Below, in pieces: positions 1 to 64,000 of a stretch of 64,000 bases of DNA. Origin of the DNA: Micromonospora profundi. Lineage in GTDB: Bacteria; Actinomycetota; Actinomycetes; Mycobacteriales; Micromonosporaceae. The first letter of the stretch is position 1, and the number at the start of each line of letters is the position of its first letter. The notes beneath the pieces are model-generated. The model saw only the letters and a list, made by a program, of their open reading frames with translations. It was not told where the DNA came from and did no database searches. The translations under genes and the position numbers were made by a program. The DNA is taken from assembly GCF_011927785.1 (NCBI RefSeq), contig NZ_JAATJK010000001.1:1550001-1614000 (forward strand), read 5' to 3'.

Positions 1-3000
1 CCGCTGTTCTGCCATCGGTGTCGTAGGCGGCCGCCACCATTGTCAGGAAGGCGTCGAGCAACGTGAGTTGCCGAGCCTGGTGAGGGGTGGGGGTGTGGGT
101 GATTATGGGGCGCTGGTGGTCGATGGCGATCTGGAACTGCGCCCAGGCCAACGCGTCGGCAAAGGCCGAGGTTCGCGAGCCGAGGAGGTCGAGGTGTCGC
201 CTCGCAGCGAGGAGCCCATCCTGGTGCCGCTGGTCCAGGTCTATGGTGCCGGTCGTGCCGTCAGCCCAGGACCAGTCGGTGTTCCTGCCGAGCGTCGCGA
301 TCAAGCTGTCCGGTGTGGTGACTGGCGCGTCGAGGAGGCTCTGCTTTACCGCTCTTGAGACCAGTTCGACGGCGAAGACCACACAGTTGTCCGTCAGTAG
401 GTGGTAGTCGGTCTGGGACCGTTCAAGGGCGTATAGGTATGCCGCGGTTAGGCCTTCCACGTCGGTGTCGTACCTGCCGAGAACCCGTGTCTTGGGGGCC
501 GCGATGTAGGCGCTGTCGTCCTTGATGGTGCCGGGAGCGCCCAGCAGGCCCTTGTCGGGGTAGAACCCGAGGGTGACCCGTTCGCCGTTGGGGAGTCTGA
601 AGGCCACGACGACGTGTCCCGCGCTGAAGGGGGTATCGGCAGCTGCGATACGGGACGGTGCTGCCATCAGTACGAGTTCGATGTCGCGTGCCGAAATACC
701 CTGTGCCGCCTCGGCATATTTCTGCAGTGGCCTGATGAGCTCGACGATCCTGTCCAGCGACACGTCGGTGTTGACGCGCTCGGATGCCGCCGGGGTGTAG
801 GGAGTGAAGTTGCGAAGCGTGCCGTAGGTGCGACCCAAAGTCAATGAGAGCTCAGCGGCGGTACCCCGGCCGTCGCGGAGGCTGCTCGCCGCGATCAGGG
901 TGGCCAGGTCCTCCATGAACCGCAACTGCCGTTGCTGGGTGGGACCAGACGTCCCGCCGGTTGACAGCGGGCGCTGGTGATCCAGGGCCACCTGGTAGTG
1001 CGCCCAGGTCATCGCCGAGTCCTTGAGCGCGCTGTCCGAGACGGCGTGTAGATATTCGTCGGCGTCCGACAGATCGAGCATGTCGATCTCAGGATCCAGG
1101 TCGGTCACCGGGTCTGCTGCCTCAGCCCAGGTCCGACTCGAATGGGCCGCCATCGCCTCGACGAATTGCGGGACGCTCGCTGTCATCGGCGCGTCGGTGA
1201 TCTGGTGCCCGACAGCAAACTTGGCGAACCTCCTGACGAACTCCGAGTTGCCAGCACGCAGCGAGTGGGCCCACAGCTCCGCATGCAACTGTGCGAAGGC
1301 GACAGCGTCGTTCAGATGGTCCTTCGATCGGGCCCGGAGCACGGCCACGACGGCCAGCGACGGGTCGAGAACGGACCTCCCGGCGTGAGCCGGCCCCAGG
1401 TTCACCGGCTCGTCCCGACCCGGGACACGGACCGCCAACCAGACCCGCTCGGGCGTCGAGGCCGCCACGATCACCAGGTCGATGTCCGCCCCTGCTGCCG
1501 GCTCCAATCCCCGCAGAAAGTCCGCCAACGGACTGAGCCGTTTAGCCAGGACTTCGAAAGCGTCCTCATCACGTACCTCTTCCGACCACAGGACTGGCGA
1601 AGAGGACGTCTCTGAGTCGTGTGGCGCTCCTTCGACGCTGTCGGAAGATACCGTTCTGCCCACCGGTGGAACCTCAACCGGGCCGACCGGGATAAAGAAG
1701 AGCCCTGTGCTTCCGTTGGGCAACGCCGCAGGCCGCCCTGTCTGACCGTCGGCGAAGATCACGCCAAATTCGTCTCGGAAGACGTTGAACACGTGGCCCG
1801 GACTGACCACGACGAACCCGTGCGCGCCCGGTCCGGCGGCATCGATCGCCTCCGCCACCTCGTCGAGCGACGTCACCTCGGCCAATCGCCGTGGTTGCTG
1901 GCGTTCGACTGTCTCTGCCCGGGTGTCGTTGGCGTAGGTGACGAGGTCGTTGGTGGGCATTCCCGGTACGTCGGCGGGCAGCTCCACTGGCGGCGCCTCG
2001 TACCGGTTGTCGGGATCCTGTACGCCCATGTGAGTGGCGATAGCGGTCAGCAAGCAGTTGCGGAGCCAGCCGACGTCCGTGGTGCCCGAGGCCTGGCTTC
2101 GGCCGCCATCGTTGACGGTCGTCAGCCAGCCGTACCGGACGTCGAATTCCTCCGGCGTGCCGGACCAGTACGCCAGGCCGACGTTCTTGTCGGCCGAGGT
2201 GGACTCGGTGCCGCTGACGTACCACGGCGGGCTGCCGTATGGCGGAGTGCCGCCGAAGTAAGGCACATGGCCGATGGGATGGCGCCCCGATGGACCAGCT
2301 GACGGCGGCGTGCCGCCCGGCGGGAACCGGACCACCGGCACTGTCATACCCTCGGCCTCCGCGACGGCCTGCCGGACCAAACTCTCCAGACGCCGGTACC
2401 CGTCCTCCGCCTGCAGCATCGTCATCATGTACTGGCCGAAGGCCCGTACCTCGATCGGCACCAGCGGCGGCCGGCCCGGGCGGGAGCGGTCAAGGTTCGG
2501 AATCTGCGAGTTGACGCCGAGCATGCTTCCTTGGTTGACCGGAGTTACAGCGGAGGCATCGAGCAACACGTTGTCGAGATAGTTGCGGGCGCCGGCGACG
2601 CCCAGCGGCCGCACGTCCTGCCGAATTCCGGTGTAATCCTCGTAAGCGGCGGCGAAGTCCGGGAAGCGTGCCAGGAAGACTGTTTCGAACATGTAGTGGA
2701 TGTCGGCCGCGTTGCGGCCCAGGAGAGCACGAGCCCGATCGCTCAGCCCTTGGCGTACCACGTGCATAGGCGTCCGCGAGACCACTGCGGCGTACGACTT
2801 CCCGGAAATTCTCATGGTGGTTGTCATGGCCACGGCGGCCACCTGGACGTAGGCAAGCGCGAGGACACCCTCGATCTCCGCACGGTCCGCTGCGGAGAAC
2901 CGGTGGCGCTGCGACAGCCGGTCCGCGACGGCCTCGGAGAAGGCGACGGCATCCTCGGCGTACTCGCGTACCATCATGCTCTGCTGGGCAGTGACGAACG

Positions 3001-6000
3001 TGCCGGCGGCGACACCGGCAATGAAGGGCTTCAGCGCCCGCAGTGGAACGCCGAACGTGTAGTGCATCTGAAGATCGGGAATCCCACCGGGGTACGTAGG
3101 AACGTATTCCGCATTCAATGCCGCCGCATTCAACCTCCAACCATGCCGATCGGTGAAGATGTCCCGCAGCGGCACCGTGCGAAGTCGGTCACCCGTGCCG
3201 GGTATCGCTGCCGATCGCAGTTCGATGCGATTGAGCAGGTGGCGTACCACGTCGAAGGCAGCCTGCGACGACGGGCCGGTCTCGCCGGGCAGTACGGCAA
3301 ACGGATCCCGATCGTTGACGACCTCCAGGATGTCCTTCTGGATTGAACGAACAGCCTGAGAGACGGGAAAGTCGATGCGATTCTGCTGCCGTGATCCGTC
3401 TGCCATTTCTCGGAACAGACCGGCGTCCAGCGTCACGGCGAGGCCCTGCGCGTCATGCCGGGCGATCCACTCCAGAGAGTCCGGGTCGACGTTGTGTGGG
3501 AACCGGAGATAACCGCTGTGCAGCTCGAATTCGGCGCCGCCGCGGCCGTACCGCCTGCTCGTGGGCGGGTCGACCATCGCCAGCGCCGTCGATCCGGAGT
3601 CGAGCGTGGGCGTGAACGGCCGTACCTGCCCGTCTCCGGCCACCACCAGCGCGGAGGTGTCGAACGGGGACTCGGCCGGACCAACCCGTCGACCGACGAG
3701 ATCGACCTCGTCGTCCACCACCGTGGTGAGCCACTGTTCCGGCTTCATCGACGGATCCGCCCGCAGATCGACGAAGACGAGCTCGCCGTCGTCAAGCAGG
3801 TGAATCGCGAACGCGTGTCCCGGCCCCCGCAACCGCCGCAGGTGCAGGTAGGCCGTCGCTCCCGGGCCCGCCCGGCGTACCTGGTCGAGTACCTGCCGCC
3901 AGGAGCCGACGCGGGTCCACCCGTCCACGCCTCCGAAGCGTTCCCGGCCGCGTCGGGTCCCGATCTCCAGGTCGTCGCGCGTCCCGGTCGCCCGCACACC
4001 ACGGGAATGCAGCTTCTCCCGTAGCCCATCCAACAAGATCAGGCAGATCTCCGGGTCGTCCGCACGGTGGCGATCGGAGACCGCATCAACCACCTCCTTC
4101 AGGGCGACAAGGAGATCTGCGCGGCTCCTTGCCCTCCCAGCAGGCTCTGGGGCGTGGCGCATACCGTCGAGGACTGTGGACTCTTGGGGCTGATCGACGG
4201 CATCCGCAACGACGGTCTCGACGCGGAAGGCGGCCGTTGCCACGCGTGGATCCGGTCGGTCAGGGCTTGACCCGTCCAGGGCGGCAGAGAGCTCGACGGG
4301 CTCCAGGCCCGGCAGTCCGCCCATTGTGGCCGCCGCTGGAGAAACTGTCGGCTGGGGCGGGTTCGTCATCAGCGTGAGGCCGTCGGGCAGTAGCGCCTGC
4401 GTCGCCGGTGGTGGTGTGGGTGTCGGGGCGCGGCCGCTCCGACGGCTTGTCCCGACGGTGGTGGCCGTCTGGTCGGTGGCTGCCGTGCTGTTCGAAGTCG
4501 TGCTGGCGGGCGTTGTCGGGTTGACGGCGCTGCTTGTGGTCAGGGTGGGGCCGCCGGCCGCGCCGCTTGTGGTCGTGGGGGGAGCGGCGGACAGGGGTGG
4601 TATCCCGGCCTGCGGGGTGGAGGCGGTTTCGGCGGGTTGACGGTGCGCGGTGTCCAGGTCTGGCAGGCCCACCGCGTGAACTGTCGGTGCGGACAGCCCT
4701 GCCGCGAACTCGCTGCGTCCGGCCACGCCAGAGCTCGGTGCAGTGGGGGCGGAGCGGCCGGCGTGATCGTCGGCGTTCGGGCTGGTCGAACCGGTGCCGG
4801 TTGGTGTGTTCCGGTCGGATGCGGGTGTACCGCTGTCGGCGGCAAGGGCTGGTGTGCCCGTGGTGGGGTTCGGGCCGCTCGTCGTGGGCGAGGTGCTGTT
4901 GTTCGAGGTAGGCCCTGATGGTGCGATGTTGCTCGAGGTGGAGGCCGTGGGCGCGGGACTGCCGGTGGCCGGAGCGGACGGGGTGGTCGAGGCCGGCGTG
5001 CTGTCATTGCCGCGGGGAGGCGCCGCGGCGACCGGCGCGTCCGTCGACGTCGGCCCGCCGGCGGTGGGGGCAGTAGAGCCTCCGCCAGCGGGGGCGGTCG
5101 AGCCGCTGGTTGCCGGCGTGGCGGAGCCGCCGGTTGCCGGCGTGGCGGAGCCGCTGGTATCGGGGGCCGGCGAAGGGGAGCCGATGGCGGGCGCTGCAGC
5201 CGGGGAGCCGGCGTTGCCGGTGGCGGGGCCGTCGGACGGCGGCGCACCGGCCGGGCGGCCGGCCAAGGGGTCGGTGGGGCTGTACGGCGGCGGCGGGTCC
5301 GCCGAGCTGTCGCGTAAGGGATCCACCGGGCTGTACGGCGGCGGAATGTCTGCGCCTCCTGCCTCCCGATGCCGGCGCTGCATGTCCGCCACCACGCCGT
5401 CGGCCCAGAGGTCCATCCTCGTGATCGAGTAACCGGTCACCAGGCTCGAGACGAAGGTGGCGAACGGGTTGAAGTTGCCGGTCAGCGCCAGCATGAGGAG
5501 ACCCTCGCCGACCATCTCCAGCTTGGCCGCGAGGACTTCCCGGGTGAACAGGTGGTGGTTGAGGTTCGGGAACCACTTGTTGATCAGGCCCATGCCGGCG
5601 GAGACGAAACCGCCGATCGCAGCGCCGGCGGCGCCGGCCATCAGGACTTCCTTGCCGTCGACCGAGGTGCGTTTGTTCTCGACGATCTGCACGACGTGAG
5701 CGAGAGTCTGCTCCAGCATCTCCTGGACGCCCTCTTGGATGGCGTCGATGCCGATTCGGACGAGCCGGTTGCGCAGCCGGTCCTTGAACAGGTCGAGCAG
5801 CTGCCGGACGATCTGCTGACCGATCTTGATGAGGCCCGGGACGGCCGCGGCGCCGAAGCCGGTGGCCATGGCGAACGCGATCTCCACCACGATGGTGAAG
5901 GCGGCGATGACGATGCCGTACTGTGTAGCCTCGGAGTCGAGGGCGAAGTCGTCGGCCGCGCCGGCGAGCATCGTGGTGATGTCGCCACCCATCGGCAGGC

Positions 6001-6253
6001 CGTTGGTGATGTTCACGGCGAATCCGGCGAACGCCTCCGCGGCCGGCCCGTCCAGGCTGCTCTGCAGGGCCGTGCTCAGCGAGGCGGTCGAGTCCACCTT
6101 GCTCAGCAGAAGGCCGCCGGCGGTCAGCAGTTCCTGCGACATCGCCCGCAGCGCTGTCGGATCGGCCTCCGGGAACTCCTCACCGACGGTGTAGAGGATC
6201 AGGTCGTAGACCCACTGCCACTCGGGATCGTTGGGAATGTGGAAATCGGGCAC
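1..6253 (-). CDS. Giant multi-module polymorphic toxin-like T7SS protein (partial; runs off the left end)
   Basis: 2,084 codons are open from a GTG at 6253 to the window edge, so the C-terminus is missing. Residues 1-130 resemble the WXG100-like N-terminal domain of CpnT-type proteins. Hydrophobic stretches follow near 108-146 and 200-223, then a Pro/Ser/Thr/Ala-rich linker at about 305-640. Module 1 has Cys737, His813 (PGHAFAIH) and Asp829; module 2 has Cys1400 (RNCLL), His1487 (GHVFNV) and Asp1502 (FADGQTG). The near-identical spacing fits the papain-like glutamine-deamidase fold (Tox-PL). Module 3 has His1880 (AGHVVVAF) before Cys1957 (DNCVVFA), the order of circularly permuted NlpC/P60-LRAT folds. 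The motif ALDHQRP/AIDHQRP recurs near 1745 and 2036. The start lies 22 bp after the WXG-like gene behind GGAAG. It is probably an ESX-exported effector; the enzymatic activity is inferred from residues only. Confidence 0.75.
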   Translation of the reverse strand, partial: MPDFHIPNDPEWQWVYDLILYTVGEEFPEADPTALRAMSQELLTAGGLLLSKVDSTASLSTALQSSLDGPAAEAFAGFAVNITNGLPMGGDITTMLAGAADDFALDSEATQYGIVIAAFTIVVEIAFAMATGFGAAAVPGLIKIGQQIVRQLLDLFKDRLRNRLVRIGIDAIQEGVQEMLEQTLAHVVQIVENKRTSVDGKEVLMAGAAGAAIGGFVSAGMGLINKWFPNLNHHLFTREVLAAKLEMVGEGLLMLALTGNFNPFATFVSSLVTGYSITRMDLWADGVVADMQRRHREAGGADIPPPYSPVDPLRDSSADPPPPYSPTDPLAGRPAGAPPSDGPATGNAGSPAAAPAIGSPSPAPDTSGSATPATGGSATPATSGSTAPAGGGSTAPTAGGPTSTDAPVAAAPPRGNDSTPASTTPSAPATGSPAPTASTSSNIAPSGPTSNNSTSPTTSGPNPTTGTPALAADSGTPASDRNTPTGTGSTSPNADDHAGRSAPTAPSSGVAGRSEFAAGLSAPTVHAVGLPDLDTAHRQPAETASTPQAGIPPLSAAPPTTTSGAAGGPTLTTSSAVNPTTPASTTSNSTAATDQTATTVGTSRRSGRAPTPTPPPATQALLPDGLTLMTNPPQPTVSPAAATMGGLPGLEPVELSAALDGSSPDRPDPRVATAAFRVETVVADAVDQPQESTVLDGMRHAPEPAGRARSRADLLVALKEVVDAVSDRHRADDPEICLILLDGLREKLHSRGVRATGTRDDLEIGTRRGRERFGGVDGWTRVGSWRQVLDQVRRAGPGATAYLHLRRLRGPGHAFAIHLLDDGELVFVDLRADPSMKPEQWLTTVVDDEVDLVGRRVGPAESPFDTSALVVAGDGQVRPFTPTLDSGSTALAMVDPPTSRRYGRGGAEFELHSGYLRFPHNVDPDSLEWIARHDAQGLAVTLDAGLFREMADGSRQQNRIDFPVSQAVRSIQKDILEVVNDRDPFAVLPGETGPSSQAAFDVVRHLLNRIELRSAAIPGTGDRLRTVPLRDIFTDRHGWRLNAAALNAEYVPTYPGGIPDLQMHYTFGVPLRALKPFIAGVAAGTFVTAQQSMMVREYAEDAVAFSEAVADRLSQRHRFSAADRAEIEGVLALAYVQVAAVAMTTTMRISGKSYAAVVSRTPMHVVRQGLSDRARALLGRNAADIHYMFETVFLARFPDFAAAYEDYTGIRQDVRPLGVAGARNYLDNVLLDASAVTPVNQGSMLGVNSQIPNLDRSRPGRPPLVPIEVRAFGQYMMTMLQAEDGYRRLESLVRQAVAEAEGMTVPVVRFPPGGTPPSAGPSGRHPIGHVPYFGGTPPYGSPPWYVSGTESTSADKNVGLAYWSGTPEEFDVRYGWLTTVNDGGRSQASGTTDVGWLRNCLLTAIATHMGVQDPDNRYEAPPVELPADVPGMPTNDLVTYANDTRAETVERQQPRRLAEVTSLDEVAEAIDAAGPGAHGFVVVSPGHVFNVFRDEFGVIFADGQTGRPAALPNGSTGLFFIPVGPVEVPPVGRTVSSDSVEGAPHDSETSSSPVLWSEEVRDEDAFEVLAKRLSPLADFLRGLEPAAGADIDLVIVAASTPERVWLAVRVPGRDEPVNLGPAHAGRSVLDPSLAVVAVLRARSKDHLNDAVAFAQLHAELWAHSLRAGNSEFVRRFAKFAVGHQITDAPMTASVPQFVEAMAAHSSRTWAEAADPVTDLDPEIDMLDLSDADEYLHAVSDSALKDSAMTWAHYQVALDHQRPLSTGGTSGPTQQRQLRFMEDLATLIAASSLRDGRGTAAELSLTLGRTYGTLRNFTPYTPAASERVNTDVSLDRIVELIRPLQKYAEAAQGISARDIELVLMAAPSRIAAADTPFSAGHVVVAFRLPNGERVTLGFYPDKGLLGAPGTIKDDSAYIAAPKTRVLGRYDTDVEGLTAAYLYALERSQTDYHLLTDNCVVFAVELVSRAVKQSLLDAPVTTPDSLIATLGRNTDWSWADGTTGTIDLDQRHQDGLLAARRHLDLLGSRTSAFADALAWAQFQIAIDHQRPIITHTPTPHQARQLTLLDAFLTMVAAAYDTDGRTA

Positions 6254-6274
6254 GGCGCTTCCGACCTCGGCGGG

Positions 6275-7168
6275 TCAGGCGGCCGGCCGGTTGCCACCGG
6301 CCGGGAACGAGACGTGCAGCGGCCGGTATCCGGGGGCGGAGGGATCCACCTCGGAGGCGTCGCGGACGACGAAGAAGCACCGTCCGTCGGGGTCGATCGG
6401 CTGTCCGTCGGGACCGGTCACCACCCCGCTGGTGACTGGCGTGAGGGTCTCGTAGAGGTTTGCGTCGACCTGCACGGTGCCGTCGGGCAGCGGGACGAAG
6501 GCGACGAGGCGCTCTCCCTCCGACATTGGTCGTCCGTCGACCTTCGCGCTGGACAGGTCGCTCGCGTCGTAGGCGGAGAAACCCGGGGTGGACGCGGTGA
6601 GGTGCCAGGTGGCCGGCTCGACGGGTGACGTCGCGGGGGCGGGGATCGGCCGGCCGGATTCGTCGACGGCGAGTGTCGCGGGCAGGGCCGGGGTCTGCTC
6701 GGTGGCGGCGGCTCCGGAAGGCAGGGTGGCGGCGAGTGTCGCGGGCAGGGCCGGGGTCGGCGGCATCGCAAACGATCCGGACGGCAGGCTGGAGGCCACC
6801 GTGCCGGCCGGCGTGCCCTCGGTGGTCAGGTGCTGGTCTGCCTGGCGGGCCAGCAGCAGGCCGGCCTCACGGGCATTCTCGTCGGCGGTCCGGTACTCCC
6901 GGCCGCCGGTTAGGAGGCCGTCGGACGTGTACCGGATCAGACTGATGGCAGCCTTGACGATCTGCTCCACGGCGTCCATGCCCCCGTTGAAGCTGGCACC
7001 GAACTCCTTGCCTATCTCGTCGTCGCCCCAGCTGCCGCCGTACTGCACGCGCAGATTCTGGACGTACGCCAGATAGCTTTCGTAGGTCCGGGCGTGCTCG
7101 CCATACCTGGCGCCGGTCGAGGTCACGCCGTCCGGATCGACGTAGATCTCGGTGTTGAATTGGGTCAT
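6275..7168 (-). CDS. WXG100-like ESX-associated protein
   Basis: 297 aa. The N-terminal 100 residues are predicted helical and contain GSWGDDEIG, a WXG-like turn, as in ESX substrates. A low-complexity middle follows with a duplicated segment (TPALPATLA occurs twice, near residues 130-165). The C-terminal 90 residues look like a small folded domain with no motif I recognise. The ATG overlaps the stop of the YbaB-like gene by four bases (ATGA), and the giant toxin-like gene starts 22 bp downstream, so the three are very probably one transcript. By analogy with other polymorphic-toxin operons it may pair with, or help export, the giant protein. That role is inference. Confidence 0.7.
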   Translation of the reverse strand: MTQFNTEIYVDPDGVTSTGARYGEHARTYESYLAYVQNLRVQYGGSWGDDEIGKEFGASFNGGMDAVEQIVKAAISLIRYTSDGLLTGGREYRTADENAREAGLLLARQADQHLTTEGTPAGTVASSLPSGSFAMPPTPALPATLAATLPSGAAATEQTPALPATLAVDESGRPIPAPATSPVEPATWHLTASTPGFSAYDASDLSSAKVDGRPMSEGERLVAFVPLPDGTVQVDANLYETLTPVTSGVVTGPDGQPIDPDGRCFFVVRDASEVDPSAPGYRPLHVSFPAGGNRPAA

Positions 7169-7581
7169 CGCTGTTCCCGGCGGATGCCGAGCATCTCTCG
7201 CACGCTGGTGGTCATGCGCGGCTCGGCCGGGAAGTAAGCCTCGGGTCCGGCGGTGCCGCGGACCAGCGCACCCGCATCCATTCCGTCCGGGAGGAGGGGC
7301 TTGAGCACGTCCGTGGCCTGAGCCATGGCCTGCTCCTTGGCGTCGCCGTAGGCGGCCAGCAGGGCCGACCGGAGCTCGGCGGGCGTCATCCGCTTGTAGG
7401 CGCTGGTAGGGAACTGGACGTCGGTCAGCACACCGTTCTGCCCGACGGTGACGGCGACCTCACGGCGCTGCGACGTCGCGGTCGCCGAGATGGCACGCAT
7501 CTTCTGCTGCATCTCGCCGAGGCTGCTGCGCTGGCGCTCGTACTCCTGGAACAGGCTCTCGATTCGGGTGGTGAAGTCCAT
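7165..7581 (-). CDS. YbaB/EbfC-like protein, first gene of the leftward ESX operon
   Basis: 138 aa starting MDFTTRIESLFQEYERQR. The ATG at 7581 is preceded by AGGAAGGGAG on the minus strand; a longer upstream open frame has no comparable ribosome site. The N-terminal amphipathic helix followed by a strand pattern (REVAVTVGQNGVLTDVQF) is typical of YbaB-family nucleoid-associated proteins, which are common inside actinobacterial ESX loci. The C-terminal 60 residues are an extension beyond the usual length of about 100. It is divergent from the WXG100 gene at 7856. A long inverted repeat lies just upstream. DNA binding is known for the family but not shown here. Confidence 0.7.
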   Translation of the reverse strand: MDFTTRIESLFQEYERQRSSLGEMQQKMRAISATATSQRREVAVTVGQNGVLTDVQFPTSAYKRMTPAELRSALLAAYGDAKEQAMAQATDVLKPLLPDGMDAGALVRGTAGPEAYFPAEPRMTTSVREMLGIRREQR

Positions 7582-7592
7582 CGCCGGCGGCT

Positions 7593-7658
7593 CCCTTCCT
7601 GCGGCGCCAAGTGAATGCCGGGCTTGGCCCGGACGGAAGGGACCGGCCGCAGGAAGGG
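7593..7658. repeat. 13-bp perfect inverted repeat enclosing a second hairpin
   Basis: Outer arms CCCTTCCTGCGGC (7593-7605) and GCCGCAGGAAGGG (7646-7658) are perfect complements. Between them, CCGGGC-TT-GGCCCGG forms an inner stem. The left arm is also the ribosome-binding region of the minus-strand YbaB-like gene at 7581. In its RNA, pairing of the arms would bury the Shine-Dalgarno sequence, so a translational or attenuation switch is possible. A protein-binding site is the alternative. Confidence 0.55.
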
Positions 7659-7855
7659 CCGTTCGTGCAGCGGCTCTGCATGCGCTTTCGTGTGCCGCAA
7701 CGGCTCGGACGGATCCGCGTGCAATTTCGACGGACGTTGGTGCATGCCTTGCGCGGGGAGTTGGCAGACCATCGACGCGTCGCCGCACACTTGCCGCTGC
7801 GTCGCTGACCGGTCCCGGCGACGCTGCTGACGTCTGTCTACCGAGGAGCATGACT

Positions 7856-8176
7856 GTGGCATCGAGGAACATCTCCACCACCGAAGAGGGCATGCGTGCC
7901 GCGGCGCAGGAGTTCGCGGCGAAAGCCAGTGAGTTCAGCTCGGCCAACCAGAACGTCGATGGTCAGGTCGACATCCTGATGGCCTCGTGGACGGGCCAGG
8001 CGGCGATGGGCTTCCAGAGCGCGATGGACTCGTGGGGCCAGTCGTTCAACGAGGTGATCCGCGCGTTGCAGGAAATGCAGACCCAGATGGAGGCGACCCT
8101 CGCGGGCTATTCCCGGGGCGAGGACGAGGCGTCGACGTACACCAGCTCCCTCAACTCCGCGCTGCCCGGTTTCTGA
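7856..8176 (+). CDS. WXG100 family protein (EsxA/B-like)
   Basis: 106 aa with the central SWTGQA turn (W-x-G) and the heptad pattern of two antiparallel helices, close to the family norm of 100 residues. It is a small ESX substrate expected to dimerise, probably with the next gene product. GAGGAG at 7843-7848 lies 7 bp before the GTG at 7856 but only 1 bp before an in-frame ATG at 7850, so the GTG start (VASRNIS) is preferred. It is the first gene of the rightward ESX operon; the next start is 27 bp downstream. Confidence 0.88.
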   Translation: MASRNISTTEEGMRAAAQEFAAKASEFSSANQNVDGQVDILMASWTGQAAMGFQSAMDSWGQSFNEVIRALQEMQTQMEATLAGYSRGEDEASTYTSSLNSALPGF

Positions 8177-8203
8177 TCCCTACCTCGCAGAGAGGTCATC
8201 ACC

Positions 8204-8494
8204 TTGTCCAACTTCACCTTCAACTTCGCCCAAGCCGACGCCGTTCTTGACGACGTGGCCCGGATCAACCAGCGGATCAACCAGGCTCTCGACGAGCTGG
8301 AGAACAACGTCGAGCGCAACCTGGACGCCTGGGAGAGCGAAGAGGTCAAGACGATCTATCAGGACACGAAGCGACGCTGGGACCAGTCCGCCAAGCAGAT
8401 GAACGCCTTCCTGGAGCGCGCGCGGCTGACCCTGACCAGCGTCTCCGACAACTACGGGGCGACGGAGCGCAGCAACGCCGCCCGCTGGTCCTGA
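8204..8494 (+). CDS. WXG100-like protein, probable partner of the preceding gene
   Basis: 96 aa from a TTG start with AGAGAGG at a good distance upstream. It has the size and helix-turn-helix layout of WXG100 proteins, but the turn reads AWESEE, so the glycine is replaced by serine. Sitting 27 bp after a canonical WXG100 gene, it is most likely the second half of an ESX heterodimer. No C-terminal YxxxD/E signal is clear in either protein. Confidence 0.8.
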   Translation: MSNFTFNFAQADAVLDDVARINQRINQALDELENNVERNLDAWESEEVKTIYQDTKRRWDQSAKQMNAFLERARLTLTSVSDNYGATERSNAARWS

Positions 8495-8567
8495 CGTTGG
8501 CCTTCGCCGCACCGTTCCGCAGGCTCCTCGGCGAGGGCCACGACACCGCACGTAGAGATCGGGAAAC

Positions 8568-9389
8568 ATGAGCATCGACCTGGACCGCCCAAGCATCGAG
8601 GCTGCCGACGAGATCGACCTGTTCCGGACCTACGACGCGCAGAAAGGCCATCCCGCCGAGGGAGACAGCTGGACTCGCGCGGTGGTCACGAAGATCATCG
8701 AGGATCAGGCTCACCGCCACACCGGCGCCCGCAGCTCCGATCTGCAGATGCTCGGTGGGATCGACCGGAGCAAGTACACAGCGGAGGAGCTTGCCGCCTA
8801 CGACTGGTACAGGTCGCAGACCGAGCCGGGCCGCTGGAAGGAACTGGTCTTCGAACACCGGCAGAAGGACGCGCGGGAGCAGGTCGAACCGCCCGAGGAA
8901 TTCAATCCGGACCGGAATTACCGCGAGAAGCCGATGCACGCCGTCGAAGGTCTGAACCGCAAGCCGTTCGACGGGCAGGGCGGGCGTGCGGGTGCGGTCG
9001 CGGTCAGCACCGAAGCGATCCTCTACTTCGCGAACGTGCTGGAATCGATCGCTCCGATAGCCGGCGGGAACGGGCCGTTGCAGACCGTTGTCAACGTTCT
9101 CAATGAGATCAATCCGCGCCCAGGCGCCTTCGCGAAGGCCGAGGTGTATCGCAGGATTCTGGTGCCCGCGGAGGAATCGTCCGGCCTGCAGGGCGAGACG
9201 ACCAAGACGGTGGTCGACCTTCAGGCCGTTTTCGCGGTGACTCAGACCGAACTGCGGGCGCTGGTCAAGGAGTACGACACTGCCGAGGAGCTGAACGGCC
9301 TCACCGTCAAGCAATTCGGCGACGTGATGACCGGGAGCAACACCCGCATCGATGCGCTGGGTGCACCGGCGACCAAGGAGAAGACCTAG
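8568..9389 (+). CDS. Hypothetical ESX-locus protein
   Basis: 273 aa with no signal peptide or membrane segment. The N-terminal half is charged and rich in Glu, Arg and Asp (for example near KYTAEELAAYDWYR), and the C-terminal half is more hydrophobic and helical. I recognise no domain. The position between the WXG100 pair and the proline-rich 782-aa protein suggests a chaperone or substrate-adaptor role, but the sequence does not prove this. GC content and codon use match the neighbours. Confidence 0.65.
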   Translation: MSIDLDRPSIEAADEIDLFRTYDAQKGHPAEGDSWTRAVVTKIIEDQAHRHTGARSSDLQMLGGIDRSKYTAEELAAYDWYRSQTEPGRWKELVFEHRQKDAREQVEPPEEFNPDRNYREKPMHAVEGLNRKPFDGQGGRAGAVAVSTEAILYFANVLESIAPIAGGNGPLQTVVNVLNEINPRPGAFAKAEVYRRILVPAEESSGLQGETTKTVVDLQAVFAVTQTELRALVKEYDTAEELNGLTVKQFGDVMTGSNTRIDALGAPATKEKT

Positions 9390-9452
9390 GGCGGCAGGGG
9401 CACCCCTCCGAACCCTCGATAACCGCTCCTTCGCCCCACCCGAGGTCCAGTC

Positions 9453-11801
9453 ATGCCTGACGAGAACGAGAAGTCCTCCGGCCCCGAGGAACAGTGGAAC
9501 CACCCGATCGAGGAGGGCGCCACTTTCCCGCCGGTGACCATCTCGCCCTCCGACCCGGACGACTACAAGAAGTGGGCGCGGGAGAGAGGGGGGTGGCGGA
9601 AGCTCCGCACCGCGGTCACCGGTGGTGCGGCCATGTCAACCGACGAGGGCCGGCAGCACGCGGAAACACTCGTCAACGCGCAGTCGGTGATGGATGCCGG
9701 CGCTGCCTTCGATCTGGCCGGCCGCACTTTCGGTGAGCTGGGGCCCTACTTGCTGACCCATGCACGGGCGATCGCGGGTGAGGGCAAGCCGTGGCAGGGT
9801 CCGGCCGCCGACGCGTTCCTCGGTCAGATGGAGTATCTCGCCAAGATTCTCGACGCCCAGAGTGAACGGATCACGGGTCCTCCCGGGACCGGCGGCAGCC
9901 GGTCCATCCCTCAGCAGCTCTACAACGACGCCAACGCCCTCGCCTACGCGCAGTATGCGATGGAGTACTACGACCACGCGTTCGCCAACCTTGCCCGCCA
10001 GGCCGGCAACGCGGTGGGAGGCGACGGTCTGGTGTCGATCACCGGGTCGCCGCTGGAGACCCCGATGGCCCAGCGCATGGAGGGCGTGATCGACGTACTG
10101 GCAAATCAGTACGAAGGTTTCACGCACGAAGCGGTGGTGCCGGTCCGCCGCGACAACCCGAGCACGGTGTCCCCGCCCCCGCCTGCGCCTCCGCCCGCAC
10201 CGCCTGCGCCTCCGTCCGCCCCGCCTCCGTCCGCCCCGCCTCCGTCCGCCCCGCCTCCGTCCGCCCCGCCTCCGCCCGGTGGACCGAACGTCCGGCCCCC
10301 GAACTTCAACAATGCCTCCAACGGCAACGGGTCGAACGGCCCGAACCTGTCGTTGCCGAATCCGCCCCCCACTCCCCGGCCGAACGGCAACGCGACGACC
10401 GGCCCGAACGGACCCGCCCTCAATCTGCCGAACGTGCCGAACCCGAACGTCCCGAGGCCGACCGTCCCGAACCCGAACGCGCCGAACCTGAACGTGCCGA
10501 ATCCGAACGTCCCGAGGCCGAACGTTCCGAACCTGAACCTGCCGGTGCCGCCGGTCCTGCCGCGGCCCAACGGCGCCGGGGTGAACGCGCCCGGCATCGG
10601 TCGACCCGGCGGGTCGGGCGGGGGCATCGGATCCGGGATCACGTCGCCGACAGCGCCGAGGGCTCCGGTCGCTCCGCCGGCGCCGGTGGCCCCCGCAGTG
10701 CGTCCGCCGGCACTGCCGAACGCCGGTGCCATCGGCAGCGGGGTCAACGTTCCCGGGCTGACCGGAACCTCAGGCAACAACGCCGGCGGGATCCCGCCGG
10801 GCGCCCCGCCCGGCTCGCCGGGTGGCGCCGGCAGCGGCTCGGGTGTGCCCGACCGCCCGGATGCCAGCGGCCTGCTGGAGGGCGACGCGGAGGCATGGAA
10901 ACCGGTCGGCGACCCGGCGCCGCGTCCGCCGGACGTCGGCTCGTTCACCCCACCGGGCGGCGCCGGCCTGCAGACGAGCAAGCCGGCCTCGGGCGCCGCC
11001 GCTCCGGGCGGCATGCCGACGATGCCGGGCAGCCCGTCCCCCGGGGCCCCCGGTGGCAACGGCGCTGGTGTGCCGGACCGGCCGGACGCTGCCGGGCTGG
11101 TCGAGGGTGACGCCGCCGACTGGGCGGCCGGCGCTGTCGATGCTGTGGACGGACCGGAGGCGCCGGCCGGTGCGGCCCAGGGCATCGGTCTCGGCCTGGA
11201 CGCCATCGACTCGGATCCGGCAATGGCGGGCGACCGCGGCCCGCAGCTCGCTCAGGCCGGGCCGGCCGGGATGCCGATGATGCCGATGATGCCAGGCATG
11301 CCAGGCGGACCGTCCGGCTCCCCGGCTGGAGGCGCTGGTGCGGTGCCGGACCGCCCGGACGCGTCCAGCCTGGTCGCAGGGGAGGACACCGAGTGGACGC
11401 CGACCACCCCGGCGGCCGGCATCGACGGCCAGCCAGGCGAAATCCCGGCCGGCGGGATCGGGCCGACCACGGGCGGGCCGGTCTCCGTGCCGATGCCGGT
11501 CTTCGGCGTGATCGACCCGCCGACCAGCGAACGGGAGCGGGAACGGACGGTGGGCGCGCTGCCGCACGTCCCGGGCGCCGGCGTGTTGGAGGCGGCGGCC
11601 GCCGTCCGGCCCGAGGCCGCCGCGTTGCTGGTCGAGGCGGCCGGCGCCTGGGGCGCCACCGCACCGGAGGTTCCGGCCGACGAGGTGGTGCCACTGCTCC
11701 GCCTCGACGACGCCGACGCGGACGTGGCGGCTTGGGACGACACGGACGGGAGTTGGCTGCTGGCCGACGAGCCGGGCGAAGGGAGAGACACCGATGGCTG
11801 A
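9453..11801 (+). CDS. Proline-rich ESX-associated protein with WXG-like head and threefold VPDRPDA motif
   Basis: 782 aa. Residues 1-225 are globular and carry KPWQGPAADAF near residue 110, a WXG-like turn. Residues of about 235-280 are polyproline (repeated PPPSA), and about 325-370 are Asn-Pro-Val repeats (NPNVPRP, NPNAPNLN). An 18-residue motif occurs three times with a terminal Trp: VPDRPDASGLLEGDAEAW at 465, VPDRPDAAGLVEGDAADW at 540 and VPDRPDASSLVAGEDTEW at 631. The C-terminus is acidic and Trp-containing (WDDTDGSWLL). The layout recalls EspB- or PPE-like secreted ESX proteins with disordered tails. Its stop overlaps the next start by 8 bp. Confidence 0.7.
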   Translation: MPDENEKSSGPEEQWNHPIEEGATFPPVTISPSDPDDYKKWARERGGWRKLRTAVTGGAAMSTDEGRQHAETLVNAQSVMDAGAAFDLAGRTFGELGPYLLTHARAIAGEGKPWQGPAADAFLGQMEYLAKILDAQSERITGPPGTGGSRSIPQQLYNDANALAYAQYAMEYYDHAFANLARQAGNAVGGDGLVSITGSPLETPMAQRMEGVIDVLANQYEGFTHEAVVPVRRDNPSTVSPPPPAPPPAPPAPPSAPPPSAPPPSAPPPSAPPPPGGPNVRPPNFNNASNGNGSNGPNLSLPNPPPTPRPNGNATTGPNGPALNLPNVPNPNVPRPTVPNPNAPNLNVPNPNVPRPNVPNLNLPVPPVLPRPNGAGVNAPGIGRPGGSGGGIGSGITSPTAPRAPVAPPAPVAPAVRPPALPNAGAIGSGVNVPGLTGTSGNNAGGIPPGAPPGSPGGAGSGSGVPDRPDASGLLEGDAEAWKPVGDPAPRPPDVGSFTPPGGAGLQTSKPASGAAAPGGMPTMPGSPSPGAPGGNGAGVPDRPDAAGLVEGDAADWAAGAVDAVDGPEAPAGAAQGIGLGLDAIDSDPAMAGDRGPQLAQAGPAGMPMMPMMPGMPGGPSGSPAGGAGAVPDRPDASSLVAGEDTEWTPTTPAAGIDGQPGEIPAGGIGPTTGGPVSVPMPVFGVIDPPTSERERERTVGALPHVPGAGVLEAAAAVRPEAAALLVEAAGAWGATAPEVPADEVVPLLRLDDADADVAAWDDTDGSWLLADEPGEGRDTDG

Positions 11802-12138
11802 TCGGAACGGCACGGACGAGGCGCCCCTGCGGGTGTGGCGGCGATCCACCGAACGGGCCGCCGCCCCCGCCGACGAGCCGAAGCTGTTCTGCGGCGGGCC
11901 GGATCGCACCGTCGACGAGATCTTCGAGGAGATGCGCGAGCGCAAGCGGCAGTGGGACGAAGAGCGCGAACGGCAGAAGGCCGAAGCCGAATCGGAGCGT
12001 ACGGACAAGAAGAAGGACGACGCGGACGACCAGGCCGCCGTCGATCGGTTCCGCAACGACCGGTACGCGGTCAAGCTGCTGCGCCAGGACACCACCGCCT
12101 GGGGTGACGGGCCCTCCCTGTCGGGGACTCTCGGATGA
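11794..12138 (+). CDS. Small charged coiled-coil protein before EccC
   Basis: 114 aa. The middle (residues of about 40-85) is almost entirely Glu, Arg, Lys and Asp with Gln, typical of a long single helix or coiled coil. It starts 8 bp inside the previous gene and its TGA overlaps the EccC ATG, so it is translationally coupled to both. I recognise no family. It could be an adaptor between the proline-rich protein and the EccC ATPase; that is inference. Confidence 0.65.
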   Translation: MADRNGTDEAPLRVWRRSTERAAAPADEPKLFCGGPDRTVDEIFEEMRERKRQWDEERERQKAEAESERTDKKKDDADDQAAVDRFRNDRYAVKLLRQDTTAWGDGPSLSGTLG

Positions 12139-15100
12139 GTACGGTCACCGTCAAGCGTCCGCCGCGCGCCACCGGTCCCGACGCGCCCGAGGGCGAGGTG
12201 AACCTGCAGGAGCCCCCGCTGATGGCGGAGGAGGCCCCGCTCGACTTCCGGTCCTTCGCGATGGTTGTGCCGATGGGCCTCGGCATGGGCGCCATGATGG
12301 CGATGTTCGGCCTCTACAGCCGGGCCCCGATCATGTACGTGATGGGCGGCGCGATGGCCGCCGGTATGCTCCTGATGGGCGTGGTACAGGTGGGCCGGGG
12401 CGCCGCCGAGCGTAAGCGCAAGATGCTCGGTGAGCGACGCGACTTCCTGCGCTACATCGCCCAGCTGCGCAAGGAGGCCCGCGCCTCGGCCGACGAGCAG
12501 CGCCGGCACGTGCTGTGGGACAACCCGCAACCGGACTGGCTGTGGTCGGTCGCGATGAGCAGCCGACTGTGGGAGCGCCGGCCGACCCACGACGACTTCG
12601 CCCGGGTACGCATCGGCCTCGGACGGCAGAACGCGATGCGTGCCTTCACCCCGCCGACCACCAAACCGGTGGAAGACCTGGAACCGCTGTCGTCGATCGC
12701 GTTGCGCCGGTTCGCCGAGGCGTACCGGACGGTCTCCGGAATTCCGATCTCGGTGAACCTGCGCAGTTTCACAAGCATCGAGTTCGAGGGCGCGGCCGGG
12801 CCGGCGGTCGCGCTGGCCAGGGCCATGGTCGCCCAGCTGGTCACGCTGCACGCGCCGGACGAGCTGCGGGTCGCGGTCCTGGCGCCGGAGGTGCACCGGG
12901 GGCCGTGGGAGTGGGTCAAATGGCTGCCGCACAACGCGCACGCGGGTAGTGCCGACGCCGCCGGGCCGGCCCGGCTCTTCGCCGGCACGCACGACGCGCT
13001 GATGGACCTGCTCGGCACCGACGTCACCGACCGCGGTGACCACGACCGGACGGCCCGTCCCTCGTCGACCGAGCCGTTCCTGGTGATCGTCGCTCACCTG
13101 ACCGAACTGCCGGACCACTCCCGGCTGCTCGGCGCCGGCCTGCGCAACGTGGTGCTGCTCGACCTGACCGGGGCGATGCCGGGCGGGCCGAAGGTGCTGC
13201 GGCTGACCGCGGACGGCGCCGAGGTGCGCTACCCGGCCGGCGAGGTCACCGGTTCGGCGGTGCGTGACGAGTTGGCCGAGGCGCAGGCGCTCGCGCTGGC
13301 CCGGATCATCGCTCCGAAGCGGACCAGCGGCACCTTGGACATCGTCGAGGAGCCGCTGGAGACCAGCTTCGAGCTGACCGCGCTGCTCGGCATCCGGGAT
13401 GCGAACACCTTCGACGTGCCGGCCCTGTGGCGGACCCGGCAGCCGCAGCGCAACCGGCTGCAGGTGCCGATCGGGGTCACCGAGGACGGCGAGGTGATCG
13501 AGCTCGACCTGAAGGAGTCGGCCCAGGGCGGCATGGGTCCGCACGGCCTGCTCATCGGTGCGACCGGGTCGGGCAAGAGCGAGCTGCTGCGTACGCTCGT
13601 CGTCGCGCTCGCCGCGACGCACTCCTCGGAGATCCTCAACCTGGTGCTGGTGGACTTCAAGGGCGGCGCCACGTTCATCGGCATGGAACACCTGCCGCAC
13701 ACCTCCGCGGTGATCACCAACCTGGCCGACGAGCTTCCACTGGTCGACCGGATGCAGGACGCGCTCAACGGCGAGATGACCCGGCGCCAGGAGATGCTGC
13801 GGGCCAGCGGGTACGCGTCCCTGTTCGACTACGAGAAGGCGCGCGCGTCCGGTGCGCAGCTGGTGCCGTTCCCGACGCTGCTGATCGTCGTGGACGAGTT
13901 CTCCGAGCTGCTGTCCAGCAAGTCCGAGTTCATGGACCTGTTCGTGTCCATCGGCCGGCTGGGCCGCAGCCTCGGCGTCCACCTGCTGCTCGCCTCGCAG
14001 CGGCTGGACGAGGGCCGGATCAACCGGGTCGAGGGCCACCTGTCGTACCGACTGGCACTGCGCACGTTCTCCTCGATGGAGTCGCGTGCGGTGATCGGCG
14101 TCGGCGCCGCCTACGAGCTGCCGTCCGAGCCGGGCAACGGCTACCTCAAGGTGGACACCACCAACCTGGTGCGGTTCAAGTCGGCGTACGTCTCCGGGCC
14201 GTACACCGGCACTGGGGCGCGCCTGGAGGCGGGCACGGACGTCGACGTGGTGGCCGCCGACGTGGTGCCGTTCACCACCCGGAACGTCCCGTTGCCCGAG
14301 CCGGTCGAGCGCCTGACGGCACCGGCTGAGGGCGCCGCCGCACCGGCGGACGACGCGCCGGCCGAGGCGAGCGGTCCCACCCTGGTCGAGGTGCTGCTCA
14401 AGCGACTGACCGGGGCCGGGCCGCCGGCGCGGCAGATCTGGCTGCCGCCGCTGTCCACGGCGCCCACCCTGGACTCGCTGCTGCCCAGTGTCGTACCCCA
14501 TCCGGTCTTCGGCATGTCCGTCGAGGACCTGTCGGTCCGCGGGCGGCTGCGGGTGCCGGTGGGCGTGGTCGACAAGCCGCAGGATCAGCTGCGGGAACTG
14601 CTGGTCGTGGACCTGGCGACGGCCGACGGCCACGTGGGCATCGCCGGTGCGCCGCAGAGCGGCAAGTCGACCCTGCTGCGGTCGATGATGCTCGCCCTGG
14701 CGCTGACCAACACGCCGGCCGAGGTGCAGTTCTACGGCCTGGACTTCGGCGGCGGTGGGCTCACCTCGGTCGCCGGTCTGCCGCACGTCGGCTCGATCGC
14801 CACCCGGCTGGAGCGTGACCGGGTGGTGCGCACGCTTGAGGAGATCAGCCAGGTCATGGAGCGGCGGGAGGTCGAGTTCACCGAGCGTGGGCTGGACTCC
14901 ATGACGTCGTACCTGGCGGCCCGCAGTCGGGGTGAACTCGAGGACCCGCACGGCCACGTGTTCCTGGTCGTCGACGGCTGGTACACGATGAAGCAGGACT
15001 TCCCCGACCTGGAGAGCCGCGTCCAGGAGATCGCCTCGCGCGGGCTGTCGTTCGGCGTACACATCGTGGTGACCACCACCCGCTGGTCGGAGCTGCGCAC

Positions 15101-16112
15101 CTGGCTGCGCGACCTGCTGGGCACGAAGCTGGAGCTGCGGCTGGCCGACTCGATGGAGTCGGAGTTCGGCTCCCGCAAGGCGGCGACAGTGCCCAACCAG
15201 CCGGGCCGCGGCCTCACCCCGGACGGGCTGCACTTCCTCGGCGCGCTGCCCCGGATCGACGGCCATGCGGCGACCGCCGACCTGGCCGAGGCCACCAAGT
15301 CGGTCACCGAGGAGGCCGCGACGTTCTGGAGCGGCCCGCCCGCACCGCCGGTGCGCCTGCTGCCCACCCAGCTGCCCGCGGCGTACCTGCCCGACCCGGA
15401 GCCGGAGCTGCGGATCTGCCTCGGTCTCGACGAGCAGCGGCTGGCGCCCGTGTGGCACGACTTCATGGTCACGCCGCACCTGCTGGTTTTCGGCGACAAC
15501 GAGACCGGCAAGACGAACATGCTGACCCTGATCCTGCGCGCCATTCAGCGGCGGTACACGCCGGAGCAGGCGAAGGTGGTGCTCGGCGACTCGCGGCGGG
15601 ACCTGGACACCGCGATCGGCCAGGAGTACCAGGTCGGATCCAGCTTCACCGGCGACGGGCTGTTCGAGCTGGCAGGCAAGGCGTCGGTGTCGGTCAACCG
15701 CCGGGTGCCGGGCGCGGACATCTCGTCCGAGCGGATGCGCCGCCGGGACTGGTGGGAGGGTCCAGAACTGTTCGTGGTGGTCGACGACTACGACCTGCTG
15801 ACCCGCGGCACCGGCGTCGGCTCCACGTTGGAGCCACTGTTGCCGCTTCTGGCCCAAGGCGTGTACATCGGTCTGCACGTGATCGTGGCCCGGAGCACCT
15901 CCGGCGCGATGCGGGCGATGATGGACCCGGTCATCCGCCGGATGTGGGAGCTGGGCACCCCGGCGATGTTGTTCTCCTACCCCAAGGAGGAGGGCAAGTT
16001 CCTCGGCGAGGCCGCGCCGCGCCGGCTGCCCGCCGGACGGGCTCAACTGGTCACTCGCCGCGGGGTGCGGCTGATGCAGACAGGCAACGCGCTGGGCCGG
16101 GCCGCCGGATGA
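12135..16112 (+). CDS. eccC: Type VII secretion ATPase EccC (EccCa-EccCb fusion)
   Basis: 1,325 aa, the usual fused EccC length. Two transmembrane helices lie near residues 41-60 and 64-84. Three FtsK/SpoIIIE-type ATPase domains have P-loops GATGSGKS (475-482), GAPQSGKS (838-845) and GDNETGKT (1120-1127). Domain 1 has an intact Walker B (LLIVVDEFSEL, about 580); domains 2 and 3 have weaker versions (FLVVDGW, FVVVDDYD), as is common in EccC, where domain 1 is regulated and domains 2-3 bind substrate. It is the motor that recognises and drives ESX substrates through the EccB/C/D pore. The start overlaps the upstream stop by 4 bp. Confidence 0.97.
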   Translation: MSTVTVKRPPRATGPDAPEGEVNLQEPPLMAEEAPLDFRSFAMVVPMGLGMGAMMAMFGLYSRAPIMYVMGGAMAAGMLLMGVVQVGRGAAERKRKMLGERRDFLRYIAQLRKEARASADEQRRHVLWDNPQPDWLWSVAMSSRLWERRPTHDDFARVRIGLGRQNAMRAFTPPTTKPVEDLEPLSSIALRRFAEAYRTVSGIPISVNLRSFTSIEFEGAAGPAVALARAMVAQLVTLHAPDELRVAVLAPEVHRGPWEWVKWLPHNAHAGSADAAGPARLFAGTHDALMDLLGTDVTDRGDHDRTARPSSTEPFLVIVAHLTELPDHSRLLGAGLRNVVLLDLTGAMPGGPKVLRLTADGAEVRYPAGEVTGSAVRDELAEAQALALARIIAPKRTSGTLDIVEEPLETSFELTALLGIRDANTFDVPALWRTRQPQRNRLQVPIGVTEDGEVIELDLKESAQGGMGPHGLLIGATGSGKSELLRTLVVALAATHSSEILNLVLVDFKGGATFIGMEHLPHTSAVITNLADELPLVDRMQDALNGEMTRRQEMLRASGYASLFDYEKARASGAQLVPFPTLLIVVDEFSELLSSKSEFMDLFVSIGRLGRSLGVHLLLASQRLDEGRINRVEGHLSYRLALRTFSSMESRAVIGVGAAYELPSEPGNGYLKVDTTNLVRFKSAYVSGPYTGTGARLEAGTDVDVVAADVVPFTTRNVPLPEPVERLTAPAEGAAAPADDAPAEASGPTLVEVLLKRLTGAGPPARQIWLPPLSTAPTLDSLLPSVVPHPVFGMSVEDLSVRGRLRVPVGVVDKPQDQLRELLVVDLATADGHVGIAGAPQSGKSTLLRSMMLALALTNTPAEVQFYGLDFGGGGLTSVAGLPHVGSIATRLERDRVVRTLEEISQVMERREVEFTERGLDSMTSYLAARSRGELEDPHGHVFLVVDGWYTMKQDFPDLESRVQEIASRGLSFGVHIVVTTTRWSELRTWLRDLLGTKLELRLADSMESEFGSRKAATVPNQPGRGLTPDGLHFLGALPRIDGHAATADLAEATKSVTEEAATFWSGPPAPPVRLLPTQLPAAYLPDPEPELRICLGLDEQRLAPVWHDFMVTPHLLVFGDNETGKTNMLTLILRAIQRRYTPEQAKVVLGDSRRDLDTAIGQEYQVGSSFTGDGLFELAGKASVSVNRRVPGADISSERMRRRDWWEGPELFVVVDDYDLLTRGTGVGSTLEPLLPLLAQGVYIGLHVIVARSTSGAMRAMMDPVIRRMWELGTPAMLFSYPKEEGKFLGEAAPRRLPAGRAQLVTRRGVRLMQTGNALGRAAG

Positions 16113-16143
16113 GGCGGGACCGGCAGAGGAGAGGACGACGCGG

Positions 16144-17547
16144 ATGAGCGCCGTTGTTCAGGCGGACAAGTGCCGCATCACAGTGGTCGGGCCGGAGCGT
16201 CGGATCGACCTGGCGGTCCCGGTCACCACCACGGTCGCCGGTCTGCTGCCGGTCCTGGTCGGCCACGCCGTACCGGCACACCAGCAGGACGACGCCACCG
16301 GCAGCGGCTGGGTGCTGCAACGGCTGGGTGGTGCGCCGTTCGAGCTGACCGGCACCCCGGAGACGCTGGAGTGGCTGGACGGCGAGGAGATCCACCTGCG
16401 CCGGGCCGAGGACCCGCTGCCCGAGCTGGACTTCGACGACCTGGCTGAGGGCGTGGCGACGTCCGTCAACCGGCGGTCCGACCGTTGGCAGCCGGAGTAC
16501 CGCCGGGTGTTGTTCCTGGTGCTGTCGGCGGTGGCGATGACCACCGTCGCGTTGGTGATCACCGACCGTGGCCCGGTGGCCGGGCAGATCCTGTCGGCCG
16601 GCGTGCTCGCCGCCGCGATGCTGGTCGCGGCGCTTGTCGCCGCCCGCAAGCTGACCGACGAGGCGTTCGGCCTGCTGTTCGGCGGTGCTGCGGCCCTCTT
16701 CGCGGGGATGGCCGCGGTCAGCGCGGTGGACGGTGACCCGGACGGCATGTCCTGGACCGGGCTGGCGACGCTGGCCGCGGCGTCCGCGGTCGTCGTCGTG
16801 ACCGGGGTCCTGCTGGTCTGCCAGCGTACTGTCACGCCGCGGCTGCCGTTCACCCCGTTGCTGCTGGTCGGGGTCAGCGCCGCGACGGTGGTGCTCGTGC
16901 TGGTGTCCGGTCAGCTCGCCGGGATGACAGCCGCCCAGGTCTCGGCCGTCGCCGCCGCGGTGATCCTGGCGATCGTGGTGCTCGCCCCCCGCGCCGCGGT
17001 GAAGTTCGCCCGGCTGCGCGGCCCGCAGCTGCCCAAGACCGGCGCCGACCTGCAGTACGACATCGAGCCGACGGACTCCGGCCTGGTCCGGGAGCGGACC
17101 GCTGACGCGGACACCTACCTGACCGCCGGGCTCGGCTCGGCCGCGCTGCTGCTGCCGTTCCTGTTCGCCTTCACCATGCGTACGCCCGGCTGGTCGGGCT
17201 CGACGCTGGTCGCCCTGATCTCCGCGGCGGTCCTGCTGCGGGCCCGCTCGTACTTCGGGGTCTGGCACCGGATCGCGCTGGTGACCGCCGGGACCACGGG
17301 CTGCCTGCTGGTGGTCGCGCAGCTCTCCGGCTCCCTGTCGATCGGAGGGCGTTACGTCCTGCTCGCCGGTCTGGTCGCGCTGCTGGTGCCGTTGGTGATG
17401 GCGGCGGTGCGGCCCTGGCCGCGGCGGATGCTCCCGTTCTGGGAGTACGCCGCGACGTTCTTCGACGTGGTGACCGCGCTGGCCGTGCTGCCGGTGCTCG
17501 CCCAGGTGCTCGGCCTGTACGGCTGGGCCCGCGGACTGTTCGGGTAG
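16144..17547 (+). CDS. eccD: Type VII secretion integral membrane protein EccD
   Basis: 467 aa. Residues 1-90 form a ubiquitin-like (YukD) domain (RIDLAVPVTTTVAGLLPVL); from about 120 onward there are roughly eleven hydrophobic helices, the EccD signature. It forms the main membrane channel with EccC and EccB. It lies 31 bp after eccC with a GAGGAGAGG-like ribosome site, and eccB begins 7 bp later. The gene order C-D-B differs from the mycobacterial order but is common in other actinomycetes. Confidence 0.95.
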   Translation: MSAVVQADKCRITVVGPERRIDLAVPVTTTVAGLLPVLVGHAVPAHQQDDATGSGWVLQRLGGAPFELTGTPETLEWLDGEEIHLRRAEDPLPELDFDDLAEGVATSVNRRSDRWQPEYRRVLFLVLSAVAMTTVALVITDRGPVAGQILSAGVLAAAMLVAALVAARKLTDEAFGLLFGGAAALFAGMAAVSAVDGDPDGMSWTGLATLAAASAVVVVTGVLLVCQRTVTPRLPFTPLLLVGVSAATVVLVLVSGQLAGMTAAQVSAVAAAVILAIVVLAPRAAVKFARLRGPQLPKTGADLQYDIEPTDSGLVRERTADADTYLTAGLGSAALLLPFLFAFTMRTPGWSGSTLVALISAAVLLRARSYFGVWHRIALVTAGTTGCLLVVAQLSGSLSIGGRYVLLAGLVALLVPLVMAAVRPWPRRMLPFWEYAATFFDVVTALAVLPVLAQVLGLYGWARGLFG

Positions 17548-17554
17548 GCGCGCC

Positions 17555-18910
17555 GTGCAGACTCAGCGCGACCACGTCCACGCCCACCAGTTCATGATGG
17601 GCCGGCTCAGCTCGGCCCTGGTGCTCGGCGACCCGTCCGGCGCCGAGGTGCCCGGCCGCCGGGCCCTCACCGGCCTGGTGTTCGGCGTACTCATCGCGGT
17701 GCTGGTGGTGGCCGGTTTCGGGGTGTACGGCTGGATCGTCCCCGGCGGCAGCACGGCCTACCGGCAGCCCGGCCTGATCCTGGTGGAAAAGGAGACCGGC
17801 AGCCGTTACGTCTACGCCGACGGCCTGCTGCATCCGGTGATCGACCGGCCTGCGGCGATGCTCTGGCAGGGCCCGTCGGCGAAGGTGAAGCTGATCTCGC
17901 AGGCCTCTCTGGCCGATGTGCCGCGAGGTGACGTGCTGGGCATCCCGGACGGGCCGCGGGAGATCCCGGCGCCGCAGTCCTTCGTGGCCGGTCCGTGGCT
18001 GGCCTGCCTGTCTGGACGGCCGGGCGACTCGGGTCGGGGCGGGCTGGGCATGAATCTCGACCCCCGCGCACCGGCCACCCCGATCCCGCCGGAACGGCTC
18101 ATCGTGGTGCGGGACCCGGACGGCAAGATCCACCTGATCGCTCAGGGCAGCCGGTTCCGGGTGACCGACGACGCCGTTCTGGTCGCGCTCGGCATCAGCG
18201 CGGGCGACGCGATCCCGGCCACCGAGCCCTGGCTGAGCCAGCTTCCCGCCGGACCGGACCTGGCCCCCGCCGGGATCGACGGCGAGGGCCGCGACGGGCC
18301 GCGGATCGCCGGCCGGTCCTACGACGTCGGGACCCTGTTCCGGCAGAACGCCGGCGCCGCCGGCGAGCAGTTCTTCGTGCTGCGCAAGGACGGGCTGGCG
18401 GCGCTGAGCGAGACCGAGTTCCTCTTCGCCGGCGTACGCAGCCGGTCCGCGCCGGTCACGCTGGCCGGCGCCGATCTGCTGGACGCGCCCCGGTCGGCGG
18501 ACCGGACGCTGCTCGACCGGCTGCCCGACCTGGCCGGTGCGGCGGAGCACCGGCTCGACGACCGGATCCTCTGCCTGCGCCAGACACCCACTGCGGCGAA
18601 CGCTGTCTACAGCGTCCTGGTCGAGGCGCCCCGGACGATGGCCGTCGACGCGAACGGCCGGGGCGTGGTGTTCGGTCCAGCCGGCGGCGGGATGGCCGTG
18701 TACGGCGTACCGGTCGCCCCCGGCACCACACCGCCGGTCGTCTTCGTCTCCTCCGGCGGGGTCGCCTTCGCGCTGAAGGACGCGCAGGCCGCGGCGGCAC
18801 TGAAGATCAACCAGGTACGACCGGTCCCGTTCCCCCGCGAACTGCTGGCCACCCTCCGGCAGGGACCGACGCTGAGCCGCGAGGCCGTCACTTTTCTCGC
18901 AGAAGGGTAG
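17555..18910 (+). CDS. eccB: Type VII secretion protein EccB
   Basis: 451 aa from GTG. The N-terminal motif QTQRDHVHAHQFMMGRLSSALV followed by a single transmembrane helix at about 33-60 and a large extracytoplasmic domain is diagnostic of EccB. Periplasmic cysteines in WLACLSG and RILCLRQ probably form the conserved disulfide. The repeating R/P-loop fold resembles a cell-wall-binding scaffold and may have ATPase activity in some homologs. It is part of the EccBCD core. Confidence 0.95.
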   Translation: MQTQRDHVHAHQFMMGRLSSALVLGDPSGAEVPGRRALTGLVFGVLIAVLVVAGFGVYGWIVPGGSTAYRQPGLILVEKETGSRYVYADGLLHPVIDRPAAMLWQGPSAKVKLISQASLADVPRGDVLGIPDGPREIPAPQSFVAGPWLACLSGRPGDSGRGGLGMNLDPRAPATPIPPERLIVVRDPDGKIHLIAQGSRFRVTDDAVLVALGISAGDAIPATEPWLSQLPAGPDLAPAGIDGEGRDGPRIAGRSYDVGTLFRQNAGAAGEQFFVLRKDGLAALSETEFLFAGVRSRSAPVTLAGADLLDAPRSADRTLLDRLPDLAGAAEHRLDDRILCLRQTPTAANAVYSVLVEAPRTMAVDANGRGVVFGPAGGGMAVYGVPVAPGTTPPVVFVSSGGVAFALKDAQAAAALKINQVRPVPFPRELLATLRQGPTLSREAVTFLAEG

Positions 18911-18916
18911 GCCGAC

Positions 18917-21712
18917 ATGGCATCCGCGATCTGGCAGAAACGGCGCCGCCGCCGGGACGACGAGCCCATCGTCCAGCACATGGTGGGCAACGCGATGGTT
19001 CTGCACGCCCCCGACTCGATCAGCGCGGAGGCGCAGTCGCTCGCCCTGGCGGTCACCGAGGACGCCGACAACGACGTGGTGGTACTCGACCTGGTCGAGG
19101 GCCTCGCCATCGACTCGTGGGAGTCGATGGCCAACGTGCTGCCCCGGCGCCGCCGCGGCATCCGGCTGATGGCGTGCGGCCGGCACCGGGACTCCGCGGC
19201 GATGGCCGGGCAGTGGCTGTCCGAGCGGCTGAACCGTACTGTCATCGCACCCGACGGCGACCTGGTGCGCGGAGCCGGCGGTGCGCTCCTGGTGCACTCC
19301 AACCGGCGAAGCGGCTGGGTGCGTTTCCGGCCCGGTCGGCCGCCGAGCTGGGACGCCAAGCGGTACCCCGCGCCGGTGTGGGACGGCGCGGTCATCGAGA
19401 ACCGGGCGACCAGCGCCACCGCCGGCATCCAGCCGCTGCCCGGTGGTGTGTGGATCCACGACAGCCAGTCCCCGCAGATCATCGCCCAGCACCGGCGGCA
19501 GCTGACCGACGACGTCCCGTGCGACCCGGAGACGATGACGGTGCTGCTGGGATGCCCGGGAACGCCGCCGTTGTCGCTGGACGACGTGGTGCGGTTCTGG
19601 CGTGAGCTGGAGCCGGACGTGCAGGCGCGGGCCCGTTTCGTGCAGTACGGCGAGGTCCGGCTCCCCGAGGGCGAGGCGCTGGGGCAGGCACTGGCGGACC
19701 TGTTCGGCACCTCGGTGATCTGTTACACCGGCGTGCCGGTCGGCACCCAACGGGAACGGCAGGTCCGCACGGTACGCGCGGACGGAACCCGCGGGTGGCC
19801 GCCGTTCGCCATCGAACTCGGCTACACCCCGCGGGCGCACGAGAACTCCCGCGCCGCCCGGCCGGTCATCCTCAGCCACCGGCCGCCGCTGCGCTGGACC
19901 GAGGAGATCGACCCCCGCGTCTACTGGTACGCCCCCGACGCCGTCGTCGAGGTGGTCGAGGCGGGCCTGTGGGTGCGTGCGGTGGACGAGCCGGGCAACG
20001 CCGAGCGGGTGCGCGCGGCGACACTGGACACCTCAGGGGTGACGCTGATCTTCGACGACTCGGAGCCCAAGCGCGTCGACCGCCTGCGGGGGCTGGCCGC
20101 GGACCTGGCGGCCCGGCTGCCGGAGCGCGAGGGCGGGACCCTGATGGCCGCGTCGGTGCTCACTCCGGGTAGCAAGTCGGCAGGCCGGGCGGACGCTACC
20201 CTCGACGTCACCCCGATCGCCGCCCTGAACGGTGTTCCGGTGGAGATCAAGGCAGCACCGGCCGTCGAGGCGCCGCCGGCCGTGGCGGTGGCAGCGGTGG
20301 TCGAGTCACCGGCCGTGGAGCCCCTCTCCGAGCGGACGCTCGCGCTCCGTATGCCCGCCGCGTCGCCGCCGATCGGCGAGCCCCGGCCCGCCCGAGGTGT
20401 GGCCTCGATCGACCGTGTTGATCAACCGGTGCCGCCTCCGCCCACAGCGTTTTTGCGGCCTGCGGCGTCCGTGCCGCCGCCACCTGCGGCGTTCATGCTG
20501 CCCGTGCCGCCCGTCGTGCCGCCTGCGCCGCCGCCACCCGCTGCGTCCGACGCGCCGCCGACCCCGGACGTCATGCCGCCTGCGCTGCCGCCACCTGCGG
20601 CGCTCGAGGCGCCGACCCCGGACGTCGAGCCGCCTGCGCTGCCGCCACCTGCGGCGTTCGTGCCGCCCGCGCCGGCGGTTGTGCCGCCTGCGTTGCCGTC
20701 GCCTGCGGTGGACCCCGCGCCGGCGGTGGCCCCGCCATCCATGCCGACCGGGGTCGTCCTGCCCGTCGACGTCGAAACGGCGGCTGACACCCCGGTGCCG
20801 GCGCGGTCAGCCGAGGCGACGAAACCACCCACCGAGGCGGCATCCGAGGAAACCCCACCTCGCACTACCGCCGGCATCGTGCGGGTGCAGCCGGTTCCCA
20901 CCGCGTCGGCGAGCGCGCTGCTGCCCTCCCGGCCGCTGGACGAGGAACGCGGCTGGCTGCGCCGTACGCTGAGCCGGGAATTCGACCACATGGCGTCCTC
21001 GGTGTCGCGGATCATCTCCGAGCACCCCGGTTTGCAGGCCGGCGGCACCCCGGCCGGCGACCTGCTCGCCGACTCGGTCGCCGTACGGCTGTACCTCACC
21101 CGCCGTGGCGAACGCGTCAACGCGGCCCTGCGGACCGGCGTGGCCGGCCCGCACGTGCCGTTCGCCCGGTGCGTGGTTGCCGGTCTGTCGCGGCTTCCGT
21201 CGTTTCGCGGGAGCACGATGTTCCGCATCTCGCCGGACGAACGGGAGTGGGCGTTGTACCGCGGCCGCAAGCTGGTCACGGACTGGTCGCTGGTCAACGC
21301 GCTGACGCGTCCGCACGAGGGCCAGGAGGGTGACACCGACCTGCTGATCTGGTCGATGACGGCCCGACGTACGGCGCTGCTCGAACCGGAGGGCGAGGAC
21401 CGGATCGAGGACCGCGTGCTGTTCCTGCCGGGAACGAGTTTCAAGATTCTCGAGGCGCGGCCGCCTGCTGACGGTCAACGCGGAGCGATTCTGCTGCGCG
21501 AGATCGGCACCAACGAGATCGACGCGGACGGCCGGCTCCACCAGAACGGTGCGTCCCTGGACGAGTTGGCGAACACCGCGCTGCACCGCAGCCTGGAACG
21601 CTGGGGGACGCCGACGCCGACGCCGACGCCGTCGCCGTCGCCGGTCACCGCCACGACACGTGGCTGTTTCCGGGTCCTGCCCGGCTTGGACGGAGAAGGT
21701 GAGGGCCGATGA
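18917..21712 (+). CDS. Large ESX-locus protein with possible C-terminal ADP-ribosyltransferase-like domain
   Basis: 931 aa. Residues of about 75-145 (RGIRLMACGRHRD...VIAPDGDLV...GWVRFRPG) match a Rossmann-like pattern frequent in polymorphic toxin proteins; a second related stretch lies at about 235-310. Residues of about 505-610 are Pro/Ala repeats (PPALPPPAA). The C-terminal 250 residues are folded: SFRGSTMF (Arg764), LIWSMTAR (Ser813), then DRIEDRVLFLPGTSFKIL (Glu831), the order and spacing of R-S-E ADP-ribosyltransferases, including the VLFLPGTxFKIL strand that follows the catalytic Glu. The usual ExE is incomplete, so it may be inactive. It overlaps the EccA-like gene by 4 bp. The domain call is a pattern match by eye. 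Confidence 0.6.
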   Translation: MASAIWQKRRRRRDDEPIVQHMVGNAMVLHAPDSISAEAQSLALAVTEDADNDVVVLDLVEGLAIDSWESMANVLPRRRRGIRLMACGRHRDSAAMAGQWLSERLNRTVIAPDGDLVRGAGGALLVHSNRRSGWVRFRPGRPPSWDAKRYPAPVWDGAVIENRATSATAGIQPLPGGVWIHDSQSPQIIAQHRRQLTDDVPCDPETMTVLLGCPGTPPLSLDDVVRFWRELEPDVQARARFVQYGEVRLPEGEALGQALADLFGTSVICYTGVPVGTQRERQVRTVRADGTRGWPPFAIELGYTPRAHENSRAARPVILSHRPPLRWTEEIDPRVYWYAPDAVVEVVEAGLWVRAVDEPGNAERVRAATLDTSGVTLIFDDSEPKRVDRLRGLAADLAARLPEREGGTLMAASVLTPGSKSAGRADATLDVTPIAALNGVPVEIKAAPAVEAPPAVAVAAVVESPAVEPLSERTLALRMPAASPPIGEPRPARGVASIDRVDQPVPPPPTAFLRPAASVPPPPAAFMLPVPPVVPPAPPPPAASDAPPTPDVMPPALPPPAALEAPTPDVEPPALPPPAAFVPPAPAVVPPALPSPAVDPAPAVAPPSMPTGVVLPVDVETAADTPVPARSAEATKPPTEAASEETPPRTTAGIVRVQPVPTASASALLPSRPLDEERGWLRRTLSREFDHMASSVSRIISEHPGLQAGGTPAGDLLADSVAVRLYLTRRGERVNAALRTGVAGPHVPFARCVVAGLSRLPSFRGSTMFRISPDEREWALYRGRKLVTDWSLVNALTRPHEGQEGDTDLLIWSMTARRTALLEPEGEDRIEDRVLFLPGTSFKILEARPPADGQRGAILLREIGTNEIDADGRLHQNGASLDELANTALHRSLERWGTPTPTPTPSPSPVTATTRGCFRVLPGLDGEGEGR

Positions 21713-24700
21713 GCCGACAGGTGTTGACAGTGGGAGGGGCGGAGCCGGGTGCCTTCGCGACGATCGGTGCCGCCGTCGCACGGGCCGATCCCGACGCGAC
21801 GATCATTGTGCATCCCGGCCGGTACGCGGAACGGTTGGTGCTCGACAAGAGGGTGACGATCAGTGCGGCGCCGGGCGGCCCCGTGGAGGTGCACGTCGAA
21901 GAGGGCAGCGTGCTGGTCGTACGTGGCCAGGGTGCCCAATTGCGGGGCGTCACGTTGATCAGCGAAGACTCGCAGCTGGCAGCCCTGGACGTCTACGCAG
22001 GCGAGGTGGCGCTCGACGACTGCCGGGTGACCGGCGCGGCGTGGACGGCGTTGCTCGCCCGGATGGACGGCTCCCTGGCCCTGCGCGGCTGTGACGTCCG
22101 AGCCCCGTCGGGCGCGGGGATCGTGGTGATGTCCGCGGGCGTCAGCACCGTCGAGGACACGCTTGTGCACGACGTTGGCACCTCCGGCGTGGTGGTAAGC
22201 GAGCACGGGTCCCTGACCCTGCGGCGCTGCGTCGTCCGAGGTGCTGCGGCGAACGGCGTGTGCGCCAACGGTGATGCTCGACTTGTCATGGAGCAGTGCG
22301 AGGTCGACGCCTCGGCGAAGCCGGCGATCGTCGTCGAGCAGCGTGCCACAGCCCAGATCCGGCACCTGACGGTGACCGGCAGCGCCAACGTGGACCTGTT
22401 CCTTCGTGGCGCGATCGACGTGACGATAAGCGATTCCACATTCAGCGGGGCCGCGGTGCAGTCGGCGCACATCACCGACGGCGCCGCCCCTCGATTCACC
22501 CGCTGCGCGTTCAGCGAAGCCGGTCACACCGCGATCCACGTCGGCGGCGGGGCGCGGCCGGAGTTCACCGAGTGCACCGTCACCGACACCCCGGTGGGAG
22601 TTCACGCGGAGAACGCCAGCCCGCACCTGAACGGCGTGACAGTGCGCGGCACGAGCGAGCACGCCGTCATCGTGACCGGGGAGAGCGCCGTCAGGCTGCG
22701 GCGCCTGCGAGCGAATTCGACGGGCGGCGTCGCGGTGCGGGACGGAGCCACCGTCGACGGCGTCGACCTGGTCCTGGACGGCGTCGCCATGCCGGTGCTG
22801 ACGCTCGCGGACGGGTCCCGGGCAGTCCTGCGCGATGTCCAGGTGACCGCCGCCGGGCCGGACGCGGTGACAGCTACCGGCAGTTCCCGCCTGGATCTGC
22901 GGTCGGCGGTGCTGACGGGCGGGGGCCTGCGGGTGGACAACGCCGAGTTGGAGGTGACCGACACCGAGATCCGCGAGGCGGCGCGGGACGGTCTGCTGGT
23001 GCAGGACCGGGCCACGGTCACCGCGACCCGGCTGCGGGTGCGACGGGCCGGCAGCGACGGTGTCCGGTTGACAAGCGGCGGCGGCGGTGACTTCACCGAC
23101 TGCGAGATCCTTGACAGCGCTGTCACCGGCTTCAACGTGGACACCGCCGAACCGGTGTCGCTGGTGCGATCGGTCGTCCGCAACAGCGGCAAGAGCGACC
23201 TGCGCCGGGCCGAGGGCTCCCACCTGACGGTGGAGTCGCTCACCAGTGGCGGGCCGCCGGTCGGTCAGCCCGTGCGGGAACAGGCTGTCCGGGACGACAC
23301 CGATGCGGAGCCGCAGCAGGATCAGGGATCCGACGAACTGAGCGGCCCGCTGCAGGAGCTCAACAGCCTGATCGGTCTGCGCGGCGTCAAGCAGGAGGTG
23401 ACCGCGCTGATCAACCTGATGAAGATGGCGCAGGTGCGACAGCAGCGGGGGCTGCCGATGCCGCCGATGAGCCGGCACCTGGTCTTCGCCGGACCGCCGG
23501 GTACCGGCAAGACCACCGTCGCACGCCTGTACGGCTCGGTGCTGGCCGAACTCGGCATCCTGTCGAAGGGGCACATGGTCGAGGCGGCGCGCGCCGACCT
23601 GGTGGGGCAGTACATCGGGTCGACCGCGATCAAGACCACCGAGCTGGTCACCAAGGCGCTCGGCGGGGTGCTCTTCATCGACGAGGCGTACACGCTGTCG
23701 GCCGGCTCCGGCGGCTCGGGGCCGGATTTCGGCCAGGAGGCCATCGACGCGTTGATGAAGATGATGGAGGACCACCGCGACGAACTGGTCGTCATCGTCG
23801 CCGGGTACTCCGAGTTGATGGAGCAGTTCCTCGCCTCGAACCCCGGTCTGGCCTCCCGCTTCACGCGCACCGTCGAGTTCCCCAACTACTCCGTCGAGGA
23901 ACTTGTCACAATCACCTCCAACCTGTGCGGGAAGCATTACTACGAGCTGACCGACGACGCGGTGGGAGCCCTCACCACGTACTTCGAGCGCATCCCGAAG
24001 AACTCGACGTTCGGCAACGGCCGGGTGGCGCGCAAACTCTTCGAGGCGATGATCAACAATCAGGCGTCCCGCCTCGCCGCCGAACCGCCGTCCACGGAGA
24101 TCCAGCTCAACCGGCTCACCGCCGCCGACATCGAGCCGGAGCTGGCCTCCCTCGCCGAGCTGCCGATGGAGCAGACCGCACAGCTGGATGTCGCCACCCA
24201 CCCGCGAGAGGCCGTAGCAGCCTCCCGGACGTGGGCGCGTGTCGCCAACCTGGTCGGTGCCCCGTCCGTACGCGAGGCCCTCGGGCAGGCCGTGGTGGGA
24301 CTCTGCGATCTACACGGTCGCCGCCGGGCGTTCGGACGAGCCGGGAACATCATCATCTCCGGCCAGCGGGGCACTGGCCGCAGCGAGTTCGCCCGGCTGT
24401 ACGTGATGCTCCTGTCGGAGCTGAATCTGATCCCCATCGGCCAGCAGGTACGGATGTCCACCCGGGACCAGCTCGCGCCGCAGTGGGCCGGGCAGGCCGA
24501 CGACCTGATCCGGGCAGCGCTCCAGGAGGCAACCGGCGGGGGCCTGGTCGTGGAGGCCACCGGGGAGGAACAGGACGCGGAGGTCGTCCACGCGCTTGTC
24601 GAGCAGGTCCGGGCCGCCCCGGGGGGACCCGTCGTCGTCCTTGTCGGCGAACCCGCCGGCCTGGCCGCACTTCACTCCGCGGTACCCGGCATCCCGGAGA

Positions 24701-24975
24701 CGTTCGGCCAGGAGTGGTCCGTGCCCGCCTACTCCCCGGCCGAACTCGGCGAGATCGCGGTACGGCACCTGCTGCGTCGCGGGCACATCGTCCCCGACGA
24801 CGTGCGGGCCGCCATCGTCGAGCTGGCAACGAATCTGCCCGCACAGACGGTCCACGCGGCCCACCGATTCTCGTACGCCCTGACCCGCACCGCCGCATCG
24901 CGGACCCTCGCGCCGGCCGACCTCACCGGCTCCGCGCCTGCGTCGATGTCCGGCGGCCTGTCCGCGGTCGGCTGA
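21709..24975 (+). CDS. EccA-like AAA+ ATPase with an N-terminal beta-helix
   Basis: 1,088 aa. Residues of about 10-510 are short repeats of strand-turn units (for example VTISDSTFSGA, SPHLNGVTVRG) characteristic of right-handed parallel beta-helix (NosD/pectate-lyase-like) proteins. Residues of about 540-800 are a CbxX/SpoVK-type AAA+ domain with GPPGTGKT (595-602) and VLFIDEAYTL (Asp658), the same family as EccA. A second AAA-like domain at about 850-1075 has GQRGTGRS (885-892), with the Walker lysine changed to arginine. Canonical EccA has a TPR N-terminus; here it is replaced by a beta-helix. It is probably a cytosolic ESX accessory ATPase. Confidence 0.85.
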   Translation: MSRQVLTVGGAEPGAFATIGAAVARADPDATIIVHPGRYAERLVLDKRVTISAAPGGPVEVHVEEGSVLVVRGQGAQLRGVTLISEDSQLAALDVYAGEVALDDCRVTGAAWTALLARMDGSLALRGCDVRAPSGAGIVVMSAGVSTVEDTLVHDVGTSGVVVSEHGSLTLRRCVVRGAAANGVCANGDARLVMEQCEVDASAKPAIVVEQRATAQIRHLTVTGSANVDLFLRGAIDVTISDSTFSGAAVQSAHITDGAAPRFTRCAFSEAGHTAIHVGGGARPEFTECTVTDTPVGVHAENASPHLNGVTVRGTSEHAVIVTGESAVRLRRLRANSTGGVAVRDGATVDGVDLVLDGVAMPVLTLADGSRAVLRDVQVTAAGPDAVTATGSSRLDLRSAVLTGGGLRVDNAELEVTDTEIREAARDGLLVQDRATVTATRLRVRRAGSDGVRLTSGGGGDFTDCEILDSAVTGFNVDTAEPVSLVRSVVRNSGKSDLRRAEGSHLTVESLTSGGPPVGQPVREQAVRDDTDAEPQQDQGSDELSGPLQELNSLIGLRGVKQEVTALINLMKMAQVRQQRGLPMPPMSRHLVFAGPPGTGKTTVARLYGSVLAELGILSKGHMVEAARADLVGQYIGSTAIKTTELVTKALGGVLFIDEAYTLSAGSGGSGPDFGQEAIDALMKMMEDHRDELVVIVAGYSELMEQFLASNPGLASRFTRTVEFPNYSVEELVTITSNLCGKHYYELTDDAVGALTTYFERIPKNSTFGNGRVARKLFEAMINNQASRLAAEPPSTEIQLNRLTAADIEPELASLAELPMEQTAQLDVATHPREAVAASRTWARVANLVGAPSVREALGQAVVGLCDLHGRRRAFGRAGNIIISGQRGTGRSEFARLYVMLLSELNLIPIGQQVRMSTRDQLAPQWAGQADDLIRAALQEATGGGLVVEATGEEQDAEVVHALVEQVRAAPGGPVVVLVGEPAGLAALHSAVPGIPETFGQEWSVPAYSPAELGEIAVRHLLRRGHIVPDDVRAAIVELATNLPAQTVHAAHRFSYALTRTAASRTLAPADLTGSAPASMSGGLSAVG

Positions 24976-24994
24976 CCTGACGAAGGAGATCACC

Positions 24995-25273
24995 ATGCAA
25001 CCTCGGCTCGATCAGAACGCCACCGCGATGGAGGCGCGGCTGGCCGGCGCGACGGCCACCGGCCGGTCGGCGGACGGCCTGGTCACCATCGTGGTGGGCG
25101 GCCTCGGCGACGTCCGTGCCGTGCGCGTGGAGCCGCGCGCGCTGGACCTTGAGGACGTGACCGCCCTGGAGGCGGCCTTTGCGGAGGCGCTCCGCTCCGC
25201 CTTCGAGGCCGGCCGCCGGCTGGTCCTGGACACCATGATGGCGGCCGCGCTGGAGCGGGCGTCGGCGACCTGA
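24995..25273 (+). CDS. YbaB/EbfC-like protein, second copy
   Basis: 92 aa behind a strong AAGGAGATCACC site. The N-terminal helix, then GLVTIVVGGLGDVRAVRVEP and a C-terminal helix, follow the YbaB fold with near-normal length. It closes the rightward ESX operon 19 bp after the AAA+ gene, so the locus has a YbaB-like gene at each end. It may act on DNA or, as the recurrent linkage suggests, as a structural partner in secretion; the latter is speculation. Confidence 0.75.
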   Translation: MQPRLDQNATAMEARLAGATATGRSADGLVTIVVGGLGDVRAVRVEPRALDLEDVTALEAAFAEALRSAFEAGRRLVLDTMMAAALERASAT

Positions 25274-25419
25274 CGGTCAGGCCAGCAGGGCCGCGAGGGC
25301 CCCGGTGCTCGCTCGGCGGTGTCGGGTTCGCGGCCGTGGGCGGATGTCGCTGAACTTTGGCCGCGTACGAGCGTCCTCAGAGGGGATGGAACCTATCTTC
25401 CCGTTGGGGGTTGCTGGTC

Positions 25420-26043
25420 GTGGCGGAGACGCGTGTTCTGGTACAGGCGACCGACCCGCTTCTGGCGGTCGGGCTGTCGAGCTACCTGGCGATGCATCCC
25501 GACATCACAGTGGTGGAGGCGAATGACCCGGACTCGTTCGATGTTGCTGTCGTGGGGGCCGAGGGCTTCACGGCCGCGACGATCAGGATGCTTCGCCTGA
25601 CGGCAGTGACTGCGGCGCGGCCCGTGGTGCTCGTCATCCCCGACATCGACGATCTGCAGCTGATCACGGCGGTGGAATGCGGGGTGGTTGCCATCCTTCC
25701 CCGTGCTTCGGTCAACCAGGAACGCCTCGTCCGGAGTGTTCATGCCGCCGAGGCCGGCGGTGGGATCATGCCGCCGCACCTCATCGGCAGCCTGCTCGAG
25801 CACTTCCGGCGGCTGCAGCGGGAGGTGCTGCTGCCCAACGGCCTGACCCTCACCGGGCTGACCTCCCGCGAGATCGAGGTGCTGCGGCTGATGGCCGACG
25901 GATTGGACACCACCGAGATCGCCGAGGAGATCCGGTACTCCGTACGGACAGTCAAGACGATCATCTACGGGGTGATGGACCGGTACGAGCTCCGTAGCCG
26001 GTCACATGCGGTCGCGTACGCGGTGCGCGCGGGTTTGATCTGA
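25420..26043 (+). CDS. LuxR/NarL-type regulator with atypical receiver domain
   Basis: 207 aa from GTG (VAETRVLVQATDPLLAVGL); an in-frame TTG at 25411 and an ATG at 25357 are alternatives. Residues 1-120 have the receiver fold, but the position of the phosphorylated Asp reads DVAVVGAEGF, with no acidic residue after the third strand. The C-terminal 65 residues (LTSREIEVLRLMADGLDTTEIAEEI...SVRTVKTIIYGVMDRY) are a standard LuxR helix-turn-helix. It probably regulates the ESX operon by a phosphorylation-independent route. No sensor kinase is nearby. A TGAACT-15 bp-CGTCCT sequence lies at 25351-25377. Confidence 0.85.
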   Translation: MAETRVLVQATDPLLAVGLSSYLAMHPDITVVEANDPDSFDVAVVGAEGFTAATIRMLRLTAVTAARPVVLVIPDIDDLQLITAVECGVVAILPRASVNQERLVRSVHAAEAGGGIMPPHLIGSLLEHFRRLQREVLLPNGLTLTGLTSREIEVLRLMADGLDTTEIAEEIRYSVRTVKTIIYGVMDRYELRSRSHAVAYAVRAGLI

Positions 26044-26060
26044 GGGCTCGCGCGCAATGA

Positions 26061-26082
26061 GGCCGGTGCGGATCCTCCGGCC
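26061..26082. terminator. Weak hairpin between convergent genes
   Basis: GGCCGG (26061-26066) pairs with CCGGCC (26077-26082) in the 45-bp gap between the LuxR regulator and the leftward gene ending at 26089. The stem is short and no T-run follows, so it is only a possible bidirectional terminator. Confidence 0.3.
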
Positions 26083-26088
26083 GGACGC

Positions 26089-27117
26089 TCAGGACAGGAG
26101 GCTGGACAGGGCGCGGTGTTCGGCGACCGGGTCTGATTCGGGCACCAGATAGTCGCGGGCGCGGATGTGAGTCAGCAGCTTGTCGTCGGGGCTCACCGCG
26201 TAGGTACGCAGGAAGTACGCGACCGCGTCCGTCCAGATCCACCGTCCGTCGGTGCGGAAGCTCAGCGGCACCACCGGGCCGGCGCTCTCGTCGAAGGGGT
26301 CGGTCTCGCGCGCCTCGGTGGCGAGCAGCACGGCCCCGCCCTCCAGGTAGTCCAGCACGCGCCGCATCTCGTCGCCGTCGGTGATCGTCGGGCGGTCGGC
26401 GGAGAACTGCCCGCCGGTGGTGGGGTGGTAGGCGTCGAAGACCCGGGCGGTCGAGACCGGCTGGGCGTCTGCCGCGGCCCAGAGAAGCGCTGACCGGCCC
26501 CGGGCGAGTTGCTGGTAGCGCGGTAGGACCGTCCGATTGTGGAACGCCTCGACCTGAGGATGGGCGACTCCGCTGCGGGCGACGGCGTCCTGCACCTGTG
26601 CGCAGGCTGCCGGTAGGCCGTTGGGATCGCCGCCGACGAGCAGCAGATAGATCGGGACCTGCTGGTCCTGATCCGGTGAGTCCCGACGCCATGCCCGCCA
26701 GAGGGCAACCCCGTCGGCGACCCCGCGCGCGGCATCGACGGCGGCCGAATCCGGCTCGTCCATACGCTCGACGGCCCCGGTCAGGTCGAGGACCAGCGGT
26801 GTGACGCCTATCGGATCGGACCGTTCCGGGGCGAATTCGGGCTCCGGCGGTGCCGTGCCGGCGTTCGGCGCAGCGGCGGCACGCCACGCCGCAACCCGGT
26901 CGTCAGGCACGAGCGTGGACAGCAGGTCCAGGTCCGTCTCGCGCAACGACATTCGAGGGGTAGCCGTGCTCGTCAGCACCGCGTCGGCCGCCTCGGCGAG
27001 CCGTCGCCCGGCGAGGTGGCTGCGCGCTGCGGCGACGGCCGCGTCGGGCATCCAGCCCGCCACGCGCAGCAACAGGTAGTGGAGTTCCAGTAGGCGGCTG
27101 TCAGCGGCGCCGGTCAT
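26089..27117 (-). CDS. FRTDG/WIW-motif protein of unknown function, possible immunity or accessory protein
   Basis: 342 aa with no signal peptide. The C-terminal part reads VPLSFRTDGRWIWTDAVAYFLRTY and DKLLTHIRAR, a motif widespread in actinobacterial proteins of unknown function, often beside polymorphic toxins. The N-terminal 100 residues are helical. It follows the lectin/DUF6461 gene by 27 bp on the same strand, so the two form an operon convergent to the ESX operon. An immunity role toward one of the ESX effectors is an inference from position and motif only. Confidence 0.7.
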   Translation of the reverse strand: MTGAADSRLLELHYLLLRVAGWMPDAAVAAARSHLAGRRLAEAADAVLTSTATPRMSLRETDLDLLSTLVPDDRVAAWRAAAAPNAGTAPPEPEFAPERSDPIGVTPLVLDLTGAVERMDEPDSAAVDAARGVADGVALWRAWRRDSPDQDQQVPIYLLLVGGDPNGLPAACAQVQDAVARSGVAHPQVEAFHNRTVLPRYQQLARGRSALLWAAADAQPVSTARVFDAYHPTTGGQFSADRPTITDGDEMRRVLDYLEGGAVLLATEARETDPFDESAGPVVPLSFRTDGRWIWTDAVAYFLRTYAVSPDDKLLTHIRARDYLVPESDPVAEHRALSSLLS

Positions 27118-27144
27118 GATGATCTGCTCCGTCCCGATGAAGGG

Positions 27145-28542
27145 TCACCAGCTGCTGATGGAGCTGAGGTGTTTGCCCGCGAAGTGCTCGGGCCGGGGAC
27201 GTACGCCCGCGATCAGGCAGGCGATCTCGACCGGTGGCGGCAGGAAATGCCTGTCATCGTCGGTGTCGCGGTAGCGTCCGAGCCCGATTGTCCGCATGAA
27301 CGGAACGACGGCGTCGGGCTGCTCTCCCTCCGCTGCCGGTTCGCCGCGCTCCAGCGCCTCGTCATCCCAGTAGATCGCCGACGGGATGCCGTCGACGGCC
27401 CAGCCGAGGTAGCTCTCGCCGTCGTGATCTCGTCCGCAAACCACCGCCTGGGTGCCGCGCGACATCGGTACCAACTGGTCGGCGCCGACCATCGCATCGA
27501 GTCCGACGACCATCACCCAGTCGTCGATCTGCGCCGTGAAAATCCGCTGTTGCTCGCCTGTCGACGTGTCACCGAGTTCCCGGAGCGTCATCGGCGCGAC
27601 ACGGTCGTCCTCGACCTCCAGCCGCGACAACGCTTCACCGGCCGAGATTCCCCGCACCAGCGTGATGGAGTAGGGCGGCGAGTCTTCGTCGTCGGCGTAG
27701 ACGAGGTTGAACCAGTCGGCGGGCAACCCGCTCCCGTGCGGCCGCACGGGTTTCGCGAGGTCGGCACGCTCGCGCAGGGTCCATTCTCGCTGTAGCTTGT
27801 CGAGCCTGGCTGCCTCGGCGGCGCTGCCGCTGCGATAGACCGCCGAGCCGTCCTCCGCCATCAACACGACGTCACCGTCATCGTCGACGACCAGCGCCGA
27901 CACCGTGTGGGCCATCGGATCCAGGCGCAATCCGGTCCACTTGGACAGCACCGTGGAGTCGGCGCCGGTCCGCAGGATTCCGTCGTGCCCGAGGGCCAGC
28001 TCCTCGCCGGGAACGCCGGCCTTCCGTGACCACAGCTGAGCGGTCTGGTCGCGGAAGAGCACAGTTTCCGCCTCTGTCGTGCGGTGTGCGAGCTCGTACC
28101 TGCCATTCGGTGAGACGAGGGGCTTGGTCAGGCGCTGCCCGCGGGTCAGGCGGTCGCCGGAGGCCGGCAGGAAATCCGCCAGCGCGGCGTCCGAGAGGAG
28201 ATCCCTGCTCCAGCGCTGAAAGCCGTCCGGATCCGTCAGGACCAACCGGCCGTCGTTGGTGACCACTGCGGCATCCACCCGACGGTCGACGTCGCCCGAG
28301 CGCCAGAGCGGCCGGCCGTTTCCATCCACCAGCCACAGGTAACCTTCGGGCGTCAGCTCCAACCGGCCGGGCCCGCCAACGCCGCCGCCGATCGTCCAGA
28401 CGTTCTCGGCGCGCGTCCGATCGCGCAGAACGAGGCCGCCGGTATGGCGGTGCTCCAGCGCGAACGCCTCGTTGGCGGACACGAGCGTCCCCAGCGACAG
28501 GAACTGCCCAGGTCGGAGAACAGTGAATTCTTCATCGTCCAC
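27145..28542 (-). CDS. B-lectin-like plus DUF6461-type protein
   Basis: 465 aa. Residues of about 1-230 hold repeated bulb-type lectin-like units (for example LELTPEGYLWLVDGNGRPLWRSG and RLVLTDPDGFQRWS). Residues of about 280-430 resemble DUF6461 (YSITLVRGISAGEALSRL). There is no secretion signal, so it is probably cytosolic. The GTG start has no ribosome site. A TGAACC-15 bp-CGTCGT promoter-like sequence ends 7 bp before it, suggesting a leaderless mRNA. It is co-transcribed with the downstream FRTDG protein. Confidence 0.72.
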   Translation of the reverse strand: MDDEEFTVLRPGQFLSLGTLVSANEAFALEHRHTGGLVLRDRTRAENVWTIGGGVGGPGRLELTPEGYLWLVDGNGRPLWRSGDVDRRVDAAVVTNDGRLVLTDPDGFQRWSRDLLSDAALADFLPASGDRLTRGQRLTKPLVSPNGRYELAHRTTEAETVLFRDQTAQLWSRKAGVPGEELALGHDGILRTGADSTVLSKWTGLRLDPMAHTVSALVVDDDGDVVLMAEDGSAVYRSGSAAEAARLDKLQREWTLRERADLAKPVRPHGSGLPADWFNLVYADDEDSPPYSITLVRGISAGEALSRLEVEDDRVAPMTLRELGDTSTGEQQRIFTAQIDDWVMVVGLDAMVGADQLVPMSRGTQAVVCGRDHDGESYLGWAVDGIPSAIYWDDEALERGEPAAEGEQPDAVVPFMRTIGLGRYRDTDDDRHFLPPPVEIACLIAGVRPRPEHFAGKHLSSISSW

Positions 28543-28549
28543 GAGTTAG

Positions 28550-28576
28550 ACGACGCAGGCGGGCGCACGAGGTTCA
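28550..28576 (-). promoter_or_regulatory. SigL-like promoter candidate (15-bp spacer), leaderless
   Basis: On the minus strand TGAACC, 15 bp, CGTCGT lies 7 bp upstream of the GTG at 28542. This places the expected transcription start at the start codon. The spacer is one base shorter than in the seven best sites in this window. Confidence 0.45.
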
Positions 28577-28654
28577 CGGACCCGCGGTAGTCGACATGGC
28601 GGCAGGGAACGACGACCGCCAGTTGCAGTGCTCCAGAACCGATCACTGTCGCGT

Positions 28655-28681
28655 TGAACCGTCGTGACCCCGGCTCGTATT
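28655..28681 (+). promoter_or_regulatory. SigL-like promoter candidate (15-bp spacer)
   Basis: TGAACC, 15 bp, CGTATT, oriented to the LysM-like membrane gene at 28729. Read another way, TTGAAC-18-TATTAC is a weak housekeeping-type promoter over the same bases. Confidence 0.42.
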
Positions 28682-28728
28682 ACAGGACCGGAACGGCAGG
28701 ATAGGGATGGACCGAGGGTACGGAGGCG

Positions 28729-30417
28729 ATGGTGCTGATACGGCGAGCCGTGGCGGCGGCACTGGTGCTGGTCGGGCTCGTCGTGGGTGCCCCAGCGGGG
28801 CAGGCGCGTGCGGCCCCCGCTGAGACCGGCCGGTACTACGTGGTGGGGCCGGCGGTCGACGGCCAGAAGGAGTACCTGTACGCGATTGCCCTGCGCACCC
28901 TCGGTAACGGCAACCGGTACCGGGAGATCGTCGAACTCAACGTGGGGCGGAAACAGCCTGACGGCGCGACGTTCACCGACGGCCTGGTGCTCGAACCAGG
29001 CTGGATGTTGGTGCTGCCCGCGGACGCTAAGGGCCAAGGGGTACGCATCGGCCGGATGCCGACGATCGCCGCTCGATCGCCGCGACCGTCGCCGAGCACG
29101 CTGACGCCGAGCGCCGTTCCGTCGAGGCCGGCTCCCCGGTCGGTCGCGCCGTCCACACCGGCCCCTTCGACGGCTGCCCCGTCCACGGCTGCCCCGCCGC
29201 CACCCTCGGCCCCTGCGGTGGCGGCCACGGACACCGAAACGATTGCCCGGCCGTGGGACGAGCGGGAGGTCACCACTGATCCCGTCAACCCGCTGCTGGT
29301 GCGAGGTGGTGCAGGCGTACTGGCGGTTATCTTCGCGGTGGTGGCGCTGATGCTGCTACGCCGTGCGGGATCACGCCGGGGTGCGCTCGCCCTCACCGAC
29401 GACGGGCCGTGGCCGCCGCAGCGGCACCACACCCCGACCCCCGCCGAGCTCGCCACCGATTCGGGCAACGGTCACTCCCCGCCGCCCGGCGCCCAACAGT
29501 CGTCCACCACAGCGCCGTCCACCGCAGCGCCGTCGTCCGCCGCCTCGCGGCCGTCCGCTGGCGCTCCGCTGTCTCCCGTCGCCCAGCCCTCGTCGTCTGC
29601 CGTCTCGGCGTCCACGGAACAGGAGCGTTCCGAGACCACGGTGCCCGTCATCACGACGCCGACGCCGTCCGCGCCCCCGACCCCGATCCAGAGCGGTACG
29701 CGACCAGGTGAAGCTTCCGTGTCACCGTCCACTCCAGCGCCGGCGACGAATCCCGAGCGTCAGGTGCCGGGCCCCGTGGCGGTGGGGCCATCGAACGAGC
29801 AGAGGCCAACGCAGGCACCGGTGCCGGAGGTGCCACGACCGACGGTGCCGAGTGGCGACGACGTTCCCTACCTGAGCGCCGATCTGGACAGCGAGGCCGG
29901 TCCGATGCGGGTCCGGTTGGCAGGGGTGGCGACGGGCCGTGGTGCAGCGCCCGCGTACGCCTGGCTCGGCGAGCGGGAGCCCGCCCCACCGGCCATCCTC
30001 CCGCTGGTGTTGGGCCACAAGGGTCCGTGGCGGCTGCACGTCGACCTCGGTCGTGCTCCGGACGTACTCACTCTCGTGGGGCCTGTCGGCGCCTGCCGGC
30101 GTGCGGCGGTGCTCCTCGCCCGGAGGCTGCATGCCGCCGGGATCGGTGTGGCGGTGGTCGGCGCGGCGCTCGGCACGCAGGCCCCCGGCGGCAGCCGGGT
30201 CCTGGACGCCCTGCCGCAGCCGCCCACGCCGGAGGAGGAGTTGCCGAAGCCGTACGTCGTGTTCACCGCCGGGTTGGCCGCCGGTGACGCGGCCGGCGCG
30301 CGGAGCCTCGCCGCCACGACGGGCGGACGGTGCGTCCCCGTGGTGATCGGCCCGGTCCCCGGCGGCCGGTGGTCGATTCAGGTCGGGTCGGATGCCGGGG
30401 TGGTGGCGCCGGACTGA
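28729..30417 (+). CDS. Secreted/membrane protein with LysM-like domain, paired with the mycosin-like gene
   Basis: 562 aa. It has a signal peptide (about 1-29, cleavage near GQARA-AP), then a LysM-like domain at about 35-105 (YYVVGPAVDGQKEYLYAIA, LNVGRKQPDG). This domain is clearly homologous to the N-terminus of the mycosin-like protein at 32871. A Pro/Ser/Thr linker, a transmembrane helix at about 190-214 (GVLAVIFAVVALMLLRR), a second disordered linker and a C-terminal domain of about 170 residues follow. It may replace EccE or anchor the mycosin-like protein to the wall. Its last 40 bp overlap the end of the opposite gene. Confidence 0.75.
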   Translation: MVLIRRAVAAALVLVGLVVGAPAGQARAAPAETGRYYVVGPAVDGQKEYLYAIALRTLGNGNRYREIVELNVGRKQPDGATFTDGLVLEPGWMLVLPADAKGQGVRIGRMPTIAARSPRPSPSTLTPSAVPSRPAPRSVAPSTPAPSTAAPSTAAPPPPSAPAVAATDTETIARPWDEREVTTDPVNPLLVRGGAGVLAVIFAVVALMLLRRAGSRRGALALTDDGPWPPQRHHTPTPAELATDSGNGHSPPPGAQQSSTTAPSTAAPSSAASRPSAGAPLSPVAQPSSSAVSASTEQERSETTVPVITTPTPSAPPTPIQSGTRPGEASVSPSTPAPATNPERQVPGPVAVGPSNEQRPTQAPVPEVPRPTVPSGDDVPYLSADLDSEAGPMRVRLAGVATGRGAAPAYAWLGEREPAPPAILPLVLGHKGPWRLHVDLGRAPDVLTLVGPVGACRRAAVLLARRLHAAGIGVAVVGAALGTQAPGGSRVLDALPQPPTPEEELPKPYVVFTAGLAAGDAAGARSLAATTGGRCVPVVIGPVPGGRWSIQVGSDAGVVAPD

Positions 30418-32621
30418 AGCCGGCGCAGCGTGGCTGGCAGCGGCCCGAGGGCTACGCCTGGGCTGCGCTGCCAGGCGCCGTCGCGGGCGTGGTGGACGCG
30501 CCGTACCTGGATCCGGTCGTAGGAGCGGCTGCCCAGGATCAGCTCCACCCCGGCCCGGTGCAGCGCGTCCGCCCGGGTCCGCACCGAGGTGAGCGGGGCG
30601 AGCATCGCGGCGGTGGCGCCGACGTCGACGGTGCGGCTCCGGGGCACCCGCACGTCGACAAGCAGTCGGCCCTGTCGCGCCGGTGGTGGTTGCCGGTACA
30701 GCCGCAGCCAGCCCTTGGGGAGACCGCGTGACCGCACCGGCAGGAGGGCGTACGCCTTCCGAGTGCCGAATTCGGGCCAGCGGCGTACGTCGTTGGGCAG
30801 GCCGGCTGTCGAGCGGGCGGTGGGCGCTGACCGGATCCGCACCGTCGCGTCGTACGCGTCGCCGAGCGGCAGGAGCCAGCCGATGCCCTCCGTGCGGAAC
30901 CCTCCGACGGCGCGTACCCGATCCAGTCGGGCCGCCGGCAGCAGGTAGGTGTCCGAGGTGCCGAGGAGGTACTGCAAGCGGGCCGGCACGTGTGATCGCA
31001 GCGTGGCGACCGCTATCGCGCCGCCCGGCTCGATCCGTACCCGCAGCAGGTCGCAGCCCTCGGGCGCGGACCGGGGGTCGAGGAAGGCGATCAGGAACAG
31101 TTCGGTGCTGGGCATGCCGTCGGCGACCACCTCGGCGGGGTCGCCCGGTGTCCGGACGAACGCCTCGAACGTCTCCGCGTTGACCTGCTGGCCACGGCGC
31201 AGCCACGGCGGACCGTAGTCCGACGCGCGCCTCCGCTCGGTGACGAGCGCGGGGCGGGACAGCGGCGGGGTCAGCACCGCGGTGGGTGCGACGGCGGGCG
31301 GATCTGGCGCAGTCGGTTCCTTCGACGTGCCGATCGTCGTCTGTTTCGTCGGTGCCGCGTCCGTCACGCGGCCGTTCGCCGGCGTTCCGTCCGCAGCCTT
31401 CCGGCCCGCCTCCGGCGAGCCGTCGACGCCCGCCGGCGACCCGCCGGGGTCCTGCGCCGACCTGTCGACGTCTGCCGGCGACCCGCCGACGCCCGGCGAC
31501 GCCGAGCCGACCACGCCGGACGCCGGGTCGTTCGGCGCGGTGACGGCCAAACCAGCGGCGACACCATTCGCGACGGTCAGCGTGACCCGCTCCCGGCTGA
31601 GCCGGGACACCAGCAGCCCGTCGGGGGTGGCGTCGAGGGTCGCCGGGCCGTCGGCGTACCTGGGCCGGTACGCCCGCCACGGCGCGACGGCGCCCGCCGC
31701 GTCGAGCGCACGCAGGTCCCGGTGGTCGTCGATCAGCTCCGCGCGCCCTCCCGGCGGCGGGGTCCAGACCGTGGCGCCGGTCGTCTCGGCCAGCTCGATC
31801 GCCTGCTCGGCGAGCCGGGCCTGCTCGCCGGCATCGGAGGGCCAGGTCAGCCAGAGCCGCAGGTCGGCACCGTAGAGGGGAAGGTCGCCCACGAGGGCGG
31901 CGAGCTGCCGGCCGCTGTGCACGCCCTGGGTACCGCTGTAGTTGCCCACCAGGAAGCCGTCGGCGCGGGCCGTGACGGCGATGGTGACGATGCCCTCGGA
32001 GACCAGGCCGAGCCGGTGCGCGGTGGCCCGACGGGCCACGAAGTCGGCCCGGGTCGCCAGGGCGAGCCCGTCGGCGAGCGGCAGGCGTACGACGCCGGTG
32101 CGGGGGCGAACCAGGCCCTCGTCGAGGGCGAACCAGCCGGGCAGGTGGGTGGCGAGGTCGGGTGGCTGGAGTACGAGCCAGTCCATCGGCTGTCGGGTGA
32201 CCCGGTGCAGCGGCACGGCGTGCAGGGGACCGGCGCTGCTCGCGCTCGCGGTGTCGGCGCCGTTGACCCGGTGGGCGGTGTGCCGGATGTCGGTGCCCTC
32301 CGGGCTGACCAGCACGTCGTGACCGAGCAGCCCGGCCACCTCGGTGAAGAGGTCGGCGTGTCGGGCGCCGTCGTCGGTGAGGATCCGGACGTCGTCGGCG
32401 GCGTCACCGGTGCGCCGTACGAGGTCGGCGATGGATCGGGCGTCGAGCAACCGGTTGGGATCGGTGGGCACCATGAGACGGCCCTTCGGACCTGGGGCGA
32501 GCCACAGGTCGAAGAGTCCGGCGACCCGCCGGTGCCGGCGCGGGTCGAAACGCCGGGTCGCCGGAACCCGGTCGATATCCCTGCTCGCCACCGCCCTGGC
32601 GGTCCGTCCGAGTGCTGTCAC
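30378..32621 (-). CDS. Large hypothetical ESX-locus protein
   Basis: 747 aa from GTG; it is possible that the true start is further in. The first 290 residues are folded (GRLMVPTDPNRLLDARSIADLV; VAGLLGHDVLVSPEGTDI). They share a loose pattern with the Rossmann-like head of the 931-aa ESX protein. Residues of about 350-440 are a low-complexity Gly/Ser/Pro/Asp linker. The C-terminal 300 residues are a second folded region with no motif I recognise. There is no signal peptide or membrane helix. It converges on and overlaps by 40 bp the LysM-like gene. A SigL-type promoter sits upstream at 32754-32781. Confidence 0.68.
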   Translation of the reverse strand: MTALGRTARAVASRDIDRVPATRRFDPRRHRRVAGLFDLWLAPGPKGRLMVPTDPNRLLDARSIADLVRRTGDAADDVRILTDDGARHADLFTEVAGLLGHDVLVSPEGTDIRHTAHRVNGADTASASSAGPLHAVPLHRVTRQPMDWLVLQPPDLATHLPGWFALDEGLVRPRTGVVRLPLADGLALATRADFVARRATAHRLGLVSEGIVTIAVTARADGFLVGNYSGTQGVHSGRQLAALVGDLPLYGADLRLWLTWPSDAGEQARLAEQAIELAETTGATVWTPPPGGRAELIDDHRDLRALDAAGAVAPWRAYRPRYADGPATLDATPDGLLVSRLSRERVTLTVANGVAAGLAVTAPNDPASGVVGSASPGVGGSPADVDRSAQDPGGSPAGVDGSPEAGRKAADGTPANGRVTDAAPTKQTTIGTSKEPTAPDPPAVAPTAVLTPPLSRPALVTERRRASDYGPPWLRRGQQVNAETFEAFVRTPGDPAEVVADGMPSTELFLIAFLDPRSAPEGCDLLRVRIEPGGAIAVATLRSHVPARLQYLLGTSDTYLLPAARLDRVRAVGGFRTEGIGWLLPLGDAYDATVRIRSAPTARSTAGLPNDVRRWPEFGTRKAYALLPVRSRGLPKGWLRLYRQPPPARQGRLLVDVRVPRSRTVDVGATAAMLAPLTSVRTRADALHRAGVELILGSRSYDRIQVRRVHHARDGAWQRSPGVALGPLPATLRRLQSGATTPASDPT

Positions 32622-32753
32622 CGCCGCCCCGCCTTCGTCCCCACTGGATCATCGTCGTGATGTGACCACTGTGCACACCCGGCGAAACGCGCCGTCAACG
32701 CAAGTCCTGAGAAGATCGTCTCTCAGCCCTCGCCGGTACGCTCGGCCGACCTC

Positions 32754-32781
32754 ATGACGAGGTTCGTCGGGGCCTGGTTCA
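32754..32781 (-). promoter_or_regulatory. SigL-type promoter (TGAACC-16-CGTCAT)
   Basis: On the minus strand TGAACC (32776-32781), exactly 16 bp, then CGTCAT, about 130 bp upstream of the 747-aa gene at 32621. It matches six other sites in the window in motif and spacing. The -35 element overlaps the palindrome at 32777-32794. Confidence 0.6.
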
Positions 32782-32794
32782 AATTGATTTGAAC
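32777..32794. promoter_or_regulatory. 18-bp palindrome between divergent ESX genes
   Basis: GTTCAAAT-TG-ATTTGAAC has perfect 8-bp arms and is unusually AT-rich for this DNA. It lies in the 249-bp region between the leftward 747-aa gene and the mycosin-like gene and overlaps a SigL-type -35 element on the minus strand, so it could be a regulator site controlling both directions. Confidence 0.5.
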
Positions 32795-32856
32795 TAACGC
32801 GGCGCGAATCCGCAATAGACGGTGGAACGCGGCGACGTTCATGGCCGTGGTGACTG

Positions 32857-32863
32857 AAGGAGG
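32857..32863 (+). promoter_or_regulatory. Ribosome binding site deciding the mycosin-like start
   Basis: AAGGAGG lies 7 bp before the GTG at 32871. It excludes the longer in-frame ATG at 32841, which has no such site and would put charged residues ahead of the signal peptide. Confidence 0.7.
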
Positions 32864-32870
32864 ACACCCA

Positions 32871-34364
32871 GTGCTGGCGAAGCACCCCATCCTTGCCCGC
32901 CTGCTCGTGGTGGTGATGACCGGTTGCGTGCTGTTGGCCGTACCCCGGCTGTCGGCGGCGAACCCCACACCCGACAACCGGCCGTACGTGAAGTACTACG
33001 TGGTCGCGGCCCAGTTTCAGGGCCAGCCGGAGAATCTGACCGACATCGCGTGGCGGCTGCTCGGCAGCGGCGAACGATCCGATGAGATTTATCACCTCAA
33101 CACCGGACGGGTGCAGCCGGACGGTCTCCGGCTGACCGACCCGGGAGTCCTGACCGCCGGCTGGTATCTGGTGCTGCCCTGGGACGCCGCCGGTGAGGGG
33201 GTCAAGTACGGCCAGCTTCCGCCCGCACCGGCGCCGACACGGACGGCACGTCCCGGAGGCACCACGAAGCCCGGTGGCACTCCGAAGCCCAGCGGCAGCC
33301 CGTCGCCCGCGGCGAGCCCGACCAGGGGCAGCCCCGGACCCGGAGCCACTGGCGGCACCCAGAAGTGCACCGCCGCCGCCGGGTCCAGCAGCCGCTCGGA
33401 CTGGGCGCAGCTGCGGATGGCCGCCGACAGCGCGTGGACCCTTACCCGGGGCAACGGGGTGAAGATCGCGGTGGTCGACACCGGCGTCGACGCGAGCCTC
33501 CAGCAGTTGAGCGGCCGGGTCGCCGTCGGGGCGGACGTGACCGTCGGCAACGGTCGCGGCGACACCGACTGCGTCGGTTCCGGCACCGCGATGGCGGGCA
33601 TCATCGCCGCTGACAGCAGTGTCGACGGCAGCCCGGTCGGGATCGCCCCGGACGCCACGATCCTGCCGGTCCGGATGGTGGGTTCCGGGGCTGCCCGGGC
33701 GGCCGACGCGGCGACCGCCATCGAGGTGGCGGTGAGCGCCGGTGCGTCAGTCGTCGCGCTCGGCTCCCACGTGGACCTGGCCGCTCCCGCAGTGGCGGCC
33801 TCGCTGACCACGGCCCTCAACCACGACGTGCTCGTGGTGGCGGGCGCACCTACCAAACCGGCGCCGCTGCCGTCCCCGGGCACTGGGGCCGCCGGTGGCG
33901 CGCTGCTGCTCACCGGCGGGGTGGGACCGGCCGACCAGTTCGCCGACGAATATCTGGAGGGGACCGTCGAGGTCGTCGCACCTGGTGTCGACGTGGCGAG
34001 CCTCGGCACCGGTGGCAGGGTGACCGGCCGGACCGGTACCGGACTCGCTGTCGCCTTCGTGGCGGGGCAGGCGGCACTGATCCGGGCGGCCGAGCCCGAC
34101 CTCACGGCGGCCCAGGTCAAGGAGCGGATTCTCGGCACCGCCGACCCGCTCGGTGGACAGGACCCGCACCCCGCGTTCGGCGCCGGGATGATCAACCTGG
34201 CGACGTCGGTGGCGGGAGCTCTGGACAACAAGGGCCCGGTGTCCACCGGGCAGGAGGGGCGAGGCTCAGGCGCGGCGATCATCGTCCTGCTGGGCCTGGC
34301 GCTGGTGTGCGGAGTTGGTGTGGTCTTCGGCCTTCGGATGCGCCGACGACGCTTCGCCGGCTGA
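32871..34364 (+). CDS. Mycosin-like subtilase that lacks its catalytic His and Ser (pseudoprotease), with LysM-like domain
   Basis: 497 aa: signal peptide (about 1-30), LysM-like domain (about 36-110), Pro/Gly/Thr linker, subtilase domain (about 165-455) and a C-terminal transmembrane helix with an RMRRRR tail, the mycosin layout. Asp203 is kept (VVDTGVD). The His motif reads DCVGSGTAMAGIIAA, with Ser237 for His. The nucleophile motif reads TGTGLAVAFVAG, with Gly391 for Ser. The oxyanion Asn is not evident. It therefore should not cleave substrates, but mycosins also stabilise the ESX membrane complex, which needs no catalysis. It ends before a strong hairpin. Confidence 0.88.
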   Translation: MLAKHPILARLLVVVMTGCVLLAVPRLSAANPTPDNRPYVKYYVVAAQFQGQPENLTDIAWRLLGSGERSDEIYHLNTGRVQPDGLRLTDPGVLTAGWYLVLPWDAAGEGVKYGQLPPAPAPTRTARPGGTTKPGGTPKPSGSPSPAASPTRGSPGPGATGGTQKCTAAAGSSSRSDWAQLRMAADSAWTLTRGNGVKIAVVDTGVDASLQQLSGRVAVGADVTVGNGRGDTDCVGSGTAMAGIIAADSSVDGSPVGIAPDATILPVRMVGSGAARAADAATAIEVAVSAGASVVALGSHVDLAAPAVAASLTTALNHDVLVVAGAPTKPAPLPSPGTGAAGGALLLTGGVGPADQFADEYLEGTVEVVAPGVDVASLGTGGRVTGRTGTGLAVAFVAGQAALIRAAEPDLTAAQVKERILGTADPLGGQDPHPAFGAGMINLATSVAGALDNKGPVSTGQEGRGSGAAIIVLLGLALVCGVGVVFGLRMRRRRFAG

Positions 34365-34380
34365 TCGTCTCGCCGCAGAC

Positions 34381-34428
34381 GCCGGTGCCCGGCGGCCGCC
34401 CTTTCGGGACGGACCGCCGGGCACCGGC
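34381..34428. terminator. Strong bidirectional terminator hairpin
   Basis: GCCGGTGCCCGGCGG (34381-34395) and CCGCCGGGCACCGGC (34414-34428) form a perfect 15-bp stem. A smaller inner stem (CCCTTTCGGG region) closes the loop. It sits between the convergent mycosin-like gene (ends 34364) and the ricin-domain gene (ends 34458). No T-run follows, as is usual for high-GC actinomycetes. Confidence 0.75.
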
Positions 34429-34457
34429 TGTTACGAACAACCCCTGCTGGGGCGGGG

Positions 34458-36059
34458 CTACCTCTGGCTGAACGTCTGCTTCGGGTTGAACACGCAGATC
34501 CAGATCATCATGGGTGCGCCCGGCGCGTGGCCGTCGACGTCCAGGCACTTGTCGGTCGCCCGGTTGAAGAGTGAGCGGCGTCCATTGTTCTCGATCCACT
34601 CCCACTTCTGGGCGGGCACGGCCGTGCAGTGGGCCGACTGCACGGGAGCGCCGTCGCGCTTCTCGCCCCAGGCGACGTCCAGGCAGAGGCCGTTCGCCCG
34701 GATGGTGCCGTCGGACGAGAAGGACCACCACTGGTTCCGTACCTCCTGGCACTTGCGCACAGTGGCCCGAACGCCGTCGCCCTCGCCGCCGCTGAGGCAG
34801 AGTCCGGTCTCCTTGCCGACGATCTGCTTGGCACCGGCGGGTCGGACCGGCGGTGCCGGTGCCTTGGTGGGCTCGTCGGGCCGCTCCGGCTGCGCGGGCG
34901 GCACCGGGGGCCGGGGGTTGGCAGCGGTGGCGGTGGGGGAGGGTGACAGGGACGGTGAACCGCTGGGCTTCGGCGGCACGACCGGCTTGGTGGGTGCCGT
35001 CGGCTTCAGTCGGGAGTCGAGGGCGTAGAACTCGGTGTTCTCCCGGACGGTGCGCAGGAACACCTGGGTCGGGCCGTCGAACTCCCCGCCGGTCTGCCGC
35101 ACTGTGGTGGGCCCGTTGCGGAACGCGGCAAGCGCCAGCAGGTAGGGGTCACCTTCGATGCCGCTCAGCTCGTTGCGCAGCGCGCACATCACGGTGCCGA
35201 CAGCAGGTACGGCCACCTGCGGGTCCCAGACCGACCCTCGGGCCGGGCCGTGTTCCTGCCACACCTCGGGCAGGAACTGCGCGATCCCGCGCTGCCCCTC
35301 GTCGCCGAGCATGTTCGGGTCGAAGCCGGACAGCGCCATCACCTGGCCGGCGACCGCCGCGGGCGGGACCTCGGGACAGGCCGCCCCGGCGCGGACGACG
35401 AGCGGGACGTACTCCTCCGGGACCGCCCTGGGCTGCTGCGGCTTGTTGTTCGGTCGGGGCTCGCCGGCCCCACCGAACGGCACAAGGTCCGCGTAGAAGG
35501 CGGCGTACCCGCTGGCGTGGTCGACATAGTCGACGGCGCTGGACGGGACCCCCTTGGCCTTGCGTACCTCGTCGATGCCGGCGTTGAACGCCGCCAGCGA
35601 GAGCCGCCACGGGTCGCCGTCGATCTTGGTCACCCGGACCTGGCCGCTCAGATCGCACATCTTGTGAGCCAGGGCGAGGATGTTCGCCGCGCTGTCCGAG
35701 CGTCGCGCACCTGGCCACGGCACCCAGGCTTCCCATGCGGCGTCGTCCAGGCCGGCGATGCCCCGGCCGCCGGAGGCGGTCTTCCGGGCGCGACCGTCGA
35801 GCCCTGACTCGGCCATGAGCTGGCCGGCGAGCCGGGCCGGTGTCAGGGCCGGGCAGGACCGGGCGGCGGATCGGATCGTGGTCAGCTGCTCGTCGGTCAC
35901 GGCACGGCCGACGAAGTCGTCGTCCTGAGCCGAGGCGACTCCCCAGCTGACGGTGGCGACGACCGCGGACAGCACCGCCAGGCCGGCGACCACACCGGCG
36001 GCCGCGCGTCGCGAGATCGGGCCCAGTCGGCGCAGGGGGGAGGGCTGATCGGATTCCAC
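34458..36059 (-). CDS. Secreted protein with two lytic-transglycosylase-like domains and a ricin B lectin domain
   Basis: 533 aa with an N-terminal membrane/signal segment (about 20-45). Domain 1 (about 60-190) has the lysozyme-like catalytic motif QLMAESGLDGRA with its Glu. Domain 2 (about 215-350) has QVMALSGFDPNMLG, where that Glu is Leu, so it is probably inactive. A Pro-rich linker leads to a ricin B-type domain (about 405-533; LCLDVAWGE, KCLDVDGHAP) for binding glycans. It likely remodels peptidoglycan. A SigL-type promoter lies at 36092-36119, divergent from the GH64 gene. Confidence 0.85.
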   Translation of the reverse strand: MESDQPSPLRRLGPISRRAAAGVVAGLAVLSAVVATVSWGVASAQDDDFVGRAVTDEQLTTIRSAARSCPALTPARLAGQLMAESGLDGRARKTASGGRGIAGLDDAAWEAWVPWPGARRSDSAANILALAHKMCDLSGQVRVTKIDGDPWRLSLAAFNAGIDEVRKAKGVPSSAVDYVDHASGYAAFYADLVPFGGAGEPRPNNKPQQPRAVPEEYVPLVVRAGAACPEVPPAAVAGQVMALSGFDPNMLGDEGQRGIAQFLPEVWQEHGPARGSVWDPQVAVPAVGTVMCALRNELSGIEGDPYLLALAAFRNGPTTVRQTGGEFDGPTQVFLRTVRENTEFYALDSRLKPTAPTKPVVPPKPSGSPSLSPSPTATAANPRPPVPPAQPERPDEPTKAPAPPVRPAGAKQIVGKETGLCLSGGEGDGVRATVRKCQEVRNQWWSFSSDGTIRANGLCLDVAWGEKRDGAPVQSAHCTAVPAQKWEWIENNGRRSLFNRATDKCLDVDGHAPGAPMMIWICVFNPKQTFSQR

Positions 36060-36091
36060 GGGGTATCCCTTCCGGTGTTGGCATCGCTGTC

Positions 36092-36119
36092 TCGACGGGC
36101 GGGCGATGCCCTCGGTTCA
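36092..36119 (-). promoter_or_regulatory. SigL-type promoter (TGAACC-16-CGTCGA)
   Basis: On the minus strand TGAACC (36114-36119), 16 bp, then CGTCGA, 33 bp upstream of the transglycosylase/ricin gene start at 36059. It is back-to-back with the GH64 promoter in the same intergenic region. Confidence 0.65.
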
Positions 36120-36141
36120 CCGGCTCGTGTGCGGATCTAAC

Positions 36142-36155
36142 GAAAATCTTTTTTC
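36142..36155. promoter_or_regulatory. A/T tract upstream of the GH64 promoter
   Basis: GAAAATCTTTTTTC is a 14-bp A/T tract with 5-bp complementary ends, ending 11 bp before the TGAACC of the GH64 promoter. Similar A-tracts ending in ATCT lie upstream of the sites at 45155 and 53719, so it may be an UP-like or activator element. Confidence 0.4.
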
Positions 36156-36166
36156 TGCTGGGGTAT

Positions 36167-36194
36167 TGAACCGAGGGGCATGCCGAGCCGTCAA
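36167..36194 (+). promoter_or_regulatory. SigL-type promoter (TGAACC-16-CGTCAA)
   Basis: TGAACC (36167-36172), 16 bp, CGTCAA (36189-36194), 84 bp before the GH64 ATG at 36279, preceded by an A/T tract. Confidence 0.65.
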
Positions 36195-36278
36195 CGCAGC
36201 AACCGCCGGCCCGCGTTGTGTGTCACACCGCAACACCGCCGACGGCTGACCGTCAGAACCTTTGATCGGAGTTGATGA

Positions 36279-37940
36279 ATGCTGACTCGGCGCAGGATGC
36301 TCCGGATCGGACTTGCCGGGGCTGCCGTGGTCGGGGCACCCCTGGCGGCCGCACCGCTGATCTCCCGGGCACACGCCGCGGACGGGCTGCCGTTGACAAT
36401 TGTGAACAGCACCGGCCGTTTCGACAGCGCCGCGATCACCATGTACGTCGTCGGCACCGACCAGGCGACAGGCCGGCTGGGGTACGTCCGCGAGAGCGGC
36501 CGGTTCACCCCCGCCAACCCTGCGCACAACGGCCCGGACGGCTTCGCCGACATCGGGGTACGGCTTGACGCCTCCGGCACGACCCGGTTCGTGCTGCCCA
36601 GGATGTCCGGACGGATCTACTTCGCGATCGACGGACGACTGCCGTTCACTGTGACCGGCGGCGGTGACGGCCAGCCGGGGTTGCAGTACCCGGTGGGCTG
36701 GGCGGAGGGCGACCCGGCGTTCGGAGTGCTGCACGACTGCTGCGAGTTCACCTACAACTCCTCCGTGCTGGCCTGCAACACCACGACAGTGGACATGTTC
36801 AGCATCCCGATGGCGATCCGGCTGCGCGGCAACGACGAGCAGGTCACCGGCAAACTCGTCGACGGTGGACGCGAGGCGATCTTCGCGGAGTTGTCCCGCC
36901 AGCCCGGCTACGAGCGCCTCGTCATCGGCGACGGGCTGCGGATCATCGGGCCGGGCAAGGGCATCGAGACAGGCCGGTTCGACCCGCGCTACTACGACAG
37001 CTACGTCAACGAGGTGTGGGACCGCTACAGCCGTACCGAGCTGCGGGTGCACACGCCGTCGGGCACCCGCCGAGGCCGCGTGGTCGACGGGCGATTTGCA
37101 TTCGACGGCGGCATCCGAGCGTTCGACAGGCCCTCGACGCTTGATGTCTTCTACTGTGCCGGTGCTCTCGGGATGACGGGTGACGAGGCATCCAACCAGG
37201 TGGCGCGAGTCCTCGGTGCCGGCTTCAACCGCTCCAGCCTGGGCCAGAGCGACCATCCCACCACCAACCGCAGCGCCTTCTACCAGCATCCGATCACCAA
37301 CCACTACTCGCGGATCCTGCACCGGAACGCCGCCGACGGTAAGGCGTACGGGTTTCCGTTCGATGACGTGATCGATGACGCTTCCTACATCCAGGACACC
37401 TCGCCCCAGGAGATGACCATCACGCTCACTCCGTTCGGCGGAGGACAGGTGAACGTGCCGCAGCCGCAGCCGCAGGTCAACGAGACGATCGTCGTACCGC
37501 CGGTGGTGGCGGCCGCGGGCGCCACGCAGGGCGCCAGGGAGGTGGGCAAGGAAATCGCCGCCGCGAGCTTCGATCGGCAGCACGGGGTCCAGACCGAGGC
37601 GTCCAGCGAGGGTGGCGAGCACATCGGCTTCCTCGCCAACGGTGACTGGGCCGGCTACCGAGGGGTCGAGTTCGGCGGTAAGCCGGTCACGCAGTTCCAG
37701 GTGCGGGTCGCCTCCGGGGCGCCGCACGGCGTCTCCGGCCTGATCGAGGTACGCCTCGACGCCCCGGACGGTCCGCCGGTGGGCTCGATCGCGGTGGCAG
37801 ACACCGGCGGCTGGCAGAGCTGGACGACGGTGCCCGGCACCCTCGCCCCGGTCACCGGCACACACGACGTCTACCTGGCGTTCGTCAGTGGACAACCGCA
37901 GGAGTACGCGAACGTCCGCTGGCTGCGGTTCGGCACGTGA
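36279..37940 (+). CDS. Secreted GH64 beta-1,3-glucanase with C-terminal CBM6
   Basis: 553 aa. A Tat-type signal (LTRRRMLRIGLAGAAVVG, cleavage near SRAHA-AD) precedes a GH64 domain at about 38-400 that hydrolyses beta-1,3-glucan (laminaripentaose-producing type). Glu156 (CCEFTYN) and Asp172 (VDMFSIP) occupy the positions of the known GH64 catalytic acids. A linker leads to a CBM6-like domain at about 425-553 (GDWAGYRGVEF, GGWQSWTTV). The substrate is probably fungal or plant beta-1,3-glucan. The end overlaps the start of a long in-frame region leading to the sigma factor. Confidence 0.9.
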   Translation: MLTRRRMLRIGLAGAAVVGAPLAAAPLISRAHAADGLPLTIVNSTGRFDSAAITMYVVGTDQATGRLGYVRESGRFTPANPAHNGPDGFADIGVRLDASGTTRFVLPRMSGRIYFAIDGRLPFTVTGGGDGQPGLQYPVGWAEGDPAFGVLHDCCEFTYNSSVLACNTTTVDMFSIPMAIRLRGNDEQVTGKLVDGGREAIFAELSRQPGYERLVIGDGLRIIGPGKGIETGRFDPRYYDSYVNEVWDRYSRTELRVHTPSGTRRGRVVDGRFAFDGGIRAFDRPSTLDVFYCAGALGMTGDEASNQVARVLGAGFNRSSLGQSDHPTTNRSAFYQHPITNHYSRILHRNAADGKAYGFPFDDVIDDASYIQDTSPQEMTITLTPFGGGQVNVPQPQPQVNETIVVPPVVAAAGATQGAREVGKEIAAASFDRQHGVQTEASSEGGEHIGFLANGDWAGYRGVEFGGKPVTQFQVRVASGAPHGVSGLIEVRLDAPDGPPVGSIAVADTGGWQSWTTVPGTLAPVTGTHDVYLAFVSGQPQEYANVRWLRFGT

Positions 37941-38100
37941 GCGCCACCGCCCTCATCGACGCCGACCGGACAGACGAGCGCACCGGCGGCGGGCGGCGGC
38001 CCGCAATCGGCAGTGTCGATCCACGACCGCGTGAGCCCGTCGGACGGCGTCCACAGTGGGCGTCTCCGGCATCCGGCTATCCTTCCCCTCAGGCTGTGAT

Positions 38101-38144
38101 CGACGTTGACACGTCGGCGCGACCGTACGGGCACACCCCGTACG
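38101..38144. promoter_or_regulatory. Two stem-loops just upstream of the sigma factor
   Basis: CGACGT-TGAC-ACGTCG (38101-38116) and CGTACGGG-CACAC-CCCGTACG (38124-38144) are perfect inverted repeats, ending 2 bp before the ribosome site of the sigma gene. They may be a regulator site or an RNA structure affecting translation. Confidence 0.45.
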
Positions 38145-38161
38145 TGAGGGGGAGGCGTTCT

Positions 38162-38731
38162 GTGTCGGCGGTGCCCAACGAAGCGCTGGGATCTGAGGTC
38201 GTCAGCGACACCGTGAGCGGGCAGACCTCTCCGGATGCCCTGATGCGGTGGATCCACGAGCAGTACCGGGCGCCCTTGCTGCGGTTTCTCACCCGGCTCG
38301 TCCTCGGCCAGCACGAGCTGGCCGAGGATCTGGTGCAGGAGACATTTCTGCGCACCTGGCGCAATTTGGAGACGCTGGCCGCCGATCCGCGGCGGATCGC
38401 CCCGTGGCTCTACACCGTCGCCCGACACGTGGCGATCGACGCGATGCGTGCCCGGCAGGCCCGTCCGCCCGAGGTCGCCATCCCCGACCTGAACCGGCTC
38501 TCCGTCGCGACCGACGACATGGACCGGGTGGCGTCCGCACACACCGTCCGGCTGGCGATACAGCGGATCTCCCCGGAGCATCGCGCGGTGCTGATCGAGA
38601 TGTACTACAAGGGCGCTTCGGTCGCCGAAGCCGCGGAGAGACTAGGAATTCCGGAGGGTACGGTAAAGTCCAGGACGTACTATGCGGTGCGCGCGCTGCA
38701 CGCGGCAATTGGTCCGATCGAGTCGTCCTGA
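38162..38731 (+). CDS. sigL: ECF sigma factor, SigL-like
   Basis: 189 aa. Region 2 (HEQYRAPLLRFLTRLVLGQHELAEDLVQETFLRTWRNL) and region 4 (ISPEHRAVLIEMYYKGASVAEAAERLGIPEGTVKSRTYYAVRAL) are complete. The GTG at 38162 follows GAGGGGGAGG by 7 bp; a GTG at 37937 that overlaps the GH64 stop would add 75 residues of non-conserved sequence. A zinc-finger anti-sigma gene follows. Seven TGAACC-16-CGT sites in this window match the published M. tuberculosis SigL promoter, which supports the assignment. The gene itself has no such site in the 225 bp upstream, so autoregulation from its own promoter is not evident. Confidence 0.85.
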   Translation: MSAVPNEALGSEVVSDTVSGQTSPDALMRWIHEQYRAPLLRFLTRLVLGQHELAEDLVQETFLRTWRNLETLAADPRRIAPWLYTVARHVAIDAMRARQARPPEVAIPDLNRLSVATDDMDRVASAHTVRLAIQRISPEHRAVLIEMYYKGASVAEAAERLGIPEGTVKSRTYYAVRALHAAIGPIESS

Positions 38732-38773
38732 TGTCATCTCTCCTGATGCCTCGTCGCCCCGTGTCCTCGCCAG

Positions 38774-38790
38774 ACCTCCGGCACGGAGGT
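38774..38790. promoter_or_regulatory. Hairpin between sigma and anti-sigma genes
   Basis: ACCTCCG-GCA-CGGAGGT is a perfect 7-bp stem in the 115-bp gap. It contains GGAGG on one arm and may modulate the ratio of sigma to anti-sigma by attenuation or transcript processing. Confidence 0.4.
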
Positions 38791-38846
38791 TGTCGCGTGT
38801 GGCATTCCGCCGTTCGCGGTGCTCTGGGTCCGAGATGGGGGGCGTG

Positions 38847-39851
38847 ATGCGAACCGGCGAGGAGAACCCGACCGCCGAGCACGCCACGCTTGCCCGCTAT
38901 CTGCTCGGTGCCCTGGACGAGCCCGAGCGCGTCGCGTTCGAGGCGCACCTCGCGGGCTGCTGGGAGTGTCTGTCCGCGGCGGGGGACATGGGGAGCGTGA
39001 CCAGCGCCCTCCCCGAGTTGGATGCCGCCGACTGGGAGGCGTTCGCTGCCCTGCCGCCGGAGGCCGTGCTCCCGACCGAGCCCGCTACGTCAATGGTCGT
39101 GCCGCCGGCCACCGGTTCGGCCCTGCCGCCCGATGGCCTAGCGGTCGGCGCCGGAGCTGACCCGGTCGGCGCCGCAGCTGACCCGGCCGATGCCGCAGCC
39201 GACTCGGCCCGCGCCGTCGTCGACCCGGTCGAGGCCCCAGCCGTCCCGGCTGAGCCGCCTTCGGACGGCCCTCCGGCAGGGGTGACAGTTTCGACGCAGG
39301 CCAGCGGCGGGGCTGACGTGGCCCGCCGTAGGGGCAACCGCGGCGGCGCCGGTCCACGTACCGTCGGATCGGACCGGCCGTCCGGGAGCCGACCGGGGCC
39401 GCCGGCGGGGTCCGACAGCCGCCCGGGTCGGCCGCCGGGCGACCCACGGCGTCGCCGGCTCAAGCTCTGGGCCGGGGTGGCCGCCGCGGTGCTGGCCGTC
39501 GTCCTTGCCGGCGGTGGTGTCGTGGCCGGCCTGGGCCTCACGAACAGCGACGTGGTGCTCACCGCGAACGGGGAGGCGCCCGCCCAGGGTGTGAGTCTCG
39601 CCGTCACGATCACCACCGACGAGGACAGGTCGAGCATCAAGGTCACCGCCATCGGTCTGCGTCAGGGTCTGCGGTACCGCCTCTTCGGCGTGACCCGGGA
39701 CGGCGCCACCCACGTGATACGTGACTGGACGGCGTCGTCCGGGCCGCAGGAGGTGAGCGCCGAGCTGTCGCTGCCCGTGAACGACCTCGCGTTCGTCACG
39801 GTGGGGCTTGCCGACGGCACGGCGATCGTCACCGCCCCGATCTCCCGCTGA
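38847..39851 (+). CDS. rslA: Zinc-finger membrane anti-sigma factor, RslA-like
   Basis: 334 aa. The N-terminus has the ZAS motif (His, three residues, Cys, two residues, Cys: AHLAGCWECL) that binds and sequesters ECF sigma factors. A long Pro/Ala/Asp-rich cytosolic linker (repeated DPVGAAADPA-like units) leads to one transmembrane helix at about 204-231 (LWAGVAAAVLAVVLAGGGVVAGL) and an extracytoplasmic domain of about 100 residues that could sense the envelope. The ATG at 38847 is directly preceded by an in-frame GTG. Membrane release would free the sigma factor. Confidence 0.85.
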   Translation: MRTGEENPTAEHATLARYLLGALDEPERVAFEAHLAGCWECLSAAGDMGSVTSALPELDAADWEAFAALPPEAVLPTEPATSMVVPPATGSALPPDGLAVGAGADPVGAAADPADAAADSARAVVDPVEAPAVPAEPPSDGPPAGVTVSTQASGGADVARRRGNRGGAGPRTVGSDRPSGSRPGPPAGSDSRPGRPPGDPRRRRLKLWAGVAAAVLAVVLAGGGVVAGLGLTNSDVVLTANGEAPAQGVSLAVTITTDEDRSSIKVTAIGLRQGLRYRLFGVTRDGATHVIRDWTASSGPQEVSAELSLPVNDLAFVTVGLADGTAIVTAPISR

Positions 39852-39882
39852 CCGGCGTTCGGGGCGGCTCCACGGATCGGGC

Positions 39883-39910
39883 TGAACCGAACGCCGGTGG
39901 CAGCCGTAGG
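39883..39910 (+). promoter_or_regulatory. SigL-type promoter (TGAACC-16-CGTAGG)
   Basis: TGAACC (39883-39888), 16 bp, CGTAGG (39905-39910), 39 bp before the GTG of the 303-aa protein. It lies directly downstream of the anti-sigma gene. Confidence 0.62.
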
Positions 39911-39949
39911 GCCTCCGACGGCGATGACCGAGGCCCACCGGAGGTGTCC

Positions 39950-40861
39950 GTGCCCGAGCAGAAGCGAGCGACCAACCCACACGTCGAGCGGCTGGCGCTG
40001 AAGATCGTCGAACAGGACCTGAACCGGATCGCGCGGGAGGCTCACGCCCGCTCGCCCCACCTGGCCGACAAGTGGAGCGACGCGAGGATCTTCGTCGACG
40101 ACAAACAGCGCAAGCTCGACCGTGGAGGCCCGCTCCCGCCCGGCGGGGGGAGGCGGCGCGACCGGGAGCCGGCACCGGATGACGACCTGGACCCGTCGCA
40201 GGCGCAGTGGCAGCCGGAGCCCGCCCACCACCAGGGCGTGGAGAGCAGCTTCGGAAGGCTCATACGGGAGCTGTGGCAGCTGATCGACGGGTCGTCAGTG
40301 GACCGGACGGCGACCCAGCCGGCGTGGCAGGGTCCACCACAGGCGACCCCCGGACCATGGCAGGCGGCACCGGGGCCGTGGCAGGCGGCACCGGCTCCGG
40401 TCCCGACCGCTACGCCGTACGGACTGCCTCTGCACGATTCGCCGATCGGCGGGCAACTCACGTCCGAACTCGACGAGGCGATGCTGCGCAGCCAGCTCAC
40501 CGAAGCGGTCGACTCGATGCTGAAGGAGAGCCCCGCGCTGCGCGAGCTGTACGACCGGGTCGACCTGCCCACTGTGTCCCAACTCCTCAAGGGCCGCGCG
40601 GACGGGGTCGAGGCGACGCCGGAGCGGGCCGAGACAGGGCTCGACCGGACGCCGGCCGAGCCGACGGTCGCCGACATGGCAGCGCTCACCAGCCCGAACC
40701 TCGGCCGGTCGCACTCCTCCCGGAGTGGGTCGGAGGTGTCGGTCGCGAGTGTGGCCTCTCTCCGGTCGTCCCCGGACATCACGCGGGCAACGCCTGCGGT
40801 CTCGCCGAGCAGCCGGCAGCCGAGCATCGCCACGCCGGGCCGGCGCCTGGCGCGTGGCTAG
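39950..40861 (+). CDS. Hypothetical protein, mostly disordered
   Basis: 303 aa from a GTG 5 bp after GGAGG; a GTG at 39944 lies inside that ribosome site. Residues 1-50 are helical and charged. The middle has a tandem PGPWQAAPGPWQAAPAP repeat (about 130-150). A helical stretch at about 160-210 precedes a Ser/Thr/Arg-rich tail (SHSSRSGSEVSVASVASLRS). There is no signal peptide. It has its own SigL-type promoter, as does the disordered 476-aa protein next to the T4SS-like locus, so both may be clients or regulators of the same system. The function is unknown. Confidence 0.6.
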   Translation: MPEQKRATNPHVERLALKIVEQDLNRIAREAHARSPHLADKWSDARIFVDDKQRKLDRGGPLPPGGGRRRDREPAPDDDLDPSQAQWQPEPAHHQGVESSFGRLIRELWQLIDGSSVDRTATQPAWQGPPQATPGPWQAAPGPWQAAPAPVPTATPYGLPLHDSPIGGQLTSELDEAMLRSQLTEAVDSMLKESPALRELYDRVDLPTVSQLLKGRADGVEATPERAETGLDRTPAEPTVADMAALTSPNLGRSHSSRSGSEVSVASVASLRSSPDITRATPAVSPSSRQPSIATPGRRLARG

Positions 40862-40901
40862 TGCCCTGACCGCGAACGTGCAGGCTGTTCGTTGACACGC
40901 T
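40858..40901 (+). repeat. Left imperfect direct repeat flanking the GntR-ABC cassette
   Basis: 44 bp beginning with the CTAG that contains the stop of the 303-aa gene and ending GTTGACACGCT. By hand alignment about 37 positions match the repeat at 43249-43291. It may be a recombination scar, a mobile repeat, or a duplicated sequence with a TTGACA-like box. Confidence 0.6.
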
Positions 40902-40931
40902 GTACCGATACCTGCGGACGTCGCGGCTCCC

Positions 40932-40961
40932 TTGACCGGCAAATTACTGCTTTACTAGGGT
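40932..40961 (+). promoter_or_regulatory. Promoter of the GntR-ABC operon
   Basis: TTGACC (40932-40937), 18-bp spacer, TAGGGT (40956-40961). The -10 element lies inside the palindromic operator, so repressor binding would block polymerase. Confidence 0.55.
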
Positions 40962-40977
40962 CCTAGTAAAGCAGTAA
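40944..40977. promoter_or_regulatory. Palindromic operator of the GntR regulator
   Basis: TTACTGCTTTACTAGG (40944-40959) and CCTAGTAAAGCAGTAA (40962-40977) are perfect 16-bp arms separated by GT. It ends 9 bp before the gntR start and is AT-rich for this genome. YtrA-type GntR repressors control their own ABC operons through such sites. Confidence 0.8.
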
Positions 40978-40986
40978 GGGGCAACC

Positions 40987-41382
40987 GTGTTCGTCTTCCG
41001 GCTCGACACCCACTCCGGCGTGCCGCCGTACCTGCAACTCGTCCAGCAGGTCCGCCAGGCGGTGCTGCTGGGCTTCCTCCAACCCGGTGATCGCCTCCCG
41101 CTCATCCGCGAGGTGGTCGAGGACCTGGCGATCAATCCGAACACCGTCGCCAAGGCGTACCGGCAGATGGAGCAGGAGAACCTCGTCACCGGGCGGCCCG
41201 GCCAGGGCACGTTCGTCAACGAACAGCAGTCGGCCGCGATGTCGGCATCGACGTACACGTCGCTGCGCCGCGGCCTGGCGACGTGGCTGCGCCGCGCCTA
41301 CGCGGCAGGCCTCGACGAGCAGGCGGTCAACGCGCTGTTTACCTCCGTCCACCAGCAGACGAGGAACGAGGACGTGGCGTGA
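40987..41382 (+). CDS. GntR family regulator, YtrA subfamily
   Basis: 131 aa from GTG. Winged-helix DNA-binding domain at about 8-75 (GVPPYLQLVQQVRQAVLLGFLQPGDRLP, NPNTVAKAYRQMEQENLV, GQGTFV) with the short C-terminal helical tail typical of YtrA regulators that control linked ABC transporters. The stop overlaps the ABC ATPase start by 4 bp. It probably represses the operon through the 34-bp palindrome just upstream. Confidence 0.92.
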   Translation: MFVFRLDTHSGVPPYLQLVQQVRQAVLLGFLQPGDRLPLIREVVEDLAINPNTVAKAYRQMEQENLVTGRPGQGTFVNEQQSAAMSASTYTSLRRGLATWLRRAYAAGLDEQAVNALFTSVHQQTRNEDVA

Positions 41383-42278
41383 CAGAGACCGAGTTCGCGC
41401 TGCGCACCGACGGTGTGGGCAAGCGGTACCGGAAGGGCTGGGCGCTGCGCGACTGCACGCTGTCCCTGCCGGCGGGCGGCGTGATCGCCCTGGTCGGGCC
41501 CAATGGCGCGGGCAAGACCACGCTGCTGCGCCTGGCCGTCGGGTTGCTGGCACCGAGCACCGGCACGGTGGAGGTCCTCGGCCACGACGTCACCGCCAGC
41601 ACCCCGCAAACGTTGTCCCGGGTCGGGTTCCTGGCCCAGGACCACCCGCTGTACAAGCGCTTCACAGTCGCCGAGATGCTCCGCTTCGGCCGGGCCTGCA
41701 ACCTGCGGTTCGACAAGGGGCTGGCCGAGCGCCGGCTGGCGAAGCTGGGCATCCCGCTCGACAGCAGGGTCGGCACGCTCTCCGGCGGGCAGCAGGCCCA
41801 GGTCGCGCTGGCGCTGGCCCTGGCGAAGCGGCCGGACCTGCTTGTCCTCGACGAGCCGGTGGCCAGCCTCGACCCGCTGGCCCGGCACGAGTTCATGCAG
41901 GTCCTCATGGGCGCGGTGGCCGAAGGCGGGGTGACGGTCCTGTTTTCTTCCCACGTCGTGCACGAGTTGGAGCGCGTCTGCGACCACCTGGTCGTGCTGA
42001 ACCAGGGCCGGGTCACACTCACCGGTGACATCGACACCCTCCTCGCCGAGCATCGGCTGCTCGTCGGCCCGCGCACGGCCACCGACCTCGACCGGGCCGG
42101 CACCGTCGTCCAGGCCGTCCACAGCGACCGGCACACAACAGTGCTGGTACGCGACGGCGCGCTACCGGCCGCGCCCGGGTGGCAGGCCCAGCCGGTCGCG
42201 CTGGAGGACCTGGTGTTGGCGTACCTGCGCCGGCCGTCCGAGCCGAGCGTCGCGGTCAAGTCGGGGGTGGCGGTATGA
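41379..42278 (+). CDS. ABC transporter ATP-binding protein
   Basis: 299 aa from a GTG overlapping the gntR stop. Walker A GPNGAGKTT (residues 40-48), signature LSGGQQAQVALALAL, Walker B LLVLDEPVASLDP and switch His in SSHVVHELE are all present. It is the ATPase of an export-type transporter with the permease encoded next. YtrA-linked transporters often respond to cell-wall-active compounds; the substrate here is unknown. Confidence 0.93.
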   Translation: MTETEFALRTDGVGKRYRKGWALRDCTLSLPAGGVIALVGPNGAGKTTLLRLAVGLLAPSTGTVEVLGHDVTASTPQTLSRVGFLAQDHPLYKRFTVAEMLRFGRACNLRFDKGLAERRLAKLGIPLDSRVGTLSGGQQAQVALALALAKRPDLLVLDEPVASLDPLARHEFMQVLMGAVAEGGVTVLFSSHVVHELERVCDHLVVLNQGRVTLTGDIDTLLAEHRLLVGPRTATDLDRAGTVVQAVHSDRHTTVLVRDGALPAAPGWQAQPVALEDLVLAYLRRPSEPSVAVKSGVAV

Positions 42279-43252
42279 CGTGGTTGATCTGGCGCCAGCA
42301 CCGGACCGAGGTCTGCGTCCTGGGTCTGCTCGTCGGCATGTTCGGCATTGTCCTGCTCGTGCTCGGGACGCAGGCCCACGACCTGTTCCCCGGCGGTCCC
42401 GCCCGGTGTGCGGGAGAGGCCGGCATCAACGAGGCCTGCGCGGCCTCCTTCCGACGTCTCGACGAGGAGTACGGGTACGTCGAGAACCTCCTGGCGGCCT
42501 TCTATCTGGTCCCCGTCGTCATCGGTGCGTTCCTCGGTGCGCCGCTGCTCGCGCGCGAACTGGAGGACGGCACCTGGCAGCTCGCCTGGACGCAGGCCGT
42601 GCCGCGGATGCGCTGGCTGGCGGCCAAGCTCGCGGCACTGGCCGGCGTCACCGTCACGCTCACCGGGATGTTCACCGCTGTGCTCACCTGGTTCCGTCAG
42701 CCATTCGACGCGTGGGAAGGGCGGTTCCAGTACGACGCCTTCGACCTGGAGGGACTTGTTCCGGTGGCGTACGCGCTGTTCGCGTTCGGCGTCGCCACCG
42801 TGGCCGGGGCGATCCTGCGGCGCAGCCTGCCCGCGTTCGGCGTCGCGTTCGGGGCGTTCCTCGCCGCCCGGATGTCGGTGGCGTTGTTGGCCCGTCCCGC
42901 GTATGCCACGCCGCTCACCACAATGGAGCCGGTCCCCGTCGGCGGCTCGACGGACCAGGCGGGGCACCGGCCCGTGCACAGCTTCGCCGACTGGGTGATC
43001 GAACGCGGCTACGCGGACGCCACCGGGCGCAGGCTGAGCGGGACCGAGTACTACGAGCTGGAGGACGCTGCCAACCGGGCCGGCACCAACGTCAACCAGT
43101 TCCTGCATGCGCGGGGCATCCAGCAGTTCGGGGTCTACCACCCGGCCGACAGGTTCTGGACGTTCCAGCTCATCGAGACGGCCCTGTTCGTCGCCGTCGC
43201 GGCGGTCCTGATCGGCGTGGTGGTGTGGCGGGTACGGCGCCGCATGATCTAG
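42275..43252 (+). CDS. ABC transporter permease
   Basis: 325 aa, ATGA overlap with the ATPase gene. Six hydrophobic segments (first at about 15-33, last near 300-322) flank an extracytoplasmic loop of about 60 residues between the first two and a larger one of about 100 residues before the last. LLARELEDGTWQLAWTQAVPRMRWLAAKL near residue 90 is the usual coupling-helix region of ABC-2-type permeases. The stop codon TAG lies in the right direct repeat. Confidence 0.88.
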   Translation: MTWLIWRQHRTEVCVLGLLVGMFGIVLLVLGTQAHDLFPGGPARCAGEAGINEACAASFRRLDEEYGYVENLLAAFYLVPVVIGAFLGAPLLARELEDGTWQLAWTQAVPRMRWLAAKLAALAGVTVTLTGMFTAVLTWFRQPFDAWEGRFQYDAFDLEGLVPVAYALFAFGVATVAGAILRRSLPAFGVAFGAFLAARMSVALLARPAYATPLTTMEPVPVGGSTDQAGHRPVHSFADWVIERGYADATGRRLSGTEYYELEDAANRAGTNVNQFLHARGIQQFGVYHPADRFWTFQLIETALFVAVAAVLIGVVVWRVRRRMI

Positions 43253-43291
43253 TGCCTGACCACAACCGTGCACGGTGTTTGTTGACACGCT
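43249..43291 (+). repeat. Right imperfect direct repeat flanking the GntR-ABC cassette
   Basis: 43 bp starting at the CTAG containing the permease stop and ending GTTGACACGCT, matching 40858-40901 with six mismatches and one gap. The two copies bracket the 2.35-kb regulator/transporter operon in the same orientation. Confidence 0.6.
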
Positions 43292-43361
43292 CTTGTCGGG
43301 GCACTGCCCACGCCGTCCTGCGGCCTCCCGTCCCCCTCGGCCGGGAGGCCACCGGCGGGAC

Positions 43362-43817
43362 TCAGTACGGCTCGACGTGCGGGATCTCCTTGGCCCGGTG
43401 GGCGCCCGGCTTACACCCGGCGAACGGGCCGGACGGGTCGCGCAGCGTGCTCATCACCGGACCGAGGTGGTCCCGGTGCCAGTTCGCCGGCCCACTCAGC
43501 CCGGCGTTCGGGCCGGTGAGTTCCTGCCACGCCAACCACAACCCGTACAGCTGGGCGATCGCCTCGGGGTGCAGCCACCACCGGGAACACCAAGGTGCTG
43601 TGGAGGCGACCTCCCGGGCGTAGACCGGCACGAGCAGGTGCCGTACCCACATCGTCAGCATGCGCAGCGCCTCGGCGTACTCGTCCCCTTCCAGGTAGAG
43701 GATGAACGGCGGCTTCCTCGGCGCGGGTGGGCCTGACGTGTCAGTGTCCGGCGGACCCGGTTGCCCGGCCGGCTGCGCGGGCTCGGCGACCCGCTGCTGC
43801 TCCTGTGGTGACAGCAT
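43362..43817 (-). CDS. DUF4913 family protein
   Basis: 151 aa. The conserved core ALRMLTMWVRHLLVPVYAREVAS, WCSRWWLHPEAIAQLYGLWLAWQ and the C-terminal GPFAGCKPGAH match DUF4913, a small family found on actinobacterial integrative and conjugative elements and in T4SS-like loci. The ATG follows AAGGAGAGG on the minus strand. It is 35 bp downstream of the lysozyme-like/CAP gene and probably in the same operon. The function is unknown. Confidence 0.85.
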   Translation of the reverse strand: MLSPQEQQRVAEPAQPAGQPGPPDTDTSGPPAPRKPPFILYLEGDEYAEALRMLTMWVRHLLVPVYAREVASTAPWCSRWWLHPEAIAQLYGLWLAWQELTGPNAGLSGPANWHRDHLGPVMSTLRDPSGPFAGCKPGAHRAKEIPHVEPY

Positions 43818-43852
43818 GTCCTCTCCTTCTCGGTTGGTCGGTGTGCTCACTG

Positions 43853-45109
43853 TCAGCTCGGCGCGGCGAAGTTCTGCGTCCAGTACGGGCCGTCCCCGGT
43901 GTCGGCCCGACCGATCCCGATCTCGGTGAACGCGCAGTTGAGGATGTTCGCCCGGTGGCCCGGGCTGTCCATCCAGGCAGTCATCACCGCCTCCGGCGTC
44001 GACTGGTTGTACGCGACGTTCTCCCCGTAGGTGCGCCACGCGTAGCCGGCCCGGTCCAGCCGCTGGCCCACGTCGCTGCCGTCGCTGCCGGTGTGCGACA
44101 TGCTCCGGTGCTCGGCCTGGTCCTGGCTGTGCCGCTGCGCCGCGGTTGTCAGCTCCGGATCGCTCTGGACCGGCGCGCAGCCGGCCTCTGCCCGCCGGGC
44201 GTTGACGAGTTCGAGGACCCGGCCCGCGGCGGCGGCGCTGTCGCCACCGCCCGCACCGTCGGAGTCGTCATCGGCGTCGTCGTCCGCGTCGCCTGAGTCG
44301 TCGTCCTCGTCGGTGGTCGCCTCCGGACTGGGGCCGGTGGTCTGCGGCGTGCTGTACGGCTCGCCGAGGAGCCCCATGTACTGGCCGAAGTACGCTCGTA
44401 CCTTGGCGACGTAGGCCCGGGTGTTCGTGCTCGGGCTGACCCCGCCGGCCTCGCGTACCGCGTCGATTCCGTCCTGGTACGCGGACAGGGTCAGGTCGAG
44501 AATGTTGCCGATCACCTTCCCCTCGTCCAGCAGGGTCTGCACCTCCTTGGCGAGCGCGCACATGTACTTCGCCTGCGCCATGATCGAGTCTTTCGGGTCC
44601 TCCGGGCGGGCCTTGTCGTTGTCGTCGGTGTCCTCGCCGTACTTCTCGAAGATCTCGGGGTCGAGCTGGGAGATGCCCACCTTCCCGTCCTCGCCGACCT
44701 TCGCCGTGTACCACCCGGAACCCACCTGGATCTGGGCGGCGATGACCACCGGACCGATCTGGGTGCACTCCTTGCCGGCGTCCTCGATGGTCTCCGACAG
44801 GGACGCCGGCACCTGCTCAGTGTCCAGTTCGCCCTTGCCGTCTCCCCGTCCCGCCTCGATGGACTGTCGGGCGGCGTCCTGGACGTCGATGTCCGGCCCG
44901 CCGCCGCTTCCGCTGAACCCACCGAAGAGCCAGATGAGCAGGATCAACGGGAGCAGCAGGATGTAGAGCGCGCCGACCACGACGACCAGGGCGCCGCCGA
45001 GGGCCAGCGCGATCGGGCTGGACATCAACGCCATGCCGCCACCGATTGCCGCGCTGATCAGGGCGATCCGGGTGCCGCTGCTCTCCCCACCCGCACTGGA
45101 ACCACTCAC
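43853..45109 (-). CDS. Membrane-anchored lysozyme-like plus CAP (SCP/YkwD) domain protein of the T4SS-like locus
   Basis: 418 aa from GTG behind GGGAGG. Two hydrophobic segments (about 14-60) anchor it. Residues of about 95-240 form a lytic-transglycosylase-like fold, but the catalytic Glu position reads QIQVGSGWYTA, with Gly, so this domain is probably non-catalytic. An Asp-rich linker leads to a CAP domain (about 295-418) with its signature residues MSHTG, GENVAYN, SPGHRANIL and YWTQNFA. Wall-penetrating proteins of this kind accompany type IV systems. It has its own SigL-type promoter at 45211-45238. Confidence 0.88.
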   Translation of the reverse strand: MSGSSAGGESSGTRIALISAAIGGGMALMSSPIALALGGALVVVVGALYILLLPLILLIWLFGGFSGSGGGPDIDVQDAARQSIEAGRGDGKGELDTEQVPASLSETIEDAGKECTQIGPVVIAAQIQVGSGWYTAKVGEDGKVGISQLDPEIFEKYGEDTDDNDKARPEDPKDSIMAQAKYMCALAKEVQTLLDEGKVIGNILDLTLSAYQDGIDAVREAGGVSPSTNTRAYVAKVRAYFGQYMGLLGEPYSTPQTTGPSPEATTDEDDDSGDADDDADDDSDGAGGGDSAAAAGRVLELVNARRAEAGCAPVQSDPELTTAAQRHSQDQAEHRSMSHTGSDGSDVGQRLDRAGYAWRTYGENVAYNQSTPEAVMTAWMDSPGHRANILNCAFTEIGIGRADTGDGPYWTQNFAAPS

Positions 45110-45154
45110 GTCGCCTCCCGTCCTCGGATCGCTTGAAAAATCTGGAACTCCTCT

Positions 45155-45182
45155 TGAACCGGGGCGTCGGGCGCCCCGTAGA
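45155..45182 (+). promoter_or_regulatory. SigL-type promoter of the T4SS-like operon (TGAACC-16-CGTAGA)
   Basis: TGAACC (45155-45160), 16 bp, CGTAGA (45177-45182), about 110 bp upstream of the DUF6668 gene. GAAAAATCT lies 11 bp upstream of the -35 element. It faces the promoter at 45211-45238, so the two 5' transcripts should overlap by a few bases. Confidence 0.68.
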
Positions 45183-45210
45183 GGCGTCCGTCAACGAGCC
45201 GGACGGCCGC

Positions 45211-45238
45211 ACAACGGGGCCGAGGGCTGATCGGTTCA
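45211..45238 (-). promoter_or_regulatory. SigL-type promoter of the CAP-domain gene (TGAACC-16-CGTTGT)
   Basis: On the minus strand TGAACC (45233-45238), 16 bp, CGTTGT (45211-45216), about 100 bp upstream of the GTG at 45109. Confidence 0.62.
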
Positions 45239-45289
45239 ACCCCGGTCGCGACAGATCAGATCGGGATTCACGAGGAGGAGGTGGATGGC

Positions 45290-45832
45290 ATGATGCCCGC
45301 GACGATGGCCGGGCCGGCATCGCGTGTGCCACCGGGATCGGTGTCCGCGCGCACACCCGGTCACAGCCCCGAGCCGCAGCCCCGCCGCTACCTGTCCGAC
45401 GAGGGGATCGGCTGGATCGCGGCGCACGGAGGCGCCGGCACGACGACACTGGCCCGGCTCCTCGGTGGCACCGACCTCGGCTGTCGATGGCCGGACGCGG
45501 CGTTGGCCGAACCCGCCACGGTCATGCTCGTCGGCAGGACCAACGCGGAGGGGATCCGGGCCCTCTCGCGGGCCCTCAACGCGCTGCGCGAGGGTCGGCA
45601 CCCACCGGGCATGCGGTTGACGGGCCTGGTGCTGCTCGCCGACGCCCCGGGCCGGCTTCCGATGGCGCTGTCCCGCCGAATCCGGGTGCTGCGCTCGGTC
45701 GCCCCGGTGCACAGGGTGCCGTGGGTGCCGGAATGGCGTCTGGGCCGCCAGGCGCGTACGACGCCGAAGGCGGTGCTGCGGCTGGCCGCGGCGGCCGGTC
45801 TCCGTTCGGACACGCGGGGGAGACCGTCGTGA
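45290..45832 (+). CDS. DUF6668 family protein, first gene of the T4SS-like operon
   Basis: 180 aa; the ATG at 45290 lies 9 bp after GAGGAGGAG, with a GTG at 45281 and an ATG at 45293 as alternatives. The segment WIAAHGGAGTTTLARLLGG resembles the P-loop of ParA/MinD-like proteins without a standard GKT/S, and VMLVGRTNAEGIRAL plus LVLLADAPGRLP follow as strands. The family regularly precedes SCO6880-type genes. It is coupled to the next gene by a 4-bp overlap. A nucleotide-binding role is likely but unproven. Confidence 0.78.
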   Translation: MMPATMAGPASRVPPGSVSARTPGHSPEPQPRRYLSDEGIGWIAAHGGAGTTTLARLLGGTDLGCRWPDAALAEPATVMLVGRTNAEGIRALSRALNALREGRHPPGMRLTGLVLLADAPGRLPMALSRRIRVLRSVAPVHRVPWVPEWRLGRQARTTPKAVLRLAAAAGLRSDTRGRPS

Positions 45833-46125
45833 ACCTCGATTTCGAATCTATCCGCGCGGCGGATCCGAGCCCGTTCGTGCCGCCGCCCGGCTACACCCCG
45901 GTCACCGAGGCGAACGACCTGCTCGGCCTGCTCGCCTGGTGTGTGACGGCGGCCGCGATCGCAGGTCTCATCATCGTCGGCATCCAGATGGCCTTGCAGC
46001 TCAACCGGGGTACGCCGGGCGAAGGCGCCGAGCACTTCCGTGGCCTGGCCGTCGTCGCGCTCGCCTGCGTACTCGGCGCCTCGGCCGGTCCGCTCGTCTC
46101 GTTCTTCGGCGACCTCGGTCTCTGA
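45829..46125 (+). CDS. Small two-helix membrane protein, VirB2-like
   Basis: 98 aa from GTG. Two hydrophobic helices (about 32-54 and 72-92) separated by a short charged loop match the topology of VirB2/TrbC pilins, although there is no long cleavable leader. It is the first of two adjacent proteins with this topology. In type IV systems such subunits polymerise into the pilus or line the channel. Confidence 0.65.
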   Translation: MNLDFESIRAADPSPFVPPPGYTPVTEANDLLGLLAWCVTAAAIAGLIIVGIQMALQLNRGTPGEGAEHFRGLAVVALACVLGASAGPLVSFFGDLGL

Positions 46126-46204
46126 CCAGTCGCCGCCGGTCGACCGGGAGTTCCCGGATCGCCGATCGTCCTGATCCGCTAGTTCTCCACAAGGAGTTGT
46201 TCCG

Positions 46205-46570
46205 ATGTCGATCACCAGCCTCGCCCAGTCCGTCGCCGTTCACGTGCTCACCCGGCTGCCGATGGAGCCGGCGCCCGGAGGCGGTGGCGTGGTCAACCCG
46301 ACGCCTGCCGCCCCCACCGCACTCTCCAACCTGGTCAACAAGCTGCTCGGGTTGATCGCCTGGGGCGGTACCGCCGCCGGGGTGGCCGGAGTGCTGATCA
46401 CCGGCACGATGATGGCGATCTCGGTGAAGCGCGGCGAGAGTTCCGAGCACATGTCCCGGCTCGGCCTCGTCCTCGGCGGATGCATCCTCATCGCCGTCGC
46501 CGGTCCGGTCGCGAACTACTTCCTCGGCAGCGGCGGCGGTGGGGGCGCCACCCAGGGTGGAGCCCAGTGA
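46205..46570 (+). CDS. Second VirB2-like membrane protein
   Basis: 121 aa, ATG behind AAGGAG. It shares the layout of the preceding protein: a Pro/Gly-rich N-terminus, two hydrophobic helices (about 44-66 and 80-102), a charged loop with KRGESSEHMSRL (compare NRGTPGEGAEHFRGL upstream) and a Gly-rich tail. The matching loop suggests an old duplication. The stop overlaps the next GTG by 4 bp. Confidence 0.65.
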   Translation: MSITSLAQSVAVHVLTRLPMEPAPGGGGVVNPTPAAPTALSNLVNKLLGLIAWGGTAAGVAGVLITGTMMAISVKRGESSEHMSRLGLVLGGCILIAVAGPVANYFLGSGGGGGATQGGAQ

Positions 46571-47289
46571 CCGGCGCCGACCGAGGGTGGTCCGAGGGCG
46601 GCAAACCGCCCTTCTGGACGGAACGGGGGTGGATCGTCTCGGCGGTCTTCCTCGCCGGAGCGGTACTGCTCTCCGGGATGGTCTGGATCGCCGGGCTGGG
46701 TGGGGACGACAGGTCCAGCCGGAGCGATCGGGCGGCAGCGGAGTCCGCGAGGCAACCGGTCACGCCCTGCCCGGGAACCTCCACTGTGGCGTCGGCCCCG
46801 ACGAAACCACCCACTGACGTGTCCTGGCGGGCCGTCGACATCGGCTACCAGGTGCCGGTTTCGGCCAGCCAGGGACCGCTGCGCATCGAGGGCGGTGTGC
46901 TGCGTTGCTTCGCGCACACTCCGATCGGTGCGGTGCTGGCGGCGCACATCATCCCTGTGAAGTTGGACGGTCCCGACTGGCGGACCGTGGCCGACCTCCA
47001 GGTTCTGCCAGGCCAGGGCCGGGAGGTGTTGACCGCCCGGCTCGACCGGGTGGTCAACAACAACCGCCGGGGCGGGGGCAACTACGCCGGCTACGCGGTC
47101 GACGCGTACACGCCGGAGGCTGCCACCGTGCAGCTGCTCGTGCACGGCGCCGGGTCGTACATGGCGAGCCGGATCGAGCTGCGCTGGGACGACGGCGACT
47201 GGAAGCTCGCGCCGTCGCGGGTCGGCGTGGTGTTCGAGTCGATCGGCACGATCGCCAGCAGCCGTGGCTTCAGTGTGTGGAGGCAGTGA
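46567..47289 (+). CDS. Bitopic membrane protein, VirB8/TrbF-like position
   Basis: 240 aa from GTG. One transmembrane helix at about 21-44 follows a short cytosolic tail; the rest is an extracytoplasmic domain of about 190 residues with mixed strands. The topology and gene order suit the NTF2-like VirB8 component that bridges the inner-membrane complex, but similarity is not obvious at sequence level. Confidence 0.6.
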   Translation: MTGADRGWSEGGKPPFWTERGWIVSAVFLAGAVLLSGMVWIAGLGGDDRSSRSDRAAAESARQPVTPCPGTSTVASAPTKPPTDVSWRAVDIGYQVPVSASQGPLRIEGGVLRCFAHTPIGAVLAAHIIPVKLDGPDWRTVADLQVLPGQGREVLTARLDRVVNNNRRGGGNYAGYAVDAYTPEAATVQLLVHGAGSYMASRIELRWDDGDWKLAPSRVGVVFESIGTIASSRGFSVWRQ

Positions 47290-47292
47290 GAC

Positions 47293-48519
47293 GTGTGTGA
47301 CACGAATCCGCTGAACAGCCTGAAGGACATCTTCGAGCTCATCATCAACCCGGTCGGAATGTTCGTCCGGATCATCGCCAACCTGATCCTCGCCGGGGCG
47401 ATCTCGATCTTCGGTGAGTTGACCGACGAGGTGCCCACCCTCTCGGCGGAGGCGGACGGCGAGCCCTCCATGGCCGTCCCCGGGATGATCAGCGACCAGA
47501 TCGAGTGGCTCATCGTCTACCTGGCGATCGGCTCGATCCTCTTCGCCGCCGCCAAGATGGCGATGGATCGGCGCGCCGAGGCCGGCAAGGTGGCGCTGCG
47601 CGGTTTCCTCCGGGTGATCCTGGTGGCCGGGGCTGGCTCGTGGATAGCGATCAAGGCCGCCGCCATCTCGGACGACTACACCCGGCACCTCTTCTCCACG
47701 GCTTCCCTGAACATCATCAAGAGCGTGCCGTGCATCGACGACGGCTCCGGGATGGAGGCGTTCCTCCTCCTGGTCCTGGCCTTCCTGCTGCTGATCTCGG
47801 CCATCGTGCACGTCCTGCTGCTCTACGTCCGCCTCGGCGTGATGATCCTCCTGCTCGGCACCCTTCCGCTGGCCGCCGCCGCATCCATGACGAGCTGGGG
47901 TGCCGGCTGGTGGCGCAAGCACATCGGCTGGACGGTCGCCTGGCTGCTCTACAAACCGGCGGTCGGCCTGATCATGTACGCCGGCTCGCAGATGATCGCC
48001 CAGGGGAACAACTACGAGAACGGCATCCACAGCCGAATAGCCGGGGTCGGCGTACTGCTGCTGTCGGCGATCGCGCTCCCCGCCCTGCTCAAGCTCGTGG
48101 TCCCGGCCACGGCGGCGCTAGGCACCGGTGACCCGGCCGGCACCGCCATCTCCGCGGCCGGTGGCGCGATCGCCTCAGGTGCGAAGAAGGTCGTCAGTTC
48201 CGCCGCGTCGTCGTCCGGCGGCAGTGTCGGGCCGTCCGGGTCACGGGCACCCAGCGGTGCCTCCGGCCCTGCCGGCAGAGACGGCCAGGGAGGGGGTTCC
48301 GGGAGTGGAGGCCGCGACGGTGCGCCTGGCCGCGACGGCGCTGGCGCACGGCCCGCCCCGAGCCAGGCCGGTGCCGCGACGAGCGCCTCCGGCGCAGCAG
48401 CGGCCGCCGCCGGGCCCGCCGCCGCCGTGATCGGCGCGACGTACCAGGCGGCTCAGGTCGGCCGGCGCATGGTGTCCGGCGCGGTGGAGCGCGCTGACGG
48501 CGACGCGGGCCACAACTGA
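47293..48519 (+). CDS. Polytopic membrane protein, VirB6/TrbL-like
   Basis: 408 aa from GTG. About six to seven hydrophobic helices occupy residues 15-280, including a typical VirB6-like cluster (LLLVLAFLLLISAIVHVLLLYVRLGVMILLL) and WWRKHIGWTVAWLLYKPAVGLIMY. The C-terminal 120 residues are Gly/Ser/Ala-rich and disordered. It is probably the inner channel of the apparatus. Confidence 0.8.
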   Translation: MCDTNPLNSLKDIFELIINPVGMFVRIIANLILAGAISIFGELTDEVPTLSAEADGEPSMAVPGMISDQIEWLIVYLAIGSILFAAAKMAMDRRAEAGKVALRGFLRVILVAGAGSWIAIKAAAISDDYTRHLFSTASLNIIKSVPCIDDGSGMEAFLLLVLAFLLLISAIVHVLLLYVRLGVMILLLGTLPLAAAASMTSWGAGWWRKHIGWTVAWLLYKPAVGLIMYAGSQMIAQGNNYENGIHSRIAGVGVLLLSAIALPALLKLVVPATAALGTGDPAGTAISAAGGAIASGAKKVVSSAASSSGGSVGPSGSRAPSGASGPAGRDGQGGGSGSGGRDGAPGRDGAGARPAPSQAGAATSASGAAAAAAGPAAAVIGATYQAAQVGRRMVSGAVERADGDAGHN

Positions 48520-48568
48520 CAGTGGGTCGGCGGTCGACCGCCGACCAGAAGAGACGAGGGAGAGGTCC

Positions 48569-50062
48569 ATGTCGACGGAAGCCGCCATCGAACCGACGTA
48601 CGGGAACTGGCGCCGGCCACGCCGCGCCGGGCTGGGACCGTTCGGCCTGCTCGGCACTGTCGGGGTCTTCGGCGGGCTGGTGGTGGTGCTGCTGGCGTCC
48701 CTGGCATCGCTCCAGGCGGCGATGGTGATCGGTACGCCGTTCGTGCTGGGCCTTGTTCCCATGGCCGTGCGCACCCCGGACGGCCGCAACCTGTATCAGC
48801 TCGTGACGCTGCGGATCGGCTGGTCCCGGCGCCGGGCCCGCGGCGAGCACCTGTACGTCTCGGGGCCGCTGTCGGCCCGTCCCGAGGGTCGGTTCGCCCC
48901 GCCCGGCATGCTCAGCGGGGTGGTTGCCCTGGAAGGGCGGGACGCCTACGACAGGCCGTTCGGGGTGCTGCACCACCGCCGTCGCAACCTCTACACGATC
49001 GTGCTGCGCTGTGAGCCCGACGGCGGGTCGCTTGTCGACCCGGACCAGGTCGACACCTGGGTGGCGCTCTGGGGCGAGTGGCTGTCCCGCCTCGCCCACG
49101 AGCCGGGGCTGCGCGGGGCGTCGGTGGTGGTGGAGACCGCGCCCGACCCGGGCACTCGACTGGCGACCGAGGTGCTTCCCCGGCTCGACGCCGACGCCCC
49201 GCCCGCCGCCCGCGCGGTGATGCAGGAGGTGGTCGACGACTACCCGTCGGCGTCGTCGGAGATGAACTCGTACATCACCCTGACGTACGCGCCTGTGGGT
49301 GGACCTCGCCGCGACCCGGAGGACGTCGTCACCGACCTGGCCATCCGGGTGCCGAGCCTGCTGACCGGGCTTGTCAGCGCAGGCGGTGGGGTGGCCGAGC
49401 CGCTCGACGTCGAGCAGATCGCCGAGGTGGTCCGAGTCGCGTACGACCCGGCGTGCGCCGCCGACGTGCTCAGCGTGCGCGCGGAGCACGGCCGCACCGG
49501 GTTGGAGTGGATCGACGCGGGGCCGGTGGCGGCCATGGAGACGGTCGACGCGTACCAGCATGACTCCGGGGTGTCGCGGACCTGGCTGCTCACCCTGGCA
49601 CCTCGGGGCACGGTCCGCTCCAGTGTGCTGCGGACCATGCTTGACGCCTCCGCCGGCACCCGCCGCAAGCGCGTGGCGCTGCTCTACCGGCCGATCGACC
49701 CGGCCACCTCCGCCCGGATCGTCGAGGCGGACCGGCGGACCGCCCAGTTCATGGCGACCTCGGGTCGCGGCATGGTGCAGGCGCGGGCCGCCGCCGAGGT
49801 ACGCGCCGCCGAACAGGCCGCCTCCGAGGAGGCCACCGGCGCCGGGCTCGTCGAGTTCTCCCTGATGCTCACCATCACCGTCGACCGCCCCGACCAGCTC
49901 GACGACGCGTCGGTGGTGGTGCGCAACCTGACCGGTGCCGCCCGGATCTCCATGCGGCCGGCCAACCGGATGCAGGCCGCCGCGTTCAGCTGCACCCTGC
50001 CGACCGGAATTCTGCCCTGGGAACAGACCATGCTGCCGCACGAACTCCAGGAGGCGATGTGA
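48569..50062 (+). CDS. SCO6880 family protein of the T4SS-like apparatus
   Basis: 497 aa. An N-terminal PrgI/VirB3-like pair of helices (about 22-65) precedes a large cytosolic region that corresponds to the N-terminal part of VirB4 ATPases, here split from the ATPase domain encoded next. Motifs such as HEPGLRGASVVVET and SSEMNSYITLTY are typical of the family. It overlaps the ATPase gene by 4 bp, so the two products probably work as one VirB4-like unit. Confidence 0.85.
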   Translation: MSTEAAIEPTYGNWRRPRRAGLGPFGLLGTVGVFGGLVVVLLASLASLQAAMVIGTPFVLGLVPMAVRTPDGRNLYQLVTLRIGWSRRRARGEHLYVSGPLSARPEGRFAPPGMLSGVVALEGRDAYDRPFGVLHHRRRNLYTIVLRCEPDGGSLVDPDQVDTWVALWGEWLSRLAHEPGLRGASVVVETAPDPGTRLATEVLPRLDADAPPAARAVMQEVVDDYPSASSEMNSYITLTYAPVGGPRRDPEDVVTDLAIRVPSLLTGLVSAGGGVAEPLDVEQIAEVVRVAYDPACAADVLSVRAEHGRTGLEWIDAGPVAAMETVDAYQHDSGVSRTWLLTLAPRGTVRSSVLRTMLDASAGTRRKRVALLYRPIDPATSARIVEADRRTAQFMATSGRGMVQARAAAEVRAAEQAASEEATGAGLVEFSLMLTITVDRPDQLDDASVVVRNLTGAARISMRPANRMQAAAFSCTLPTGILPWEQTMLPHELQEAM

Positions 50063-51762
50063 GTACCCAACTCGGGGCCGGCTGGCCGGTCGGGCACGCC
50101 GGGGCGTCCACGGCGCTCACGGGCCTGGTCGGTGAGCCGGACGACGAGGCCCCGAAGCCGGCCAAGGCCACGCCACCGAAGCCCCGCCGGGATGTCCCGG
50201 TCTCGGCACGGGGCTGGGACGGACCGGGCGGCGGCAAGGTCGGCTACCTCGACGCCCCGACGATGTGGCGGGCCACCACCGTGCAGGCGTGCGGGCTCTG
50301 GCCATTTTCGGCGGGCTCCGGCGCGCCGATGTCGGGGGTGCCGCTCGGTCAGCATCTCTTCACCGGCGCGACGGTGTGCGGCGACCCGATCTCGTGGTTC
50401 ACCCGGGCGAAGTACATCTCCAACCCGTCGCTGTTCATGCTCGGCATGCCCGGCCTGGGCAAGTCGACCCTGATCAACCGGATGGCGGTGGGGCTGGCCG
50501 CCACCGGTGTGGTGCCGCTGGTCCTCGGCGACCTGAAGCCTGACTACGCAGACACGGTCCGCGCCCTCGGTGGGCAGGTCATCTCGATCGGTCGCGGGGT
50601 CGGTGGCATAAACGTGCTGGACCCGGGAGCGATGGGGCTTGCCGCCGAACGGATCGGTGGCAAGGCCGGTCAGGCGCTGGCGGCCGAGACCCACGGCCGG
50701 GTGCTCAACATGGTGGCGGCGCTGCTGACAATCGTGCGGGGCCGGCCCCTGGACGATCACGAGCAGGCGGTGCTCTCCGCCTGCCTGCGGCACCTGCGGG
50801 AACGTACCCCGAACGGTCGTGCCCCGGTCCTTCCGGATCTGCTGCGGGTGTTGGAGGAGGGCCCGGACCGGGTCCGGGCGGTGACCCTGGACCGGGGGCA
50901 GGAGACCCGGTACCGCGACGCGGTGGACCCGCTGCACCGCTCGCTGCTCGGCATCCTCGACGGCGCGCTCGGTGACACGTTCGGCTCGGCCACCTCGACC
51001 CGGATCAACCTGGACGCCCCCGCCGTCTGCATCGACATCTCCCGGATCGGCGAGTCGGACACCCAGCTCACCGCGGCGGCGATGCTCGCCGCCTGGTCTG
51101 ACGGGCTGGGTACGGTCGCAGCCGCGCACGCCCTGGCCGACGCCGGCATGGCACCGCGCCGCTGGTTCTTCACGATCCTTGACGAGTTGTGGCGCCCGCT
51201 GCGGGCGGCCTCCGGCATCGTCGACCGGATCGACGCGCTGACCCGGCTCAACCGTTCACTCGGCCTCGGCGACGCGAAGATCACCCACACCCTCAAGGAC
51301 GCCGAGGCACTCGGCACCGATGCCGACCGGGCCAAGGCGCGCGGTTTCGTGGAGCGGGCCGGGATCGTCGCCTGCGCCGGACTGCCGGCCGCCGAGATGA
51401 CCGAGCTGGGCCGGGTGATCGGCCTGTCCCGGCGAGAGATCGAGCTGGTCTCCTCCTGGTCGTCCCCGCCGGGCTGGGCGAGCAGCGGCAGCAACGAGGA
51501 GCCACCCGGCCGGGGCCGGTTCCTGATCAAGGTGGGTGGTCGGCCCGGCATCCCGATCCGGGTGTCCATCACCGACACCGAGCGCCGCCTGCACGACACC
51601 AACCTGCGCTGGGTGCAGAACGGGTACGCCGAACAGCAGGCCGCCGAGCGGGCGGCTGCCCGCAAGGCGGTATTCGAGGCCGAGGCCGAGTTGGGCAACC
51701 TGGCCACCCGACCGGAGTACGCCCAGGTGAGCGACGAAGCCGGCCGGAGGTTTCAGGCGTGA
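50059..51762 (+). CDS. VirB4-like ATPase of the T4SS-like apparatus
   Basis: 567 aa from GTG. P-loop GMPGLGKST (129-137), Walker B FTILDELWRPL (about 375) and a RecA-like core with the VirB4 C-terminal pattern (SRREIELVSSW). It energises assembly or transport. Its start and stop overlap both neighbours by 4 bp. Confidence 0.88.
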   Translation: MSTQLGAGWPVGHAGASTALTGLVGEPDDEAPKPAKATPPKPRRDVPVSARGWDGPGGGKVGYLDAPTMWRATTVQACGLWPFSAGSGAPMSGVPLGQHLFTGATVCGDPISWFTRAKYISNPSLFMLGMPGLGKSTLINRMAVGLAATGVVPLVLGDLKPDYADTVRALGGQVISIGRGVGGINVLDPGAMGLAAERIGGKAGQALAAETHGRVLNMVAALLTIVRGRPLDDHEQAVLSACLRHLRERTPNGRAPVLPDLLRVLEEGPDRVRAVTLDRGQETRYRDAVDPLHRSLLGILDGALGDTFGSATSTRINLDAPAVCIDISRIGESDTQLTAAAMLAAWSDGLGTVAAAHALADAGMAPRRWFFTILDELWRPLRAASGIVDRIDALTRLNRSLGLGDAKITHTLKDAEALGTDADRAKARGFVERAGIVACAGLPAAEMTELGRVIGLSRREIELVSSWSSPPGWASSGSNEEPPGRGRFLIKVGGRPGIPIRVSITDTERRLHDTNLRWVQNGYAEQQAAERAAARKAVFEAEAELGNLATRPEYAQVSDEAGRRFQA

Positions 51763-53522
51763 GCGGAAAGATGTCCTCCGGTCCGCCACGCGGGGCGGAC
51801 CTGTTCTTCTGGGCCTTCAGCCTGGTGGTCCTCGCCAACCTCGGGCTCTTCATCGTCGCCTGGACCGGCGGCACGCTCGGCGCCGGCGTGACCGGGCACG
51901 GCTGGCGGCCGCCGCCGTTCACAATGGGCTCGTACTTTGCCCTGGTCTCCGGCGACCTCGACACGCTCTGGCCCGGCGCGTCCCCGTACGCGGTCTACGG
52001 CGGGATGGTCGTGGTGGCCGCGCTCCTCGTCGTGCCGGTAGTGGTGGCCGGGCGCTGGCTGCTCGACAGGCGCAACCAGGGCGTCGGGCTGGCCCGCCGC
52101 AGCGACCTCGCGTCGTTGGCCCCGGCCGGCATCGCCGCCCGCGCCCGGGAACTGCGTCCCTCGCTGGCCGGGATGAAGCACCTGCCGCCGGACGAGACCG
52201 GCAACCTGCTCGGCGACCTGTCCCCGAACGGCCCGGAGCTGCGCTCCTCCTACGAGGACGTGGAGCTGGACCTGATGGCGCCCCGGGCCGGCAAATCCAC
52301 GGGCATCGCCATACCCCGGGTGCTGCGTGCCCGCGGCGCGGTCCTGCTGACGTCAAACAAGTCCGACGTGTACGCGGTGACCCGCGCCGAACGGGAACGC
52401 GTCGGCACCGTCTGGACGTTCGACCCGCAGGGCATCGCGCACGCGCCTCGGGAGATGTGGTGGGACATCCTCGCCGACTGCGTCACGATCGAGGGCGCGC
52501 GGCGACTGGCCGGGCACTTCGTCGCCTCGGTCAACGACGACAGCTCGAAGAAGGACTTCTGGATCTCGGCGGCGCAGAACACCCTGACCGCGCTCTTCCT
52601 GGCCGCCGCCCGGGGGCGGGCCTCGGTCACCGATCTGCTCGGCTGGCTGGCCGACCCGGCCGACCGCACTCCGATCGACCTGCTGCGCGACGCGAACATG
52701 CAGGCGATGGCCGAGCAGTTGCAGGGCACCGTACGCGGGGCCGTGGAGACCCGCGACGGCATCTACGAGACCGCCCGGCAGTGTGTGGCGTGCCTGCTCG
52801 ACCCGGACATCCTGGCGTGGGTAAGCCCGGACCCGTACCTGCCGCAGTTCCGTCCGGACCGGCACGTGCTCGGCCGGGACACCCTCTACCTGCTCTCCAA
52901 GGACGGCGGCGGCTCCGCCGCAGGGGTGATCGCCGGACTCGCCGACGCGACGCTGCGGGCCGGGGTGGTCGCCGCCGAGCGGATGGGCGGGCGGTTGGAC
53001 CCGCCGATGACGGCGGTGCTCGACGAGGCGGCGAACGTGTGCCGGATCTCGGACCTGCCCGACCTCTACTCGCACCTCGGCTCGCGCGGGATCAACGTGG
53101 TGACCCTGTTGCAGAGCTATCGGCAGGGGTCCCGGGTCTGGGGCGAGGCGGGCATGGACGCGATGTGGGGCGCGGCCACAATCAAGCTGCTCGGCGCGGG
53201 GCTCGACGACGCCGACTTCGTGGAGAAGATCTCCAAGCTGGTCGGTCAGCACGACGTGAGCACCGTCAGCGTCTCGCGCAGCCGGGACGGCTCGTCGCGG
53301 TCGGTCTCGTACCGGCAGGAGCACGTCCTGCCTGCCGACCGGATCCGCGCCCTGCCGAAGGGGACAGCCCTGTTGCTGGCCACCGGCGTCCGACCGGCGG
53401 TGATCAAATTGCGCCCCTGGTACAAGGAGCCGGACGCGGGACGGATCTCGGCGCTCGCCAAGCAGGAGGTCGCGGCCATTACCGAGCGGGCCACCGCCAA
53501 GCTCGGCACGGGGTGGTCGTAG
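51759..53522 (+). CDS. Type IV coupling protein, VirD4/TraG-like
   Basis: 587 aa from a GTG overlapping the ATPase stop. Two N-terminal transmembrane helices (about 14-36 and 73-98), P-loop APRAGKST (174-181), VLLTSNKSDVYAVT, Walker B MTAVLDEAANVC and LQSYRQGSRVWGE are the usual T4CP/TcpA-type motifs. It would deliver substrates (DNA or protein) to the channel. No relaxase gene is present in the window, so a protein substrate is possible. Confidence 0.9.
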   Translation: MSGKMSSGPPRGADLFFWAFSLVVLANLGLFIVAWTGGTLGAGVTGHGWRPPPFTMGSYFALVSGDLDTLWPGASPYAVYGGMVVVAALLVVPVVVAGRWLLDRRNQGVGLARRSDLASLAPAGIAARARELRPSLAGMKHLPPDETGNLLGDLSPNGPELRSSYEDVELDLMAPRAGKSTGIAIPRVLRARGAVLLTSNKSDVYAVTRAERERVGTVWTFDPQGIAHAPREMWWDILADCVTIEGARRLAGHFVASVNDDSSKKDFWISAAQNTLTALFLAAARGRASVTDLLGWLADPADRTPIDLLRDANMQAMAEQLQGTVRGAVETRDGIYETARQCVACLLDPDILAWVSPDPYLPQFRPDRHVLGRDTLYLLSKDGGGSAAGVIAGLADATLRAGVVAAERMGGRLDPPMTAVLDEAANVCRISDLPDLYSHLGSRGINVVTLLQSYRQGSRVWGEAGMDAMWGAATIKLLGAGLDDADFVEKISKLVGQHDVSTVSVSRSRDGSSRSVSYRQEHVLPADRIRALPKGTALLLATGVRPAVIKLRPWYKEPDAGRISALAKQEVAAITERATAKLGTGWS

Positions 53523-53718
53523 GGATTCGGCAGCCTCATCGGGACGCGATCAAATCTCCCGTTACGAGGTGCACCGCGCACTGTCCTCCACAGTAGTGCT
53601 GGCGACAGAGGGCGTGCGACGAGCACGGTGCCGCCGCGCTCGCGTGCAGGCCGTGGTCTGTTCTGGGTACGGCTGGTCACGGTCGGCGGGCCATCCAAAA
53701 AAGATCTCCGATCCGGAC

Positions 53719-53746
53719 TGAACCGGCGCGCCGGGTGCCGCGTAGA
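53719..53746 (+). promoter_or_regulatory. SigL-type promoter (TGAACC-16-CGTAGA)
   Basis: TGAACC (53719-53724), 16 bp, CGTAGA (53741-53746), 38 bp before the ATG at 53785. AAAAAAGATCT (53697-53707) lies 11 bp upstream. The whole 50-bp block is similar to the one at 45130-45182. Confidence 0.68.
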
Positions 53747-53784
53747 GCGGGAATCCACGTCCGCCGTCGTCAGGAGACGATGAA

Positions 53785-55215
53785 ATGGAACGTAGTCAGA
53801 ACTCCAGACAACCCTACGACCACGGAAGCGGCTACCAGGGCTCCAGCCGCAGCGCCAGCGACCAGGGCGACGACAACGCCTACACCTACGACAACCCCTA
53901 TCCCTACGCCTACGACAACGGCTCGACGTACGACGTAAGCCCGTGGGCGGAAACCGCCCCCGTCCCAGACACGTCGCAGTACTACGCGGACACATCGCTG
54001 TACTACGCGAACACCTCGCAGTATGCGAACAGCGGTGTCGACGTCGCACCGCAGCCGCTCGCGGCTGTTGCGTCCTCCTCGATGCCGGTGAGTTACTCCC
54101 ACCCGACCGAGTGGGCGCAGAGTGGTGAGGTCGATGACCTCACCACTCTGATGCAGCGTCAGCACCTCTCCGACGACTACGGCCCCCTCCAGCAGGACGT
54201 GCTGGAGGCGCAGGACGCGTTCGCCTCGTCGGCCGCTGATTACTGGGCGTCCGCGGCGGTCCCGGTGGCGCCGCCGCCTACCTTCGGCGAGATGGACGAG
54301 AGCACGGCCGCGTGGCAGAGCGCCGCTGAGGAGATCCTCCGCGGTGTCAACGATGCCGCGTCGGGGGCGGAGTTCCAGCTCGGAACCCACCAGGGGATCC
54401 CGAGCGAACTGATCGTCTCCAACGGCTCCCCGCTCGCCAGCCCCGGCCACTCCCGGGGCGGTTCCCCGACCGGTTCGATCCGCGACGGGGACGGCCGGGA
54501 GCCGGGGCGGGCGGATTCGTTCCGGATCACCGAGACGGATCGAGGGGAACTGGGGGTCGCGCAGAACACCGGTGGTGGTTGGCGGGAGGTCGGCCGAGAC
54601 GAGGAGATCCGGACCCGGATCTTGTATGCGCTCGGCAGCACACTCGAGGGGATCGGGCGGACCGCTGCGGTCTCGATGGCCATCGCGACAGGCAACGCGA
54701 CGATTCTCGGTGCCGACATCTACAACAGAGGGCAGAGCATCTACGAGAACCTCACCAACCCACCGGTCAACCTTCCGCGACTGGGCCGAGACGTCGCCGA
54801 CATCGCCGGTCTCGCCGCCGGAGTCGCGGCCGGTTACACAGTGGTCTCGGGTGTGAACCGGCAAGCGTCAACGGACGACTACCTGGCGATCAACAGGCCC
54901 AATATCCGAGCGGCGGGCTACCTGAACTTTACGTCCGTTGCCGCGTACGGGGCAGGTTCCTATCTGGCCGGTATGGAGAATCGGAGAGCTGCGGCCACGC
55001 CCACCGACGTCGGCGGCGAGCGCGGGTCGCACGAGACGTCCGCACCAGAGCCGTCGGGGTCACACCGGTCGCGGGGAACGACAAGCGACGCTGCCCGGAT
55101 GACCGCTCCGGACACCTCACATCACGAGGCCGAGCAGGTGGGGGAGTCGAGCAACCGGTCGACACACCAGCACGTCAGTTCGCGACGCGCAGGCAAAGCG
55201 CCGGCGAGACGGTGA
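53785..55215 (+). CDS. Tyr/Ser/Asn/Asp-rich protein of unknown function
   Basis: 476 aa. Residues 1-95 are extremely rich in Tyr, Asp, Asn and Ser with tandem units (DTSQYYADTSLYYANTSQYAN), less GC-rich than the surroundings. Residues of about 110-190 and 270-400 are helical; hydrophobic stretches near 300 and 335-350 (DIAGLAAGVAAGYTVVSG) could touch membrane. The tail is Ser/Thr/His/Arg-rich. There is no signal peptide. It follows the T4SS-like operon and has the same promoter type, so it may be a substrate or surface component of that system. Confidence 0.65.
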   Translation: MERSQNSRQPYDHGSGYQGSSRSASDQGDDNAYTYDNPYPYAYDNGSTYDVSPWAETAPVPDTSQYYADTSLYYANTSQYANSGVDVAPQPLAAVASSSMPVSYSHPTEWAQSGEVDDLTTLMQRQHLSDDYGPLQQDVLEAQDAFASSAADYWASAAVPVAPPPTFGEMDESTAAWQSAAEEILRGVNDAASGAEFQLGTHQGIPSELIVSNGSPLASPGHSRGGSPTGSIRDGDGREPGRADSFRITETDRGELGVAQNTGGGWREVGRDEEIRTRILYALGSTLEGIGRTAAVSMAIATGNATILGADIYNRGQSIYENLTNPPVNLPRLGRDVADIAGLAAGVAAGYTVVSGVNRQASTDDYLAINRPNIRAAGYLNFTSVAAYGAGSYLAGMENRRAAATPTDVGGERGSHETSAPEPSGSHRSRGTTSDAARMTAPDTSHHEAEQVGESSNRSTHQHVSSRRAGKAPARR

Positions 55216-55444
55216 CGCCCGTCCTGCGCCAGGTCGGGCAGAGGTGCGTACCCAGCCTCTGCCCGCACTGACCGCAGGTGGCACCCCTGGCCGGTTGTGC
55301 CTGGTCAGGGGTGCCGCCCCTCCGCGGAGCACGGCCCTCGTTACCTGACGCCGGCATCCCGAGTGGTGACGGGCTGTCGGCGGATGGCGCCGCGGGGCCG
55401 CTCTCCGCTGCCGTCCGCACGGCGGCGCGGATGTCATGGCGCAA
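55175..55444 (-). CDS. Possible small protein with a CxxC zinc-ribbon-like motif
   Basis: 89 aa, ATG at 55444. The C-terminal third has TCGQCGQRLGTHLCP and a later Cys, compatible with a zinc ribbon; the rest is low complexity. It overlaps the end of the 476-aa gene by 41 bp on the opposite strand and diverges from the small gene at 55476. It could be a chance open frame in GC-rich DNA. Confidence 0.4.
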   Translation of the reverse strand: MRHDIRAAVRTAAESGPAAPSADSPSPLGMPASGNEGRAPRRGGTPDQAQPARGATCGQCGQRLGTHLCPTWRRTGVTVSPALCLRVAN

Positions 55445-55475
55445 ACGAGCGCAGTCCGGGATAGCCTTACCGTAT

Positions 55476-55763
55476 ATGGCTACCTATCGCAGCACCTCAG
55501 TGCTTCTCTCGTCGGACGGCACCAGGACCCCCGGCACCGTCGCGCTCTTCGCCGAGCCTGCCCGCAGGGGTGGGATCGCGCCGTGGGCAGGCGACTTCCG
55601 GCCTGCCAACAGCGCCGGTAACGGCCCCAAGAACGCAGTCGGAAAGACCTTCAGTCTGGAGTTGCCCGACGGCAGCACCGGCACTGTCGTGGTCCAGAGC
55701 CTCAAACAGGGCAAGGGCGGCACCGTGCTGGCGCTGATGGGCGAGGACGCGCCTCCGTTCTGA
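55476..55763 (+). CDS. Small hypothetical protein, probably leaderless
   Basis: 95 aa (MATYRSTSVLLSSDGTRTPG...). The predicted strands suggest a small beta-barrel (SLELPDGSTGTVVVQSL). No Shine-Dalgarno sequence precedes the ATG, but TAGCCT (55462-55467) lies 8 bp upstream, the usual distance from a -10 element to a start codon in leaderless actinobacterial mRNAs. The gene stands alone and I do not recognise the family. Confidence 0.6.
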   Translation: MATYRSTSVLLSSDGTRTPGTVALFAEPARRGGIAPWAGDFRPANSAGNGPKNAVGKTFSLELPDGSTGTVVVQSLKQGKGGTVLALMGEDAPPF

Positions 55764-55905
55764 GGCAACGCACTACCGAATTCCTCATCCCGGTCGACGG
55801 GCGGCGGCCGGGGTGGCAGTTCGCGATCGACGACGTGGCCTGACGACCACGCGCCGCCCAGCACAGAGGCCGGGCAGCGCGTGGTCGGCGCTGCCTGATG
55901 CGGTG

Positions 55906-57255
55906 CTAGGTGCGCGTGCTCCACTGCTGGTTGGCGCCACCGTGGCAGGCCCAGAGGTGAAGTTGCGTCCCGTTGGCAGTGCCGGCGCCGACGGCATCGA
56001 GGCAGAGCCCCGACTGCGCCGCGGTGATGGTGCCGTTGGAGTTCAGGTTCCACTGCTGGTTCGCCTGGCCGTTGCAGTCCCAGATGATGACCGCGGTGCC
56101 GTTGGCGCTGCCGGCTCCGCTGGCGTCCAGGCATTTGTTGCCGTACACGGTAAGGGTGCGGTTGGCGGTATGGGTCCAGCGCTGGTTGGTCCCGCCGTGA
56201 CAGTCCCACAACTGCGCCCGCGCGCCGTTGCTGGTGCTGGAATTGGGGATGTCGATGCACCGGCCGGACTGGCTGCCCGCGATCAGCACGTTCTGCCGGG
56301 CTGGTGGCGGGCTCGATGGCGGGGTCGACGGCGGGGGAGTGGTGGGCGGCGGAGTGGACCCGAACTGGGTGAAGAACCGCCACACCTCCTGCTTGACCCA
56401 GCTCCGCGCGCCGCTCTCACAGCCGGCGCACCCGTCCACCGGGCCCTGCTGGTGGCCGCCGTCGAACGCGGCCCAGACCACCGGATAACCGCTCTGGCAC
56501 GAGTAGGCGGTGGTGATGTGGGTCCGGCTGCCCGGTGCGGGCTCGGGTGGGTTCTGCGCGGCGCAGCCGTTGTTCCGGACGAACCTGTCGCGCAGAGCCC
56601 GTCCGCTGGAGATGTTGTCGTTGATGCCGTGGATCCCCAGGTACGCCACCGGCTGCGTGCCGCCGCTGCACCCGCTGATCGGCCCGGGAGCCGCGATTGC
56701 CGCGACCGCCCGGAACACAGTGGGTCGGGAACACGCCAACGAGTAGCTCATCGCGCCGCCGTAGCTGAAACCGACCGAGAAACGTTGTGTGGTATCGACG
56801 CAGAGCGCGTTGTCGATCAGGCGGATCATGTCGTCGGTGAAGGTCACGTCCTCACCATTGGAATTGCCCCAGCCGTTACCGATGCCCTGCGGGGCGACGA
56901 AGATCGTGGTGTTGTTCGCCTGCGACTGCATGCCGTAGTAGGCCCACGCTGCTCCGTCGGTTCCGCCCGACGCCACCTGCTCGGCCGTGCCTCCCAACCA
57001 GTGGAACCCGAAGGCCAGCCGGTGGGCATAGGTGTTGTTGTAGTTGTCGGGCAGCCGAAGGATGAAGCTGCGGCTCTTCCCACTGCTCTGGATGGTGTGG
57101 GTGCCGCTGTTCAGCCCGGGCGCCCTGCCGCAGCCGGCAGTGGTGGCCGCGGCCGCCGACGCGGCGGTCGTGAGGACGTACGCTCCGACGGCGACCAGCG
57201 TCATGAGCGCCAGTGCTGCCCCTATCCAGGGGGTGGAGAGTTTGCGAACTAACAC
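55906..57255 (-). CDS. Secreted PHB-depolymerase/feruloyl-esterase-like hydrolase with ricin domain (copy 1)
   Basis: 449 aa with a signal peptide (about 1-37). The alpha/beta-hydrolase domain (about 40-310) has the nucleophile motif GFSYGG (Ser164), an Asp after GIHGIND and a His in FDGGH; the C-terminal ricin B domain (about 325-449) has three QxW-type repeats (NQRW, NQQW, NQQW). This family contains acetyl-xylan and feruloyl esterases and PHB depolymerases; the polysaccharide setting favours a carbohydrate esterase. It is a close paralog of the next gene upstream, 69 bp away on the same strand. Confidence 0.88.
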   Translation of the reverse strand: MLVRKLSTPWIGAALALMTLVAVGAYVLTTAASAAAATTAGCGRAPGLNSGTHTIQSSGKSRSFILRLPDNYNNTYAHRLAFGFHWLGGTAEQVASGGTDGAAWAYYGMQSQANNTTIFVAPQGIGNGWGNSNGEDVTFTDDMIRLIDNALCVDTTQRFSVGFSYGGAMSYSLACSRPTVFRAVAAIAAPGPISGCSGGTQPVAYLGIHGINDNISSGRALRDRFVRNNGCAAQNPPEPAPGSRTHITTAYSCQSGYPVVWAAFDGGHQQGPVDGCAGCESGARSWVKQEVWRFFTQFGSTPPPTTPPPSTPPSSPPPARQNVLIAGSQSGRCIDIPNSSTSNGARAQLWDCHGGTNQRWTHTANRTLTVYGNKCLDASGAGSANGTAVIIWDCNGQANQQWNLNSNGTITAAQSGLCLDAVGAGTANGTQLHLWACHGGANQQWSTRT

Positions 57256-57324
57256 AGTTGAGCCTCCCTATGGGGCGAAGAAAACTCCGCGGGATCGTTG
57301 CCCTACCGAGGCGCTCGGCAGGGG

Positions 57325-58932
<1,608 letters not shown>

Positions 58933-59083
58933 TGCTGTGTCCGGCGGGTTGCGGGTCGATGCGTCCCGGCGCGCTCGGTGCCCCGGGGCGATGCGGCCGA
59001 GGGGTGTCGGTGGCCTCCAGCAGCGGCCTCGCGGCCCTGCTCCATGCCGGCATGTCGATTCCTTGACACTCACCGATGCGATC

Positions 59084-59098
59084 GCTAACACTGTTCGC
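59084..59098. promoter_or_regulatory. Everted half-sites related to the GH43 operator
   Basis: GCTAACA-C-TGTTCGC carries two half-sites of the LacI-type motif pointing away from each other. TTGACA at 59063-59068 with a 17-bp spacer would put a -10 element (TAACAC) inside it. Confidence 0.35.
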
Positions 59099-59223
59099 AA
59101 CGCGAGGGTAACAAGCACAAAACATTGCGCCGCATTTCGCGTGATGTGCGAAACGGCAACCGCTCCGCATCGGTCGTCATGGTTCCAGATCCCGATGGTC
59201 CTCGACCTCGAACAGGTTGATCT

Positions 59224-59237
59224 TGTTAACGCTAACA
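59224..59237. promoter_or_regulatory. LacI-family-type operator before the GH43 gene
   Basis: TGTTAACGCTAACA is a near-perfect palindrome with a central CG, the format of LacI-family sugar-regulator sites in actinomycetes. It is 77 bp upstream of the GH43 ATG, so sugar-dependent repression is likely. The cognate regulator is not in the window. Confidence 0.6.
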
Positions 59238-59313
59238 TTGATGATCATCCGAGACGGGATGCTCGTGCGCTCCTCCAGCTGACTCGTATGGCCATCCGCG
59301 AAGGAGAAACACC

Positions 59314-60753
59314 ATGTCGAGAGCCCTCTCCCGGCTGTGTGCGGTGGCGGTCGCCGCGTGTCTGCTGTTCACCACATGGTCGGCGGCGACCCCGAAGGAG
59401 GCGTCCGCGCTCGACCCGACCGTCGGATACCTGATGGCGCACTTCACCGGAGAGTCGTCGACCGACCAACAGATCTACCTCGCCCACAGCGCCGACGGCC
59501 TTCGCTGGACGGACCTCAACAACGGTGGCCTCGTCCTGCGTTCCCCCATCGGCACCCGCGGTGTCCGCGACCCTGTCCTGGTCCGCTCGCCCGGCGGCGA
59601 CAGGTACTGGATCATCGCCACGGACCTCTGCATCGGCTGCGGCCAGGACTGGTCGACAGCGATCAACAACGGCAGCCGCAACTTCGTCGTGTGGGAGTCC
59701 ACCGACCTGGTCACCTGGTCGGCGCCGTGGCTGCTGAACGTCGCTGGCGCCATCCCGGACGGGCGCAACGCCTGGGCGCCCGAGGCGATCTGGAACCCGG
59801 CCACCGGCGACTACGTCCTCTACTGGGCGACGAACGTCCCGCTCAACGGGGTCACCAAACACCGCATCTACTACGCGCGGACGACGAACTTCCGCAGCAT
59901 CACCACACCGCAGCTCTACATCAGCCGACCCGGCAACCAGGAGATCATCGACACCCAGATCGTCGAGGTTCCGGCCGGCGTCGGTGCCTACCGCTACGTC
60001 CGGGCGTCCCGGGACGGTCAGATCACACTCGAAGGCAGCAACTCGATCCTCGGCACCTGGACGACCCTCGGAAACCTGTCCGGCATCGGGCTGACCGGCG
60101 CCCAGGTCGAAGGCCCGATGTGGCTGAAGTTCAACACCCGCAACGAGTGGGTTCTCTACCTCGACCAGTACGCCAGCGGGCGCGGTTACCTGCCCGTGCT
60201 GACAACCGATCCGTCGAGCCCGGGTGGCTTCCGGCTGCCGGCCTCCGGCTCGTACTCCCTGGGTGGCACCAAGAAACGCCACGGATCGATCCTCAACCTG
60301 ACCGCCGCCGAACAGAGCCGCGTGCTCGCCCGCTGGCCCGCCACAGCGGTCAACCGGATCCAGTCGTACAACCTCCAGGACCGGTACGTGCGGCACGCCA
60401 ACTACGACGCCCGCGTCGACGCGAACGTCAGCCCCGCCCAGGACGGCCAGTGGCGGTTGGTGCCCGGCCTCGCCGGCTCCGGCACGGTCTCCATCCAGTC
60501 GGTCAACTACCCCGGCTACTACCTGCGCCACTACGGGTTCGACTTCCGGCTGGAAGCCAACGACGGCACCACCACCTTCGCTGCCGACGCCACGTTCCGG
60601 CAGGTCGCCGGCCTCGCCAACTCGTCGTGGACGTCGTTCCAGTCCTACAGCCACCCCGACCGCTACATCAGGCACTACAACTACCTGCTCCGGCTCGATC
60701 CGGTCACCGACGCGCAGAGCCGCGCCGACGCCACCTTCCGCGTGACGAGCTGA
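59314..60753 (+). CDS. Secreted GH43-type arabinosidase/arabinanase with AbfB (CBM42) domain
   Basis: 479 aa, ATG behind AAGGAG. It has a signal peptide (about 1-32), then a five-bladed GH43-like domain at about 35-330 with VRDPVL, WAPEAIW and YWIIATDL motifs. A C-terminal AbfB domain (about 345-479) contains repeated Y-I/V-R-H motifs (YVRHANY, YLRHYG, YIRHYNY) that bind arabinofuranose side chains. It probably attacks arabinan or arabinoxylan outside the cell and starts the plus-strand cluster under the LacI-type operator. Confidence 0.85.
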   Translation: MSRALSRLCAVAVAACLLFTTWSAATPKEASALDPTVGYLMAHFTGESSTDQQIYLAHSADGLRWTDLNNGGLVLRSPIGTRGVRDPVLVRSPGGDRYWIIATDLCIGCGQDWSTAINNGSRNFVVWESTDLVTWSAPWLLNVAGAIPDGRNAWAPEAIWNPATGDYVLYWATNVPLNGVTKHRIYYARTTNFRSITTPQLYISRPGNQEIIDTQIVEVPAGVGAYRYVRASRDGQITLEGSNSILGTWTTLGNLSGIGLTGAQVEGPMWLKFNTRNEWVLYLDQYASGRGYLPVLTTDPSSPGGFRLPASGSYSLGGTKKRHGSILNLTAAEQSRVLARWPATAVNRIQSYNLQDRYVRHANYDARVDANVSPAQDGQWRLVPGLAGSGTVSIQSVNYPGYYLRHYGFDFRLEANDGTTTFAADATFRQVAGLANSSWTSFQSYSHPDRYIRHYNYLLRLDPVTDAQSRADATFRVTS

Positions 60754-60786
60754 ACGTCGTCTGAGCCCACACCGATTGGACATGTC

Positions 60787-62271
60787 ATGACACGGATCAG
60801 GTCGGCACGTCGGCTGGCGATCACTCTGGTGACCGCGTTGACAGTGCTTGTCGGCGCCATCGTCGTCACGTCGTCGCCCGCCACCGCCGCCACCAACCAG
60901 TTCCGAGGCATGAACTGGGCGGTGCTGGGTGACAACTTCAGCACCGGCCCGCTCGTCGTGCAGGGCCTGAGTGCCTCCGACAGCAATGCGACGGTGCGGG
61001 CCAAGGCGAACGCCCTCTACGACGACATGGCCTCCACAATGGGAGTCAACACCGTCCGGCTGCCCATCAACACCCACACGGTCGGGACGGCGTGGTGGGA
61101 GGCGTACCGAGGCGCCATCGACGCTGCCACCGCGCGCGGCTTCAAGGTCATCCTCGCGTACTGGGAGGACGGCGCCGCCTCCGGCGGACGGATCACGAAC
61201 CTCGCCGCGTGGAACGCCATGTGGTCCACTGTGACGAACACGTACGGGGCGAACACGAGCGTCTACTTCGAGCCGATGAACGAGCCGCACGGTTACAGCT
61301 CGGCGGAGTGGCGCAACGTCGCGGCGAACTGGCTCAGCTACCACTACTCGGCGGTGCCCGGCCGGGTGCTCATCGGCGGCACCGGCTTCAGCCAGGACCT
61401 GCGGGACATCTGCAACGACAGCCGCTTCGCCTCGACGCTGCTGTCCTTCCACCACTATGCCTTCTTCTACGGCGCGATGACCTATGACGCCTTCCGGAGC
61501 CACATCCAGACCCGCCTCGGCAACTGCGCCTCCCGCGCGGTGGCGACCGAGTTCGGCGCGCCCATGAACGACGGCCGCAACTACGCCGACGCGGGCAGCA
61601 GCGACAACTTCGTGCGGCACATCCGCGCCATGGCCCAGGTCATGCGCGACAACCAGATGGGCGGCACCTACTGGCCCGCCCTCGGCGGCAAGCCCGGCAC
61701 CATCGGCTACGACTGGTACTCGATGTTCTCCCTGAGCGGTACCGGCACCGACCTCAACCTCACCGTGCGCAACACCTCCGGCGCCGACCAGATCCGGTAC
61801 GCGTGGGGCGACACCATCGGTGGCGGTCCCACGACGCCCCCGCCTTCGACGGGTACGTACTACCGGATCACCGTGCGGCACAGCGGCAAGGCCATGGACG
61901 TCCAGCAACCGAACACCGACAACGGCGCGCGCGTCGGCCAGTACACGTACGGCGGCAGCGCCTGGCAGCAGTGGCAGTTCCAGGATGCCGGCAGCGGCTA
62001 CTGGCGCATCATCAGCAGGCACAGCGGGAAGTGCCTCGACGTGGTGAGCGCCTCGACCGCCGACGGTGCCGAACTCGTCCAGTACACCTGTGGCGCCGGC
62101 GCCAACCAGCAGTTCCAGATGGTCACCAGCGGCGGCTACTTCCAGCTCCGGGCGCGCCACAGCGGCAAGTGCGTGGACGTACCGGCCGCGTCGACAGCGG
62201 ACGGGGTGATCCTCAAGCAGTACACGTGCAACACCGGCGACAATCAGCAGTGGTCGCGCACCGTCGTCTGA
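60787..62271 (+). CDS. Secreted GH5 glycoside hydrolase with ricin-type CBM13
   Basis: 494 aa with a signal peptide (about 1-36). The GH5 barrel (about 38-330) has the acid/base Glu166 (FEPMNEP) and nucleophile Glu255 (ATEFGAP). A Pro/Thr linker leads to a ricin B/CBM13 domain at about 355-494 with three repeats (GKAMDVQ, GKCLDVV, GKCVDVP). The GH5 subfamily cannot be read by eye; endoglucanase, mannanase and galactan-directed activity are all possible. It follows the GH43 gene by 33 bp and is probably co-transcribed. Confidence 0.85.
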   Translation: MTRIRSARRLAITLVTALTVLVGAIVVTSSPATAATNQFRGMNWAVLGDNFSTGPLVVQGLSASDSNATVRAKANALYDDMASTMGVNTVRLPINTHTVGTAWWEAYRGAIDAATARGFKVILAYWEDGAASGGRITNLAAWNAMWSTVTNTYGANTSVYFEPMNEPHGYSSAEWRNVAANWLSYHYSAVPGRVLIGGTGFSQDLRDICNDSRFASTLLSFHHYAFFYGAMTYDAFRSHIQTRLGNCASRAVATEFGAPMNDGRNYADAGSSDNFVRHIRAMAQVMRDNQMGGTYWPALGGKPGTIGYDWYSMFSLSGTGTDLNLTVRNTSGADQIRYAWGDTIGGGPTTPPPSTGTYYRITVRHSGKAMDVQQPNTDNGARVGQYTYGGSAWQQWQFQDAGSGYWRIISRHSGKCLDVVSASTADGAELVQYTCGAGANQQFQMVTSGGYFQLRARHSGKCVDVPAASTADGVILKQYTCNTGDNQQWSRTVV

Positions 62272-62348
62272 CGGGTAGCCCATTAAGAGCATCGACCGAG
62301 GCGTGAGATGCATTGGCGATCATCGATGCACTGCGTCATCGTCGAGGT

Positions 62349-63551
62349 ATGACAGGCGTCTTCTCGTCCTCGCTGTTCCGCCGCCTCCGGCCGGGCCTGC
62401 TGGCTGCGGCCGCGCTGTCGACGGCGGTACTCGCGTCCGCTCTGAGCGTCGCACCGGCGGCCGACGCCGGCACGGCACCGGCCGCCGCCGCTTATCCCGG
62501 GGTCGCACCGGCCCCCGCTGGGGCGGCCGACCCGACCGGGCCCGCGTCGCCGACCTCGGCGCCCAGCACGCCGAGCACCTCACCCTTCCCGCCGAGCGTG
62601 CCCACCAACCTGGCTGCCAGCCAGGTCCGCACCGGCTCGGTCACCCTCACCTGGACAGCTTCCACGCGCGGCTGTTGCGCCATCGAGGGCTACGACATCA
62701 TGTACTACGAGGCGTTCAGCGATGTCATCTACAGCGCCAGCGTCGGGCCCGTCACCACCACCACGATCACCAACTACATCCGGCCGGGCTGGCAGTACTC
62801 GTTCCGGGTGTCCGCCCGGGACTCCCTCGGCCACCGATCGAGCTACGGGGACGTGTTGACAGTCGTCACCCCGGTGGCGGACACCGGCCCGGACACCACC
62901 CCGCCGAGCGCCCCGCAGAACCTGACCGTCGGCGCGGTGACCGCCTCGACCGCCACGCTGTCCTGGTCGCCGTCGACGGACAACGTCGGCGTCCTCGGGT
63001 ACGACGTCTACCGGTTCGACGGCTGGTTCACCTCAAGGCTGGTCGCCACCGTGAGCGCAACGACGTACACGGTATCTCTGCCCGCCTCGACGCCGCTGCA
63101 CAACCTGTACTACGTGCGTGCCCGGGACGCGGTGGGCAACGTGTCGATCGCCTCCAACACGGTCGAGCTGCCCACGACGTCCGATCCGACGTCGCCTCCG
63201 CCGTCCTCGCCGCCTCCGCCTCCGCCGCCCTCTACCTGCCAGGTGACCTACCGGAACCAGTCCCAGTGGCAGGGCGGTTTCGTGGCCACCGTGACGATCC
63301 AGAATTCCGGGGCGACGCCGATCGACGGTTGGACGGTCACCTTCGGCTTCCCGGGAGACCAGCAGGTCACCTCGGGATGGAACGCCACGATCGCCCAGAC
63401 GGGTGCCACGGTGACCGCCCGCAACGTCGACTGGAACCGCGTCATCGCGCCGAGCGGCTCCGCGTCCTTCGGCATCCAGGGGCGGTGGAGCGCCAGCAAC
63501 GCCCCGCCGGCCGGATTCTCGCTGAACGGCGCGCCCTGCACCGTGGGTTGA
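62349..63551 (+). CDS. Secreted FN3-FN3-CBM2 protein without a catalytic domain
   Basis: 400 aa from the ATG at 62349, which opens a typical signal peptide (MTGVFSSSLFRRLRPGLLAAAAL); a TTG at 62313 is the alternative start. Two fibronectin type III domains lie at about 78-170 and 185-285, then a Pro-rich linker and a CBM2-type module at about 300-400 (CQVTYRNQSQWQGGFVATVTIQNSG, DGWTVTFGFPGDQQVTSGWNA). No hydrolase or lytic polysaccharide monooxygenase residues are visible. It may be an adhesion or accessory protein for crystalline polysaccharide. Confidence 0.82.
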   Translation: MTGVFSSSLFRRLRPGLLAAAALSTAVLASALSVAPAADAGTAPAAAAYPGVAPAPAGAADPTGPASPTSAPSTPSTSPFPPSVPTNLAASQVRTGSVTLTWTASTRGCCAIEGYDIMYYEAFSDVIYSASVGPVTTTTITNYIRPGWQYSFRVSARDSLGHRSSYGDVLTVVTPVADTGPDTTPPSAPQNLTVGAVTASTATLSWSPSTDNVGVLGYDVYRFDGWFTSRLVATVSATTYTVSLPASTPLHNLYYVRARDAVGNVSIASNTVELPTTSDPTSPPPSSPPPPPPPSTCQVTYRNQSQWQGGFVATVTIQNSGATPIDGWTVTFGFPGDQQVTSGWNATIAQTGATVTARNVDWNRVIAPSGSASFGIQGRWSASNAPPAGFSLNGAPCTVG

Positions 63552-63585
63552 GCGTGACCCCGTCCCCCTTCTGCGAAGGAGTCTC

Positions 63586-64000
63586 GTGAGCACGCATCCG
63601 GCCACACCTCATCGCCTTCGCAGGGCCCTGATCGGCGCCGTCACGGCCGGCATCCTCGTGGCCTCCACCACGCTCGGTGGCACGCCCGCCTCCGCCGCGA
63701 ACACGCTGAGCATGCGGGGCGCCGACGTCTCATCGTTGCAGCGCAGCCTCGACCTGGGCGCGAAGTACTACGACGCCGGCGGCGCCGCCCGCGACCCTCT
63801 GGACATCCTGAAGTCCGTCGGCGTCAACTACGTACGGCTCCGCGTCTGGAACAACCCGATCAGCGGCTACAACAACAAGAGCAGGGTGTTGGGGCAGGCG
63901 AGGGCGGCCAAGGCGAAGGGCCTCAAGGTCCTCATCGACTTCCACTACTCCGACACCTGGGCCGACCCGGGCAAGCAGTACAAGCCGGCTGCCTGGGCCG
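63586..64000 (+). CDS. GH53 arabinogalactan endo-beta-1,4-galactanase (partial; runs off the right end)
   Basis: 138 codons are visible. The GTG at 63586 follows AAGGA by 5 bp. A signal peptide (about 1-38, TPASA-AN) precedes the GH53 start: MRGADVSSLQRSLDLGAKYYD, VNYVRLRVWNNP and LKVLIDFHYSDTWADPGKQ are characteristic. It cleaves galactan side chains of pectin. The catalytic Glu residues lie beyond the window. It fits with the adjacent GH43 and esterase genes as a set for pectin side chains. Confidence 0.9.
   Translation, partial: MSTHPATPHRLRRALIGAVTAGILVASTTLGGTPASAANTLSMRGADVSSLQRSLDLGAKYYDAGGAARDPLDILKSVGVNYVRLRVWNNPISGYNNKSRVLGQARAAKAKGLKVLIDFHYSDTWADPGKQYKPAAWA

What the first reader, a model, noticed from the sequence alone, without database searches (positions are those of the whole stretch)
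28550..53746. A probable SigL-type regulon spanning ESX periphery, wall hydrolases, glucanase and a T4SS-like apparatus
Seven intergenic sites read TGAACC, exactly 16 bp, CGT, each pointing to a near gene: 32754- (minus), 36092- (minus), 36167+, 39883+, 45155+, 45211- (minus) and 53719+. Sites at 28550 (minus) and 28655 (plus) have a 15-bp spacer, and TGAACT-15-CGTCCT lies before the LuxR gene. This equals the published M. tuberculosis SigL consensus, and a SigL/RslA-like pair sits at 38162-39851. The shared promoter ties the type IV-like operon, its CAP-domain protein, a transglycosylase, GH64, two disordered proteins and a large ESX-locus protein into one envelope programme.
Basis: partly seen in the sequence, partly recalled or inferred. 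Interest (0 to 1): 0.92.

Follow-up and report, generated by a model that had tools for sequence, protein, structure and literature searches.

The report
Dedicated sigma regulon for secretion locus
A soil actinobacterium (Micromonospora) appears to use one dedicated transcription switch to turn on a type IV secretion machine, wall-cutting enzymes, parts of a neighbouring secretion locus and fast-changing proteins that may be the machine's cargo, which would help test whether Gram-positive bacteria use such machines to export proteins.

Summary
The seven TGAACC-N16-CGT sites are real (7 vs 0.44 expected; 7 of 7 intergenic) and conserved in register across Micromonosporaceae. The first T4SS gene has the site in 23 of 26 loci (0.04 expected), against 0 of 11 T4SS loci with no such sigma in the stretch. 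Sigma and this T4SS occur in the same 11 of 61 genomes. A regulon read by the local SigL-like ECF sigma (38162-38731) is well supported by sequence; there are no transcript data.

"Equals the M. tuberculosis SigL consensus" fails at one base. The base after CGT (-11, G in SigL) is G in 1 of 119 sites here but in 63 of 69 at a second T7SS locus of the same genome with a paralogous sigma: same -35, different -10.

The operon is an SCO6880-type T4SS with two VirB2-like subunits (weak family matches) and a VirD4-like ATPase; no relaxase among scanned genes. Lineage-specific orphan genes behind the same promoter tend to end in basic tails (16 families; p=6e-4 against 459 background genes). I propose them as T4SS cargo (about 0.3). 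The LuxR and DUF6461 sites could not be tested in relatives.

The parts
38162..38731 (+). SigL-like ECF sigma factor (GTG start)
   Evidence: Pfam Sigma70_r2/r4; best PDB hit Mtb SigL 99.6 bits; NF007227 180 bits, below its cut-off of 202; orthologs 68-84% in 8 fetched relatives
38847..39851 (+). RslA-like anti-sigma: zf-HC2, H12...H34xxxC38xxC41, one TM, C-terminal domain beyond the membrane
   Evidence: zf-HC2 E=7.7e-6; NF052375 anti-sigma below its cut-off; sequence
32757..32781 (-). promoter CGTCATG before the 747-aa ESX-locus gene
   Evidence: 18 of 19 loci, one of them TGAACT
36095..36119 (-). promoter CGTCGAG before the SLT-ricinB gene
36167..36191 (+). promoter CGTCAAC before GH64 and, downstream, the sigma gene (autoregulation)
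   Evidence: before GH64-sigma in 6 loci and 186-478 nt before sigma in 13, of 20 loci
39883..39907 (+). promoter CGTAGGG before the 305-aa disordered gene
45155..45179 (+). promoter CGTAGAG of the T4SS-like operon
   Evidence: 23 of 26 loci
45214..45238 (-). promoter CGTTGTG before the SLT-CAP gene
   Evidence: 7 genomes with this one, one of them TGAACT-15
53719..53743 (+). promoter CGTAGAG before the 476-aa disordered gene
   Evidence: same place in the three closest relatives and M. antibiotica
28655..28678 (+). 15-bp-spacer promoter CGTATTA before the 562-aa gene
   Evidence: this genome and three relatives
28729..30417 (+). secreted/membrane protein sharing an N-terminal domain with the mycosin
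   Evidence: cross-hits in tblastn; no Pfam
30378..32621 (-). 747-aa ESX-locus protein, no family
   Evidence: relatives 55-67% over the aligned part
32841..34364 (+). mycosin-like protease (divergent; no site of its own here)
   Evidence: TIGR03921 160.8 bits, below cut-off; directly behind a site in Virgisporangium and Jidongwangia
34458..36059 (-). SLT-like + ricin-B lectin secreted protein
   Evidence: ricin-B 4.5e-21; SLT 6e-4, below cut-off
36279..37940 (+). GH64 beta-1,3-glucanase + CBM6
39944..40861 (+). candidate cargo, 305 aa, no family, basic tail ..PGRRLARG
43853..45109 (-). SLT + CAP wall protein (VirB1-like place)
   Evidence: in the 74% relatives a homolog of its SLT part follows TraD on the same strand
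45281..45832 (+). first T4SS operon gene, DUF6668-like (below cut-off), degenerate P-loop by eye
45829..46125 (+). VirB2-like pilin subunit 1, 98 aa
   Evidence: T4SS_pilin E=0.0023, below cut-off; found in the other loci (29 hits, 4 of them duplicate records and one really subunit 2)
46205..46570 (+). VirB2-like pilin subunit 2, 121 aa
   Evidence: TrbC/VIRB2 E=0.025, below cut-off; TrbC in 19 of 38 members of both subunit families at E<=0.1, best 1.3e-5
46480..47289 (+). single-TM protein in VirB8-like position (start uncertain)
   Evidence: sequence only; no family
47293..48519 (+). multi-TM VirB6-like protein
   Evidence: sequence only; position as CmdD/SCO6881 (passages), homology not tested
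48569..50062 (+). SCO6880 family protein
   Evidence: NF042935 491.9 bits, cut-off 60
50059..51762 (+). VirB4-like ATPase
   Evidence: NF045971/NF045975 about 34 bits, below cut-offs
51759..53522 (+). VirD4/TraG-like coupling ATPase
   Evidence: PF12696 111 bits, above cut-off
53785..55215 (+). candidate cargo, 476 aa, no family, basic tail ..SRRAGKAPARR

Best explanation
The sites are promoters of a regulon read by the local SigL-like ECF sigma (38162), which the zinc-finger membrane anti-sigma (38847) would hold inactive until an envelope signal. When released, the sigma transcribes its own gene (through GH64 here), a chromosomal SCO6880-type T4SS operon with two pilin-like subunits, wall-opening SLT/CAP enzymes, a secreted glucanase and lectin protein, an ESX-locus protein, and variable orphan genes. 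Its promoter is TGAACC-N16-CGT followed by C, A or T and then mostly a purine. A second SigL-like sigma in the same genome (6161803) would read TGAACC-N16-CGTGT at a second T7SS locus. Shown by sequence: sites, register, conservation, coupling to the sigma, -11 difference. Inferred: that this sigma binds them, anti-sigma control, signal, co-expression, and any role of the orphan proteins.
For: 7 sites vs 0.44 expected, 7 of 7 intergenic. Spacing test with k left free: 119 TGAACC-Nk-CGT hits at k=16 in 27 (related) loci against 1-26 at any other k from 8 to 25; in 12 T4SS loci of the sigma-less kind 1 at k=16. T4SS promoter in 23 of 26 loci, expected 0.04; 0 of 11 loci with no SigL-like sigma in the fetched stretch. 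Sigma ortholog (E<=1e-65) in 11 of 61 genus genomes, the same 11 that hold the T4SS TraD at 70% or more. A site upstream of the sigma gene or its GH64-sigma pair in 19 of 20 loci with a sigma of 67% or more, and before the 747-aa gene in 18 of 19. T4SS sites persist in Phytohabitans, Virgisporangium and Jidongwangia. Paralog contrast: G at -11 in 1 of 119 vs 63 of 69. Second regulon: 61 of 63 gene hits in 13 genomes with sig2 have a site, against 1 of 16 gene hits in 4 genomes without a close sig2; 2 further such genomes had no gene hits and tell nothing. SigL's H54/D60, which read -12/-11, align to N or H / A or E in this sigma and to H / N in sig2.
Against: No transcript or binding data. Seven other SigL-like sigmas share the genome, so cross-reading is possible. 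Three of 26 loci lack the exact T4SS site (M. marina, M. humi, Actinoplanes; Actinoplanes has a 15-bp-spacer version and no sigma in its short fetched stretch). In Virgisporangium and Jidongwangia the nearby sigma is only 52% and 48% alike, and Jidongwangia has no site before it. M. okii lacks the site before sigma and G007 the one before the 747-aa gene. The sites before SLT-ricinB and SLT-CAP and the one after TraD are missing from several 74% relatives. G018, without a close sig2, keeps one CGTGAA site. The D60/H54 loop alignment is gapless by choice and could be shifted.
Confidence: 0.82

Rival explanations
1. The promoters are real but are read mainly by one of the seven other SigL-like sigmas, or by several with overlapping specificity; the local sigma is a minor partner.
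For: Seven other sigmas at 40-50% identity in the genome; two have a TGAACC-16-CGTA site nearby (5588934 before ECF 5588390; 4259517 near ECF 4258127).
Against: Exact co-occurrence of this sigma with the locus, a site upstream of the sigma gene itself in 19 of 20 loci, no sites in T4SS loci without it, although those genomes presumably also hold paralogs.
Confidence: 0.13
2. The T4SS is a chromosomally captured conjugation apparatus that moves DNA, and the co-regulated orphan proteins are not secreted.
For: The SCO6880/VirB4/VirD4-like set resembles conjugation modules; PMC2782261 passages relate cmd genes to the SLP2 transfer genes. The sigma-less T4SS loci of the genus may be mobile (not tested).
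Against: No relaxase among the genes Pfam-scanned between 26.1 and 57.9 kb; locus order conserved together with the ESX-side genes in several species; S. coelicolor cmd mutants changed sporulation, not SLP2-derived plasmid transfer (passages).
Confidence: 0.35
3. The orphan basic-tailed proteins are substrates of the neighbouring ESX/T7SS or act in the cytoplasm (for example as nucleic-acid binding disordered proteins).
For: The ESX locus is adjacent and one of its genes shares the promoter; basic disordered tails also bind nucleic acids (general knowledge).
Against: 0 of 9 scanned orphan proteins has a Pfam match, T7SS families included. Nothing here separates the two routes further: the fetched stretches mostly end before the ESX core.
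Confidence: 0.4
4. The motif cluster is a compositional accident.
For: 34 of 62 genome sites are intragenic, so background matches exist.
Against: Spacing peak at 16, conservation in register, sigma coupling.
Confidence: 0.01

Closest known systems
M. tuberculosis SigL/RslA regulon
   Same: ECF sigma closest to SigL among solved structures, zinc-finger membrane anti-sigma, CGT at -14..-12, autoregulation; TGAACC -35 (SigL's -35 is recalled, not read here)
   Different: -11 is C/A/T instead of G; the residues aligned to SigL H54/D60 differ; targets here are secretion and wall genes, not the pks10/Rv1139c promoters named in PMC6372665 (passages)
M. tuberculosis SigM control of ESX-4
   Same: an ECF sigma that activates a type VII secretion locus (PMC10117145 passages)
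   Different: a different sigma; no T4SS mentioned in the passages seen
Streptomyces cmdABCDEF (SCO4126-4131) and SCO6871-6884
   Same: SCO6880 family protein with VirB4-like ATPase and membrane partners on the chromosome
   Different: no sigma/anti-sigma control in the passages read; the window operon also has a VirD4-like ATPase, two VirB2-like subunits and co-regulated orphan genes
Streptococcus suis 89K T4SS
   Same: Gram-positive T4SS reported to export a protein (PMC12857230 section 22)
   Different: on a pathogenicity island; its exported protein SspA-1 is a protease
Agrobacterium VirB/VirD4 effectors
   Same: substrates end in Arg-rich positively charged C-terminal signals (PMC10025392 passages)
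   Different: no sequence relation shown; the tails here are only statistically basic

Membership tests
SigL-type ECF sigma (Mtb SigL group) | closest relative by sequence among solved sigma factors | tested here: met
   6dv9 99.6 bits vs 54.4 next
SigL-type ECF sigma (Mtb SigL group) | curated model cut-off (NF007227, which I recall as the SigL model) | tested here: not met
   180.4 bits, cut-off 202
SigL-type ECF sigma (Mtb SigL group) | paired zinc-finger membrane anti-sigma | tested here: met
   zf-HC2 and HxxxCxxC plus one TM by eye
Mtb SigL promoter class | TGAACC -35 with CGT 16 bp on | tested here: met
   (the SigL -35 and its spacing are recalled, not read here)
Mtb SigL promoter class | G at -11, the strongest position (PMC6372665) | tested here: not met
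   G in 1 of 119 sites, that one inside the anti-sigma gene
SCO6880-type T4SS | SCO6880 family protein | tested here: met
   NF042935 491.9 bits, cut-off 60
SCO6880-type T4SS | VirB4-like ATPase | tested here: inconclusive
   two VirB4 models at about 34 bits, below cut-offs; no PDB hit
T4SS | VirD4/TraG coupling ATPase | tested here: met
   PF12696, PF02534 above cut-off
T4SS | VirB2-like pilin | tested here: inconclusive
   window proteins below cut-off; of 38 family members 19 match TrbC/VIRB2 at E<=0.1 (best 1.3e-5), 6 T4SS_pilin, and 5 an unrelated cytochrome bd family
T4SS | VirB8/VirB6 subunits | tested here: inconclusive
   position and topology only; no family hit
Conjugative T4SS | relaxase in or beside the locus | tested here: not met
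   none among genes Pfam-scanned between 26.1 and 57.9 kb; relaxase models were not sought in the rest of the genome
T4SS effector | C-terminal signal needed and enough for export | not testable with these tools
   only statistics of tails
Mtb SigL regulon | dependence on the sigma in vivo | not testable with these tools
   needs a mutant

The most novel reading that the evidence does not exclude
This is a dedicated protein-exporting type IV secretion system of Gram-positive soil bacteria: a pilus-bearing SCO6880-type T4SS, switched on by its own SigL-like sigma together with wall hydrolases and beta-glucan-directed secreted proteins. It would export lineage-specific disordered effectors that are recognised by their basic C-terminal tails.
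Probability: 0.3. Interest if true: 0.9.

Novelty: new variant of a known kind. Interest (0 to 1): 0.72.

Why it matters
A 2025 review calls it a long-standing question whether Gram-positive T4SSs evolved as dedicated effector translocators (PMC12857230 section 22). This locus offers a concrete system in a cultivable genus: apparatus, switch and candidate cargo under one promoter, each removable. Separately, two paralogous ECF sigmas in one genome share a -35 and part at -11, and the split holds in relatives; that is a natural experiment on how ECF sigmas divide their regulons, with a solved SigL-promoter complex as a guide.

Tried and rejected
Rejected: chance; 'motif belongs to the T4SS, not the sigma' (0 of 11 loci without the sigma); 'identical to the SigL consensus'. 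Left open: LuxR (25351) and DUF6461 (28576) sites, untestable in the fetched relatives. The 15-bp site at 36507 lies inside GH64, so its recurrence in relatives may be coding.

Led nowhere: PDB sequence or profile searches of the SCO6880 protein, VirB4-like, VirD4-like, pilins and one cargo family gave no credible hit (the few hits shown had E of 0.19 or more). PHROGs: no hit at E<=0.01 for any of 9 proteins. Cargo-type proteins: 0 of 9 with a Pfam match at E<=0.05; homologs only in Micromonospora or unnamed/metagenome entries (in 62 and 63 only the 8000 best candidates were scored). The idea that -11 C marks envelope genes and -11 A marks T4SS/cargo fails, since some cargo-type genes in relatives have C.

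In one search, 11 site-gene pairs were left out of the cargo set (10 whose gene pick overlapped the first T4SS genes in another frame, 1 truncated), as were sites with another spacer or no gene; 26 remain, among them a few that may be ordinary genes. In one search the 0-of-95 count takes only sites before eight core gene classes plus 9 T4SS sites, and leaves out 3 intragenic 15-bp SLT-ricinB picks and one TGAACT mycosin pick; the unfiltered count is 1 G of 119. The SLT-ricinB class of 21 includes proteins matched by the lectin domain alone. G054, whose EccC2 match is in two pieces, was not fetched. The tail idea was formed on proteins of the window and ten-genome set and then tested on 13 proteins from loci fetched later: 9 of 13 with tail charge >=2 vs 134 of 459 background, p=0.004; 6 of 13 with >=3 vs 82 of 459, p=0.02. 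Those 13 fall in 9 families, one of them already seen, so they are not fully independent.


Full report
OBSERVATION. TGAACC-N16-CGT occurs 7 times in the 64-kb window, all between 32757 and 53743, against 0.44 expected. The window is C1:1550001-1614000 of a 6.93-Mb genome with 62 sites and 9 for the reversed control. A codon-model gene call puts 28 of 62 between genes and 34 inside genes; the window's are 7 of 7 intergenic.

THE SWITCH. 38162-38731 is an ECF sigma whose best solved relative is M. tuberculosis SigL (6dv9, 99.6 bits; next 54.4). It falls short of the NF007227 cut-off (180 vs 202). 38847-39851 has a zf-HC2 domain, H12...H34xxxC38xxC41 and one membrane helix by eye. The genome holds 8 sigmas of this kind above 120 bits, this one included.

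FOOTPRINT. Syntenic loci came from 10 same-genus genomes, two of them in part, and 20 named records reaching Phytohabitans, Virgisporangium, Jidongwangia and Actinoplanes; after removing repeats 27 loci remain. With the spacing left free, TGAACC-Nk-CGT has 119 hits at k=16 in these and 1-26 at each other k from 8 to 25; in 12 T4SS loci of the other kind it has 1 at k=16. These loci are related, so the hits are not independent. The T4SS operon has its site within 400 nt in 23 of 26 loci with the first gene (expected 0.04), and 0 of 11 loci with no SigL-like sigma in the stretch have one in the 4 kb upstream. The 747-aa gene has it in 18 of 19 loci, G007 excepted. Of 20 loci with a sigma of 67% or more and upstream sequence, 13 have a site 186-478 nt before the sigma gene, 6 have it about 2 kb upstream before a GH64 gene, and M. 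okii has none; autoregulation is likely. In Virgisporangium and Jidongwangia the mycosin follows a site, but their nearby sigmas are only 52% and 48% alike. The SLT-ricinB, SLT-CAP and post-TraD sites are missing in several 74% relatives; there a homolog of the SLT part follows TraD on the same strand, which would place it in the operon.

COUPLING. The sigma ortholog (E<=1e-65) is in 11 of 61 genus genomes, exactly the 11 with TraD at 70% or more. The other 17 genomes with only more distant TraD matches lack it.

A SECOND REGULON AND A CHANGED -10. The genome's other cluster (6150811-6176412, 7 sites, 5 of 7 intergenic) precedes two Lipoprotein_15 genes, a 105-aa gene that looks WXG100-like by eye ahead of an EccC-type FtsK gene, a 100-aa gene and a T7SS_signal gene, with another SigL-like sigma and zf-HC2 protein nearby. 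EccC2 at E<=1e-150 is in 20 of 121 genus genomes. In the 13 with 84% or more, which all have sig2 (84% or more; 10 in the stretch, 3 elsewhere), 61 of 63 gene hits have a site (some lipoprotein hits count one paralog twice). In 6 with 41-56%, whose best sig2 match is 52-54%, 1 of 16 gene hits has a site (G018), and two of the six have no gene hits. In M. tuberculosis SigL the base after CGT is -11, G is preferred most strongly there, and D60 reads it while H54 reads -12 (PMC6372665, passages only). In the window-type loci that base is C 71, A 30, T 17, G 1 of 119, the single G lying in an anti-sigma gene. In the second regulon it is G in 63 of 69; the other 6 are CGTCCA, intragenic in this genome. 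Residues aligned to H54/D60 are N or H / A or E in this sigma and H / N in sig2. So 'equals SigL' holds for CGT (and for the -35 as I recall it) but fails at -11. I read this as two paralogous sigmas that kept one -35 and split the -10; the loop alignment is suggestive only.

THE T4SS. 48569-50062 is an SCO6880 family protein (491.9 bits); 51759-53522 a VirD4/TraG ATPase; 50059-51762 weakly VirB4-like. Two small membrane proteins (45829-46125, 46205-46570) resemble each other (subunit 1 here vs 19 subunit-2 sequences: 33-42%) and match pilin families weakly: of 38 members, 19 match TrbC/VIRB2 (best 1.3e-5), 6 T4SS_pilin and 5 a cytochrome bd family, at E<=0.1. In Streptomyces, cmdABCDEF and SCO6878/6880/6881 are the studied relatives; cmd mutants changed aerial growth and sporulation, not SLP2-derived plasmid transfer, and SCO6878 or SCO6881 mutants showed no sporulation defect (PMC2782261, passages). 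No relaxase was found among the genes scanned from 26.1 to 57.9 kb.

CANDIDATE CARGO. Behind the same sites lie genes that differ from strain to strain: 26 in 16 families after exclusions. 0 of 9 scanned has a Pfam match. Their N-termini are less hydrophobic than background (median 0.03 vs 0.91) and their tails basic: median net charge of the last 15 residues 3.5 vs 0 in 459 background genes; per family p=6e-4; p=0.004 in 13 collected after the idea. Three of 16 families have acidic tails, and one homolog of the 476-aa protein, labelled partial, ends acidic. Arg-rich tails are T4SS signals in Agrobacterium (PMC10025392 passages). One family in relatives has an invariant HE...HE core in 6 of 6 sequences. 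A thaumatin-like/ricin-B protein (7p22, 224 bits) stands behind a site in relatives that lack GH64 in the stretch. GH64 and thaumatin-like proteins both bind beta-1,3-glucan (recalled), so the target may be fungal or plant wall; this is a guess.

PRINT. My nine answered paper searches listed no paper describing this regulon; most subscription papers are not held, and the one original SigL paper I asked for was not held. RslA work was seen as a listing only (PMC2877774). SigM-ESX-4 is a precedent for an ECF sigma driving a T7SS (PMC10117145 passages).

VERDICT. Regulon: well supported by sequence (0.82). Cargo export: bold, testable, about 0.3.

Noticed in passing
G000 C1:6150811-6164293 (L031, L032): Second SigL-like regulon (TGAACC-16-CGTGT) on a T7SS locus with a WXG100-like (by eye), EccC-type, T7SS_signal and two Lipoprotein_15 genes, conserved in 13 genomes
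   Followed up: yes
window 40987-43252: GntR + ABC transporter cassette lies between the orphan gene and SLT-CAP; it is not at that place in the fetched relatives, so it looks like an insertion
   Followed up: partly
window 21709-24975: Beta-helix fused to an EccA/SpoVK-like AAA ATPase in the ESX locus
   Followed up: no
window 28729-30417 and 32841-34364: The 562-aa protein and the mycosin share an N-terminal domain (cross-hits)
   Followed up: no
window 59314-62271: GH43/AbfB and GH5/ricin-B enzymes just beyond the locus
   Followed up: no
L075:1661-2464, P0005-P0010: Orphan cargo-type family with invariant HE...HE and HNES residues, perhaps a metalloenzyme; no fold could be predicted
   Followed up: partly
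G000 C1:5588934 and 4259517: TGAACC-16-CGTA sites beside two other SigL-like sigma genes, perhaps their own autoregulation
   Followed up: no
L073:9318-10568: Thaumatin-like + ricin-B secreted protein behind a site in a 74% relative
   Followed up: partly
G036 (L074:11567-12172), G059, G001: A further SigL-like sigma (about 50%) lies downstream of the T4SS in some relatives
   Followed up: no
G099:C23, G058:C13, G054:C92: The EccC2 homolog has an in-frame TGA or its match is in two pieces in these genomes
   Followed up: no
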